In this document: positions 1-64,000 of the stretch, in pieces
Layout of the letters: each line of letters starts with the position of its first letter
Position numbering within the stretch: the stretch's first letter is position 1
NCBI GenBank assembly: GCA_034440635.1
Contig: JAOTON010001570.1
Coordinates: 248,001-312,000 of the forward strand
DNA: 64,000 nt
Direction: 5' to 3'
From: Lepas anatifera
Taxonomy: Eukaryota > Arthropoda > Thecostraca > Lepadidae
Translations under genes and position numbers: made by a program
Notes under the pieces: model-generated
Database searches by the model: none
What the model was told of the DNA's origin: nothing
What the model saw: the letters and a program-made list of their open reading frames with translations, nothing else

Positions 1-3000
1 ACAATAAAAACACACAACATTCACTTATTTATGGTAAAAAATCCAAGCTGTAAAATACCTATTTCGATTCCATATAATGCAAACTTTCGCTTATTTATGA
101 TATGATACTGTTGGATAGGTATTTTTAGCTCCGTAAATTTCCACAATTGAGGTGGCTTTTCAAGCGCTGTCGTAATGAACACGAAGCAACGAGAACTATG
201 GAAATAGACGGTAAGGATAACGATGGAAGGTGGGATACGACTTGGATAGGTCGTTGCTGCCCAAGGCGCCTGCGCCCGCTCTGCCGTGCTCCAGGGAGTA
301 TGCACTTGATTATGCTGGATAGGTATACCTTTGGAAGCTAAACCGAACCCCGCACTGGAAAAACGTGGTTGGGTGTTTGTGTTTGACATGCCCAGCGCCG
401 AGAGTGCCTATTTTCAGCCCAATCTGTTGATGGCTGTAAGGAAGCCGCCGCCTTTGTACTCACACGGCTCGGTCTGTTCCAAAAGTCAAACATAAGTGAG
501 CTCCTTTATCATATAAACCGTGCTCGACCCCATGGTCAGTACCACGCTCGAACGATTCTAGATTTTGAGAGGCACAGAAAAACCGTTTCAGAAAGAACTG
601 ATCTATGATAATGATGTGATCCCTTTTCCCTGCTCGACTCACTGACTGGCCGTCTCCTAGTCTGGGGGAGGGGTGACCGAGCCACCTCAGTCGAGGTGCG
701 TCCCGGCACAGCTCAGCCAGAACACCGTGCGGGGCGCGGGGGGAGGGGAGGGGTGATCCTTCTCTCAAGGTTTACGACAGCCCGTCCGCCGCCGCGGCGC
801 TTATCTACAGCCCCAGTGAACCCTGACCAAGGATAGGGTGTGTCTTCATGGCGCTCACGGCTCTGCGGAGCTGGCCCTGGGAGGCCGACTATGCGGTTGG
901 GGGTGGATCCGCCGCCGCGGAAGCTGCTGCTGACACGCACGCACACTGCGGCCGACAGCTCGCGCTCACATACCAGGGTCAGCTTTCAACACCGGCTGCA
1001 GCTCGCGATGCTCCAGTGGCGTTGCAAAAGCACCAGTGTCGAGGACTTTGTCCCTGAGATTGCAAGGAGTGTTGACACACGGTGTTTGATTGTGTGGTGT
1101 GACATGTTATCCCTGCGAACAGGCGGGTGGCTCTGGCTTGTGGCACAGGTTGATAACGGTCATTGAATTCGTAGATCTAGCGGTTCCTTATCAAATAAAC
1201 TTGTTTTCTGTTTGCTTTTCAAGTTCCTGCTAAACGGACCAACGGCCCAGACCTGCAACTAAAACATGGGTTACACTATAAATAAAACTGGAAAAGGGTG
1301 TTTGTTATTCGAATGAAACTGCGCAAAATTAACAGAATGTTCGGGTGGCCCATGAAAACGAGCGCACACGATGCGAAACCAGTATATTTATGCAAGTATT
1401 CCCGGGCCGACCGCAGGCAACTGCACAGGAATACGATACGGCCGGCGGGGGCACGCGGCAAATGTAACAGCTATTGCCAGCTCAAAAAATTCCCTGATAG
1501 ACTATTGGATGTGGTTGTTCACATCGGCTGCGGCGGCACTCTCCGCCCTGGCCGGCCCCGTCGATCCAGAGGCAGGAGGTGCCGCCGCACACACGGCACG
1601 TGTCAGGCCGGCCGGCTTCGTCCGCGGCCTCCCTACCACAGGACAACACGCACCAGGCCCAGAGCGTACACCGGATCACTCACAATATGTACAACCCAGC
1701 GATGCTGCGCCGCCGATATGTGACCTAAACCAGAACAGGCGGAGCTGTCAGCTGCGGCGGGCTAGCGGTGAGACAAGCACATCTCAAGCCAGGCTCGCGG
1801 CAGATGGCATGGCGGACTGGCGATTACTTTTATAGGATCGGAGCCAGCCGATCACATTTTAGAGCAAGGCAGTAGGTCGATACATGGTCCGAACTAATCG
1901 CATAGAGAGATGCTCCTTTCAGTGACATGAACCCCGCGCCTGCCGCTACCGCCCAAGCCCCTGGAAAAGGCACGTCAACAAAATGGTGCATATGGTTTAT
2001 TATTAGCTGCCGTGGGTCGGCCAGACGGGAGCACCCGTCACCTCCAGCGTCCAGCGACGCTGCGCACGTAGCGAGGGGGCTGGCCTCGGGCGACCCGAAA
2101 AGAACAGCACCTCTTACAAATGGGCGCGGTGCCCCAACCGGTTGAGGCCCTTTCTCGATTGATGTCAGTTTTAGAACTTTGAATTCGGTCACCGTAGCAT
2201 GAGAGAGAATGCCGAAATCTAGCCACTTGGGACAGCGCCTCTAGAATGACGCGTGAGGACCAACCCCATGTACAGCACGCTCCGCTGGCCAGAAAAACAA
2301 AGCCCCCGCAGGATGCTCCAACGCTCCCCTGCTGCAGCACTCGCGCCGCACCGTTCACGCACGCAAAAGCACGCACTCAACATCAATATGGCAAACAAAA
2401 TCACAAATGGATCGCAAATGGAGAAGGGATGAAGGGCGAGATTCAGGGAACTTGGTTTGAGCACTGTTTAGAAACGACAGCTACCCAAACTTGGGATCTA
2501 AAACATCACACACTCCACCTATATATAACCACGTGGGTCGACATGAGAAAACAAACTCCTGGCCGTGAATTGCAGCCACACGAAAACCACATCTAAATTA
2601 AAAACATTATGACCTCCGCATCACCAGGCAGAAATGAAAACGTGTCGAAATATCAACAGGTGCAAAAAGAAACTTTAATCATTTGTTCAACAAAATGACC
2701 ATGATAGTACCGCAACACCAAGCTAGCAAATGTGTCATAAAACCTTATATCCATGCGTAACACGAGTCAGGAAACATGCAAGCAGCAGTGGCAGTTGAAC
2801 AGCTGTACAAAGTTCGCACTCACACCGCTCTACAAAACGCCGCGCCGTTCACGGGTAACAAAGACAACGCGCACCACATTATATACCCTGTGATTGCCTA
2901 GCTCGCACAGTGGGCCGGATGGGGAGAGGCATTCGTTGACGATGTGATGGCCCTGGTTGACACGCACTGTTTGTACCTAGCTAGCAGCGCAGCCCAGGAT

Positions 3001-3270
3001 GCCCAGTCTGCGCGGACGATAACAGCGACCCGACCAAAACGCCACTCCAAACGACGACCAACGTCACCACCAAAGTAGGAAAAGGACAACCGAGCACATG
3101 TCATACAATCATCTATCACCATCGACTAGAAGAAGGGAGCTCGACAAGAAAAGATTAGTTTGTTCGCCACTGACTAGAGTCAATATCAATACTGCCACCA
3201 CATGGCTGCTTCCGCCGCCTGGCGGCCATCGCTGGAAGCTCAGACCGACACGGTCGCCGCCAGAGGCCCG
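1..3270. other. 3' flank of TDG, no gene recognised
   Basis: Only short overlapping open frames without recognisable domains are seen. The TDG 3' untranslated region must begin here. A minus-strand ATTAAA (plus 2674-2679) could be a poly(A) signal about 600 nt past the stop, but nothing else supports it. Two GC-rich patches (about 690-980 and 1530-1650) show no coding pattern I can defend. Confidence 0.5.
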
Positions 3271-6093
3271 CTAGAACCCACCGAAGCGCATGTCCATGTG
3301 CTCCTGTTTCAAGCGTTCGAGCACGGCCTGCTGCGTGTAGCCCTGGTGGTAGGCGGGCGCGCCGTACGGAGACGGGTAGGCGAACCGCGGGGCCGGCACG
3401 TGGAACCCTGCCGCCGCCGCCGCCGAGTACGGAAACGCCCCCGGGTGGGAGCCGTAGCCGGCGGAGGCTCCGTAGGCGCCGTACGGGTACACGCCTGCCG
3501 AGGCTGCCGACATGTTGCCCATTGCCGAGAAGCCGCCCATGCCGCCGCCCGGCACCGACATGCCTCCCATGGAGCCGACGCCGCCCATGCCGACGCCGGA
3601 GTTACCGGCCAGCGCGTTATACTGCGCCGGCGCCGCCAGGTTGGGTATCGAGAACGGGTTGTTCTGAGCTCCTGCGGTGGCCGTCTGCGGCTCCGGCTGC
3701 GCCGGCACGCTGCTGTTGGCCAGCGACATGACGGAGAAGTTTGTACTGGGGTAGCTGGCGGCTCCGGCGGCCGCCTGCTGAGTGCCGTAGCCGGCAGCTG
3801 TGGCGCCGCCCCACCCGCTGTAGCCGCCGCCGCCGAACTGCGCACCGGCGCCGGGGCTGGCTGAGTAGGCGGGGCCCGGCCGCGGGCCCGGACTGAAGGC
3901 GGCGTGCTCCGGCGTCGGCCGCTGCGGTGTCGGGTGCGCCGGGCCCGCTCAGCATCGCCTCCTGGCCGCTGAGACTCGGGATCTGGTCCACCAGCGACTC
4001 CAGGTCCGACAGTGATTTGGTGGCCAGGTCCGACTTGACCGGGTGCTGGGCGGCGGTGGCGAACCCGGCCGCCTGCTGCTGCGGCGGGAACTCGGCCTGC
4101 TGCGAGTTGGGCGTGTACGGGTAGTGGGCGGGCGACTGCTGCGCCCCTCCGGCCGCCGCGAACTGGCCGCCAGCGTCAGCCGGCGTGGTCGGGTTGGAGA
4201 AGCTCGGCTGGCTGCTGGCCACGCTGGCTGACGACGGCTCGGTGGGCTCGTCCTTCGGCAGTAGTGATGTCACCGAGCCGTCAGCGCCGTCCGACGCCAG
4301 CATGGAGGCCGGAGCCTCGAAGTCGGGCTGGCCCAGTGAGGGTGAGGTGGGCGGCGGCGTCAGACACAGTCCCGCAGGATCGTCGGGCGGCGGCTCGGCC
4401 TGCAGCGACGAGCACTTGTTGAAGGCGGCCGGCGAGCCGGGCACCACGCCGCCGGTGTGCATGCCGGGACTCTGTCGGTAGAGGGCGCCGCCCGACGGCG
4501 ACTGGCCGAACTGCGGCGCCGGCGAGCTGGAGAACTGGCCCGCCGCCGGCGACTGGCCGAACGGCGCGGCCGCCGCGCTCGGCGACTGGCTGAACTGCGA
4601 GGCGTTGGCAGGACTCTGGCCGAACTGTGCCGACGCTGGACTTTGGCCGAACTGAGGCGGGTTGCCCGTGACGGGACTCTGCTGGCCGAACTGGCCGTTG
4701 TTGGCCGGGCTCTGCTGGCCGAACTGAGCCGTCTGCGCGGGACTCTGCTGGCCGTAGGGCGCGGTGTGCGCCGGGCTCTGTTGGCCGTACTGGGAGCCGC
4801 CGGCCGCCGGGCTCTGCTGGCCGTACTGGGCCGTCTGCGCGGGGCTCTGGCCGAACTGACCGGGCGCCGGAGACCGGCAGAACTGTCCAGCAGCGCTGGA
4901 CGGCACGGGACCGTAGTGGCCTCCACCCGGGCTCTGTTGGTAGCCGACCGGCGGAGACGGCAGGCCTTGCTGCCGACCGTACGGAGGAACATGCCGCCGC
5001 CTCCACCGGGGAACGGAGCCCTGGGCGTCGGGTCGTCGCGCAGGCTCGGATGAGGCTGAGGACCCCGCGGGAACTGCTGATGCGACAACTGCTGCTGAGG
5101 ATGAGGGTGAGGGTGCTGAGGAGATTGCTGAGGCGGCGGCACAGCCTGCTGACGCTGCAGCTGATGCGGGTGCTGATGATTGGGGTGGGGATGCTGATGA
5201 AGGTGTTGCTGAGATTGCTGCTGCTGTTGTTGAGATAAGTGCGCCTGCTGCTGCAGCAGCTGCTGCTCCTGAGACATGGCCTGCTGCTGTGAGAAGTTGT
5301 GACCCTGCTGCTGCATGTGAGGCTGCTGAGACTGCTGCGGTGTCGGCAGCTGCGCCGCCAGCTGCTGCATCTTCATCTGCTGCGTCGGCTGTCCGTCCTG
5401 CTGCTGCTGCTGCTGCTGCTGCAGGTAGCTGGGAGAGAAGCCGCCGTGCCGGGAGAAGGCCGGGTAGCCGGGCGAGGTGAGAGCGGCGCCGTTCATCCCC
5501 GCCGCCAGCTGCTCAGACATCTCGTACATGGAGGAGAGGGCGCCACCGGCCGGTGGTCCGGCCGCGCCCGCCGGTGCCTCCTCCAGTTTGGGCTTCTTGC
5601 GGCGGCCGCGCCGGCTGCCATCGGCGGCCAGGTCGCCGTTCTGAGCGGCCGCCCGCCTGGCCGCCGGCTTGCGCGGCCGCGCCGGCAGCGGCACGCCGTT
5701 CTCGTCCAGGTGCACCTTGCGCGGCCGGCCTCGCTTCTTCTTAACCGGCACTGTGGGCTCCTGCAAACCGGCGCCGGGGCCGGGCTCGCTGGGCGTGGCC
5801 GCCACGGTGTCGTCAGTGCCGGTACCGGCGCCGATGCCGGGACCAGTACCAGCGCCGGTACCGGTACCAGTACCGCTCAGGACGGCAGCCACCGCCTCCT
5901 CGGCTGCCGCCTCCGCCGCCAGCCGCCGCGCCGGCTTCGGAGGCTCGAACATAACCTCCGAGTCGTCCAGCTCGGCGATCTCGCCGTTCAGATAGTCGCG
6001 GAACTTCTTCAGCGCCGAGTAGAAGGGCACCTTGTCGAGCGCGCGCGGCAGCTGAGCGCACCGCGCTGACGAGGAGGGCATCACCCAGATGTT
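3271..6093 (-). CDS. TDG: TDG last exon: [10 protein letters not shown] loop, AT hooks and long Q/SPA-rich tail
   Basis: The acceptor is gtcgccag (AG at 6094-6095). The exon opens [20 protein letters not shown], which holds the TDG insertion loop with the intercalating Arg, then [20 protein letters not shown] and the end of the core. An Ala-rich segment, a Gly-Thr repeat, the AT hook KKKRGRPRK (exon residues about 118-127), a second basic patch ([10 protein letters not shown]), eight Gln and long Gln/His stretches follow. Then come at least a dozen YGQQSPA or FGQSPA repeats, a PKDEP region and a Tyr/Gly/Ala-rich end finishing MRFGGF-stop. The sensible frame changes twice, a one-base loss near 4990-5000 and a one-base gain near 3950. 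Together they cancel (2,823 nt, 941 codons). Without the shifts the first frame stops at about 4360. Assembly error is the simplest explanation. Confidence 0.85.
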
Positions 6094-9000
6094 CTGGCGA
6101 CCAGCAGGAACACAGGGTTAGAACAAGGTCACGGCCAGTGGCACAAGGAAACACTTAGCTGTGTGACGTGACGGCTAAGTATGATTATTGCAGTGCAATG
6201 AGCATTTATGGATGGTTGCAACGCACTATGCAATACAAGAGGTTAAAAATGTCGCATAGAAGCAGTGCAGGCGGATACGAACTGTGAGCAACTGAACAGA
6301 AGGGGCTCACTCAACCGAGTTGTTGACATTCGCTCATTCCAGCCACAGAACAAATATGCATCTGACTGGATGCAGATCAGAACTTCTCAGACACCAGCCA
6401 CCACACCACACCACCCGCTATATGACTTTACAACGTATACCAGAATCCCTTGATGTTTGGTATGATAGATTCCAGTTGATATCGATTTCTAGAAGCTACA
6501 TATTCAAGATAGCTGGAAATCAAACCATCAGGCGTATAAAGTAAATTCCATCCCAACACGAAAACCCATGATGTGCGCATGAAGCAACGCACCCAAACGC
6601 AGTGACATCGGCGTTACGAAGCACGCCATATTCATCTACAGGGTGTTTCATAAAGAATGATATTTTTTAATTGATCATAATGCTGTTATAAATAAGTTGT
6701 TGTGGTATGATTTACATATCGTTCGAAAGATAATTTTGGGACATTTGCAATTATTTGTACTTTGATAGCTGTTTTGATATTTTTCTTGTTCAAAGTAGTC
6801 TTAAAAATGACTTGAAAAATGCTGTCTTCTTTCCTTCATCAAAAATGTTGGTAGAAATCACGCGCGTATCACGTGACAAGTATCACGCCAATGACACTGA
6901 AATCATTACATCGTCACTATGGTACATCACAATCCACACGCAGATTACCTTTAGGAATTAATTATAAGAAACGCACCTCTCAAGCTTAGGAAAGCTCGGG
7001 TCCAAGCAAGCAATCCCCAATTGGTCCATGTCCCTTGTTCTGCGGTGATCAGTGGGGTATTGTGGGCTGTGTCCGCCGCATCATTCATATGGAAGGTAAG
7101 CCAATGAGCCATATGGAGCTTGAGCCAAAAGTTTTAAACTTGTAATATTACTGTAGCTTTTGCTTTTGATGTGCATGCTCACGTGGACACAGTGCACAAG
7201 ACCCCACTGCTCACCGCAGAACAAGGGACATGGACCGATTGGGGATTGCTTGCTTGGACCCGAGCTTTCCTAAGCTTGGAGGTGCGTTTTTACAATTAAT
7301 TCCTAAAGGTAATGTGCAAGTGGACTGTGATGTACCATAGTGACGATGTAATGATTTCAGTGTCATTGGCGTGATACTTGTTACGTGATACGCGCGTGAT
7401 TTCTACCAACATTTTTGATGAAGGAAAAATAGACAGCATTTTTCAGTCATTTTTAAGACTATTTTGAACAAGAAAATGTCAAAACAGCTATCAAGTACAA
7501 ATAATCGTAAATGTCCCAAATTATCTTTCGAACGATATTTAAATCATACCATAACAACTTATTTATAACCGCAATATGATCAATTCAAAATATCATTCTT
7601 TATGAAACACCCTGTACGATGTTTTCTGACCACTTGAGCCCAAATTCTGATCAAGCAACCTATATTTGCTCTTTCCACGTTTCAATCTTCTAGCCGTTGT
7701 TACCGGCCCGCGTCTCAGCTGCTGAATACGCAACAAAGCGGTAAGGTTGGGAGTTACAAGGATGGCATCAAGAGCCTCGGGGAAAAATGAGCTGGGGACG
7801 GATTTCACACGAAACCAAGCCCATGGGGATTATTACATAGCGCATGTCCCCGGTCTTGATCAACAAAACCGTTTCAAAAACGGTCGAGATTATGTCAAAT
7901 AGGGACAAAATGCTGGACCCCTAACAACTTTAACAGTACAGCTAGACAGCGGATCAACTGGCACGCTGGAGAAATTAGCTGGCCGCGAAGACGCTCGCTA
8001 TTTTCTTGGTTAATTTGGGTGACAGTGCGGAGCAACTGGTCAATGATTTTGACATGCATCACATGCTGAGGGAGTGCGCTGTGGGGGCGGGCAGTGGATC
8101 CTGCGGCAAGACAGCAGCCGAGCCCGGTCAGACGACAGTTCAGGCCAGTGTCCGCCCCAGCGACAGCTGAAGAGGCTGCAGCATTGTCTTAGCACCGGGT
8201 CCAGTGTTCTGCAGCCAATGAAGGTTACCCGAACTCAAAAGCACCGCCGAAGGGTTCCCGTCTCATACACCGGAGGGCAGCCTAGTAAAAGGAGTGCTAG
8301 GAAGCTGTGACACGAGTCGCTAGCACAGGCTTTAATCATGAATCTGGAAAGAGCAGAAATAATATGACAGGTTCGATGTACGTGGTTGCCACAGCTGTGG
8401 AGAGATGCGACAGGTTGTATCGGGCTGACGCAGCGCAGACACTACGCCGCTGCAACCCCGTCCCGTCCCTTCACGTTCACACCGAGTAAACGCACACTCA
8501 CCGTCTGCGTTCCCTCAATCTTCTCCGGCTGTTTCCCAAACATGAACTCCTTCTTTCCGGAGAAAATCTCATATATTCCCTTTCCGTTGAACACGGCCAC
8601 TTTTGGCTGGAACAACTTCAACTTCTGTAACAACACTTTTCCACCTGAAACAGAAAGAGATGAGTTGTGGCATTTACCACAGGCATCGTTCAACTCCGAT
8701 ACTCACTAGTGAGAAAACGTCAGACGAGAACATATACAAATACACTCTTCAAAGATCCTTCATCAAACCATCAACAGCCTGCAATAAAATGACCGTTACT
8801 TGCATCTAGCATATACAAAATCTGAGTATTCATAAAGTTATACTTTGCTTACAAGCTTGAGCCCGCAGAAACACAGGTACACATAACTACAAATTCGAAC
8901 CTTTGATTGAGTCCAGGAGACGTACCTTCTTTGATCTCCCTCCGGGTTAGTTCCTGGCTGCCTTTAGTGGTGCGTGAAACAATGTTTGTGAAGCCAATCT

Positions 9001-12000
9001 TCAGCTCCATCAGCTTGAAGTCATCCTCCGCCTGAAGTGGCTCAGGAATCAGGCCCGCCATGTACAGACACTTCCCTGTAAGGAGACAGACAGAAGCTCA
9101 GGAATCAGGCCCGTCAGGTACAGACACTTCCCAGTCGGGAGACAGACAGAAGCTCAGGAATCAGGCCCGCCATGTACAGACACTTCCCTGCAAGGAGACA
9201 GACAGAAACTCAGGAATCGGGCCCGCCATGTACAGACACTTCCCTGTAAGGAGACAGACAGAAGCTCAGGAATCAGGCCCGTCAGGTACAGACACTTCCC
9301 AGTCGAAAGACAGACAGAAACTCAGGAATCGGGCCCGCCATAAACAGACACTTCCCTGTAAGGAGACAGACAGAAGCTCAGGAATCAGGCCCGTCAGGTA
9401 CAGACACTTCCCAGTCGAAAGACAGACAGAAGCTCAGGAATCAGGCCCGCCATGTACAGAGACTTCCCTGTAAGGGGACAGACAGAAGCTCAGGAATCAG
9501 GCCCGCCATGTACAGACACTTCCCAGTCGAAGGACAGATAGAAGCTCAGGAATCAGGCCCGCCATGTACAGACACTTCCCCTGTGGGGAGACAGACAGAA
9601 GCTCAGGAATCAGGCCCGCCATGTACAGACACTTCCCTGTAAGGAGACAGACAGAAGCTCAGGAATCAGGCCCGCCATGTACAGACACTTCCCCGTCGGG
9701 AGACAGACAGAAGCTCAGGAATCGGGCCCGCCAAGTACAGACACTTCCCAGTCGGGAGACAGACAGAAGCTCAGGAATCGGGGCCCGTCATGTACAGACA
9801 CTTCCCTGTAAGGAGACAGACAGAAGCTCAAACAACACTGATGGCATGTGCGGATAGACAGTAGAGGAGCGGCCGTGGCTCCGGAAACACGCACACCATT
9901 GTACAGACATTTCCCAGTGGCGAGAGACAACGTCGACGTCGCGACAGCACTGTGGAGAAGAGGTAGCGATTGAGCTCTAGACTCCGACTAAGAATAGTTT
10001 TTTTTATTCCGAAAGGTCCATTCTGATTCTTCCCAAGAGCAAATATTTTGAGCCGAAATCCAGACATAAACAGGCGCAGAAACACTCAGTGCCAGTCACG
10101 AATATGTCCTTTACGTGCTGACGAAATGATTTGAAAGCAAAACACAATAAATCAGACAGAGCGAGGAAGCCGAACATCAATATGCCTCATGGACGAACGT
10201 TCGCACTTTAACCGCACGTAACCCGCACCGACAAGGCTGCCCAAAGTCCACGCGGCCGCCGCCGCCTGGAAAACTACCGCGTGCACGTGTGCGGGTTCCC
10301 GGTAGCGCGCCCTTGGCGTACCCCGCCGGGCGTGGAGCGGCTCAGTCAGCTGCTGCCACTCAGCCGTGCAGCACCACGCCCCGCGGCCATCTGCCGCCCG
10401 GTGTCCCCCAGCAACCTGTTGCCGGGTGGTGTGGTGCAATGGGTCGGCCGAGCCCTCTCCAACAATGAGCACCGACAGACGCGTTGGCCTCACCCCGCGC
10501 CAGCCCCCGTCACACCCTCCCAATTAGCGGACAGAGCTCCACCAGACCCGCGGTGGTGCGCAGCTCTAGTGGCGTCACCACGGGACCACAGCTCCACCAT
10601 AAAAAACAGCGCGATTGGGGTGCGGAGAAAAGTACCCCCTGTCGGTACGAGAAGACGTCATTGCACAAGGTGACTGCGTGTGTTTACGTCAATTCGTCCA
10701 GATGCTGACATTTCTGCACTATTTCACTTGCTACCGGTTACGACAGTTCAAGGTGTGGCAACGTGCCGGGCACCAGCGCCGCTCATTCACACAGTGATAA
10801 ATTCAGAACACACCCTTTTCAGGAAACATTCCATGAACTTTCTTCACGCGACCAAATATAAACATCTTCACGGAATCACCTATTGCCCTTTCAATGGGGA
10901 CGATTTCTTGCAACAAGACCAATGGAACAAAATATCACATTTCTCAAATTGTTTACTTACAGAAGTGGTTGCCGGGGCCAGCGTAGTGATGACCTTTGTA
11001 GGCCGCGGTCATTCCTGGGTTGATCCCGATCTGGGGGGGGCAGGTCAAATGATGAAGCGGTCAAAAACGGCGTCTCCCCAAAGCACGGTCATCGGAACCA
11101 GGAAAGGGAGGGGGGGGCGTCTCACACTTTTCAACGACGGAAACAATTTCAATTTTAGCACAGCTTGCAAAAAAAGTTTGAAGTTTCTTCAGCAGTATCA
11201 GTGGAACGCAGCAGGAAACATTTTTCGGTTCAAAGTGGGTCAGCGAGGGGTTTAAGTTACACTGTCCCTTCACCGTTAACAGCCTTCTGCTTATTCAGAC
11301 TTAGTCTCGCCCTTTCGACCAGGCCGTGCCCCTGTCGCGGCCATCGTTAATGAAGTAATTGGTAGCTAATTGGCTTCAACCAATTCGGAGTGCTTTCGCA
11401 GACGGCTTTACCTGCCTTCAGATTAAGAATGGGGATTTATTTTCAAAATATTCCGGACCAGAAGATATAGAAAATGAACACATTGCCTTCAACACTCAAG
11501 TGCGAAGACTGTGGAAAAAACAACGAAGCCCTACATTTAAGATTTCCCATATCTACCTATGTCCAACCCTGAGACGTTACAACGTATCACAATCGCAATT
11601 TACGCAATTTGCATAAATCACGCCATAGGGAGTGGGATATCGAGTATTTTATACAACGTGGCTACCCACCAGGAACTCGAGGTTTCACGCGGTAGACAAA
11701 CAGAACGCACGAACAGAACGCAAGGACGGAATATAGCATGCAACAGCACCTCTCGTCCTTTTTTTGCTTATTTTCAACAATTAATACTGCCGCCCTACGG
11801 AAGAAAAACATTAGTCACGTTTTTTTCATTTTGAGATTTCGCTATCATTTAATGCAGAGAGACAAGCTGCATCTATTGATCGAATGATTTGACAAAAGTC
11901 GTAAAAAGTGAATTATATCACCTTTTCACATCAATTCCATGCATCCACTAATGTAAAACGAAACAGAAAAAGCGCTCTCCGGTAACACATTCAAACTTGA

Positions 12001-15000
12001 CGGACGCTTTTCTTCCGTTGGACGGCAGAGAAGCGCAAGTTTTTTAACTAAGCAAACACATTTCTTAGCAGAGAACTAAACAAGGCCATTGAGAAAAACA
12101 ATTACACATATAATAAAATTGCATATTTTCTCCATGGAAATGTGCCATCTTCATGGACCCTTGGTTTCATATTGTGTTCGTTCTAAAACCCCTACTAGGG
12201 TTTTAATGACGTCAAAATGGCATGGGGGTGATAATGACATGGGGTGATAATGACGTCAAAATGGCAAAAATCAGACTAGCATTTCACAAACCTGGGTGCT
12301 GATTCTTTGGTATATTTGGGAAGAAAAACTCGAATTGGCCTAAGCTCTAATATTTATTTAAAGCGCTGGCACCTTGGCTTGAAGTTTTTACTTTTTGTCC
12401 TCCAGACCAGTGCAGTTCAGCACACCATCGGGACAAACTGAGGGATGTAACTTTGTAAATGACACTGGGGATGCAACTTGCAAGTGAGATGGAACTGAGA
12501 AGGAGCCTTGTTTCGTACGCTAAGAGCACGGGCGTCGCCACGGATTTTCGAGTGGGGGGCGAAGCCAAAGTGGGGGGGGCGAAGCCAAAGTGGGGGGGGC
12601 GAAGCCAAAGTGGGGGAGGCGGGACCAGTGGTGAAACCCTTGAAAACCCCTACGTCCGCTTCGGCATTTTCAATGGTATTTTCGGCCAAAAGTGGGGGCC
12701 GGCCCCCACTTTCCAAGAGTGGGGGGGCGACCCCCCAGGCCCCCGGTGGCGACGCCCCTGCTTAAGAGCCCCAGATCCCATCCTGGGAGTATCACTACTG
12801 GCATGCTGGGACGCAGGGGGCGGGGCGGGAGAGGAAACACTTTTCAAAGGGTGCCTGGCACGGTTGGTTCAGATGACCTACGAGCGAAAACGTGGGAATG
12901 CAAGCACATGGTTGGGGGTGCAAAACTGCATTTTCTTAACCTATGTACAGCTGTCGTTGCGTTCTTGCAACAAAACATGCCTTGGTATACTTGGTGTTCA
13001 CGGAGCGGGAGTGATTTCCGGATAAAAAAATCTAGCACGAGCCAACGCACGTACCACTGCTGCGCACGGGACATGAGACCGATGAGACCAACATACTTCC
13101 AGAATCGATCGTCAGTCATTGTTGGAAGCTGGAAGAAGTGAGTGGTGATTTCTCTTTTACGGCCAATATCTACGGTAGGTAGTAAATGGGCTAAGTGTAC
13201 AAAGTTACGCAGTCTGGGGCACGCTCCAGACTGTATCGTACAAAGTTACGATCCAGTCTGGTACCGGGCGGTCATGAAGAAGAGGCGTCAGAAGCAGGTG
13301 GAGGAGAGAAACAGGGAGGACATGTCTGGGCAGTTTCAATTCAGGCCGCTCTCTGAGATAGAACTTTTGGATGAATAGAGGGATATGAAGTCCAGAGAGT
13401 GGTAGGAGTGGTAACAGTGACGATGAAGATGATGTCATTTCTGAAGATGTTGAAAAGGAAAGGAACGTAGAAGTTACCGAAGATACGAACCAGTTAGGGA
13501 AAAACGGGTTTACAGAGAATGTTGATGACCAGGATGACCCCATGCCCTCCGCATACAGGCATGTGAGGCTCGGTGAAAGAAAGGTAAGGGATAAGGGGCA
13601 AGGGTCTACACAACTCTAGCGAATCGGAGTGGTGAGGGGCTCTCGCTTACTGAATCGGTCAAAGCTGTCGTAGAGGTGGCCAACTCTTGAATTGGCAGGA
13701 CCTGGAAGGTCCCAGGAGAGGATGCTCAAAGCTTTAGCGTGGACACGATGCCCCACGTGCAAAACAGGGAGATGTTGAACATGCTGGATGCCCAGTCCTC
13801 GGACCTACTGGTGGACAGGATGGCGCAGGGCAAAGTGGAAGGGAGAACCCTCACCCACTACACCGACACAAGTACCAAGAAGCAGGGATGTCTCATGGTG
13901 CTGCTCGGCGAGCGTGTGGAACGGCAAGTGCTGGACTATGGAATATTCCAGGAGTTTCTTGAGAACTTGACACTCTGAGAAGAAGAAGAGATGTGATCCC
14001 TGCCTGATGCACAATGTAAAGTTATAGGAGTTCAATAAATGTGGAAATATGATAATTTACTTCAGCGTTTATTGGCTAGCTGACTACTCTACCAAAGTGG
14101 TCAGTTGCATGCTAAGCTCAATTTGCCACAAAACTTTGGTCCAAGGTGCCAGGGTTTTAAAATTAAGTCAGAGAGCTCAAACTTTCACAATGTTTATGTA
14201 TATACACAAAAATCATTTTACCAGGTTTGTGGGAGATTCTAAAAAAATGCAATTATCACCCCACCCTACGTCTAGTCTCCGTTGAAAGTATGCTCGGTCC
14301 GGCGTCCAGCCCGCGACATGCAGTGGGGGGGGGTGGAGGACGGGGGTGCAGACAGCAGACAACAGACCACTTCCGCTCCGGAAACGCCTCTATTTGCGAC
14401 GCAACCAGTTCGGGGACCAACGAAGCACGATACCCAGAGGCTGGCCATTATTTTGCAAATATGATTAGCGGTGCATGCCTAACACAGCGATTTTGCTGCT
14501 TCCCACACTCATAGAGAGGGAGAATGTAAGGTTCATCAGTTCATTGGGTCTTGACATAAGAGAGCAACGTCCCAGGCATTTTTAAGCGGGTCAATTATTC
14601 ACGCCGCTATTGATTTCTTTATTATAGAAATCATTCTCTGAAGCCGGGCGTTACCACGGATAGCCCGGGGTCTCCTTCACTGGCCATTAGGGGTGTCCAG
14701 ATTTCGTTTTTTTCGAAAAATTGTAGAAAGCCGTGGTTTTTCCCATGGTTTCAAGCATTCTCAGTTCATTTATGCACAAAAAACCAGGTTTAAACAACAT
14801 TTAGGGGTCGCGAATTTGATTTCAAAATGGGAATTTTGGCCATTTTTTGCCAAAATTGGGACAAAAGTGCATATACCCAGACCGTTATGGATATTATCAA
14901 TATAAATGTATGTTAATTGAATAGAATAGCTCATTAGCTTTCGTTTGATACCAGTTTGGTATAAATATCACTTTTGGTTGACTTTTTATAGGCCTTCAGT

Positions 15001-18000
15001 CATACAGTTATGGCCCGTCTCTGAGCGCCACTGACCTATGCGTGGGTTCAATTCCAGCTGCAGGGCACTCTACCGGAGGCAGGGAAAACGCTGCGATTGA
15101 CTGCTGTTTAGCGAAATGCTACTGGTATTGCACCCATATTTTCGAACACACTTCACAATTAAGTAGCTACTTGACTATTTAATTAGCTAATTAATTAATT
15201 CAGATATCAATTAATTAAGCCATGCTTGTAGGTACAGTTACAGCTAATGATGCACATTCTGTTTTCAGGCTGGGACAGACAGTGCGGTCAATTTTGAAGT
15301 AAAGAATTGCGTTTCTGTTTGACCATTGTGTTTTTGTATGGCATGGCCCAATCACAGTCAATAATGTGATCTGCAACCACATACGACTTGCCTGGGCACC
15401 CGTTACCAACCATAACGGGTGCAAAGTTTCCCATTTCCAGCCAGGTCCTGAGGCGTTTTCTCCAAACCAAGCAAGACGCAGAATGCCGGATGAGGCGTCT
15501 ATGAATACTATTGACGCAGGTGAGCAGCTTTGGAAGCTGGCACGCATCAAAACATTGCAGCACAGAGCTCATAAGGTAAAACTGACTAAGCTGTGGGAGA
15601 TATGGAGGTGCTTGTAGAAAAGCAAGAGCGACGCCAGCTCTGATGCTCGCTCCAAGCAGGAGGATATAAGCTTCTACCAAAATAAACGCGAAGACCTTGT
15701 CAGTACCATCAGAGGTCTGGATAAGCTATTCAAAAGGAGAAACAAAAGAACGAAAGAGAAGATATGGAGCTGAGAACCGAAAAGAGCTAGAGGAGAAAGC
15801 AAAGCAGACGACGCCGGGACGATGCGAAGTCTTGGATGACCAGTCGAAAGCAGCTCACTCACCAGAGGAAATGGAGGTGGATGGGGACGAGATAGACGAA
15901 GAGCAGGACATGGCGTGGACACTTGGGTACGATGCAACCGAGGAAAAAGGACGTCATTCTTATTCTGCACCAAAATATCATGTATCAGCCAAGACGGGGG
16001 ATGGGTGGCTTAGTGGATAGCGCGTCTATCCACTAAGCCATCGGTCCCAGGTTCGAGTCCCGACGGAGCTTCTGAATAGGTCGATCTTACCCCCCAACAG
16101 GGTGAGAGATGGTGACGCCGTATAACCTTGGCACCTGGAGCGTCGTTAAACCTAACAATTATTATTACCATCAACCAAGACGCTTTACTACACAAAGCTT
16201 TTTATGTTTGCTGACCGGCTGAGCCTGGAGGAGGAGCTGTAAGCCCTGCTGCGTCGCATGGTGCGGTTTCTTGCGTTGGTGCACGCACCATGCGACGCAG
16301 CACGGCTCACAGCTTCTTCTTCAGGCCCAGCCGGTCAACAAACATGAAGAGCTTGGTGTAATACAGCGTCTTGGCTGATACATGATATTTTGGTGCAGAA
16401 TGAGGTTGACATCCTTTTTCCTCGGTTGCTTCGTACCCGGTGCCCACGTCATGTCCTGCTCTTCGTCCGTCTCGTCCTCATCCACCTCTATTTCCTCTTG
16501 TGAGCGAACTGCTTTCGGCTGGTCACTCATGAGTCTTCTGCTTTGCTTTCTCTTCTCGCCTTTTCTCGGTTCTCAGCTCCATATCTTCTCTTTCGTCCTT
16601 TTGTTTCTCCTTTCGTGGAGCTTATCTAGACCTCTGATGGTGCTGAAAAGGTCTTCGAGTTTATTTTGATAGAAACATATATCCTGCTTGGAGCGAGCAT
16701 CAGCAGCCTGTCGTCCAGTATCCCTTCTGCGAATAAGGTGTCGCGATGTCGCACAGCTCGTTAAGAACCTTCCGAAACACCTCGCGTCGGTCAGAGCTGG
16801 CGTCCTCTTGCTTTTCTGCAAGCACCTCCATGTCTTCCACAGCTTAGTCAGCTTTACCTTATGGGTTCTGTGCTGCAATGTTTTGATGCGCGCCATCTTC
16901 CAAAACTGCTCACCTTCGTCAATAGTATTCATAGACGCCTCATCCGGTATTTTGCGTATTGTAAGGCGTGGAGAAAACGCCTCAGGACCTGGCTGGAAAT
17001 TGGAAACTTTGCACCCGTTATGGTTGGTAACGGGTGCCCAACCAAGTCGGATGTGGTGGTGAACCACGTTCTTGACTGTGATTGGGCCATGCCATACAAA
17101 ACACAAAGGCCAAACAGACAGAAACACAATTCTTTACTTCCTAATTGGCCGCAGCGTCTGTCCCGGCCTGAAAACAGAATGTGCATCATTAGCATTAACT
17201 GTACCTACAAGCAGGGCTTAATCAATTGATATCTGAATTAATCAATTAATTAGCTAATTAAATAGTCAAGTAGCTACTTAATTGTGAAGTGCGTCCGAAA
17301 ATATGGGTGCAATACCAGTAGCATTTCGCTAAACAGCAGTCAATCGCAGCGTTTTCCCTGCCTCCGGTAGAGTGCCCTGCAGCTGGAATTGAACCCACGC
17401 ATAGGTCAGTGGCGCTCAGAGACGGGCCATAACTGTATGACTGAAGGCCTATAAAAAGTCAACCAAAAGTGATATTTATACCAAACTGGTATCAAACGAA
17501 AGCTAATGAGCTATTTAATTCAATAAACATGGATTTGTATTGATACTATCCATAACGGTCTGGTTATATGCACTTTTGTCCCAATTTTGGCAAAAAATGG
17601 CCAAAATCCCCATTTTGAAATCAAATTCGCGACCCCTAAATGTTGTTTAAACCTGATTTATTGTGCATATATGAACTCAGAATGCTTGAAACCATGGGAA
17701 AAACCACGGCTTTCTACGATTTTTCGAAAAGACCGAAATCTGGACACCCCTACTGGCCATAGCTGCGACGAAACCTCCCGCGCCATGTCTATAGGAAAAC
17801 TTTCTAACATTTGCAGTTGACGGAAACAGATTATTCCACACGGAACTTAGGGGAAGGGAGACTCATTGGCGCGTCCCACCATGTAATTTACGTCATATTA
17901 GCTCAGATCAAGGAGCTATTCAAGGTCAGATGACCCGACACCAAAAATCCAGCATCACGTGTCTGAAGCGGCGCCACAGGAGCATTTGCCCACTGATCGT

Positions 18001-21000
18001 TTTCACACTGTGAAGGTTAATCGGGTTGACAAACAGCGATGCCAATTTTTGCCATCATATTTTAAGTATAAGCAAAAAATAGAACAGCTTCCTTTTCAGT
18101 CGCTACGCACCAGAGCAAGTTTGAAGTCCCCGTAGGTACAGGTAATTTCAGGATATTATTGAAGATCAAATTGAATATATGGACTTCTGACACCACAGTC
18201 GTCATGTAGGCTTACCTGAGCATGCTGAATATTTTTCCAAATAGTTTCGCACATAATTTAGATAGAGCTTTCATTTTAATGTCATTGTGTTTATATCGAC
18301 ACTAGGAGCCCACTAGCATGAGTCAGGCCATTGTCACCATTTGACTTAGCATGTTCATACTGCACAGGCTTCGTATCGCCGCAAGATGCCTTAAATGATG
18401 CCTAGATATGCGCTTAACGCCACTCGGTGAGAATCTAAAGGTGTAAATTTGCAATGCCCTATTGTAATTCTTTAGAATCTACTTTGGCCTCTGGCGACCT
18501 CAATCCTGACCTGGCCTAAACGTGGTTGATATAATTTCTCCTCGCCCCGTTGATAGCCTTGAAAGTCAATCTGAAACTCATTTCTACATTTTTTCGGGAA
18601 TGAGACAGACAGAGGGGAATACGTCTTCCACTGCGGGCCCCGTCAGGTTGGTGATGGACCACAGCAGAGCGCGCGGTAACACTGGCAATGAATCTGCAAT
18701 GCTAATTTTTTCTGGTTTACATCGCATAATAATCCAACTACCATTTATTAGCTGCATGCTTCACTTGGTTGTGAAATACACCCGCGGTGCGGCGGAGCCG
18801 ACACGCGATTCCCACGAGCCCTTGTAACTTCGTGTTTGGAAAAGCTACTGATCCGCATAAAAAGGAACTTGAACCGTCAGCATGCAAGAGGGTTCACCAA
18901 ACTTTCAAACAAACGTAACATTAATCCACCAATTATGTGAGGGACTGAAAAAATTACTCCACTTGCGAATGCTTATGAGCAACCCAAGCAGTCATTATGT
19001 TTTCGACTGATTTTATTGCATTTTCTGAAACATTGTTATGGAACACCTTACCTAGAGAGATACATTCTTCAGAGCAAATACAATATTTTACAAGTGTTAG
19101 CACTCTCGCACCCAAAAAGGCTTCTTACTGGTTTTATCTACCCTCTACAACATTTTGACAGGTGGCGCTGCGATTGCTTCCACGAGCATTATAGGTATAT
19201 TGAAAATCCTGTCGCATACATACACTTTCCTTTACCCTTTAGTATTCCACTTTCCTTTACCCTCATCCATCCTTATCCTTGCCGTCTCCTGCCATAGTTT
19301 CCATTGTTTCATGTTCATTGCGACGGCACTTGAAAAGCCACTACATGTGTGGAAGTGTTCACAGCTAATACAATAATACAATACAATAATACACAATATA
19401 GACGAGCTTGACCCAAGATTGTATTGCTGAAATGACCTCAAACTTTCAAAAATACCATGAGATGGGTAACGCCACTGTTTTTCTTACCAATTTTGAACCC
19501 GCACAGCCGAATGCTCCAAGTTCGTGGTGCACGGTCTCGAGATTTAAAAAATCTGCACCTCTGAGGTCATATTCGGAGTCGGCGCCTCAAAATGCATCCG
19601 ATAACACCCTAGGAGCAGTATTTCCAAACAAAATTGCAAAAGCGGTCATCCTATTCTTCACGTCAACGGATCCAGGCGGCGACAAAAGTATTTCTACACT
19701 GTAGTACTGCTACAGTCCGAGCTCCACCGAGGGCAACACAGTTTAATTCTGGCTGCAAATATCATTCCGTCTTTTGCATCTTTTCGGTCATTGCAGCCCA
19801 CATTTGTCAGAGGGGATGAACAATTAAGGCCACCGCTCATGCACCCAGTCCAAGCCACTTTTTCCGTAGAGGTAGTGAAGTCATAAGAGGAGTGCAGACG
19901 GAAAATAACATAATGTACTGATCCCTTCGCAGGCATGAGACTGTAGCATCAAGTCCAACTAAGAGCCATTAAGTGGAAGGGCTCTGAATTTCTCATGACA
20001 GTATCGAAACAAACAAAAAATTAGCACCAAAGTTACGAGGCAGCCCGTATCCGCCAATGAGTTACTATTCACACTTGCAAGTTGGGAAGGGGATATGCAA
20101 AACCAACTGGAAGCTGGAGCAGCTTAGACATCTATCGAACAAACGATAGCCCTACAAAAAACGTCAAACAAAAACAAGAATTTTTCACATGAAAATATGT
20201 TTCGTAATCCCAGCACAGAAACAGGGAAGGCTTTAGTTGGAATAGTCCAGAAATGGAGCTCACACGAAAGACAATCCTTAATATTCTACAAACCCAAACA
20301 CTCAACTTTAAATTTGGCTGGAAACAGGGTCGACAGGCAGTACTTTTATTCAAACCGAAACTGAATGAGTCATCCCTGTCTTGTGCCAGTAGCAGCCCCG
20401 GCAGCTACAGAGGACACCACGGCGTTAGACGTCAGCCAGTACTCACAAACACCATGTTTGTGAGTCGAGGCCGGCGGCCAGTACTCACAAACACTATGTC
20501 GAAGCCGGAAGCCAGTACTCACAAACACTATGTCGAGGCCGTCAGCCAGTACTCACAAACACTATGTCGAGGCCGGCGGCCAGTACTCACAAACACTATG
20601 TCGAGGCCGGAGGCCAGTACTCACAAACACTATGTCGAGGCCGTCAGTACTCACAAACCAATGTCCAGGCCGGAGGCCAGTACCCACAAACACTATGTCA
20701 GCCGTCAGTCAGTACCCACAAACACTATGTCGAGGTCGGCGGCCAGTACCCACAAACCAATGTCGAGGCCGGAGGCCAGTACTCACAAACGCTATGTCGA
20801 GGCCGGAGGCCAGTACCCACAAACACTATGTCATCCGTCAGTCAGTATTCACAAACACTATGTAAGCCGTCAGTCAGTTCTCACAAACACTATGTCAGCC
20901 GTCAGTCAGTACTCACAAACACTATGTCGAGGCCGGAGACCAGCACTCACAAACACTATGTCAAGGCCGTCAGTCAGTACTGACAAACACTATGTCGAGG

Positions 21001-24000
21001 CCGTCAGTCAGTACTCACAAACCATATGCCGAGGCCGGGGGCCAGTACTGACAAACACTATGCCGAGGCCGGAGGCCAGTACTCACAAGCACTATATCGA
21101 GACCGACGGCCAGTACTCACAAACACTATGTCGAGGTCGAGGACCAGTACTCACAAACACTATGTCGAGGCCGGAGGCCAGTACTAACAAACACAATGTC
21201 GAGGCCGTCAGTCAGTACTCACAAACACTATGCCGAGGCCGGGGGCCAGTACTGACAAACACTATGTCGAGGTCGAGGACCAGTACTCACAAACACTATG
21301 TCGAGGCCGGAGGCCAGTACTAACAAACACAATGTCGAGGCCGGAGGCCAGTACTCACAAACACTATGTCGAGGCCGGCGGCCAGTACTAACAAACACTA
21401 CGTCGAGGCCGGCGGCCAGAACTCACAAACACTATGTCGAGGCCGGAGGCCAGTACCCACAAAAACTATGTCAGCCGTCAGTCAGTACTCACAAACACTA
21501 TATCAGGCGTCAGTCAGTACTAACAAACACTATGTCGACGACGGAGGCCAGTACTCACAAACACTATGTCGAGGTCGAGGACCAGTACTCACAAACACTA
21601 TGTCGAGGCCGGAGGCCAGTACTAACAAACACAATGTCGAGGCCGTCAGTCAGTACTCACAAGCACTATATCGAGACCGACGGCCAGTACTCACAAACAC
21701 TATGTCGAGGTCGAGGACCAGTACTCACAAACACTATGTCGAGGCCGGAGGCCAGTACTAACAAACACAATGTCGAGGCCGTCAGTCAGTACTCACAAAC
21801 ACTATGCCGAGGCCGGGGGCCAGTACTGACAAACACTATGTCGAGGTCGAGGACCAGTACTCACAAACACTATGTCGAGGCCGGAGGCCAGTACTAACAA
21901 ACACAATGTCGAGGCCGGAGGCCAGTACTCACAAACACTATGTCGAGGCCGGCGGCCAGTACTAACAAACACTACGTCGAGGCCGGAGGCCAGTACTCAC
22001 AAACACTATGTCGAGGCCGGCGGCCAGTACTCACAAGCACTATGTCGAGGCCGGCGGCTAGTACTCACAAACACTATGTCGAGGTCGATGGCCAGTACTC
22101 ACAAACACTATGTCGAGGCCGGAGGCCAAGACTCACAAACACTATGTCGAGGCCGGAGGCCAAGACTCACAAACACTATGTCGAGGCCGGAGGCCAAGAC
22201 TCACAAACACTATGTCGATGCCGGCGGCCAGTACTCACAAACACTATGTCGAGGCCGAGGATCAGTACTCACAAACACTATGTCGAGGCCGGCGGCCAGT
22301 ACTCACAAACACTATGTCGAGGCCGGCGGCCAGTACTCACAAACACTATGTCGAGGCCGGCGGCTAGTACTCACAAACACTATGTCGAGGTCGATGGCCA
22401 GTACTCACAAACACTATGTCGAGGCCGGAGGCCAAGACTCACAAACACTATGTCGATGCCGGCGGCCAGTACTCACAAACACTATGTCGAGGCCGAGGAT
22501 CAGTACTCACAAACACTATGTCGAGGCCGGCGGCCAGTACTCACAAACACTATGTCGAGGCCGGCGGCCAGTACTCACAAACACTATGTCGAGGCCGGCG
22601 GCTAGTACTCACAAACACTATGTCGAGGTCGATGGCCAGTACTCACAAACACTATGTCGAGGCCGGAGGCCAAGACTCACAAACACTATGTCGAGGCCGG
22701 AGGCCAAGACTCACAAACACTATGTCGAGGCCGGAGTCCAAGACTCACAAACACTATGTCGATGCCGGCGGCCAGTACTCACAAACACTATGTCGAGGCC
22801 GAGGATCAGTACTCACAAACACTATGTCGAGGCCGGCGGCCAGTACTCACAAACACTATGTCGAGGCCGGCGGCCAGTACTCACAAACACTATGTCGAGG
22901 CCGGCGGCTAGTACTCACAAACACTATGTCGAGGTCGATGGCCAGTACTCACAAACACTATGTCGAGGCCGGAGGCCAAGACTCACAAACACTATGTCGA
23001 GGCCGGAGGCCAAGACTCACAAACACTATGTCGAGGCCGGAGGCCAAGACTCACAAACACTATGTCGATGCCGGCGGCCAGTACTCACAAACACTATGTC
23101 GAGGCCGAGGATCAGTACTCACAAACACTATGTCGAGGCCGGCGGCCAGTACTCACAAACACTATGTCGAGGCCGGCGGCCAGTACTCACAAACACTATG
23201 TCGAGGCCGGCGGCTAGTACTCACAAACACTATGTCGAGGTCGATGGCCAGTACTCACAAACACTATGTCGAGGCCGGAGGCCAAGACTCACAAACACTA
23301 TGTCGAGGCCGGAGGCCAAGACTCACAAACACTATGTCGAGGCCGGAGGCCAAGACTCACAAACACTATGTCGATGCCGGCGGCCAGTACTCACAAACAC
23401 TATGTCGAGGTCGATGGCCAGTACTCACAAACACTATGTCGAGGCCGGAGGCCAAGACTCACAAACACTATGTCGAGGCCGGAGGCCAAGACTCACAAAC
23501 ACTATGTCGAGGCCGGAGGCCAAGACTCACAAACACTATGTCGATGCCGGCGGCCAGTACTCACAAACACTATGTCGAGGCCGAGGATCAGTACTCACAA
23601 ACACTATGTCGAGGCCGGCGGCCAGTACTCACAAACATTATGTCGAGGCCGGCGGCTAGTACTCACAAACACTATGTCGAGGTCGATGGCCAGTACTCAC
23701 AAACACTATGTCGAGGCCGGAGGCCAAGACTCACAAACACTATGTCGAGGCCGGAGGCCAAGACTCACAAACACTATGTCGAGGCCGGAGGCCAAGACTC
23801 ACAAACACTATGTCGATGCCGGCGGCCAGTACTCACAAACACTATGTCGAGGCCGAGGATCAGTACTCACAAACACTATGTCGAGGCCGGCGGCCAGTAC
23901 TCACAAACACTATGTCGAGGCCGGCGGCCAGGTAGTCGGGCAGCGTCAGCCGCGACAGCTGCTCCGGTGTCAGCCCGTTGAACCGGTCGTGCTTCTTACG

Positions 24001-27000
24001 CGGCCGGCTCGGGTCGCCCGAGCGCACCGGAGTTTTGTACTTGGGCACCTCCATGCCGGCCGCAGCCCTGCCGGCCATACGTGCGCATCAGCATCGGCCG
24101 TGACTGCGGGCCCAACAACGCCGCTGCTCCACCGCACTTGGTGAAACAGGGTTGAAGCGGGGCTGACACAGTTCTTGGCGAAAAGAAACGAAGCAGTTGA
24201 GGCAAACCAAATCCAAATCACTTTTCCATTCCATTCGAATTCAAAATTAAATTGACCTTACATGACGTTTCTAGGCCAATTGGGCTATTTGGAGGGTTTT
24301 TTAGCCAAATTACACCTGGCATCCTCCCCTCCATCGTTTTCAGTGGAGTGTGCTGAACCAGCTACCAGGACAGTCAGCAGAAACACGGGCTTGCAGTCTG
24401 CAACCCGTTCACTACAAAGGCTCGGCAACAAAACTCTAGCTTGGTCAGGGGACTGCACAAGAAAGGCGGTCAAGTCTGTTAACGAGAGTCTCATCAGCCG
24501 GGTCCAATTAATTACACTTTGTTCATTTCAGGCGGTCTCAGAAGCGAAACCATTTCGCAGTTTTTTTTTGCATCAGGGAAAACCTACACACACGGGCACT
24601 GCGCTATCGTACCAGGTCTAACATTACGACAAACCCTCTTTCCCCGAAAGCAATTCAGAGATCTGATACCAGGATTCGGTATGCCGCTGCACACAAATTG
24701 GCTTCGTCCGTCACGGTCTGATAACTGGAGCACTTCCAAAGAATGCCAGAGACTAATTTTTTCCTTTATATATACAATACATTATTTAACCATCAACACA
24801 CAATCCAGGAGAAACCTCATTCAAAGAGACAGCACACCACCATGCCGCAGAAGCAATGAGTGCATTCGCAGTGCAACAGCATTCATTCAGAGCCACAGAC
24901 GGGGTGCTCGCGCTACACCCCTGCAGGACCAGACACGTCCCCTGATCCACTAGAGGGATCTGTCAACTGGGACGAGACCACCCCGCGATGATTCCCATGT
25001 TTTGACATGTTGTTGTATCCTATACTTAGTTTTGCTATGCTTCCTTCCAGACAAAGAAAACTGGGTATTTCATATCTTAACTGTTCAAAGTCGGGACCTT
25101 AGGTACCTTCTTGTCCCAGTTTTTTTGGTAAGAATGCTTTGTTTGGCTAGCAGGATCATCGAACTATCTTAGGAACAGTCGAGGAGCCTAGTAATACAGT
25201 TTGGTGACTTATGAAACTGTTTGATAGATTACAAGTTCGCTGTACAAGGGGAAGGATTTTATCCCACATTTACTTCACACTATTACATTCATAGACAATG
25301 TTGCAGGTTATCCAGTGGGAAACACTTCACGCACAGGGGGTTGCCAACGATACCTGGTGTGGTCGGATACTTTCTGGTTGGAATATATTTGTGGATGATA
25401 CGGTAGTGCAGCGACTGGAACTTAGCTGATACTATACATCTATACGGCATTTCGTAGATTCTTTGCCAATTCTGTATGCTTATACCATAAAATTGTGATC
25501 GCTTTGCAGCTGCAGGAACATTGGACGTTAGCTGCTTCTCGTAAAAGTGGTCAGCCTAACATTGTATTAAAGGAGTATGCTTATCTGGCTCAGTCCAAAA
25601 ATACAGATCCCAGCCTGAATGTATGGTTTCGGCGAAGTTTATTTTTCCATTCAGGCGGAATTGCCGATTGTAGTCTTTGTAAAGGAAGAAAGTCTAATCT
25701 AACACGAAAGGTATATATATATATATATATATGGATGGACACTGCCCTAGGGCTGCCCATTTTACTGACACCCCCAGGTTTGCAAAATAGTCCACCAGAT
25801 TCCCATTATTTGGGCTAAATGCTACTCAGCACTGGTTTTGGTTTCCTCGAGACTCGACAAGCTCCTATATCGTACCAATACACAGTAGGCCATGTCGTGA
25901 TCACCACTTTTCACAGGGTATTCGATTACCGGGTGTTTTCTAATGTATTGATGGCCGCTGATCACGATTTTCTGGTCGAAAATGTCGAATTCGAAAAATA
26001 TTTGCCCGCGCAAGCCGTTTGATATTCTTCCGGTTTGCCAAAATTTCGATGTTTTCATATCTCACGGACAATAAAGGCAACTGATGTATTGAAAAGGCCC
26101 AGAACTTTAAAACCATTGAACCTGAACAATTTGAAACCTTTTTGACTCCCTGAAATATATACTTACCTGAAAAGTACCTTGGAAAAACGGGGACGTTTAA
26201 GCTTAAAAAATTATAATAGGTGGCGCGCATGACGCAGCCGTCAACCACTGTCCGCTACGTCGCTTATGACAAGGAGCTATTAGCCAAAGGAGCTGGATAT
26301 AGGATTTGAGCCTATTTTGAATTCGATGAATGAATATTTACCTTCACAAGATGATCTATATTTCTCTCGCTTGCAGTTTTAAATATTATTGGTAATGGTT
26401 GCTTTCAAGCAGGTCCCATTAAGATCAGCCAGTCATATATAGATTAGGTATGTAAGCATGTAGTCATTGCGGATCAATTTCAAGTATTAAAATGTATGCA
26501 AGAGCCAGTCGGTTATATTTAGATTAGTCTTGCTATCACTAGAAGGAGAATACCGCGTTTCGGGAAAATGAAGCTACACCACACCTAGCGCCGCCGTCAA
26601 GCCGCTTAACATGCTTAACATGCATGCTGCCGCTTAACCAGCTCTCGATTGGAGCTGACGTTGTCGGTCAATTATGATGCTGTGGCTTGAAGAGATGGAG
26701 GCCAGGAAAGTGGACGAATTTCACGTTTCAATAGCCTAATATTCGAACCGACCGCTGATGAAGTTACCGAGACTTACAGAAGAGCATTTGTGCCAGCAAG
26801 AAACAAGTACAAAGTTCGCTGTGAAATAAGGAAGCACTGTAACCTGAAGGAAGCGATCAGAAGGCGCCTACAAAACATGAAGATATTGTAAGCATGGACA
26901 AAGCATGACAACATTGTTTGACATATAAAGCTGAGCTTTACCATCAAACGCATCGGCAAACAGAACATTTCTGGAAGACGAGCGAGAAGCAGAGAGGTAG

Positions 27001-30000
27001 TATATTGTTGGCTTGGATGCAGTCGTGAGGGACCATTTGAGACGGCAGCAGCTGCGGCAAGCCACTGCTGCTGCCGCCAATTAGGCCTGATCAGGAGGCC
27101 GGCTCGTCCGTATTCGAGCACAATAATATGACAATCACCCGGAAAAGTCTAAACGACTTCCGTGTAACATTTAGAAATAAGTTTTCTTTCCAAGATTGAT
27201 TTATACCTGCCAAAGCCTGTTCGCGTGCGGCGTCTGTCAACAGCTGGTGTGGTGCTGCAAATAGGAAGCTCGTGCTGCATATACCACCAGCGGTCGCTGT
27301 CAGTGGTGCCGTTGCGTTCTGACGCAGCTTCGGCTCCGTCAGAACGCAACATTCGGAGAACTCCTGGTAGCCACAACGACAGCAGCAGTGGCTTGCCTCA
27401 GCTGCTGCCGTCTCCAATTGTCTGTCACGACTGCATCCAAGCCACCAATATACAACCTCTGTGCTCCTCGCTGGTCTTCCAGAAATGTTCTGTTTGCCGA
27501 TACCTTTGATGGTAGGAGGTCTGTTTGATATGTCAAACAATGTTGTCATGCTTTGCCATGCTTACAATATCTTCATGTTTTGTAGGCGCCTTCTGATCGC
27601 TTCCTTCAAGTTATAATGCTTACTTATTTCACAGCGAACTTTGTACCTGTTTCTTCCTGGCACAGATGCTCTTCTGTAAGTCTCGGTAACTTCATCAGCG
27701 GTCGGTTCGAATATTGAGCTATTGGAACATGAAATTCGTCCACTTCCCTGGCTCCATCTCTTCAAGCCGCAACATCTTAATTCGACCGACAACGGCATGT
27801 ATTGACGGCAAGTGGGTGTCGTGTAGCTTCATTTTTCCCGAAATACGGTATTTTCCCTGCTAGTGATAGCAAGACTAATCAAATATAATCGACTGGCTCT
27901 TGCTACATTTTAATACTTGAAATTATTCCGCAGTAACTACATGCCAAGATACCTAATCTTATATGGCTGGCTGATCTTAATTGGACCTGCTTTGAAAGTA
28001 ACCATTACCAATAATATTTAAAACTGCAAGCGAGAGAAATCTAGATCATCTTGTGAAGGTAAATATTCATTCATCGAATTCATAATAGGCTCAAATCCTA
28101 TTTCCAGCTCCTTTGGCTAATAGTTTCTTGTTAAGCGACGTGGGGGCACTGATTGACGGCTGCGTTATGCGCGCCATCTATTATCAGCTTTTAGCTCAAA
28201 TATCCTCTCTTTCCAGGTGCTTTTTCGGGTAAATATATATTTCAGGAGTCAAAAAGGTTTCAAATTGTTCAGATTCAATGGTTTTAGTTCTGGGGCTTTT
28301 CAATACATTAGTTGCATTTTATTGTCCGTGAGATATGAAAACATGGAAATTTTGGAAAACCGGAAGAATTTCAAACGGCTTGCGCGGGCAAATATTTTTC
28401 GAATTCATTTTCGACCAGAAAATCGTGATCGCACCATAATACATTGAAAGCACCCGGTAATCAAGATCCTGTGAAAAGTGGTGATCACGACATGGCCTCA
28501 TACACAGTGATGCAGGAGGCCAGAAGAAAACAGGGTGGAACATCTAGCTCAAAAACCAATTGCGATCGAACGATGATTTTTGCTTCAAATGAAGGCTTTC
28601 TATCAGGTGGCTTGGGCTTACGGCAAATGGCCGTTTGGTGATGTCAGTAAAATATCATAATTGTGTATTGGTGATAACCACTTTTGATTGAGAACCTATG
28701 ACGATAGTGAATATTTTTCTTCAATTGAAAACTGATGGTCAAATGGTTTGAATCAAAACATAAAATATCAATTTTCGATTCCAGATTTCGACAACTTATA
28801 ATATAGTGATGTCACAAAAATGTCAATTCACGTTGGTAATGCCATAGGCGGATCCAGGGGGAGGGGCAAATAGGGACAGGTGCCCTTAGGGCTGCCCATT
28901 TTACTTGCATCCCCAGGTTTGCAAAATAGTCCACCAGATTCCCATTATTTGGCCTAATTGCTACTCAAAGCTGGTTTTGTTTTCTTCGAGACTCAAAAAC
29001 TGACCATACGCAACGAGAGTGAACATTTCCCCTATATCGCACTTACACCACAAACTAGACCATGAAACCAATAAACTATCAAATATATCTATAAAAAGAC
29101 TAGTGCTTTTATACAAACGCCTCATTTATTGCGCTTTATTGAGTACGAATGCGACAAGAAGCTTCACGTGTAACACAGTACCAAGTCACAGTCATTCACA
29201 AGAAGCATTGATGATTCTCCCTTCACAATACCTCCGAGCCACCGACGCCACCAGCACCGTCGGCCTACATTCTCCGTTTAGCTATCAAATGTTTAATACG
29301 GTGCAAACCTTTGAACTTCAACTACCAGTAGTTTTTATTGGTCAGTGGCTTCTTGGTGAAGCTGATATATACCTTCCAGAACATCTCCATACCCTGCAGC
29401 AGTTTTTTTTCTTCTGAGCCTGTCTTTCCTGGTAAGAATTTGGCTGTATTTTGTGATGGTGCAGCAGCACCTCTCGCATGTCGTTGGTCACTTTGACATT
29501 CCGCACAAACTCCTCAGTTTCCTTGTACTGATGGTTCTCGCCCCAGAGTTCGGAATTCCTCGCCAGTCACTTGTGGTCGACTCCCAGGATGGCAAAAAGC
29601 ATTAAGGATTTGGGATCGCACAGGTCGGTTAGTTCGGTCTTGGAGGTGAGCTCTTTAAAGATGGGCTTCTCGAGGGAGCAGTGCTCAGGGCAAGTGTTGG
29701 GCAGGCACGACTGGTACACCGCCGAGCCAACCAGCATCCTCGCCCACAACCCGCTCTGCAGTACTCTCTCGATAATCCCAGCTCCATGGACCTCACCTCC
29801 AAGACCGAACTGACCAAAGATACCTTTACTTAAGGTATCTTGGGTAAATAAGTACTCCCTCGAGAAGCCCAGCTCCATCGACCTCGCCTCCATGGCCGAA
29901 CTGACCCAAGAACTGACCGACCTGTGCGGCTCCAAATCATTCATGCTCTTCACTATCTTCAAAGTCGATCGCAAGTGGCTGGTGAGGGGTTCCGAACTGT

Positions 30001-33000
30001 GGGGCGAGGACCAGCAATACAAGGAAACAGAGGAGTTTGTGCGGAATGTCAGAGTGGCCAACCACCTGGCCGAGAGGTGCTGCAATACCATCACAAAGTG
30101 CAGCAAGATTCTTATCAGGGAAGACCATCTCAGAAAAAAACTGCTGAAGGGTGTGGAGAAATTCCAGAAGGAGCTTCACAACTTTTATTAAGACGGCACT
30201 GAACAACAAAAAGCTACTGGTAGTTGAAGTTCAAAGATTTACACCGTATGAGATGAGATCTGAGATAAGATCACCGTATGACACATGATATCTAAACTGA
30301 GAATCTAGGCCGGCGGTGCCGCTGGCGTCGGCGGCTTGGAGGTGCTGTGAAGGGAGGATCATCACCGCTTCTTGCTATTGACTGTGGCTTGGTACTGTGT
30401 TACACGTGAAGCTTCATTCATACTCTATGAAGCGCAGTAAATGAGTGTGTCTATTAAATCGATAGTCTTCTTGCTAGACATATTGAATAGTTCATAAGCT
30501 TCATGGTCTAGTTTGGAGTATTGCATAGTGATGTAGCGGGCCTAAACAACAGGGCGAAACCCTTAAAAGTGACTTCTTAGAAATATCAAATTAATATAAT
30601 ACCTTTAATAATTCATTTGAACATGAGAAAAATTGCTTATTTCCTTCATTTACCGTGCCACGTCGATTTCACGGCTGCTGAAACACGACACTTTTTCCAT
30701 GTCACTACATACCGGAATCTTGCTAAAAAATATAACGGCATGATTCCAAACAAGAATCGCAAATGCTAACACCTAGCTATCGATAGTAAAAGTACACCAT
30801 CGTTACCTTTTAGGTTTCTGTGACCTTCTGGTCACAGAAATACGGCTCTAGCTAGTCCCAACAGCATACTGAGAACATTTTAATAACGATATGTTTTGAA
30901 AATAGCATTCCCACACAAATCACGTTTTCTTAAGCCGGCAGAAAACGTACTATCAGGATCAGCCTTAAAAAATTATAGCGAATAATTGAGGATGTGCCCT
31001 CTATAGTCTTCAAATGGTAGAACCATCAGGTTGGCATCCGGCGACCGAAAACAGGTTATGACGGTTTTAGTCCTAGACTAAAATCGTCATAATTTGTTTT
31101 CGGTCGCTGGATGCCAACTTGATAATTTTACCATTTAAAGACCGTACTACTGATAAAAACTGGCGATTTTACACATGTATATAGGTAATACTACGGAACA
31201 TGGCACTAGTTGCGGTTGTTGATATGCTCCAAATCAAACGTTTTTCCGTATAAATCGGAAATTTTGCTCAGCTTATTGCTTTCGGTCAGATTTTCGGCTT
31301 TGTAGTGATTTGAACCGATTGCACTGAGCATCAGAGCCATCAAATACCCTCAAAAGTGTCTGTGATGGAACTGAAAATGATCGTCAGCAAAGAAAAATTG
31401 TGGTGTTTTCATGCGGGACCAAAGCGTGATTTAACGGAAACCTGAATTCAAAACACAAGTATGTTTTGTGCTTGTTTGAGCCCTTCAATGATAAGCCTAC
31501 TAGTTAATTAAAATTGATGATCTACCATTATAAGCTCTTGATTAAAAAGGACCATTACCTATAAGTGGATCCAGGATCACTAGTCGGGGGAGGGTACCTC
31601 GCTGGGGTAGGAGGGTGCCATCCGGACCAAGGGGGCACCACTTTTGGCCGAAAAATCCTACCAGGTGGACGCTGATCTGAGGTGACAAAATCTTATCGCG
31701 GGACGCTGATTTTCGCTTCGAGGGGGAATGGTTGGGAAGCGACAAATTTCAGGGGGCGCCATCGGCCCTTCAGAGGAGCGCCGTGACTATTTTAGGGGGC
31801 GCCGAGGGTGGGTTGGGGAGGGCACCTGTCCTTTGCCCTCCTGTACCCGCCTATGGCATTACCAACGTGTAGTGACAGTTTTATGACATCGCTATATTAT
31901 AATTTGTCGAAATATGGAATCGAAAATTGATATTTTGTGTTTTAATTCAAACCATTTGACCATGAGTTTTCAATTGAAGAAAAAATCTTCATTCTACCGT
32001 CATAGGTTCTCAATCAAGAGTGGCTATCATCAATACACAATTATAATATTTTACTGGCATCACTAAACGGTAAGCTGGGGTGAAATAACAAAATTTTCGA
32101 GAATCATCCCAGCTCAGTGTTTTTTGGTGCATTTGAACATGCTGAGTCCAAGAATGATAATTAAAATTGTCAAAACTTTCTGCGATACCCCGCCATTCTG
32201 GTTTCTGTACAGTCTTGATTTTCCCGTTTTACCCATATTTTGCGTTATTTTCCAAGTCATAAGTATGCAAAATAGTACCTCATTTGAAAGATCTCGATGA
32301 GATAAATCGGTTAAAACCTTTCAACATCTTGATAAGAATAATACTGTAGAAGATATTGGGGTTTAAAGGTTCATTTTGAGTGAAATTAAGCAAAATAGTT
32401 CAGTGCTCTCATATTCATTTATTGTGTATAGTTGTGCATGCAGGTGCTCACGGTACATGCAATTCACTGCCAACAGATGCATTTACCATTCACTTCTCGC
32501 ATACAGAGATTACGGAAGTACCCCTACCCAGTCCCTTTTCGTGTCCCACTTGGGCAGCAGCTGGCGAGATGCTGCTCCCGCTCTAATAAACCCATCTCTG
32601 GCATTGTGGCCACGAACAGCTGCTTTGGCTTTCGTGACAAGCTTAGCACACCATTCCACACTTTGTGTGTGGCAGGGGAAGGGTGCCACTGATAGTGACT
32701 CTTCGCAGAACTTCATCAGCACGTTGTTTGTCAGCTTGGCAGTCAAAATTGGTTTCGTGACATTCTCTTCCTCTAAGTTTATTAGCTCAGAAAAGTGGCA
32801 AGCGTCCTGATTGAGCCTGGGAACTCTGAATGTCTGGGTAGTCGTGTCACCTTGGCCGCTGTCATCACTTACTGCCAGTATGGCACTTACGGCCGCACAT
32901 CGCACAGATGCAGCTTCATCAGCCAACATGGCCAGGAGGATGTTATCAGGGTGGCACCAGTTCGCATTTCTCTTCAAGCACTTCAGCGCTTTTGTGTTCA

Positions 33001-36000
33001 CTGAATCTGGTACCAGCTTCAGCAGCTGAAGGTGGTTGACTGCTGCTGACTGCTCGTATGTTTGCTCAGCTCCTTCTTCTGTCTGTTGAATTTGTCTTCT
33101 CTTGTCGAGTATTGCTTGACATTTGGCCTTTCTTTCGCATGTTTATTTCATTCTTCGCATAATGTTTCTTTCCGCTGATCTCAGCTGCATCTTCCCTGTG
33201 GTTCTTACCTTGACACGCTGATATATCACGGACCTCAGCTCATCTGTCGGAATTTTGTCCTCCCGAAACCAGTCGCATGTACTCGTAACATGAATGCCCA
33301 ATTTACACGTTGGCAATTTACGCTCTGACAGGTTTTGTTTGGGCATTTGCAAATGGAAGTGTCAAAAAGCCTGTCCAGTCCTCTGGAGAATGCCTCCCTC
33401 GGACTGTTTTCCTCTCGATTTTTTCGTCCGCTTTGACTGGTCGTAGAGTCTCTCCAATTTGTTATCAATCTACTTTTCTGTGATTGCTGCCAGCTTGGAG
33501 TAGACGCACCGCCATTCCTTAATTTCGGGTGCAACCGCCCTCGTAAGGCCTCTTGGTGGTAATACTTTTTTGGCAGTGCTTTCTTTTACAAGCTACATTC
33601 TTGCTAAGGCGTTCCGCAGCGTTGGTAGGTCCGACTTGGGGAGCTCTGATGATGGTCCACTCACCACGCTCGGGCCAGAACGCTTACTTCGCATGTTTGT
33701 TCGACTCATTTTCCTACGGTTTACTCGTCTTTGATATCCAGAATACACTTCAAATCATTCCTTACCCCCCCTGACCTGAGAACAAATCTGATGGACCGAC
33801 CAACCGACCTGACAGCAGACAGATGCTGCAAGTCCCAGGAAAAGAAACGTAGTCCCTCATTTGTTTTGAAACCAGCCCAGCTTTTCGAAGGCAAACACAC
33901 GGCAGAGGTAATTTGCTAAATCTGCTGTGATGACATGCAATGCAGAAACGCCTTTGCTGCCTGCATCGCATAGAGTAAAGCTTATTTAAAAAAAAACGTT
34001 TTGCCCGATGTAATCAGCTCAGAACCCGATAACAGCAATGCAGTAGGCACTTCCTGTAACTCAATCAATATACATTTTATGGATACTGAGACAAGGTTCA
34101 TTCTGGCTACATAGAGCAGAAAGGTAAGTTAATATGTTAGCCATGAATTGCGTGTACCGTGCGTGCCTGCATGCACATAGCTTTATACAAAATAAATAAA
34201 GCTGAATGGCTCTGCGTTGTTATGCTTAAATTCGACATGCTATGAACATTTGAGCCTCAATATTTTGTAAAGCGTTCATCTTATTTATATTTTGGATAGG
34301 TTTTAATCGATTTATCTCATCGAGATCTTTCAAATGAGGTACTATTTTGCATACTTGCGGCTTTTGGAAGATGATGCACAAAATGGGTAACACGCGAAAA
34401 TCAAGACTATACAAAAACCAAAATGGCCGGGTATCGCAGACATTTTTGACAACTTTAACACGCGCATTGACGGGGGTCTGAGCCACCTTCGCATTGACGG
34501 GGGGGCGGGTACCCCCAAGATCTCGAGAACCACGGTAGGTAGCGAAAACGGTAAACGGCGTTGGGTTGCCCATCCACTTTCCATCGAAAACATTTGAACC
34601 ATTTTTTGTCAGGTCACATTTAAGGTCACGAGAGGTCAAACATGCCGTCATAGGGATAACATGTAAATTCAGTTTTTCGGCCATTACATCTGAACAAGTA
34701 AAGATAGACCAAACGACTTAAACTATATGAATTTCTCAGCAAGCCGAATCGAATGATATATAATTTGACCTTGCTAGGTCAAATCAAGGTTTGACCTGAC
34801 CTGAGGTCGGTCAGGGTCAATTATATAAAGCAAATCATAAGAACCGCAAAGCCCGGGCGAGTCTAATGCAGCTAAAATAAATGCTCTATCACCACCCGTT
34901 ACTGGTTATTCCGTAAAACAATTTTTCCATGTATTTCCAATGGGGGTCATGCCTCGTACCTGACCTTAGGTCATCGATATCAAAATACCGGAACATATTT
35001 TGAGAACTCGGTGGGGCCATTATGTGATATGGTTTCAATCGGATAAGTTCACCCTGCTCCGACTTATGCTATCTTAAACTTTTTGAGGTCGGGTCCTTGA
35101 CCTGCACTGGTGACCTGACCTGACATGACCTAACATTAAAATTTTCCGAAGTTGTAAAATGATGGGGAAAAGGTATACCAGTACGGCGGCGCTACGCGCT
35201 TTTTGTTATCTCCAAAACCCGAGGGGGCGGGTCCGCCCCGTAATGCGTGTTAAGCATTATTTTTGGACTCAGCATGTCCGAAGGCACTAAAAAATTACTG
35301 AGCTGGGATGATTCTCTAAAATTATGTTATTTCACCCCACCTTACTAAACGGCCATTTGTCGTAAGCCCAATATCGAAAACCAGCATTGCGCGTGCTTGC
35401 TTGAACCACCCGATAGAAGGCCTTCATTTGAAGCAAAAATCATCGTTCGATCGCAATTGGTTTTTGAGCTAGATATTCCACCCCGTTTTCTTCTGGCCTC
35501 CTGCATCACTGTGTATTGGTACGATATAGGAGCTATGTTCAACCCCGCTGCACATGGCCAGTTTTCGAGTCTCGAGGAAACCAAAACCAGTTCTGAGTAG
35601 CTTTTAGCCCAAATAATAGGAATCTGGTGGACTATTTTGCAAACCTGGGCGGTGCCAGTAAAATGACCAGCCCTAACACTGCCCTATAAACGTGCCAGCA
35701 ATCAACTTTGCAAATCACAAACATACCTGTGCTCTGCGGGGATCCCAAAAATAAGTCCGGAACAAGTCAAATCAAGCGGGAGAGTATGGACGCATCCTCT
35801 TCCCGTAGCTGTGTAGATATAACCAAAAATTTATTGCAGCTTCCCGCCGCACAGAGCCTTCCCGGATAGAACACACCTACAACTGCCCTATCGTGATGGA
35901 AATCGGCAGAGCAGTGACAGGGGCCGCGCTACCAAACCACTGAGCGACTGACACAATGATCACTGCGCACCAGGTACCCACTGAATGGCTGTATCACAAC

Positions 36001-37238
36001 CCACAACATGGACGGTAACAGGAACGCCAGACACAGAACATGGACGGTAACAAGAACGCCAGCACGGGCTCACCCACGCTTAGGCCCCACCGACCACCAA
36101 CAATCAGAATTTTGCACGATTTCGATGGAGAGCTGGATAGTAGGTACAGGTTTCAGCAAAACCGCTATGCTTACTTCCTGATCTGTTCAATCCAAGGCCT
36201 AAATTGTTTTACACCGAGTATGGAACAGGTGTTAAAGCGCTTTCATTCCGTACTGTAATTATGATCGAATCTCAAACACCGAGGACTTAATTCATTCTCT
36301 CTTGATTTAATGTTAGCAAAAAGAGATAGCTAAAAATCGTACGTAGAAACAGAAACGTTCCTAAAAACATTGCTTGTATACAATAAATCTCATTTCATAA
36401 GAAAAAACCAACTAGATCTCTCATAAAAAGTGAACACATTAAAAGAGCAAGGATTTTAATCATAATCATTCAAACTTGAGAACACAAAGAAAAATAAAAC
36501 TAAATCGGTTGTTATGCGCAACAAAATTCGCTTCTAGAGCATGCTCCCTGCCTGGCTTAGTCCCAACATAACTTCGCTACTCCTATTTGAGAGCAAACCT
36601 CACCTCAGGAAAAAAACACGAACGACCTAAGGCTAATTCCAGCCGCTATCAGTTGTGATTTCGATAAAACTATCCACGATTTGGTTATAAATCCCCAGAA
36701 ATAAATCTATGATACCTTTGTGCTTTGCTACCGAACTGCTTTGAAATCACAAATAGATAGCTGTAATACCAACTGTTGACGGTTCTGAACTTGGCCTAAG
36801 ACAACCTAACCAGCTCCACCCTGAGGCGTGAGAACTTACATCGCCTCCAGCAGTTTTTTGGGCTTGCGTCCGCGCTTCTTGGGGAACTGGAAGGGCAGCA
36901 GGGGCGGAGCAGCGGCCTCCACCTTCTCGACGCTGACGACCGGAGCCGTCGGCTCCGACACATCCTCCGAGAAGCTGTACGGGTCCTCGTGCTGGGCAGC
37001 CAGCTTCTGCTGCGCCGGGGCAGCCCCCACCGGCGGCAAAGCTCCCCCGCCGCCGCCGTAGCCGGCTGTGCCGTGGCTCACGGGTGGCGGGTACGGCGCC
37101 GAGCGGCCGTACCCGTCAGAGAAGGCGCCGCGGTCTCCGTACAGCTCGGGCCGAGGCGTGTCCGAGGCGGTGTCGGGAGGCTCCAGCCTGCTGTGGGGAG
37201 GCGGTGGCGTTGGCTCCGGAGGCCGCTCTCCCTCAGAC
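3271..37238 (-). CDS. TDG: Thymine DNA glycosylase (TDG) gene, six recognised coding exons, 5' end not found
   Basis: This is a G/T(U)-mismatch DNA glycosylase of the uracil-DNA glycosylase superfamily. In animals it excises thymine or uracil paired with guanine, and in vertebrates also 5-formyl- and 5-carboxylcytosine, during nuclear base excision repair. The coding exons are 36840-37238, 23905-24067, 10961-11030, 8926-9075, 8502-8644 and 3271-6093. All have GT donors and AG acceptors, and the phases match at every join (2/1, 0/0, 1/2, 1/2, 0/0). The joined product carries [47 protein letters not shown] and [10 protein letters not shown], which are TDG hallmarks. The recognised part is about 1,250 residues against 410 in human TDG; the excess is AT-hook N-terminal and Q/SPA-rich C-terminal sequence. 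Drosophila Thd1 is likewise a very large TDG. The first exon is missing because exon 36840-37238 begins at an acceptor. Introns two and three are each about 12.8 kb and full of repeats. Confidence 0.95.
4440..4900 (-). repeat. Coding repeat of YGQQSPA/FGQSPA units in TDG tail
   Basis: On the minus strand the frame reads repeated Tyr/Phe-Gly-Gln-(Gln)-Ser-Pro-Ala blocks of 7 to 14 residues, at least a dozen copies, with short spacers such as AQTA, ANNG and ASAQ. The composition (aromatic, Gly, Gln, Ser) is like prion-like low-complexity domains of FUS/EWS-type proteins. That likeness is compositional only, and a role in condensation or protein binding is inference. Confidence 0.8.
5397..5422 (-). 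repeat. CAG/CTG trinucleotide run coding polyglutamine
   Basis: An uninterrupted run of ctg on the plus strand (cag on the coding strand) gives eight Gln in the TDG tail. Further imperfect CAG tracts spread over 5060-5390. Such runs are prone to length change. Confidence 0.9.
6096..8501. other. TDG intron E-F
   Basis: This intron of about 2.4 kb contains the fold-back element at 6637-7616. The remainder (6096-6636 and 7617-8501) shows no coding similarity or clear repeat. Confidence 0.7.
6637..7616. mobile_element. Mariner-like fold-back element with arms of about 415 bp
   Basis: The ends are TACAGGGTGTTTCATAAAG and its inverted copy at 7598-7616. Sequence 6639-7056 is repeated in inverted orientation at 7196-7614 with few differences, leaving about 140 nt between the arms. 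TA dinucleotides flank the ACAGGGTGTTTC ends, as expected for Tc1/mariner insertion at TA. There is no transposase frame. It sits in the TDG intron between exons E and F. Confidence 0.75.
8502..8644 (-). CDS. TDG: TDG exon [18 protein letters not shown]
   Basis: This 143-nt exon lies between the acceptor tctttctgtttcag (AG at 8645-8646) and the donor gtgagtg at 8501. Its first two bases complete Gly. It encodes [20 protein letters not shown], then [20 protein letters not shown] and KIEGTQT. The VAVFNGK-IYEIF core is near identical to vertebrate TDG (IAVFNGKCIYEIF). It ends in phase 0. The intron to exon D is only 279 nt and carries no tandem array. Confidence 0.95.
8926..9075 (-). CDS. TDG: TDG exon D: KCLYMAGL to KEG
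   Basis: This 150-nt exon starts after the acceptor tctccttacag (AG at 9076-9077). Its first GG completes the Trp of GPGNHFW. It encodes [20 protein letters not shown], then [10 protein letters not shown] and [19 protein letters not shown], and ends with the first base of Gly at the donor gtacgt. Human TDG has KCLFMSGL, GIGFTNMVERTTPGSKDL and REGGRILVQKL at these places. The first 36 nt are repeated in the 56-bp array that adjoins the exon start. The exon-proximal acceptor is intact and is taken as the functional one. Confidence 0.95.
9040..9831 (-). repeat. Array 2: 56-bp minisatellite carrying the exon D 3' splice site
   Basis: About 14 units of 56 bp start inside exon D. Read on the gene strand, each unit holds a branch-like cctgattcc, a pyrimidine tract (ttctgtctgtctcc), the acceptor position, then the first bases of exon D (GGAAGTGTCTGTACATGG and on to CCTGATTCCTGAGC). 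So 36 nt of exon and 20 nt of intron are repeated together. About eight units keep a usable AG (ttacag, ttgcag or cacag) and about six have lost it (gactg or gacgg). The exon-proximal unit is intact. A degenerate relative continues near 9890-9930. Confidence 0.93.
9932..10960. other. TDG intron C-D remainder
   Basis: The intron between exons C and D beyond the array. A GC-rich stretch at about 10240-10600 has open frames on both strands but no recognisable protein. I see no RNA gene. Confidence 0.5.
10961..11030 (-). CDS. TDG: TDG exon C: catalytic GINPG motif
   Basis: This 70-nt exon lies between the acceptor cccccccag (AG at 11031-11032) and the donor gtaagt (10960-10959). It encodes [20 protein letters not shown] then NHF, plus the first base of a Trp codon. 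GINPG holds the catalytic Asn (human Asn140), and YKGHHY and GPGNHFW line the pocket and contact DNA in the family. The upstream exon ends LDIVF and joins in phase 0 to give LDIVFIGINPG. The pyrimidine tract is an unusual run of Cs. The exon is too short to stand out as an open frame and is recognised only by motif. Confidence 0.95.
11033..12518. other. TDG intron B-C, exon-C-proximal part
   Basis: AT-rich intronic sequence. A short direct duplication of a gataatgacgtcaaaatggc-like segment lies at about 12205-12265. No gene is seen. Confidence 0.5.
12527..12760. mobile_element. Small hAT-like non-autonomous element with internal 19-bp repeats
   Basis: The terminal inverted repeats are CACGGGCGTCGCCAC on the left and, reversed, CAGGGGCGTCGCCAC on the right. 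The flanks gctaagag (12519-12526) and cttaagag (12761-12768) look like an 8-bp target duplication with changes in the first two bases. Inside, a unit of about 19 bp (gcgaagccaaagtgggggg) is repeated three times at about 12558-12620. No coding capacity. Confidence 0.65.
13142..13980 (+). pseudogene. Degenerate transposon-type open frames
   Basis: Fragmentary frames encode [20 protein letters not shown], then an Asp/Glu-rich stretch, and at 13739-13978 [20 protein letters not shown] through [20 protein letters not shown]. The style resembles an unnamed, highly repeated invertebrate transposon-borne protein family, but I cannot assign a named superfamily. Stops and frame changes between the blocks indicate a dead copy. 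It lies in a TDG intron on the opposite strand. Confidence 0.4.
15697..15996 (+). pseudogene. Left-arm copy of a transposon ORF (C-terminal part)
   Basis: The frame reads a Lys/Arg/Glu-rich helix ([20 protein letters not shown]), then an acidic [16 protein letters not shown], then an Ala/Lys region ending [10 protein letters not shown], where the SINE interrupts. The mirrored arm carries the matching sequence at 16321-16530 on the minus strand ([16 protein letters not shown]). The product is unrecognised. The charged acidic block is like those of unnamed repeat-borne invertebrate proteins. Confidence 0.45.
15997..16169 (+). mobile_element. tRNA-derived SINE, copy 1
   Basis: It starts near gggggatgggtggcttag. 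An A-box-like TGGCTTAGTGGATAGCGC is followed by the B box GGTTCGAGTCC and a SINE body ending aacaattattatta. The flanks atcagccaagacg (15984-15996) and atcaaccaagacg (16170-16182) are a 13-bp target duplication with one mismatch. A second copy is at 38214-38397. Confidence 0.8.
16573..17127 (-). pseudogene. Right-arm copy of a transposon ORF (N-terminal part)
   Basis: A 184-codon frame reads [40 protein letters not shown], then a segment rich in Arg and Cys and [20 protein letters not shown]. The mirrored left arm at 15366-15617 carries the same [20 protein letters not shown] stretch. The overall plan (N-terminal helical part, LFD/LFS-type motif, Lys/Glu coiled coil) fits an unnamed repeated protein family; no enzyme motif is visible. 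An alternative is untranslated repeat sequence that happens to stay open. Confidence 0.4.
17761..20430. other. TDG intron B-C, unannotated part
   Basis: AT-rich intronic sequence without recognised genes, RNA genes or clear repeats. Short open frames have no recognisable domains. Confidence 0.5.
20431..23930 (-). repeat. Array 1: 34-bp minisatellite carrying the exon B 5' splice site
   Basis: About 100 head-to-tail units. On the gene strand each reads roughly ccggcctcgacatagtgttt then gtgagtactggccg. That is the end of exon B (coding AGLDIVF) followed by its donor GTGAGT. The unit touching the coding sequence (23905-23930) is the exon end itself. All units I read keep the GT; most are gtgagt, with variants gtgggt, gttagt, gtcagt and gtgaat. 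From about 22080 to 23900 the units form a higher-order repeat of nine (306 bp); from 20431 to about 21900 units are more diverse and some are shortened. Confidence 0.96.
23905..24067 (-). CDS. TDG: TDG exon B: start of glycosylase core (DRFNG to LDIVF)
   Basis: This 163-nt exon follows the acceptor ccggcag at 24068-24069 and its first G completes Met. It encodes a basic linker (SRPRKKH), then [20 protein letters not shown] and AAGLDIVF. This matches the start of the TDG catalytic domain (human DRFNGVSEAELLTKTLPDIL, then LDIV). It ends in phase 0 at GTGTTT before the donor gtgagtac at 23904. The acceptor has a weak pyrimidine tract, but its phase is correct. The last bases of the exon and the donor are the founder unit of the 34-bp minisatellite that begins directly at this exon edge. 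Confidence 0.93.
24070..25738. other. TDG intron A-B, exon-B-proximal part
   Basis: Intronic sequence with no recognised gene. A (TA)n tract of about 20 bp lies at 25711-25731, just before the large fold-back element. Confidence 0.5.
25886..28499. mobile_element. Nested fold-back element B, 2.6 kb
   Basis: It is flanked by exact atacacag copies (25878-25885 and 28500-28507). Its ends carry AGGCCATGTCGTGATCACC in inverted orientation. The two halves are inverted copies of each other over more than 1 kb each. A 14-bp perfect stem (gttgcgttctgacg at about 27312 with its complement at about 27338) lies near the middle. Removing it restores the left arm of element A so that it mirrors the right arm. 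Confidence 0.8.
29050..30515. mobile_element. Inner inverted-repeat structure with ORF remnant
   Basis: Sequence 29050-29330 (containing gaagcttcacgtgtaacaca) is repeated in inverted orientation at about 30210-30515. Between them are two diverged inverted copies of one coding segment, at 29567-29820 on the minus strand and 29890-30190 on the plus strand. It forms the core of element A or a separate insertion inside it. Confidence 0.55.
29892..30191 (+). pseudogene. C-terminal fragment of an unnamed transposon-borne protein
   Basis: The frame reads [20 protein letters not shown], then [10 protein letters not shown] and [20 protein letters not shown], and ends [14 protein letters not shown]. 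The pattern of a V-N-x-x-V-x-N-x-x-A-E-R core is, to my knowledge, common to an abundant unnamed protein family of invertebrate genomes. No enzyme motif is seen. The N-terminal part is missing here. An inverted, decayed copy at 29567-29820 encodes the matching [20 protein letters not shown]. Confidence 0.5.
31010..31138. repeat. Palindromic hairpin element of about 129 bp
   Basis: Arms of about 60 nt (for example ggttggcatccggcgaccga and, inverted, tcggtcgctggatgccaact) flank a very short loop near 31073. It could be a minute fold-back element. No promoter or terminator role is suggested. Confidence 0.6.
32510..33700 (-). pseudogene. Decayed ORF of element C, unnamed invertebrate repeat protein
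   Basis: Read 5' to 3' the fragments give [18 protein letters not shown] near 33640, a middle basic region with [14 protein letters not shown] near 33320, and at 32510-33001 a 163-codon frame with [40 protein letters not shown] and [20 protein letters not shown] ending [14 protein letters not shown]. Stops and frame changes separate the blocks. The PCHTQ-x-VE-x-C-x-KLVT motif is one I know from numerous unannotated proteins of invertebrate genomes. It is likely mobile-element encoded but has no named function. No DDE triad could be assigned. Confidence 0.5.
34455..35253. mobile_element. TTAA-flanked element D, copy 1
   Basis: It begins TTAACACGCGCATTGACGGG and ends with the near-inverse GTAATGCGTGTTAA, so TTAA could be the target duplication as in piggyBac-type elements. 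It has no coding frame of note. The interior is dense in AGGTCA/TGACCT hexamers. A second copy is at 41668-42520. Confidence 0.7.
35685..36839. other. TDG intron A-B, exon-A-proximal part
   Basis: AT-rich intronic sequence. A short duplicated segment (acatggacggtaacaggaac, twice) lies at 36005-36060. No gene seen. Confidence 0.5.
36840..37238 (-). CDS. TDG: TDG exon A: AT-hook N-terminal region
   Basis: This 399-nt exon starts after the acceptor ctctgtggcag at 37239-37240 and ends at GCGAT before the donor gtaagt. It starts with the last base of a split codon and ends with AT, completed to ATG (Met) by the next exon. The first residues are [15 protein letters not shown] Pro/Gly/Tyr-rich linker follows, then an acidic stretch ([13 protein letters not shown]), and the exon ends in [14 protein letters not shown], an AT-hook-like basic motif. 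Its role is probably non-specific DNA binding, as for the basic N-terminus of vertebrate TDG; this is inferred. The first 27 nt are repeated in the tandem array just upstream. An ATG lies inside it at 37079-37081, but the open frame continues upstream to the acceptor, so I do not take that as the start. Confidence 0.85.
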
Positions 37239-37490
37239 CTGCCACAGAGGAGACGGTCAGCGGCGCCTCCCAGCCACTCTTCTGGGAGAGGCTCCGGAGG
37301 CCGCTCTCCCTCAGACCTGCCACAGAGGAGACGGTCAGCGGCGCCTCCCAGCCACTCTTCTGGGAGAGGCTCCGGAGGCCCTCTCCCTCAGACCTGCCAC
37401 AGAGGAGACGGTCAGCGGCGCCTCCCAGCCACTCTTCTGGGAGATCCTCCGGAGGCCGCTCTCCCTCAGACCTGCCACAGAGGAGACCAA
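37212..37490 (-). repeat. Array 3: 78-bp repeat carrying the exon A 3' splice site
   Basis: Four units (78, 77 and 78 bp apart) have acceptor AGs at 37239-37240, 37317-37318, 37394-37395 and 37472-37473. On the gene strand each contains a branch-like cgctgacc, the tract gtctcctctgtggcag, and then GTCTGAGGGAGAGCGGCCTC, the start of exon A. All four acceptors are intact. The exon-proximal one opens the coding frame SEGERPPE. The repeat therefore spans the intron-exon junction, like arrays 1 and 2. Confidence 0.9.
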
Positions 37491-40220
37491 GTCTCAGACC
37501 TGGGGCAGGCTGGGGGGGGGGATAGCGGGACCCCGCATACTGGGGGAGACTCCAGCAGCGGACGCCCGTGGTACTTGCTGGGTTCGGCAAACAGATACCG
37601 ACGGCTGCTCACAAGTGTACACAAGAACGGTGAATGAGCAATGAATTGATCTCAATCCCAGGGCAGTAAAAGAGGTAAGCGGCTGGGGCTGATGACGTGT
37701 TTTGTTTGCCTTTAGGGAGCCATGTAGCACAGACATGTTTATTAAGCTAAGATGACGGCAGGATGGCTCTCCATTAGCAGCATACCACATTTTAAAAACG
37801 ATATGCAGCAAGTCTAGCCCATATGCCATGGAGAGACTGCGTTTAAGCCGGAGACCTAGATGGGCGGCCTGCAGTAAATAGCATGTATCCTATGCATGTA
37901 TCTTAGGTGGTGCCGCACTTCACAAATAGCAGTGCAAAAACAAAGACCACATGCACTTTTTTCTGGGGAGAGCCCCTAGAGAGATGGGGGGGATTTGTGG
38001 CAAACTTCTGAACCTGGCTTTCAACGCCTTTCTGTTCAAAACGCTTGCTGTGAAGCAAAATTCTGAAACCAGAGGTTGCTACTTTTTCCGCGTTCGTGTC
38101 GTTTAGTTCAAAGCTGCGAGGTAATATGTTGAGTGTAGCTGAACTGTCCAGGCTGCTTAACGTGATGTGTGTGACTTCGAATATATCTCTAGACAGTTTT
38201 TCTCTAGCGTTATGGAGGGGATGAGGTGGCTTAGTGGGTAACACCCTTGTCTTCTAAGCCACTGGCCCCGGGTTCAAGTCCCAGCGGAGCCTCTGAATAA
38301 GTTGATCTGATCCCCAAAATCCCTTCCAAAAGGGTGAGAGTTGGCGACGCCGTATGACCCTGGCAGTTGGTGCGTCGTTAAACCCCAACAATTATTATCT
38401 AACGTTATAGAATAACGGACAATGGAGCAAGTAATGTAACGTGTCCTCTTTTCTGTGGCCGCAGGAACAGTGTGGAGTTTCGTTGGCTTGAATTTGGACT
38501 AGGGGGGGTTCAACTTGCTCATAAAGCAAGTGTTCCCTAAACGTTCATCCTAATAAAAACAATTGGTAGCTGAGCGAGAAGCATGCATTTGATGGACAGA
38601 AACAGCAGTTAATCACGAAGCATCACCATAAACAGGCCTAAAACACTCAAAAAATGAGCCACTCATTGTGTTGTGTCGGGCGCACCGACCAGTGCAAGAT
38701 ATAGTTGGCCTCGGACACGACAGGAACCAATGCCCGTCTGCACGCGCGGCGGACAGTGGGTGATTCCTGGAGTGCAGGGCCGCAGCTGGTCCACTAATGG
38801 GACCCAGCAGAGGGCGTTGCCGACAACTACCTGCTCTGCTCACACCAGCGCGACGGCATCTGCCACGCTATCACCCCATCTGCACTAACCGAAACTATCG
38901 GCTGATCTGCACTAACCGAAACTATTGGCTGACCTACACTAACGAAAACTATCGGATGATCTGGACTAACCGACACTATCGGTTGATCTGGCCCTTCGCA
39001 GCCCGCAGCAACGATGAGGGCGACGGAGGCCAATGGCGATATCACTAAGATAGGATCGGGACACCAGCGCGGAGAAAATCCCGACCTCAAGGCATGATTT
39101 AAAAAAATTAAGTGAACGGTTAATTATCCACAGAACTTTTCACAAAACGGTTATGACTGCTCCAGACATTGCCACTAATCAAAGGCTCTGGAAATTATGA
39201 GTCTAGGATGCAGCGATATACTCTACGGTGCAAAAGGAAACGGACACCTAGCACTGAAAATGCACTGGGAAATACCCTTTCTCCTTTGCATGATAGTAAT
39301 TCAGACATGTTTGATTTGGTACTCAGGTTCGCTAGGTCACGTGCAGAAATCAATTTTATTTTTGCCCCTGTCCCAAAGACAAGGTAGAAATCAATTTTAT
39401 TTTTTGCCTCTGTCCCAAAGACAAGGTTTTAAGATCGCTTGAGAGAGATCAAGACAAATCATACCTAAACTGCAGAAGCAGCGTTTATTTGAAGGGAATA
39501 CCAAGCAGTCTTGGAAGTTCAAACTGAAGAACTATCACTCACACAGAACAAAGACGTGGACGTGAATCTATCCTCCCATTTTGGGATACTTCCCGAACCA
39601 AACTAAACTAGTTCTGAGGCCCTGTTAACAGCTAACACGGGAGTGAGCGATATATATAGTCCCAGATGAGTGGAAACTTGGCCTTGCCTGGTTGTAGAGC
39701 TTTCCGACACGCAGGATTTTGGGACACTGCTACTGCGCAAACGACGGAACTTGAACACCACCGTTCACTTAATCTCGAGGGCGACACGACCATACACTAC
39801 ACCCATCAAATAACCGACACACTCAGGTCAAGCCAAGGCGACATGAACGGGCGCGTCTGCTGCTTCTGGAGACTGCACTTGCGCGCCCTATCCGTGCGGC
39901 GTCGTCACCACCTGATCTCCGAGACCTGCCTGACTGCCGCCATGTTGAACACGCGTGCTGAGCCGCAGCAGGGGATTAAGTTGACAACAGTCCACATCTC
40001 ACCTGATCCAACCCGCCAAACGAGTCTCTAGTCCCCCGCAGACGGCCATATCCGACGCAGCTACCCAAATCCACGCCGGCCTCTGGTTACAAGCCTTCGA
40101 CTCTGTGTACTGGGTCTGTACCGAGTTTGAGTTCACAGTGGGCAGTAACACAGGGGCATCATAGGCCGCGACCAGCCGGCGAGCCGCGGCATTCGCAGAA
40201 GGGCCGGTAGCCAGCAAACC
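37491..40220. other. Region upstream of TDG exon A
   Basis: This must be intron or 5' flank of TDG. It contains a SINE (38214-38397), a short tandem of actatcgg-type units at 38880-38990 and a direct duplication at 39345-39425 (gaaatcaattttattttt). A GC-richer patch at 39830-39970 has a minus-strand ATGGCGGCAGTC near 39941, but it has no phase-matched GT donor, so I do not call it the first exon. Confidence 0.4.
38214..38397 (+). mobile_element. tRNA-derived SINE, copy 2
   Basis: An A-box-like TGGCTTAGTGGGTAACACC and the B box GGTTCAAGTCC are followed by the same body as copy 1, including gacgccgtatgaccctggca, and an aacaattattat tail. The flanks tctagcgttat (38203-38213) and tctaacgttat (38398-38408) form an 11-bp target duplication with one mismatch. 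Confidence 0.8.
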
Positions 40221-40399
40221 TCCGTGCGACAATTAGCATGGTTGAATGCACCAGGGCTTGCAGGGATTCACAATTTTTTCATAGCGGCCGACGGATGTAC
40301 GCCAAATGCACGCACTGGCCCGCACTCACTCTGTGGCTGTATGACTGCGTCAGACCGCCGAAAGCACACGGCAAATCCAGAGACCGGGCAGCGCTGCCA

Positions 40400-40767
40400 C
40401 CGCTCCGACAGAAGCCGCTCCGACAGAGCGCAGCCGCCCCGACAGAAGCTGCTCCGACAGAAGCCGCTCCGACAGCAGCTGCAGCCGCTCCGACAGAAGC
40501 CGCTCCGACAGCAGCTGCAGCCGCTCTGACAGAAGCCGCTCCGACAGAAGCTGCTACGACAGAAGCTGCTCCGACAGAAGCTGCTCCGACAGAAGCCGCT
40601 CCGACAGAAGCTGCTCCGACAGAAGCCGCTCCGACAGAAGCTGCTACGACAGAAGCCGCTCCGACAGAAGCCGCTCCGACAGAAGCTGTTCCGACAGCAG
40701 CTACCGCCGCTCCGACAGAAGCCGCTCCGACAGCAGCTACCGCCGCCACAGAAGCCGCTCCAACAGA
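40400..40767. repeat. 15-bp tandem array, left part
   Basis: About 24 units of gccgctccgacagaa with variants (gctgct and gctacga forms). It is open in several frames and reads EAAPT-type repeats on the plus strand. It stops at the boundary of the 7.4-kb insertion and continues on its far side at 48211. No coding role can be supported. Confidence 0.85.
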
Positions 40768-41212
40768 CAGGGTTGGCAAATTTAAGCCACGTTCTGGCTT
40801 AAACCGGTTTAAACCATGGATTAAACCGGCTGGCATAAATTAATTTATGCCACCCTGGTTTAAACCATTTATCATGACAATAATAAAAGCCACTCACGTT
40901 AAGTTCTCGCGAGAACTGTTTTTCATATTTTCAAAAATAATATGGAACTTAAAGTATAAATACCATATTCATGTTCATAAGTGCTTACTGATCTTAAACA
41001 TATATTTTTGGAGTGTCACAAACGCTAACAAAAACCCTAGCACAAGCTAACCTACATTGGCGTAGCCATGCTTTCTGAACTTGTAGGGACACATCCAGCC
41101 TCTTGATTAGGTACCCGACGGAACATGAGGGGCCAAATGTTATGTGCGAGCTAGCCAGCCGTCCCCTTTTTACATTTTTTTACACGAATTTAGGGCAGTA
41201 TAATTTTAATAC

Positions 41213-41671
41213 TTAAAGGGAGTGTGGCACCTTGGTCGAATCCTTGAATTTATTGTAATTAGGGGTACTTTTAGCCGAAAATCAAGGAGGCGTCCATGAT
41301 TTCTCTGAAAAAATGTACAATAAGCTCAATACTTCTATTTTTTTAAATGCTCCTCTAGGAAAAGAAATAAATATCTGCCTGTGGATGATGTCATGATGCG
41401 GCAAGCACTACCATATTCAATACGCTTCAAGGGCTTCGATTGGCTGATACCCACCGTGACGTCAGCATATGTCGTCGCACCAACAGCCATGATAACTGTG
41501 GCCTGCTGCTAAGGGTACATGAGGGATACATTTCAGGTAAGTTTTAGCTTTTTCTACGAAATTCTCGATTTCCAAGACAAATTATATATTGAGTACCGGA
41601 TCTTCCGACTTGCTTTAAAACTTGGCTATATCGGTTAAAATCACGTTATGAATGTGCCACATTCCCTTTAA
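41213..41671. mobile_element. TTAA MITE, copy 1
   Basis: It starts TTAAAGGGAGTGTGGCACC and ends GTGCCACATTCCCTTTAA. It is about 459 bp with no coding. Its right TTAA is also the left TTAA of the element at 41668-42520, so the two abut without spacer. Confidence 0.85.
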
Positions 41672-42520
41672 CATGTGCTTTGACGGCGGTCTGAGCCACC
41701 TTCGCTTTGACGGGGGGGCAGGTACCAGCCCCCTAAGATCTCGAGAACCATGCTACATAGCGAAAAAACGGTAAACGACGTTTAGTAGCTCATCCACCTC
41801 TCTATCGAAAATATTTGCACTATTTTTTCAGGTGACATTTAAGGTCACTAGAAGTCAACACATGTCGTCATAGGGATAACATGTAAATGAGGTTTCCGAT
41901 CATTACATCTGAACAAGTAAAAATAGATCAAACAATTTGAACCATTAAAATCCTCGCAGCAAGCCGAATCCAATGATATATAACATGGCCTTGAGTCAAA
42001 TTAGGTCCAATATGTCATTGAACCTGACCTGAGGTCAGGTCAGGGTCAAATTAGGTCCAAATGCATATCTTTAGAACTGCAAAGACAATCCCAATCTACT
42101 GAAGCTAAAATAAACACTCTATCACTATCTATGACCAAGTTATTTAATCAAAACCACTTTTCCCATGTATTTCCAAGGAAGAGGCCAAGCCTCGTACCTG
42201 ACCTTAGGTCATCGATATAAAAAATACCGGAACATATTTTAAACAGCTCGGTGGGCTCAGTATGTGGTATGAGTTTCAATAGGATAAGTTCACCCTGTTC
42301 CAAATTATGTTATCTTAAACTTTTTTAGGTCAGGTCACTTGACCTGTACTGGTGACCTGACCAGAGTGACCTAACCTTAGATTTTTTTGACAAAAGTTGT
42401 AAAAATGATCAGAGAAAAGGTATACCAAGTACGGCGGCGCGTGCCGTTTTTATGTTATCTCTAAAAAAACCCGAAGGGGGCGGGTACCCAGCCCCTCTCC
42501 CCCGTCAATGCGCGTGTTAA
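41668..42520. mobile_element. TTAA-flanked element D, copy 2
   Basis: It begins TTAACATGTGCTTTGACGG and ends CCGTCAATGCGCGTGTTAA. It shares internal sequence with copy 1 (for example ctgagccaccttcgc and cgtacctgaccttaggtcat). It is non-coding, with repeated AGGTCA/TGACCT hexamers. Confidence 0.75.
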
Positions 42521-42748
42521 AGCGAGCACAGACTGTATGTTGGATTGGGAAAGCGTCTGAATGCGGCCATTTGCGTGCCTAAGAAGTATGGAGATAAACC
42601 TAGCTGCCTGTCTCAGCCTCGACTACTATCAGATTCCAGTACTGAGACGTCAAGCATAAAAGTAAAACGTCAATTAACATTCTCGCCCAATCAGGAAGCC
42701 TATCTCATATCTCACCGGCTCACACGAGCAGCAGTGCTTAAAGTACTC

Positions 42749-43051
42749 CATAACCTTCTTAGCAAAATAAGACGATTATCTTGAGATTTGCGGAGCGGTA
42801 ACAGGACGCCGGCATACGCGACCGTGGCGGTCCGGATTGCCGATCGGGGGCACCGGGGCGCCACGGACCGGGGGCGCCTGCCGGAAACCTGTGGGGCCCC
42901 TCGGTGGGCGCCGCGTCTGGGGGGGGAGACTTTGGGGGCCACGCCTTTGGGCGCCGGGGGGGGGCCCTGTCGCGACCGTGCCAGCCGGCGTCCTGTTACC
43001 GCTCCGCAAATCTCAAGATAATCGTCTTGTTTTGCCAAGAAGATTATGGAG
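42749..43051. repeat. GC-rich fold-back
   Basis: Arms of about 67 nt at 42749-42816 and 42985-43051 (including ttgcggagcggtaacaggac and its inverse) enclose a GC-rich, G-run-containing centre. Longer flanking arms (42700-42748 and 43280-43330) are also inverted. It is probably a small element inside another. Non-coding. Confidence 0.7.
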
Positions 43052-43441
43052 TACTTTGAGGATGTGGACCTGGTTGATTGATTTGTGTATTGGGCGTTTT
43101 TGTAAAATAATGAACCACGTTTTTGAAATGTACTAGCTATTTTGGTTTTAAAATACTCTCTGGATAATTGCGTGGTGGTGTGGACGGTTGGGTGTTGGGA
43201 TGTTCGGGGGGTCGTGTGGGGGCGGGGGGCGGGGGGCGTGGGGGTTTTTGGATTGAAGTGGTGGTGCGTGTTAAAGGGGGTCTTTAAGCACTGCTGTCCG
43301 TGTGAGCCGGTGAGATAGGCTTCCGGACAGAGCGTAATGAAATCGGCTGGTCCTAAACTATCTTGTATTGGACGCATGCTTTAGATGTTTGTTTAGTTGA
43401 TTTGTTTCTTTTGAATGTGTATGAATGAATACATGGGTGTA

Positions 43442-43897
43442 TTAAAGGGAATGTGGCACCTTGGTCGAATCCTGGAATTTAGTGTTATTAGGCGTACTTT
43501 TAGTCAAAAATAATGAAACCACTCACGATTTTTCTGAAAAATGTACAATAAGCTCAATATTTGGTTTTTAAAAGTACTCCTCTAGAAAAAGAAATAAATA
43601 TCAGCCTGTGGATGATGTCACGATCTGGCAACCACTACCATACTTGAAACGCTTCAAGGGCTTCGATTGGCTGATGCTCATCGTAACGTCAGCATATGTC
43701 GTCACGCCAGTAGCTCACAACAATGGCCGCCGGCGACGGGGGCTGAGGGGGCAGGTGTCAGGTAGGTTTTAGCTTTTTTCTACGGAAATATCGAGTTCCA
43801 AGACAAATGAAATATGGAGTACCGGGTTTTCCGACCTGCTTTACAACTTGGCTATCTCAGTTAAAATCACGTTGTGAAGGTGCCACATTCCCTTTAA
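43442..43897. mobile_element. TTAA MITE, copy 2
   Basis: It starts TTAAAGGGAATGTGGCACC and ends GTGCCACATTCCCTTTAA. It is about 456 bp, in the same orientation as the copy at 41213, with scattered substitutions and small indels. Confidence 0.85.
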
Positions 43898-44348
43898 AAT
43901 TATCGTGAGAGCGCCGCCAAGGCTAAAGCCCACTGCCCACTCAATTCACAAGCTCAGAATTGACATGGCTGAATAGGAAAATTAATTTCAGTCATTTCAT
44001 TCATTTACACTACCCACTTATCTCCAACGGCTTTCGAGTAATTCGTCCGAAAGGGTATTTCAAGGAGCTAAATTTCTCGGAACTTGCTTGCTTCTCACCA
44101 TGGTTTCAAGTCCTTAAAATGAATGGAAGTGGATGAAATTTGGCATGAAGCTAACTTAGTAATTATACAAGTAATTCTAGGCCAACCTAATGGCTCGTTC
44201 GTATTCTAGAAATAGCTTTATACTATGCCTTTTCTGTACTAACACAGCACCTGGTGCCACGATCACGGCATCGTTTTGATTGAGTGATACCGGCCAGTGA
44301 CCTCCTGACGGGTCACTGGTGTAGAGCTAGTGGGAGTCAGTACAGTGT

Positions 44349-44581
44349 GGCGCAGTGGTCTAGTGGTTCGAGGACCTGTCTCGTGATCAGGGGTGCCCGG
44401 TTCGAATATGGGGTTGACTGCGAGCTATTCTCTTAGTTATTTCAAAGAAAAGAATGATAACACTGTCCTACAGGCTTATGAATAGGCACATTAAGCACGA
44501 AATATGGTTTGCTTTCAGCACATTGTCATGTGACCCTCCTGCGCTGGTGAGGCGTTAGCCCAGGTTGTTGTTGTTGTTGTT
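44349..44581 (+). mobile_element. Second type of tRNA-derived SINE with (GTT)n tail
   Basis: A-box-like TGGTCTAGTGGTTCGAGG and B-box-like GGTTCGAATAT lie about 50 nt apart in a tRNA-like head. An unrelated body follows, with a gttgttgttgttgtt tail at about 44563-44581. No target duplication was established. Confidence 0.6.
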
Positions 44582-47050
44582 TTCTTCCAGGGCTTGGCGT
44601 GAGCCTTAGCCCTCTAGGGGCTCCTTGTGGGGTTTGGCGGCCAGGCCGCCACACGTGCCGTCCTCATCTGCTGCGGTTGAACATGGATGTTTCCCGAGTC
44701 GTGTCGGTGCCGGCCGGCAGGGGCACCGCGGAGGACATGGGCTGGGTGTCCCCCTGCGGCAGGCACCTTGCCTCGAGTCTGGGTCGCTGCATTTTTGGGA
44801 CCTTCCTGGACGACGGCCGATCCGGTGAAGGTATTGTTGGGACCGGCCCCCCCTGCCGCAGACCGGGGTAGTTATCTTGGTCCCGATGTCAATTCCTTGT
44901 CTTTGGTATCCTTATTGATGCAATTAAATGGGAGCTTAAGTAAAAGTGCGGCTATTTCGACCAGCAACACCAACCACACTTGACTCACAGCTGACCAAGC
45001 GATAATCCACGCCCCGGTGAGCCTCCGAGCCACCTTCGCCCTGGTAGGGGGTGTCCAAACAATCCCCCTCGAACTCGACTCTTATACGGGATAGCGAAAA
45101 AACGCGAAAGCAGGTGAATAGCCCATTGAAATTCATGAAGAAACTACATCACTCTTGGCTCTTTTGGCTCACTTGGCTTGGCTCTTACATCACTCTCATC
45201 ACTTTTTGGCTGAGGTCAATATTGAGGTCATGACAGGTCAAAGAATGTAGCATGATAGAGAAGAATTTATGGACTCTAGCGTCTGACAGAATTGAGTTAC
45301 AATCATTTTAGGCATAGTTCACTTTCTCTCGTTACAACCAATTGGTTGATGTATAATATTATTGAACTATGTCAAAACATAAAACGGCCTGAACTAAGGC
45401 ATTGCCAAGGTCACCATCTAGCCTAGCATAATCAATATGCGTATAAATCGACTCGCAATAACATTCTAAACGTATTGATATGAAAATAAAAGATTTTTCA
45501 TCATTTTGTGCAAAGTTATTAACTCAAGTCTGAAAAACCTGCAGCCCCAGATGACCTCTAAGGTCACAGGTTCAAACTTGCAGCATGAACCTATAAAGGG
45601 GCCTAGGATACTGTGTTCCGAAGAATACTAAGGTATTACACGCGGTATCTACAAAATTACTTCAATTTTTCGGCCAATTTCCGTTTTCCTCATACATTTT
45701 CAATGGAGAGGTCATTATCCATACCTGCCCCTAGGTCTACGATCTGAAAAATTCCGAAATGAGTTGCAGTACTCGGCGGGCCTTTTATGTGGTATGCGCT
45801 TCAATTCGATAGATTCGCCCTTTTCTTATGCCACCTTAAACATTTTTGGAGGTGGGGTAGCTTGACATGTACTGGTAACCTGACCTGGGATGTCCCAACC
45901 TTAAAATAACCTGACCTGGGATGTCCCAACCTTAAAATTTTGGGGAAGTTTGCAGAATCAATCATGGATAAGGTGTGCAAAGTACGGCAGCGCTTCGCGT
46001 CACCGTTTTTCGTGCCCGTGGAACAACCCAAGGGTTTTCAAACACAGCCCTCCCCCACCCTGGCGGGAACTAACAACCTGACGTTGTCATGGTGACCAAT
46101 CCTATTCACGGAGATCAGCTTGCAACTGGAGTATTTTTCCGCCTTTGCTGGAATCGGCACTGGTGAAAGAATGTGGCTTCTTAACCCTCGCCACACGGGG
46201 GAGGGGGAGGGGTGCATCGATGGCCCCCTAAGGTTTTTTTCACCCGATCTTTTTCCCACTATCCTTAAAATTCTTTACCCCGGGCCACACTAGGTCAGAT
46301 CACCAGGCGAGGTCAAACAAGTTCACCTCACTTCAATTTTCGAGCTCTAGCATGGCTACATTTCTTGGCCAATTGATTTCAAATTTTCTTCACTTGATGG
46401 CCCCTCCAGGATCTAAAAAAATTATATCCAGGATTTTTTCTATTTGGTGACCTGAGGTCAGCCCCCGAGGTGACCTCTCCAATAAAAAGACACGAGGAAA
46501 AGCTGTCTTTTGGTCCAAAAGTCACAAAAATGATTGCAAATTATCAAATTTCTCAGAAATGTATTCTTAGCAACCTTTTCATGGATTCCAGAGGTAATAT
46601 TTTCCCTGTGACATATCTGAGGTCATATCAGGTCACCAGACATCAAAAACAGTATTTTGACCATAACTGTTGACCTAATTAAGCTAGAGCACTGAATTAG
46701 ACGTCATCATGTATGTTTCGTCACTGGCTTTCATTTGATATTCGACGAGGTCACTTTTTGACCTTTCGTGACCTCAGGTCATGTCAGGTCAATAGGTGCC
46801 CTCTGGAGGTCAAACCACTGTCGGCAGGGCATTATGTTCCACACAGCGGAGAAAGCCCTGGCATTTTCCTATGAAATGTAGTTACCAGACCTCAATAGCT
46901 CTAATGGCATAAAAGCTGTGCTCAGTTTTCTCAAGCATTGTATATGTTAGTAAAAATAGCCTATCGTGACCCAGCTTGATCTCTGGAGGTCAAAATATTG
47001 ACCTGAGCGGTCAAACGCATGCAAGTTAAAACATTGCTGAATTCACAGGA
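44582..47050. other. Repeat-derived DNA rich in AGGTCA hexamers
   Basis: The stretch 45000-46070 resembles a diverged relative of element D (ctccgagccaccttcgcc near its left end, a G/C-run right end). It contains a direct duplication of about 30 nt at 45885-45940. From 46270 to 47010 aggtca and tgacct occur many times. No gene recognised. Confidence 0.5.
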
Positions 47051-48210
47051 GCTTTCCAATGTACTTGGCAGATTGGCGCTAGCCCCCACATTTTCGGAGT
47101 TAGAGGGGGCCGTCGATGCCCTCCGTGGGGTGAAGGTGGCGCCGGACCCCCGGTGGAGCGCGGGTTCACATCATTCCTATTTTTATAGGGTACAGAAATG
47201 GGGACAGATTTGGTAAATTGGGAAAAAATAAAATCAAAGGTTATAAAATCATGATTTTTAATATCTTTCGTACGAATGACGATGTCCGGATTTGCACACG
47301 TGAAAAGTAGGTAGGTACAATTGGAAGATGTATTGGAAAATTAACATATTGCGGTTGTCATATCTTTCCCGGTCTTCAAAACTTGTAGGGACATTCCCTA
47401 CAAGTTTTCGGGGTCTCCAAACTTGTAGGGACACTGTCCCTAGTGTCCCGTGTTGGCTACGCCCATGCTAACCTATCATTAACATTTTAACAAATACCTT
47501 TGCATTCCAATAACCATGCACCAAATGATATTGGCCAACATCCACTTAAAGACCACCAAAAAAGCACGATAGAGTAAATGGCCTAAGTTTGAACAGGGCC
47601 AAAATTCTAACGACCAACTTTCAAATGCAATGCTGTCTTTCTGGCACAGGGCCCTGCGCGGCCGTCATTAAGCCGACATGATGCGGTCGAGCAATGTGAT
47701 ATGTTGCTGCTCAATGAATGTTTTTTTGTATAGTAATTTTTCACGCTTTGTGTGAGACCAATACAGTTTTGCCTTGTTTTGGAATTGTTTTAATGACTAT
47801 GTAAAGTCCATATATCTAACCAACCAAAATAGCGAAAGAATATGTGACCTATCTCCACATCCAGGTAAAGCGCTGTGATTACGTAAACTGTTGAAACAGT
47901 ATCACATTCACCTGTTCGCAACAGTATGCTCCAGCTTGCCAGTATTAATTAACATTGACTTTGTGCTCAGCCAACTTGATGGATGACATACTCAACTCAA
48001 ATTCTTCAAACAATATGCAAATTGATAGTATTGTGCAGTTCTCACCTATCTATCTTTGATATGAAAGGGTGTTCTTGGACTGAATGGGTCTTTCATTGAT
48101 TCTGAATTTAAGCCGGCTTTTATTAATTTAAGCCGGTTTAAACCGGCTTAAATTAATAAAAGCCACTGGCTGGCATAAATTCAATTTAAGCCGGCTTTTT
48201 TCCAACCCTG

Positions 48211-48330
48211 TGACAGAAGCTGCAGCCGCTCCAACAGAAGCTGTTCCGAAAGCAGCTGGCGACTGCTCCAATGGCAGCTGCTCTGCGGCAGCTGCAGCCG
48301 CTCCGACAGCAGCCGCGCCACTCGCCGAGT
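48211..48330. repeat. 15-bp tandem array, right part
   Basis: More diverged units of the array seen at 40400-40767 (gcagccgctccaacagaagc and similar). They resume exactly at the end of insertion F, which shows that the insertion split one array. Confidence 0.8.
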
Positions 48331-49340
48331 TTCCACTGCTGTCTACACAAGTCCATATTGCGAACATCAGCTCCTTCCAGTTCCACATGCAGCGGGGAAT
48401 CACTAGAAAAGGCAGTGGGAAAAGATGCCTACCACGCCGTGGTACCCGAGCATGGACGTCAGATTAAACCTTCAGCAGCTCCGGACGAGGGAAGATGACA
48501 ACCAAGCCTCGGTGGCTACCCCAAGACGAGCGTCACGCCACCTATCTCCAATCGAAAGTATAACCTGCGTCATGGACGGCAAATGAGTCGCACCATTTCA
48601 ACCATCCAGCGGCACAAAATGTCATCTTTGACGGCAGATCGACACAAAAGGAATGGAGAAACGTTGAAATTAGTAGATATAATTATAATAGGCACGGAAT
48701 ACTGACAAATGGTTAAGTATTTTTATCGCTAGGCCTCCGAGGTCACTTACGCTAAGATTATACGGGGTATCGTGGAGGCGCGGAACTGGATGGACATTCC
48801 ACGGAAACTAGTTGGCGATACGATGCCGGCCCTGCAAGATTGAACTGCGTGCCCTCTAGCCTTTCGGTGGACAGTCCGGCACCGTCAGGTGAAAATACAG
48901 GGCCGCATCTCTAACGAGAATGCGTCATTCAGTAGGCTGGTCAGCACTGAAACCCCGCACCCAGGCACCAGCAGTGTAGCATCTCACCATCTGGGCAGAT
49001 TTCAAAACATTTGAAGAAGTTACATTGGGGGAGTCCAGGCTGCCACCGTAAGACATATTCCTAGACCACGGTCTCGGAGAAAAGCCGCCAGCACCAAGCG
49101 GCTAGACTGATTCCAAGATGTTCCTTTCTAGTAGCCTCATGTTATGAGTAATTCTATTCAACAGCAGTGTTTGCTGAGTGTCCATCGCAAGGCAGTGGAA
49201 ATTGGTCACCGGGCCATATACAGCTGCGTGTAAGTTACTGCAGACGGCCTGTGGCAGAGGGTGGCGTCCGACCTTCCAGAAATTTAGTGGGCCGTTCTGA
49301 AAGTTCAACACAGTTCTGACGATCTCTGAGGGGAAAAGCC
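48331..49340. other. Unannotated spacer
   Basis: No supported gene. Some of it may belong to the 5' part of the decayed retrotransposon that follows, but I see no clear protein match. Confidence 0.4.
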
Positions 49341-49459
49341 GACGCCAGACCCCGGGGGATAGACATCGTACGCAAGCTCGCCGCCATGGGTCTGCCGTGC
49401 TGCTTCGCCGCCTGACTTCAAGCCTTCCTGACTGACCCGTCAGGCCTGTGTAAGGTACA

Positions 49460-50060
49460 ACAGGCAATGAGGCCGTTTCCACTGTATAAGGGAGACATAA
49501 GGGAGAGAACGCCGCCGGGAGCGGTCTGCTCTCCGACGCTCTTTCTGCCGGGAGACGCCAATGTTCACACCTCCCTCTTCCTAGACGCCCTGCCTACCTG
49601 GGCCACAGACTCATCCATCTCGGCGGCGGAGGCCAGGACGCAGCGGACGCTAGAATGCCTCCTGGAATGAACTGGAGAATGCAACATGGAAGTCAGCAAC
49701 TGGAAGACGGTCGGCACCATCTTCACTGTGAACCCAGCGGAAGCACGTGGGGAGTGTGCGCTGACCCTCCGTGCCTCACGGCTCCAGCACTACGCTATCC
49801 CCACCTTCCTGGAAGCCGAATAAGACGGGACCCTGTGGTTCAGCCTGCACATCGAGCACATCAAGATCCCGATGAAGAGGGGAACCGCCGCGCTGAGAGC
49901 CCACAGCGGCGAAGAACGGGAGAGCCGCAGTAACGGACCTCCGCACCGTCTGCATGGCCTTCGTCAGGTCCTGTGCTGACTACGCGGCTGACGGCTGGAG
50001 GATTTGGGTAGCAGCCTCAAACCTGAATAGGCCATATCTATACTGAGGTCGGCCCTCTAG
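49460..50060 (+). pseudogene. Non-LTR retrotransposon reverse transcriptase remnant
   Basis: Across several frames the sequence reads RERTPPGAVCSPTLFLPGDA (a decayed TPQGSVLSPxLF palm motif), then GTIFTVNPAEARGECALTLR, LHIEHIKIPMKRGTAALRA and DLRTVCMAFVRSCADYAADG. The order palm, KT-x-G/TIF, HI-x-x-IK, Y/F-RS-x-x-DYAA-GW is that of the C-terminal half of Jockey/I-like reverse transcriptases of arthropods. At least three frame changes and an in-frame stop after HYAIPTFLEAE show it is dead. The catalytic Asp-Asp motif is not preserved. Confidence 0.7.
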
Positions 50061-52180
50061 CGGGGCGGACAGCCAATACTCACTGTTGCGGCTCTCCGGA
50101 GGTGGCCTCCTGCGCTGGCTCGGCGTCCCCCATCCCTCCCGAAGCACACCTCCTGTAAAGAGGGCCGGCAGTCAGTTATGTCCGTCTACTTACACAAATG
50201 CGATAGTTCAACTAGTCCTCACTTACAATAAGTTACTTAAAGGATATGGACCTAAGACTGCAGGGAAATTTGACAATGCAATTTTTTATAATAAATAAAC
50301 ATGGATCATAAGGGTATGCAGGGGAAAGCAGAATTAGAGGAAAGAGAGACGGAAAAGAGTTTAATATAGCTTACCTCCCCAGATTGTTCTTAAAACAAAC
50401 AAAAAAGCGATACAACCGACGGTCGACTTTGAACAGCACTTAAGATGACTACTTCAGTGTTCCAAAATAATTGACAGCCACAAAAACTGTATCGTTAGTT
50501 GGCAGGGTTGTCCAGAAGTGGACGCCCCTCTCACTCCCATCGAAGGCCAACAAAGTCGCCTCTCTCAGGCCACTCTGCGATCCATGAGGGAGCTTGTATC
50601 TTTGGTATGGTTTAGAATCATCATAGCATCATCAGCAGCATCATCCACTAAATGACCGAAAAAGGATGAAAACTGGCACTTATTCCTCCCAAACTATTTC
50701 TGAACCAATGGGGCTTTAAACAACTACGTTACTTACACAAGAATTACTCCAAGCGGTAGTCTCTTTTAATAATGGGTCTATCTGCCCGTTTGGGTGCGGG
50801 ACTGTAACGGAGGCTCTGGGTGGCGACAATCGGCCCTAGTTGGTTACAGAGGGTGTGCAAGTACCGGAGGTAGAACAATAAGTCATCTTCCAAAATGTTT
50901 TTCTTAATTACTATCAATTTTTGGGACATCTAGTGCATGGACAAAAAAAGCGTGCAGAGCTTCCGCACGCTGGGAACTTATATCTATACTATAATATCAT
51001 ATACTACCTGAAATGCTTATAAATAGAGTTGTGTGGGACTCATGGAGAAATTCCTCTTAAAAGACTTAACTTTGACCTTCTGTCTCAAATGGGGTAATCA
51101 AAAGTAAGTGATTAAGCTTTTTATGTTTATACATTCTTGTGTGCCAAATTCAAGTTTGTTGTGGGACTGACCTAGGACCCTGTAAAGATGATAAAACAGA
51201 AGACAGTAAAAGTGCTAAAAGACTTAAAACCCACCCATCGGTAAAAAAGACAAAAAGACAAAAAACCTAAAATAAAAAATCATAAGACGAAGGCAGCCAA
51301 AAAAGCTTAAGTCCAGAAACTAAAACATTGAAACCCTAAAAAGCACAACAACGGTTAAGGCAAGGTAAAGATAAAGAAAAAAACGTGGGATGAGGTAAAC
51401 ACCATGTTTCAGTCCTTGACCGTTGTCAGGCGAGAAGTCAGATTCAGAAAATTATTCTAAAGCCAAAAATATGTTTTGAGTTGGAAGTTAGTTAAGAGTC
51501 AACTCTCCACTTAAATCAGACCCAGATATTTGGCTCTGCGGGACAATTTTGTGGATCTGAATTTATGAAACTGGGATTCAGTAGAATATAAAAACTGTAA
51601 ATATACAATCTTGGTAGGTAACTTACTTCTGCCTCATCAAGTTGGGCAAGTGAGGCAGACCTTTCTCTCATTCACAGTAAATGAACCTTGAATGGAGCTT
51701 AACTCTGCTCACAAGTCATTCCAATACAAAACATGCACATATTTATTTTCAAATTGTCACAATAAAGATTTTCAATCTTTGGAAAATATGCAATCCAAAT
51801 TGAAAAGCACCCCATCTTGCAGTGGTATGAGCCTGAGGGGTCACAGTATCCATTAACTGCAATGGAAATCAGCTTCCTTTCTGTAGAGCCATAAATGTCT
51901 ATCATTAACAGATAGCACACACAGGTACCAGGTAAGTAAAAGGTCCCATGTAAGCAAGTAGAATATTGTTCTTGTTTGAGGAATAAGGCACATAGCCTTC
52001 AGTGCTAAAACAATCAAGTGTCCGAAAGGAAGAAAACATTCTGGCCTGTGAGAGAACCAGTTCTGGTTGTAGTAAATTACTAGAGCCAGGACCAATCAAG
52101 TCTAGAGAAGGTGGCAATTCCCTCTCTCCATGCCCGAGCAGCCTAATTTGGAAAACGACCACTTGCATCAGTGTGAGTAC
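50061..52180. other. AT-rich intergenic stretch
   Basis: No gene or clear element recognised. Low-complexity A-rich sequence at about 51200-51400. Confidence 0.5.
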
Positions 52181-52184
52181 TGAA

Positions 52185-52330
52185 CTACCCCCAGTCTGCA
52201 ACGTATGGCAGCAGGCCAGACGAGTCGCACCAGCCATCTAAAATTCTCGCACCGCCAGCCACCAAAAATTCACACCAATCTGCCATATACCAGGGAGAAA
52301 AATGCACCCATTCTTACCCACACTATGCAA
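52185..52330 (+). mobile_element. Fragment of a dispersed repeat (family R)
   Basis: The block tatggcagcaggccagacga to accagggagaaaaatgcacc occurs here and at 59863-59975, and in reverse at about 57395-57500 and 61000-61110. It is the outer half of the inverted arms described at 59860-61120. Confidence 0.7.
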
Positions 52331-53240
52331 TAGGCCGGGTCGATGGAAACGGATCCCGGTGAAAGGGGGAAATTATTGGTCCTTGTTCAATTTAAAGCTA
52401 ATCTGCAAATTTTCAGCAATTTTAATTGAGTCTGAGTACTAGCGAAAGCTCATTTATCTGAGCACTTTTGCTGTTTTTTCCTAAAATGTGATTTTAGAAC
52501 ATTGGGAAGCCTCAGAGAGCTCCAATTTTGCGATTTTTGAATGCGCCGGGTGCTGTTACACCAGTTGTGGTAGAAGAGTTATAATCGAGAGAGATCTATT
52601 AGTCCTTTTATAGTGTTTTCCGTGGAGGCTTTGGCATCCGTCACCAGTGACATCTACCGGTGGACACGATAAACAGCGCGCGAAAGGCGTGCTGTGCGCC
52701 GGGGTTTGGTCCCATTTAAGGGACAGGTGGTGATTCAATTTCTTGTAATCAACCGAATGGGATTAATCTGATGAAATTGCGGTTTTCACATGTGTCTGAG
52801 CCCATACCCTTTCCCCTTCCCCAGCCTTGTTTGCCTGATAAGCAATGGTACATAATCGTACCTATTGAACGGCAAATGGGCATTACGAAACACCGTCTTA
52901 AGAGAATGTAACTTGAATTGGCACCAGTCTTGCTGGCTTTCATCTCCCCCTCTCTCTCTCTCTCGCACGCGCGCTATCTCGAATCTCCTTAGGTACATTC
53001 GATCCGCTGCCAGGACCACCGCACATTTGACACCAAGCATTGACACTGGATATTGTCGCTCATTTGGGAGGGTAGGCTCGCTAAATACGAAGAAGTCACG
53101 CATCAGTTTGGCTGACGGCGTGACTGAAAGTGGTCGTGGTACTGTCCGCTGCGTTAGTAGTCGGCTTATTTCACACGCTAAAGCCATCATTTTTAGCTGT
53201 GGCTAGTGGTAGGAAATCTGAGCTAAAAACTCGGAAAACT

Positions 53241-53762
53241 CGACAAGGTACCGACAATTTTGTCGTGGGCCAACCTGCTGATCTTCCACAAACGTGTTAC
53301 CAACGAGGAAGCAGTTTATCAACTGTTTTCGAAACATACAGCGGGAGATAGACCCTTTAACCAGACGGCTGACATCTGCGGCAAAGCAAAGAAGCTGGCG
53401 TGCGATCGAGTTGCAAGCACTTGGCGTCAGGAGGGGATTCCAACGGTTAGTGGATCTCGTATCAGCCAACTGGGTGACATCTGTCATAGACGTTTCAAAA
53501 ACTTATGAAAACTCCCAAGCGCGATCAGGATAATACCGTAAGGGAGAGGGAAGAGACGTGGTTCTCCAAACTTTTGACACTGCTGCTTGTAAATGTTCGA
53601 CCTTCTGAACTGCCCCTGTGGCGAGACGATAAGGTGCCGGAGCTGAAGTTGCGTTTCTCCATGATCAGAGAACCGTGGAAGAATCACGACCGGCTCCATC
53701 GACCACGAAGAAAGTCGTCGCGGCGAGTGCAACAGATAGGAGGGAAGAGGGCACGCAGATGA
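53241..53762 (+). pseudogene. Transposon-type ORF fragments
   Basis: Two overlapping frames read NLLIFHKRVTNEEAVYQLFS then TADICGKAKKLACDRVASTW and VSGSRISQLGDICHRRFKNL-stop, followed by KTPKRDQDNTVREREETWFS with a basic end RRKSSRRVQQIGGKRARR. I do not recognise the family. The style is that of repeat-borne proteins. A (CT)n tract lies upstream at about 52953-52972. Confidence 0.35.
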
Positions 53763-56300
53763 CAAGAGAGTCTCCGAAGGACCGATCCATACCGACACAC
53801 TTACGGTGCGAAACTTGTTTTTAGGTAAACCATTGCTCTGTTAATGTGTCGATAGATAACTCCACTTTATGTTTTTGAGGTTATTTTCGACGCATGGGTT
53901 TATAGTATTTGTTACGTCCTCAATAGACTAGTTAAGGACAGTAGTCTCCTGAGGCGCTAAGCTGGTATTTATCATCACTGGATGACCTCGTGCGATATGA
54001 TTAGCCTAATAGCGCAAAAACTCACCACAGTTGTAATATAGGTATTGCAGAATACTTGTAGTTTTTTCGTGATCGGAATCGGATACACATGTATTAAATG
54101 AGAATGTCTTTATCAATTTTGTTTTTAAGTCGATAATAGTGTCGTCTCCTTTAATGAGTTTCTCCTTTTTTGCAGGGATCCTTCTCTGAGGACCTACAAC
54201 CCGAAGCTGTGTCTTCAGCGGACAGCGCGGAGCATGAAGCGACCAGCAGGAGTAAACACGGCACACTGAGACACATGGCATTGGCGCCACAGATACGGCG
54301 TGTCAAACGTGGGTGCTGCTATTGTTAATGGTTTCCAAATTGATATCGGAGGATTTCCCTAGTGATACCAGATTCATAGTGGATCACAAGAGTACAACGG
54401 CTGGTGCTTGCTCGTATTCGAGAAGCAGAAAAGAGAAAAGACAAGGTTTGCGAATCTGAGTTGTCGGTGTGTTTTTGATGGCCGAAAGATCCTCGTATGT
54501 TATGATAGGCAGTCATCTAGATGAGTCGGCCCTACACGTAGAATAGCAAGCAGGAAGAACATATCGCTGTTGTTGGGCCTGGGGGTATCTACGCATTTAC
54601 CCCGATCGGAAGGCTCTGTAATCTTTAGAAGCTCCATGATGTTGTTGAGGAATTTGGTGGGGATAGCTTGTTGGGGGCAGACGGAACCGCAGTGAACACA
54701 GGAAAAATGGTGGCATTTTGACTGTTTGGCTTTTGAAGGTGACCGTTATTGGTTCATTTGTCTACTCACTCTAATGGTTGATTTACGTGTTTTTCAAGCT
54801 TGATGGCGTTAGTGGACCAGATCATTCGGGTCAATCGGTGGACTGTCGAGGATCTCCTAAGCCATTGTATCATTTGTCGTACCTGGCAACCTGCGAACCT
54901 GGATAAACGAATTGATGCCCTCGCACGATCACAGATACTGTAAGCTGACTGCGGGCATCATTGGGGGTTGGCTGGCTTGCCGCCAGAAAATCGGCCCTCT
55001 GACCAGGCCGATGGCTGACGTTGGCGACAAGAATTCTTCGTCTCTGCCTCACTGAACGCCAACAAGAACTTGAAGATGCTGACCGAATTCATTGTGGCAT
55101 CGTCCCTCTGGTTCCAAATCGTGCAATCCTCTGCAAGATGGATCCGAAACTTATTCGCGCATCGCTCCGAGGGTTTCGCTCTCCGTACGAGGTCGGGGCC
55201 TGTCTCCGCATGGGTCTGGCTCACCCGGGCGTTCTTTCGCCATGTTGTGATGATGTATACAAATCCGGGAAAAGCGGTCGGGGTGATACGTGCGGCGCTG
55301 TTTGTGGTGCGGCCTTACAATCCCAGATTGACTTCCGCCAATAGTTATGCTGGATGATTAACTGGTCGATGAGCTGTGACTGAACCCCTGACATCCGCTC
55401 GCGTGCCAGCTGCTCTCTTTAGGATACGCGCCCACAACCCGTACATCCCAGGGGTGAGGGCGTTCGTGGTGACTGGGCTGGAGCGCAGTGGTCGGTGCTG
55501 CCCGTATGGTTTGTTTGTGCGAGAATGCGGCACCGTGAGCATCCCTGTTTTTGAGTCGAAATGGATTTTGTTGTTGATTGACTTGACCTACGGTTCGTTA
55601 AACGACGTTTTTCCATGTGCTGGTGACGCAAAAATGGTTTGATAAAGATAACCAGATGCATCTTGTTTTCTGAGGGCGATATGGCTAGATCAACACCATA
55701 CGCGTCACCGCCGACAAACACCGACACCAATATGGGACCAATCAGCCTTCAACCTTCTGCGACGATAAATATCCTCACTCTAAACTACTCCTGAAACAAA
55801 TACTCGTCGATTTCGGGTCATATTCATACTTCCCTGCTTGTCTGTTTGTCTGTTTGGTCTTCCTTTCCGATGCTGTTTTGCCTCAGGACATATGCGATAC
55901 GACTAGCGATGGCAACGAGGGATGGGAAATATTTACTAAAGCCGTGACTGTCCAGAAATCAATTCTCGGTTTCGGCCTCCCACACAGTTAAAACCACCCT
56001 GGCGGCTTGCTCCTCACTGCTAGTTCTCCATTCTCCACCGGGCACTTGACGGGCATCTTTCGGGCGAATAACGTTGCACATTTGAGTATAATAGGTCCTC
56101 TTGGCTGAAGTTTCGGGAACACAAATGATGTTTTGGGCCCTCGATTCTCACTCCATTAATTAGGCATTCTGAAAAATGGGAAGTCCCTGCAATCGGTCTT
56201 CGCTACCACTCGCATCTTAAAAATTGGAAAATCATTTTTTTTTACCCCAGGACATACTTTCTGTTTCTGGGAAAACCCCTCGTACTATGCAATGCTACCT
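53763..56300. other. Unannotated stretch
   Basis: Open frames of up to 107 codons on both strands at 55000-55700 overlap one another and show no domain. I cannot support a gene. Confidence 0.4.
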
Positions 56301-56314
56301 CTCTTATTAGTTGG

Positions 56315-57362
56315 TTAGTTGAGGACTTTTTATAGGGCCCCCTCCTGTGTCTGTATAACCATTTAGCCATTATTTGTTTGAACTTATGTGTTGGGAGTAT
56401 GTGATGCACGACCAAACTTTAGTTCAGCTTCAGATTGAGAAGGACCTGGGAGTACAGGTTGATAGCGACCTCAAGTTCCGAAGACAAGCAGCTTAGCCGT
56501 CTCCAAGGCAAACCAAGTGTTGGGAGCGATCAAGCGATCCTTCGTCGACTTGGACAAGTTCACGCCGCCTCTTCTATACAAAGCGCTAGTCCGACCCCAC
56601 CTTGAGTACGGTAACGCGATCTGGGGCCCATTCAACAAGGCTGACCAGCTGCTGGTGGAAAAAGTGCAGCGTAAAGCGACACGGCTGGTCCCCCAAGTAC
56701 GTCATCTTGACTACCAGGAGCGACTGAGAAGGCTCAACCTTCCTTCCCTTATGTACAGAAGGCGAAGGGGGAGATGCGAGCTTGATGTTCAAGCTGATGC
56801 ATGGACAACTGGGAGTACCGAGGGAAGCTTTCTTCCAGGCTCCACATGTCGACACTACACGAGGACATCAATTCAAAGTCGCCAAACCTCGAGCCGTCAC
56901 TAGAGTGCGCCGAAACCATTTTGCGGTTCGCACGGTCACAGATTGGAATAGCCTTCCTTCGTGGGTAGTTGATGCTCCAAGTACCAATGCTTTAAAAAAC
57001 CGCATCGATAAGCACTGGGGGGGTTTCTTCTACGATATCCCAAACTAGGTTGTTGACTCGCCCATTGAATTGAGCTCGACGTGGCCGGGCAAGACAGGCA
57101 CCCCAGAGTGCCTCCTAAAGACCCGCATCTCCTAAGGTATCCTAAGGTAAGGATTTCAGCCAGTGTGCAAACCATGGCATTTTCGACGAGATCTCGTCGG
57201 TGCAAGTGCCCTTGGAGACAGGACCGAGTGGTGCGAATTTTATCAACCTGGTGCGAATTTGCAAGACTGGTGCGAGGAAGGTGTCACTTAAACTAAACAA
57301 ATAATGGCTGAATGGTTATTAAGACACAGGAGGGGGCCTTATAAAAAGTCCTAAACTAACTA
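56315..57362. mobile_element. Family R inverted-repeat structure enclosing an RT fragment
   Basis: The left arm has gttgaggactttttatagg to ccattatttgtttga (56318-56390). The right arm is its inverse (57298-57358), continuing into longer family-R sequence at 57120-57510. A non-LTR reverse-transcriptase fragment fills the space. The left arm is shorter than the right. Confidence 0.6.
56420..57048 (+). pseudogene. C-terminal fragment of a non-LTR reverse transcriptase
   Basis: The frames read EKDLGVQVDSDLKFRRQA, a stop, then LGAIKRSFVDLDKFTPPLLY, KALVRPHLEYGNAIWGPFNK, LVEKVQRKATRLVPQVRHLD and, after a frame change near 56780, MMFKLMHGQLGVPREAFFQA up to VTDWNSLPSWVVDAPSTNAL and a stop at 57046. 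This is the region downstream of the reverse-transcriptase palm in many metazoan non-LTR elements (Y-x-x-YVRP-x-LEY, Q-x-x-A-T). The palm itself and the endonuclease are absent. One frameshift and one stop make it non-functional. Confidence 0.85.
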
Positions 57363-57510
57363 ATGGTAGAGGTAGCATTGCATCGTGTGGGTAGGAATGG
57401 GTGCATTTTTTCTCCCTGGTATTTGGCAGATTGGTGCCAAATTTTGGAGGCTGGTGGTGCGAGAATTTTAGATGGCTGGTGCGACTCGTCTGGCCTGCTG
57501 CCATTTTCCG

Positions 57511-59650
57511 TACATTTTTCTTTATTCTTTCCGTTTTTGAAGAAGGCATTTGCAAGACAGATATGAAGACAAGAGTCAAGCGTAGACAAGAAAGTGACAA
57601 GAAAACAGAGTACAGAAAGAAAGTGCCCAACCGCCCCCACAACCACGAACATCGAGAAAATCAGCCATCATGCGCGAAAAAAGAACAAGACAGAGCAGGT
57701 CGATACAGTCAATTTTTGAAAGTTTTGACACCGTTGGCCACATCGCCCTTAAGCCATCGCCACCACGCGCATTCGCACCTGTGTCCAATGCCCCTGCATA
57801 CCCGCGTGAGGGAGCGGGCCCAGACCATGGGCAGATCGCCAGCGCCACAAGGACTAAAGCCGAGACGTCAAGCGGTTTAAGTTAAGGTAGCACGCCATAC
57901 GATTAAGTTACGGCAGCGGGTTAAAATAGAACAGCCAATAAAAAGACCGTCTAGCCGCCACCATTCCCTTCGAACAGCTGAAGCCATCACAGTTCCGTCG
58001 GGTGTCTCACCACCACGCCACGACCCATGCCGTCTCTCATGGCAAGCTGGTCGTCCGGCCTATTTCTCTCATTCTTCGGCCTCGCACTGCGGCAGCGCCT
58101 CCCATGAGGCAGCCGGAATGTGAGTGCGAGCCGGAGACACCACCGGCCGGGGTGGCGCCTCTAGCCAAACACTCGTCCCCAGCCCACAGGCCTGGGGACC
58201 AGCGACGGGAGCAGCAGCGCCTGAGCATCTCCACAGGTTCTCCGGGTATCAGTGGAGAATCAGGGAGGTCAGATAATCTCTCCGCATGTCTCCACGCCCC
58301 CATATAATTGTGGGAGTGGTCTCCTAGGTCCCACAGCGTCCGGATAGCACTCGCTTCCGGGCCGGTAAATTTTTAGCCGAAAGTATCACCACCCAACCGC
58401 TCGACGCCACGACAGAGGCAGCCGCCACGGCAGAGGCCCACCCCTCCCGCCCTACCCCGAAGGGCGCCAATGACGATTACGGAGGCACACTTAAACAATG
58501 GTCGGAGAGCAAGAAAGGTGGTAAGCCGGGTCATGACGGAACCCAGAAACACTTCCCAGTCAGCTAGTGGACCTAACAGTATAACTATCGGTCCCCACAG
58601 CGGCAGTCGGCGTGCCTACACAGGCACGACATCATCCAAGCGGCCACGATCCCCTCATTTCAATCTTTCCTTTTCTTTAGTAAGGTGCAAGTACAGCTTC
58701 TTCCTTAACATAAGACCGGTATTGTGCCCCCCCTTCCTAACATTCGGATTTAGTAGTATGCACATCATGGAGACGGTCGTCCAGTGCTCCAGTAATTGAA
58801 CTAATTTTGCTTATTTTTCCCTACCGGGATACACAAAAGACATCTCGCCCTTTTCTCAGCCAGGCTTAATTAGTGAGTTTGGTACTTATTACCACCTCCG
58901 AGTTCAATATAATTTAAACAATCCATATTCAGAACACAATTACATAGCTCGGCTTCGTTACAATAGAAGGAAGTGTCAAATTCCTGTCATATACTACGAA
59001 GGGCGCCAGTGGCGACACCGCAGGTACACTCAAAACAAGGTTCTGAAAGGAAGAGAGGCGGCAAACTGGGCGACAACATAACCATATCCTGTAACACACC
59101 ATGATGCGCAGGGAACACCACGCAATTTTCAGATCCCGCCCCAATTTGTGAAATTAGTATTTGTTACCACATCCGAGGTCAGAATCATTTAAATAATCCA
59201 CATGTCTTTAGCTACGGTAAGTCAGTGTCTGATTCACTTTCACATTTCCTTTACAGGGACACACAGCCAAGTTTCATCGGGGCAGACCTACACCACTACC
59301 AATACACATCCCCTGGGCGAAAAATACGAATCGTCCTCACACATGTGATCAGAGCCAAGAGCATTGTAGTGACTTGCACCACTCACCAGTTTAACTCCCA
59401 TCAACCAGGTAAGGAGTGAGACAACACCATCATCGGAGGGGGTAGTCAATCCTCCATGCAAAATTAGGGCACCATATTAGTCTCACGATACGTCGATCGT
59501 CCTCCCAGGCAGGCCGCTGCCCGGCACCACCCCCACAGCCGGGCCCGGCGCGGGGCGACGGACCACACAAGCAACGATGCAGCGCGCGAGGCCAACCCGC
59601 GGCTGAGGAGGCGAGGACCAACAGCATACTCCAGCTCCCCATGGCTACCT
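57511..59650. other. Unannotated stretch with a diverged direct repeat
   Basis: Two related blocks, about 58455-58900 and 58990-59310, share cgaagggcgccaatgacgat-like and acaggg(a)tacacaaa-like segments. No gene can be supported. A 101-codon frame at 58002-58307 has no recognisable domain. Confidence 0.4.
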
Positions 59651-59859
59651 CAATCCTCCATACTTTGCAGACTGGGATTTCAGTGTCACCTTCCTCGCAC
59701 TAGTCTCACAAATTCACACCAGGTTGATAAAATTTGCACCAATCGCTCCTGTCTCCAAGGGCACTCACACTGACAAGATATCATCGAAAATGCCATACTT
59801 TGCACACTGGAACTACCCTAGATGCTTATCAGCTAAAAATCAGGAGCCCATGACCCCAG

Positions 59860-61120
59860 TCTGCAAAGTATGGCAGCAGGCCAGACGAGTCACACCAGCC
59901 ATCTAAAATTCTCGCACCACCATCCCCCAAAAATTCACACCAATCTGCCACCTACCAGGGAGAAAATGCATCCATCCTACCCACATGATGCAATTAATCA
60001 GTCTACCCACAATCTACCATTAATCAGTTAAGGACTTTTTATAAAGCCCCTCCTGTGTTAATAACCATTCAGCCATTATTTGTTTAGTTTAAGTGTCACC
60101 TTCCTCGCACCAGTCTCGCAAATTCGCACCAGGTTGACAAAATTCGCACCACTCAGTCCTGTCTCCAAGGGCACTCACACCGACGAGATCTTGTCGAAAA
60201 TGCCATGCTTTGCACACTGGCCATGACTTAAATCCTTCCCTCCTGCCGTCTGCAGTCTTAGTGTTCGGGTGGCCGTGGGCATCTAAAATAATTTGATCAC
60301 ATACCTGTAATGTATTATTATCTATTCATAGCCTTGTGACCTATAGTGCGGCTTAGTAAATATGTGCAGCCGTAACACCTGCCCAATGTCTTCCCTGTGA
60401 CTGTATTTTGCAGTGCTTCTTAATGAGAGAGTTATGTGATGTGGAATATAATGCAATAATGTTGAATATAATGCAATAATATAATAATAATGTGGAATAT
60501 ACATGCATGGATTCAAATCTGCTGACCAATGAATGCAGGCCAGTTCACACAGCTTTCAACCAGTCAGCAGAAACTGACAGGTGACTTAACCATGTGCTTA
60601 GGGAGGATCAAATCCTGCCCCAAATAAGGCAGATTTCATTCCATTCGTTGGGGCAGGACAATCCACTCAATAAGACTATTTTACCACACAATTGAGAAAA
60701 CCCTCAACAGAGTAAATCCCACCAGCATTGCCTTCACTTTGCACCAGGCCAGGCTTCTCCCAGTGTGCAAATTATGGCATTTTCGACGAGATCTAGTTGG
60801 TGTGAGTGCCCTTGGAGACAGGAGCAAGTGGTGCGAATTTTATCAACCTGGTGCAAATTTGTTAGACTGGTGCAAGGAAGGTGACACTGAAAACCAAACA
60901 AATAATGACTGAATGGTTATAAAGACACAGGAGGGGGCCTTAGAAAAAGTCCTTAACTAACCAATAAGAGACAGTATTGCATTGGTGTGGGTAGGAATAG
61001 GGCAAGTTTTTTCCCTGGCAATAAGGCAGGTTGGTGCGAATTTTTGGTGGCTGGCAGTGCGAGAATTTTAGATGGCTGGTGCGGCTTGCCTGGCCCGCTG
61101 CCATACTTTGCAGACTGGGG
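59860..61120. mobile_element. Family R fold-back element with arms of about 370 bp
   Basis: The left arm at 59860-60235 and right arm at 60755-61115 are inverted copies. They include aaggactttttataaagccc, ccattatttgtttagttt and aaaatgccatgctttgcaca. The centre (60236-60754) is non-coding. Further copies of parts of the arm occur at 52185, 57120-57510 and 59660-59800. Confidence 0.75.
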
Positions 61121-63329
61121 TTTCTCTAGCTGCCCAAAATAATGAATAATGCTGCCCAAACCAAAACCATGCTCCAAAGAGCCTGACAGAACAAAATGTC
61201 GAAATTCGACCACTTCTGGCACACTGGACTTTCAGTATGTTGCATTCGGATTGTTGGTCCATGCACTTCAGCTTTTGCACCTGCACGGATTTCGACAAAA
61301 TTGTGGTCTCTCGAAATAAGGTCTACTCAGTGCAGGAAATATATATAAAACCCTGATCATCCAGACCACTGATCCATGCTCACCGAGCGCAGTTTGAAAG
61401 GACGAACCTTATCCTTGCCCTGTTTGCATTGCGTTCAGCACAGAAAATACCATTGAAAAATTAAACGCCACAAAAATATTCGCACAACCCCCACCACCCC
61501 TCCTCGTCCTCGCGCGCCCAACGTCGCTTACGTCACGGTCCAGCTGAATCGATTCGCACGCGGAAAATGGGAGAGTCCATTGCCACCGCCGAGGGGAGGT
61601 CATGTACACAACCGTGGCAGGGGCAGCAGACGGCTCGGCTAACTGGGGGAGTATTTTGCAATGAATGCGATTAGCGATCCAGGTCTGGTTTTTGACAGAA
61701 TTCCCGTCTCCTGCAAGCGTACCTTTCACAACCCAATCCCGGATGTTTGATCAAAAGACGGCATAAGGAACATGGGCGGATCCAGGGGCCAAAAATGGAG
61801 GCCGAGCCCTTATCTCAGATGCGTGTCGGTGATTCCCAGCTGAGTTCTCACATCCATTGACGAACCTTTTTGACCATAAAACGCAAAATTTCTATCCCTT
61901 CAGGGTCTGAGTGCAAAAACCCCCGGGTAGGGGTGGATCCAGGGGGGAGCCAATCCCGGTGATTGCACCCGCCCCAGCACCTGATTTTGGCCGATTTGCT
62001 CTAAAAATAGTATCTCCACGTTTTTGCCCTGATTGGCACCCCCTTACTCCGTTACGCGCAGATCCGCCTCTGTCCCCATGATGCGCTCTGACGCGCCATG
62101 GCTTTATGCTGCGGGGCGGAAACGTGGCACAACGGCGTCCTCTGCATCGGCCTTTCCTGTTATGCTCTCATAGTAACAAAATCCTGCATTTGCCAACATG
62201 CTGGCATGATTCCTCTCATACACTGCCTGTAGAAAAAACTTGCAGGTCTAAAAGGGAAGACAATTGTCTCCTTTGCCCTTTCCGAGATCCGTTCCTGGTT
62301 ACGGGCTCCTCTCCGGCACAAATCAAACGCGGCAAAAGGTATCGTTCCATGCGCGGATGCTGCTAACTGAGGTCACGTGAGGCGATCAGATTGCCAATCG
62401 GGCCCTTCCGGGCCATCGACCAGGGCGCCACTTTGCCGGCAAAGCTATCTGCGCAACCTATCTGGCCGACTTTCATCCAAGCGACATCGCGCATCACCTC
62501 GGCGCCGTCGATCGCACCCCCCCCCTGATCCCCTATGGTCACGTGTGCCCCTCACCCAAATCCTGCACCCACTAATATTCAGGGACGACTCTTAATACAT
62601 CCAACACTTCAGTCGGCGAAGCTTTACCAGCTCCTTCCCTCACATAAGCTCGAAAGCCGGCCAGTGGCGGATACAGACGGAATAGTTTGAGTGAGAGGAA
62701 GACGACTACTTTCCTGCCCCTGGACCTAGCAGTGAGTCCTTCTTTCACTAATTACCCAGGACAGCCTTCGTACTAGGTCACAGCAGGGACACTTCGAGAG
62801 TATGATGGGGATGCGGGATAATAGAAAATCACAGCAACTTACGAGCAGTTCGGTTCAGCAAATGTGTTCCAACCTGTTGGCGGGAAATGCCTCTACAGAG
62901 CCCAGTCTTGTATTAGCATTTTCCCAATTTAGCATGCGCCTTTAAGGGGTTGATGTCTGTCTTCGCTCCGTTCCCGCATGGTCCTAGATCACTGCTCACG
63001 AAAAACTGGCACATTGCTCATGAGGTGTATAAATGATATATGACGTTCGCAATTATCATACTCCACACAGGACCAGAACTCAGTCACCGACCCACTTTCC
63101 TGAACTAGAAGAGACCGCTCAGCAGAAATCCGAAATGGTAATATTAACGAGCGGGCTTTCATTCACACGCCAGGCATCGTACACAATAGGCATCGTACGT
63201 ATTCATGCACCTGCAACAGCATTCAAATCCTGAATCTTCCACCGAGAGGCAATCATGGACAATGCAAATACAGGCTTACACTGTGAACAGTCTCGACAGG
63301 AAATCACGAGGGGAGCCAACATTACTCAC
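61121..63329. other. Unannotated stretch
   Basis: No supported gene. Short gggcggatccaggggg motifs at about 61776 and 61932, also seen at about 28849 and 31566, look like ends of a small repeat. An inverse gatccgcct lies near 62061. Confidence 0.45.
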
Positions 63330-63490
63330 CTGTAATCGAGACCGAGTAACGTCATAACAGCAACAGCCGCGACATAGAACAGGAGGAAACCAACAAGCAT
63401 AGCCGTAAAACAAAACGAAAGTCGCTTCGTGGCGATCACAGCACACTTGGCCCAGAAAATAATAATGGACCATCCTTTCTGCTCTTTCAT
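63330..63490 (-). CDS. Candidate first coding exon of a small membrane protein
   Basis: The frame reads MKEQKGWSIIIFWAKCAVIA, TKRLSFCFTAMLVGFLLFYV, AAVAVMTLLGLDY, then AG before a consensus donor gtgagtaat (63329 downwards). A hydrophobic helix (about residues 26-50) follows a Lys/Arg-containing N-terminal segment, as in a single-pass or first-helix membrane protein. The frame is open further upstream, with Met codons at 63544 and 63599-63601, so the start is uncertain. I do not recognise the family. If real, the gene continues leftward, but no second exon was identified. Confidence 0.35.
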
Positions 63491-63916
63491 GCGTACCTTC
63501 CTATTTGAAGATTTCTCCAAATCGGAAATGAGAAACGTCGTCATTGACAGATACAGAACCCGGTGGGACACGATAAACTCTAAACGTGAAAACAACTGCA
63601 AACGATAAACGGCGAGCCAAAGAATATCAGTCTACTGCCAGTTCCCGCCATAAAAAATAAGGCGATATCACAATCCTGCCCGGTCCCCAAGAAAGAGTGA
63701 TGCCGGACAGTGCACATCCCAGCGGACTCCGAGCGCCCCAGGGGGCATTGTGACCAAAGATAGCAAAACGGGGGAATTACCAAGGATACATGAGCAGTTT
63801 CAGTACGCCCTGTTTAGTCAAAGACCACGTGAACGGACTTATCGACTCATGTAACCGGACGTCCCTAAGGCTGACTCCCCGCAACATGAGTGGTAAGCCC
63901 GCTCCCGCGGTCGGTT
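63491..63916. other. Spacer between candidate divergent gene starts
   Basis: It lies between the candidate minus-strand exon and the candidate plus-strand promoter. No other feature recognised. Confidence 0.4.
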
Positions 63917-63946
63917 TATAAATAGAGCGAACTAAATCCGCTCAGT
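63917..63946 (+). promoter_or_regulatory. Candidate core promoter: TATA box and initiator
   Basis: TATAAATA at 63917-63924 is followed 27 nt later (T to A) by the A of TCAGT at 63942-63946, the arthropod initiator consensus. The spacing is slightly short of the usual 28-32. No plus-strand coding sequence remains in the window to test it. Confidence 0.35.
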
Positions 63947-64000
63947 GCCTGAGGTAAATAGTATATATACTTCTCACTGATTGGATATCATCCCGAGGTT

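Follow-up and report, generated by a model that had tools for sequence, protein, structure and literature searches.

Minisatellites straddling splice junctions in TDG and other genes of the barnacle Lepas anatifera

Known minisatellites at exon edges

Minisatellites whose units cross an exon–intron boundary have so far been described gene by gene, in amphioxus and at a few human loci. The closest described system is that of the amphioxus mirages, tandem repeats spanning exon/intron boundaries that are reported in Adh3, the globin genes BflGb6 and BflGb9, troponin C and PGBD5, together with RT-PCR evidence of regular splicing and with length instability. In humans, the VNTR of ABCA7 intron 18 consists of about 12–427 units of 25 bp, each starting with the exon 18 donor GT; retention of one unit and skipping of exon 19 are reported there (PMC5954066). 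Another human minisatellite, in IFI6 (6-16), is described in a secondary account as having repeat units that serve as downstream splice donors (PMC4526556, citing Turri 1995). On a more general level, the Rogers model, as cited in PMC3087553, attributes intron gain to the tandem duplication of AG|GT segments.

The initial annotation of the Lepas anatifera locus treated below knew of no described class of junction-derived splice-site minisatellites with such a copy number, a statement superseded by the mirages, ABCA7 and IFI6. As in the mirages, the repeat unit spans the exon–intron boundary in two TDG arrays (arrays 1 and 2) and in C2CD5, MSH6 and kinase cases. Donors and acceptors are both affected, namely donor B and acceptor D in TDG; among 183 junctions outside TDG, an array edge lies within -40..+25 nt at donors (11 of 92) and at acceptors (13 of 91). 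Homogenisation within a cluster is likewise seen, in the nine-unit pattern of TDG array 2. The barnacle arrays differ in scale, since BflGb6 is reported to have 3–6 units, compared with up to about 102 units in a higher-order pattern of nine units here. They also occur in a different phylum and several to a gene (two or three in TDG, four in C2CD5, two in MSH6), and the density of their edges at junctions has been measured.

The ABCA7 array, at a single human locus, adjoins its exon and begins at the donor, whereas 27 nt of each TDG array 2 unit are exon sequence. Array 2 therefore departs from the ABCA7 type, in which the unit starts at the donor and contains little exon; two kinase donor arrays, L028 and L073, resemble that type. 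IFI6, in the account cited, concerns one human gene in which the decoys are in use. The Rogers model and the present arrays have in common that local duplication of exon-junction sequence yields new splice sites, but the copies found here lie inside an existing intron and no new intron is shown. Within the open-licence literature, and as far as searches show, the new elements are the arthropod host, the occurrence of several arrays in a single gene together with higher-order organisation, and the measured concentration of edges at junctions.

In a genome whose array edges are several-fold concentrated at splice junctions, three questions become accessible to counting: whether tandem duplication is seeded by splice signals, whether arrays feed the birth of introns and exons, and how the spliceosome passes over as many as about 100 copies of its target beside the true site. 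TDG, C2CD5 and MSH6 offer natural test cases, and a TDG paralogue with array-free junctions provides an internal control.

Three arrays in the TDG gene

The window, a stretch of 64,000 nucleotides (contig JAOTON010001570.1, positions 248,001 to 312,000), belongs to a genome assembly of 1.04 Gb in 2126 contigs (GCA_034440635.1). It contains a minus-strand gene identified as TDG. Human TDG structures are matched by its spliced core (4.3e-69), and the best match among 605 homologues, 120 of them listed, is the predicted Pollicipes pollicipes TDG (89% identity across 55% of the query). Joining six exons, A to F, gives an open TDG reading frame. Exon A (36840..37238, minus strand) encodes the N-terminal part with a KKRGRKPKK motif and has its 5' end at 37238 or 37190. 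It is followed on the same strand by exon B (23905..24067), exon C (10961..11030, encoding IGINPG..GNHF), exon D (8926..9075), exon E (8502..8644) and exon F (5100..6093), where the C-terminal coding region starts. The donor B junction (DIVF|IGINPG) and the acceptor D junction (HFW|KC) agree with the predicted Pollicipes protein, which has no extra residues at the A/B, B/C and C/D junctions. Donor B and acceptor D are accordingly firm predictions, matching both this protein and the TDG paralogue described below.

The initial annotation reported three arrays in this gene, with units of 34, 56 and 78 bp, and TRF recovered all of them at the places given. It also held that the exon is the terminal unit of each array at a splice junction. 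This is borne out for arrays 1 and 2, but for array 3 the junction is probable rather than proven. Its further statement that every unit contains a complete splice-site module holds in part, fitting the donor GT of array 2 but not the acceptor AG in all units of array 1.

Array 2 lies at donor B and consists of about 102 tandem 34-bp units (20440..23931, minus strand; 20464-23931 and 102.5 copies by TRF). Each unit joins 27 nt of the end of exon B (CTGGCCGCCGGCCTCGACATAGTGTTT) to 7 nt of donor sequence (GTGAGTA). The first unit is exon B itself, identical to a unit type that recurs along the array. The GT is intact in all 102 full-length units (103/103 in a second parse), and GTGAGT in 83 of the 102. 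The 57 exon-proximal units largely follow a nine-unit (306 bp) higher-order pattern, with a few breaks, and comprise 10 unit types, compared with 30 types among the 45 distal units, which are more diverged.

Array 1 lies at acceptor D, with 14 tandem units of 56 bp (9040..9830, minus strand; 14.1 copies by TRF). The unit is composed of 22 nt of intron ending in the acceptor CCTTACAG and 34 nt of exon D (GGAAGTGTCTGTACATGG..), and exon D itself, which begins CCTTACAG|GGAAGTG, is the terminal unit. The AG is intact in 8 of 14 units, and five of the other six carry CGACTGG at that place. A degenerate, older copy upstream extends to about 9932.

Array 3 (37212..37487, minus strand; 78 bp and 3.6 copies by TRF) is probably located at the acceptor of exon A. 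Its unit combines 52 nt of upstream sequence with 26 nt of the probable exon start, and the candidate acceptor GGCAG|GTCTG (CTCTGTGGCAG|GTCTG) scores a fair 8.9 bits. A less favoured but still quite possible alternative to a splice-site array is a coding repeat, 26 residues long and in frame, in the N-terminal exon of TDG. The 78-bp unit is open in the TDG frame across the two copies nearest the exon, and a rival acceptor, CCCCACAG|CAGG, lies 48 nt downstream, in phase with the first and of similar score (8.2 bits). Against a coding repeat, the third copy from the exon (start 37444) has lost one base and with it the reading frame, and the upstream acceptor is a fair one.

A genome search for TDG returned this gene and one paralogue, on contig C918, and, in this single assembly, no second allele. 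In the paralogue, the exon B acceptor is found at the corresponding place, as are the junctions of all four introns from exon B to exon F. Over its exons C to F (locus L082) TRF gives zero arrays, and around its exon B (locus L081) the only TRF arrays lie about 1.5 kb upstream of the exon; the 4 kb read downstream of donor B are free of them. Since the two copies share these junctions and the paralogue lacks arrays there in the stretches read, the arrays arose, or were lost, after the copies parted. Whole-genome duplication is reported in barnacles (PMC11331182), and the C918 copy may be an ohnologue derived from it.

Junction arrays in C2CD5, MSH6 and kinase genes

The presence of three arrays in one gene had been regarded as exceptional, a view not upheld by C2CD5, which lies near TDG and has four, or by MSH6, which has two. 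The two top MSH6 matches and the top C2CD5 matches were barnacle proteins. MSH6 was mapped with the Pollicipes protein to 17 introns and 34 junctions, and donors 7 and 14 have arrays (57 and 55 bp) whose terminal unit is the exon. C2CD5 has 18 introns, of which three with a poor protein fit were dropped before counting, leaving 15 introns and 30 junctions. Its four junction-derived arrays are found at acceptors 2, 15 and 19 and at donor 16; the array at acceptor 15 has 43 parsed units of 33 bp, and that at acceptor 2 is weaker (best match 27/40).

A further sample consisted of 60 kinase-domain exons, selected from 139 Pfam PF00069 matches before their sequence was seen. All of them are free of stops, mostly in short open frames, and they provide 119 junctions, the acceptor of L022 not being callable. 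The junction positions are predictions of a script, corrected by hand at L028, L044, L050, L053, L060 and L072. Clear junction arrays occur at the donor of L051, at the acceptor of L060 (53-bp units, 11 parsed) and at the acceptor of L074, where the unit holds CCACCGGGACCTG, the codons for HRDL. The donors of L028 (GTTG|GTAGG) and L073 (GGCG|GTTAGT) have junction arrays with little exon in the unit. The acceptor of L072 shows a two-copy duplication, L053 is an older two-copy case, and L044 and L054 are borderline.

TDG arrays 1 and 2, and likewise those at junctions of C2CD5, MSH6 and several kinase genes, have a unit that straddles the junction, and they terminate in the real exon. Dispersed introner-like elements would show one and the same unit at many unrelated loci; among the cases read, the array units differ from one another. 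An assembly artefact is unlikely, because independent cases occur on separate contigs.

Edge density and the origin of the arrays

The initial annotation suggested that splice junctions may seed tandem duplication in this genome and proposed an enrichment test. Such a test was carried out on the 183 junctions outside TDG, namely the 119 kinase junctions, chosen blind, and the 64 of MSH6 and C2CD5, in which the two MSH6 arrays and the C2CD5 donor 16 array had been seen before those genes were mapped. The quantity measured was how densely first array edges lie, the first edge being the one encountered on the way from exon to intron. This is the cleanest test, because modern and ancestral distances agree before the first array. 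With a window of -40..+25 nt, fixed after the binned hazard had been seen, 24 first edges fell in 11,051 bp near junctions and 20 in 65,317 bp farther away (P 6.3e-10). This corresponds to 2.17 versus 0.31 edges per kb, a ratio of 7.1 (4.0-12.9 by bootstrap over exons or loci); six ways of defining the window give ratios between 3.9 and 10.8. Of the 24 near edges, only 16 extend into the exon (12 by at least 10 nt), and the remainder abut the junction. When TRF arrays are counted instead (score at least 80, at least 2.5 copies), 17 edges per 11,370 bp near junctions compare with 11 per 72,254 bp far from them.

The excess is also present in the parts of the sample. The kinase loci alone have 14 edges in 7,298 bp near junctions and 14 in 52,894 bp beyond, a comparison in which array-free exons, out of sight beyond unmapped intron ends, may depress the far rate. 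Some kinase loci overlap (L036/L069, L048/L067, L058/L066, and L024/L068 by 191 bp) or are 97% alike (L037/L039). Removal of five overlapping or near-identical loci gives 14 near and 13 far edges and a ratio of 7.7, with L023/L061, 88% alike over 1018 bp, retained in the set. For MSH6 and C2CD5, the reference is their own deep introns, with 4 intervals in 9,961 uncovered bp and 13 in 12,009, respectively; 10 edges per 3,753 bp near junctions against these 17 intervals per 21,970 uncovered bp represent a smaller excess, of approximately 3.4-fold.

Base composition contributes to this pattern. The hazard of an array edge climbs with local GC (about 0.3-0.4 per kb at the low end, about 0.9-1.2 at the high end), which raises an alternative in which GC-rich, exon-like sequence, and not the junction, is prone to duplication, copies within exons are removed by selection, and the survivors are found at exon edges. 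In agreement with this, kinase exon interiors contain no edges against 3.4 expected. GC as a full explanation was nevertheless rejected, as it accounts for part of the effect and leaves 24 near edges where 7.83 are expected after GC matching (3.1-fold, P 2.6e-6). The GC-matched excess is 4.6-fold for TRF arrays (17 against 3.71, P 4.2e-7), and it is found both in the blind kinase junctions alone (14 against 4.92, P 6e-4) and in MSH6 with C2CD5 (10 against 2.91, P 9e-4). Moreover, exon GC and flanking repeat fraction are uncorrelated in 60 kinase loci (rho -0.09, P 0.51). The GC-based alternative is thereby rendered improbable. In this sample, the idea of splice junctions as preferred starting points of arrays is supported.

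Chance in a genome rich in minisatellites must also be considered. Arrays would then start anywhere, copies in exons would be purged, and TDG would have been picked because it is striking. Tandem repeats are indeed abundant: they make up 12.7% of a 264-kb region and cover 49% of 3531 positions sampled in C2CD5 introns, and a script counted 47 arrays in the 200-kb flank of the TDG window. A count of junction 40-mers with a local copy of at least 28/40 is also compatible with chance, at 9 of 183 against 4.73 expected under uniform seeding (P 0.052), the expectation being drawn from introns weighted to ancestral positions. The same count gives 12 against 4.92 at 26/40 (P 0.005) and 6 against 4.83 at the strictest threshold of 32/40 (P 0.35). 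Asymmetric windows of 20 and 30 bases yield higher excesses (12/143 against 4.3 and 13/183 against 4.8), which are not relied on, since splice consensus and pyrimidine tracts suffice to make windows of this kind resemble each other.

Two other measures are likewise in keeping with chance. Repeat coverage declines smoothly from introns (about 12-13.5%) through the junction (4.9%) to 0.2% at -60..-40, with no peak at junctions; being governed mainly by long arrays, it was discarded as a test of seeding in favour of edge density. Splice motifs in the 47 flanking arrays are not clearly enriched over shuffles or random windows (four donors scoring at least 9 against about two, and no acceptors), so that motif content by itself is not evidence. 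The edge densities, including those matched for GC and those of the kinase set, argue against chance as the source of the pattern, and we consider it unlikely, though less so than the GC-based alternative.

The reading favoured with moderate confidence is that these are mirage-type minisatellites whose edges, in the sampled genes, are some 3-7 times denser per base at or beside junctions than the remaining sequence predicts, the likely reason being that local tandem duplication occurs preferentially there. Short direct repeats around the junction may give rise to the first duplication, by slippage or template switching. Short shared sequences at the ends of the TDG units make this plausible: CTGGC(C/T)G is present at either end of array 2 and TGAGC at either end of array 1, the evidence being similarities of 5-8 nt in these two arrays, taken without a control. 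Unequal exchange and conversion could then enlarge and homogenise the array, and the 306-bp pattern of array 2 fits growth of this kind. Selection would permit growth on the intron side only, because the unit contiguous with the exon must keep coding; in kinase exon interiors, none of 1748 sampled positions lies in a repeat. The preference for junctions itself might stem from microhomology within the splice consensus, from breaks linked to transcription or splicing, or from the lower harm done by duplications at these places.

The copied splice sites provide a separate line of evidence. Redundant sites had been suggested to be tolerated or favoured, and in its strongest form the latter would mean that selection keeps redundant or alternative splice sites and that the arrays serve splicing control. 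The GT present in every unit of TDG array 2 and the AG present in all 11 units of L060 are in line with such a role. On the other side, the AG of TDG array 1 changes more than other positions, dinucleotides in the C2CD5 acceptor 15 array (39/43) and in L051 (17/20) change about as other positions do, and only one of five unit lengths (33) is divisible by three. Mismatch rates at the splice dinucleotide and at other positions in five arrays are 0.000/0.082, 0.214/0.054, 0.047/0.038, 0.000/0.053 and 0.075/0.053, with neither upkeep nor purging of the dinucleotides being consistent among copies. Regulation of splicing by the arrays is thus very improbable, and the suggestion that redundant sites are favoured is not sustained; judged from their sequence, the decoys look tolerated. 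Under the favoured reading of preferred duplication at junctions, exon definition, by pairing the donor and acceptor nearest to the exon itself, would leave most decoys silent. Their use would insert multiples of 34 or 56 nt and cause a frameshift unless the number of units were a multiple of three.

At approximately one in eight of the sampled junctions a tandem array begins on the junction or next to it, and its unit often consists of the gene's own exon edge and splice site. A broader proposal, advanced tentatively and with less confidence than the reading it extends, is that junctions are birth hot spots of minisatellites, where splice signals, or damage coupled to splicing or transcription, could seed duplication and so supply decoys for new exons or introns.

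A second TDG gene and its splice junctions

A second TDG gene lies on another contig of the same genome (C918:708232-743042; read as stretch L081 on the exon B side and L082 for exons C to F). Its junctions from exon B to exon F are the same as those of TDG in the window, and the homologous donor B and acceptor D, which carry arrays 2 and 1 in the window gene, are both without arrays in this paralogue.

Introns of C2CD5 and MSH6

On contig C1477, the introns of C2CD5 are rich in repeats (C1477:179122-214403; stretches L007, L009, L011, L013 and their neighbours). Local tandem repeats occupy about half of the intron positions sampled (49%, n=3531), including arrays of 63 copies of 43 bp and 108 copies of 35 bp. 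The 4.6-kb intron 7 of MSH6 encloses open frames with a high coding score on the minus strand, opposite to MSH6 (C1477:341670-344130; stretches L006 and L008), and these frames point to a likely nested gene.

Other features of the window

The C-terminal reading frame of TDG (3617-6117, minus strand) encodes first poly-Q and then FGQSPA-type repeats. Near 4.98 kb this frame seems to change, which may reflect a small intron, a genuine frameshift or a wrong base in the assembly. The TDG intron that separates exons E and F holds an extended inverted repeat with imperfect arms, recognized by eye (6640-7625), with the end sequence ..cagggtgtttcataaagaatgata.. and its complement; this repeat is perhaps a palindromic mobile element. 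TRF detected a 15-bp array (unit CCGCTCCGACAGAAG, 22.9 copies) at 40400-40767, which adjoins TTTAAACCGG-type sequence.
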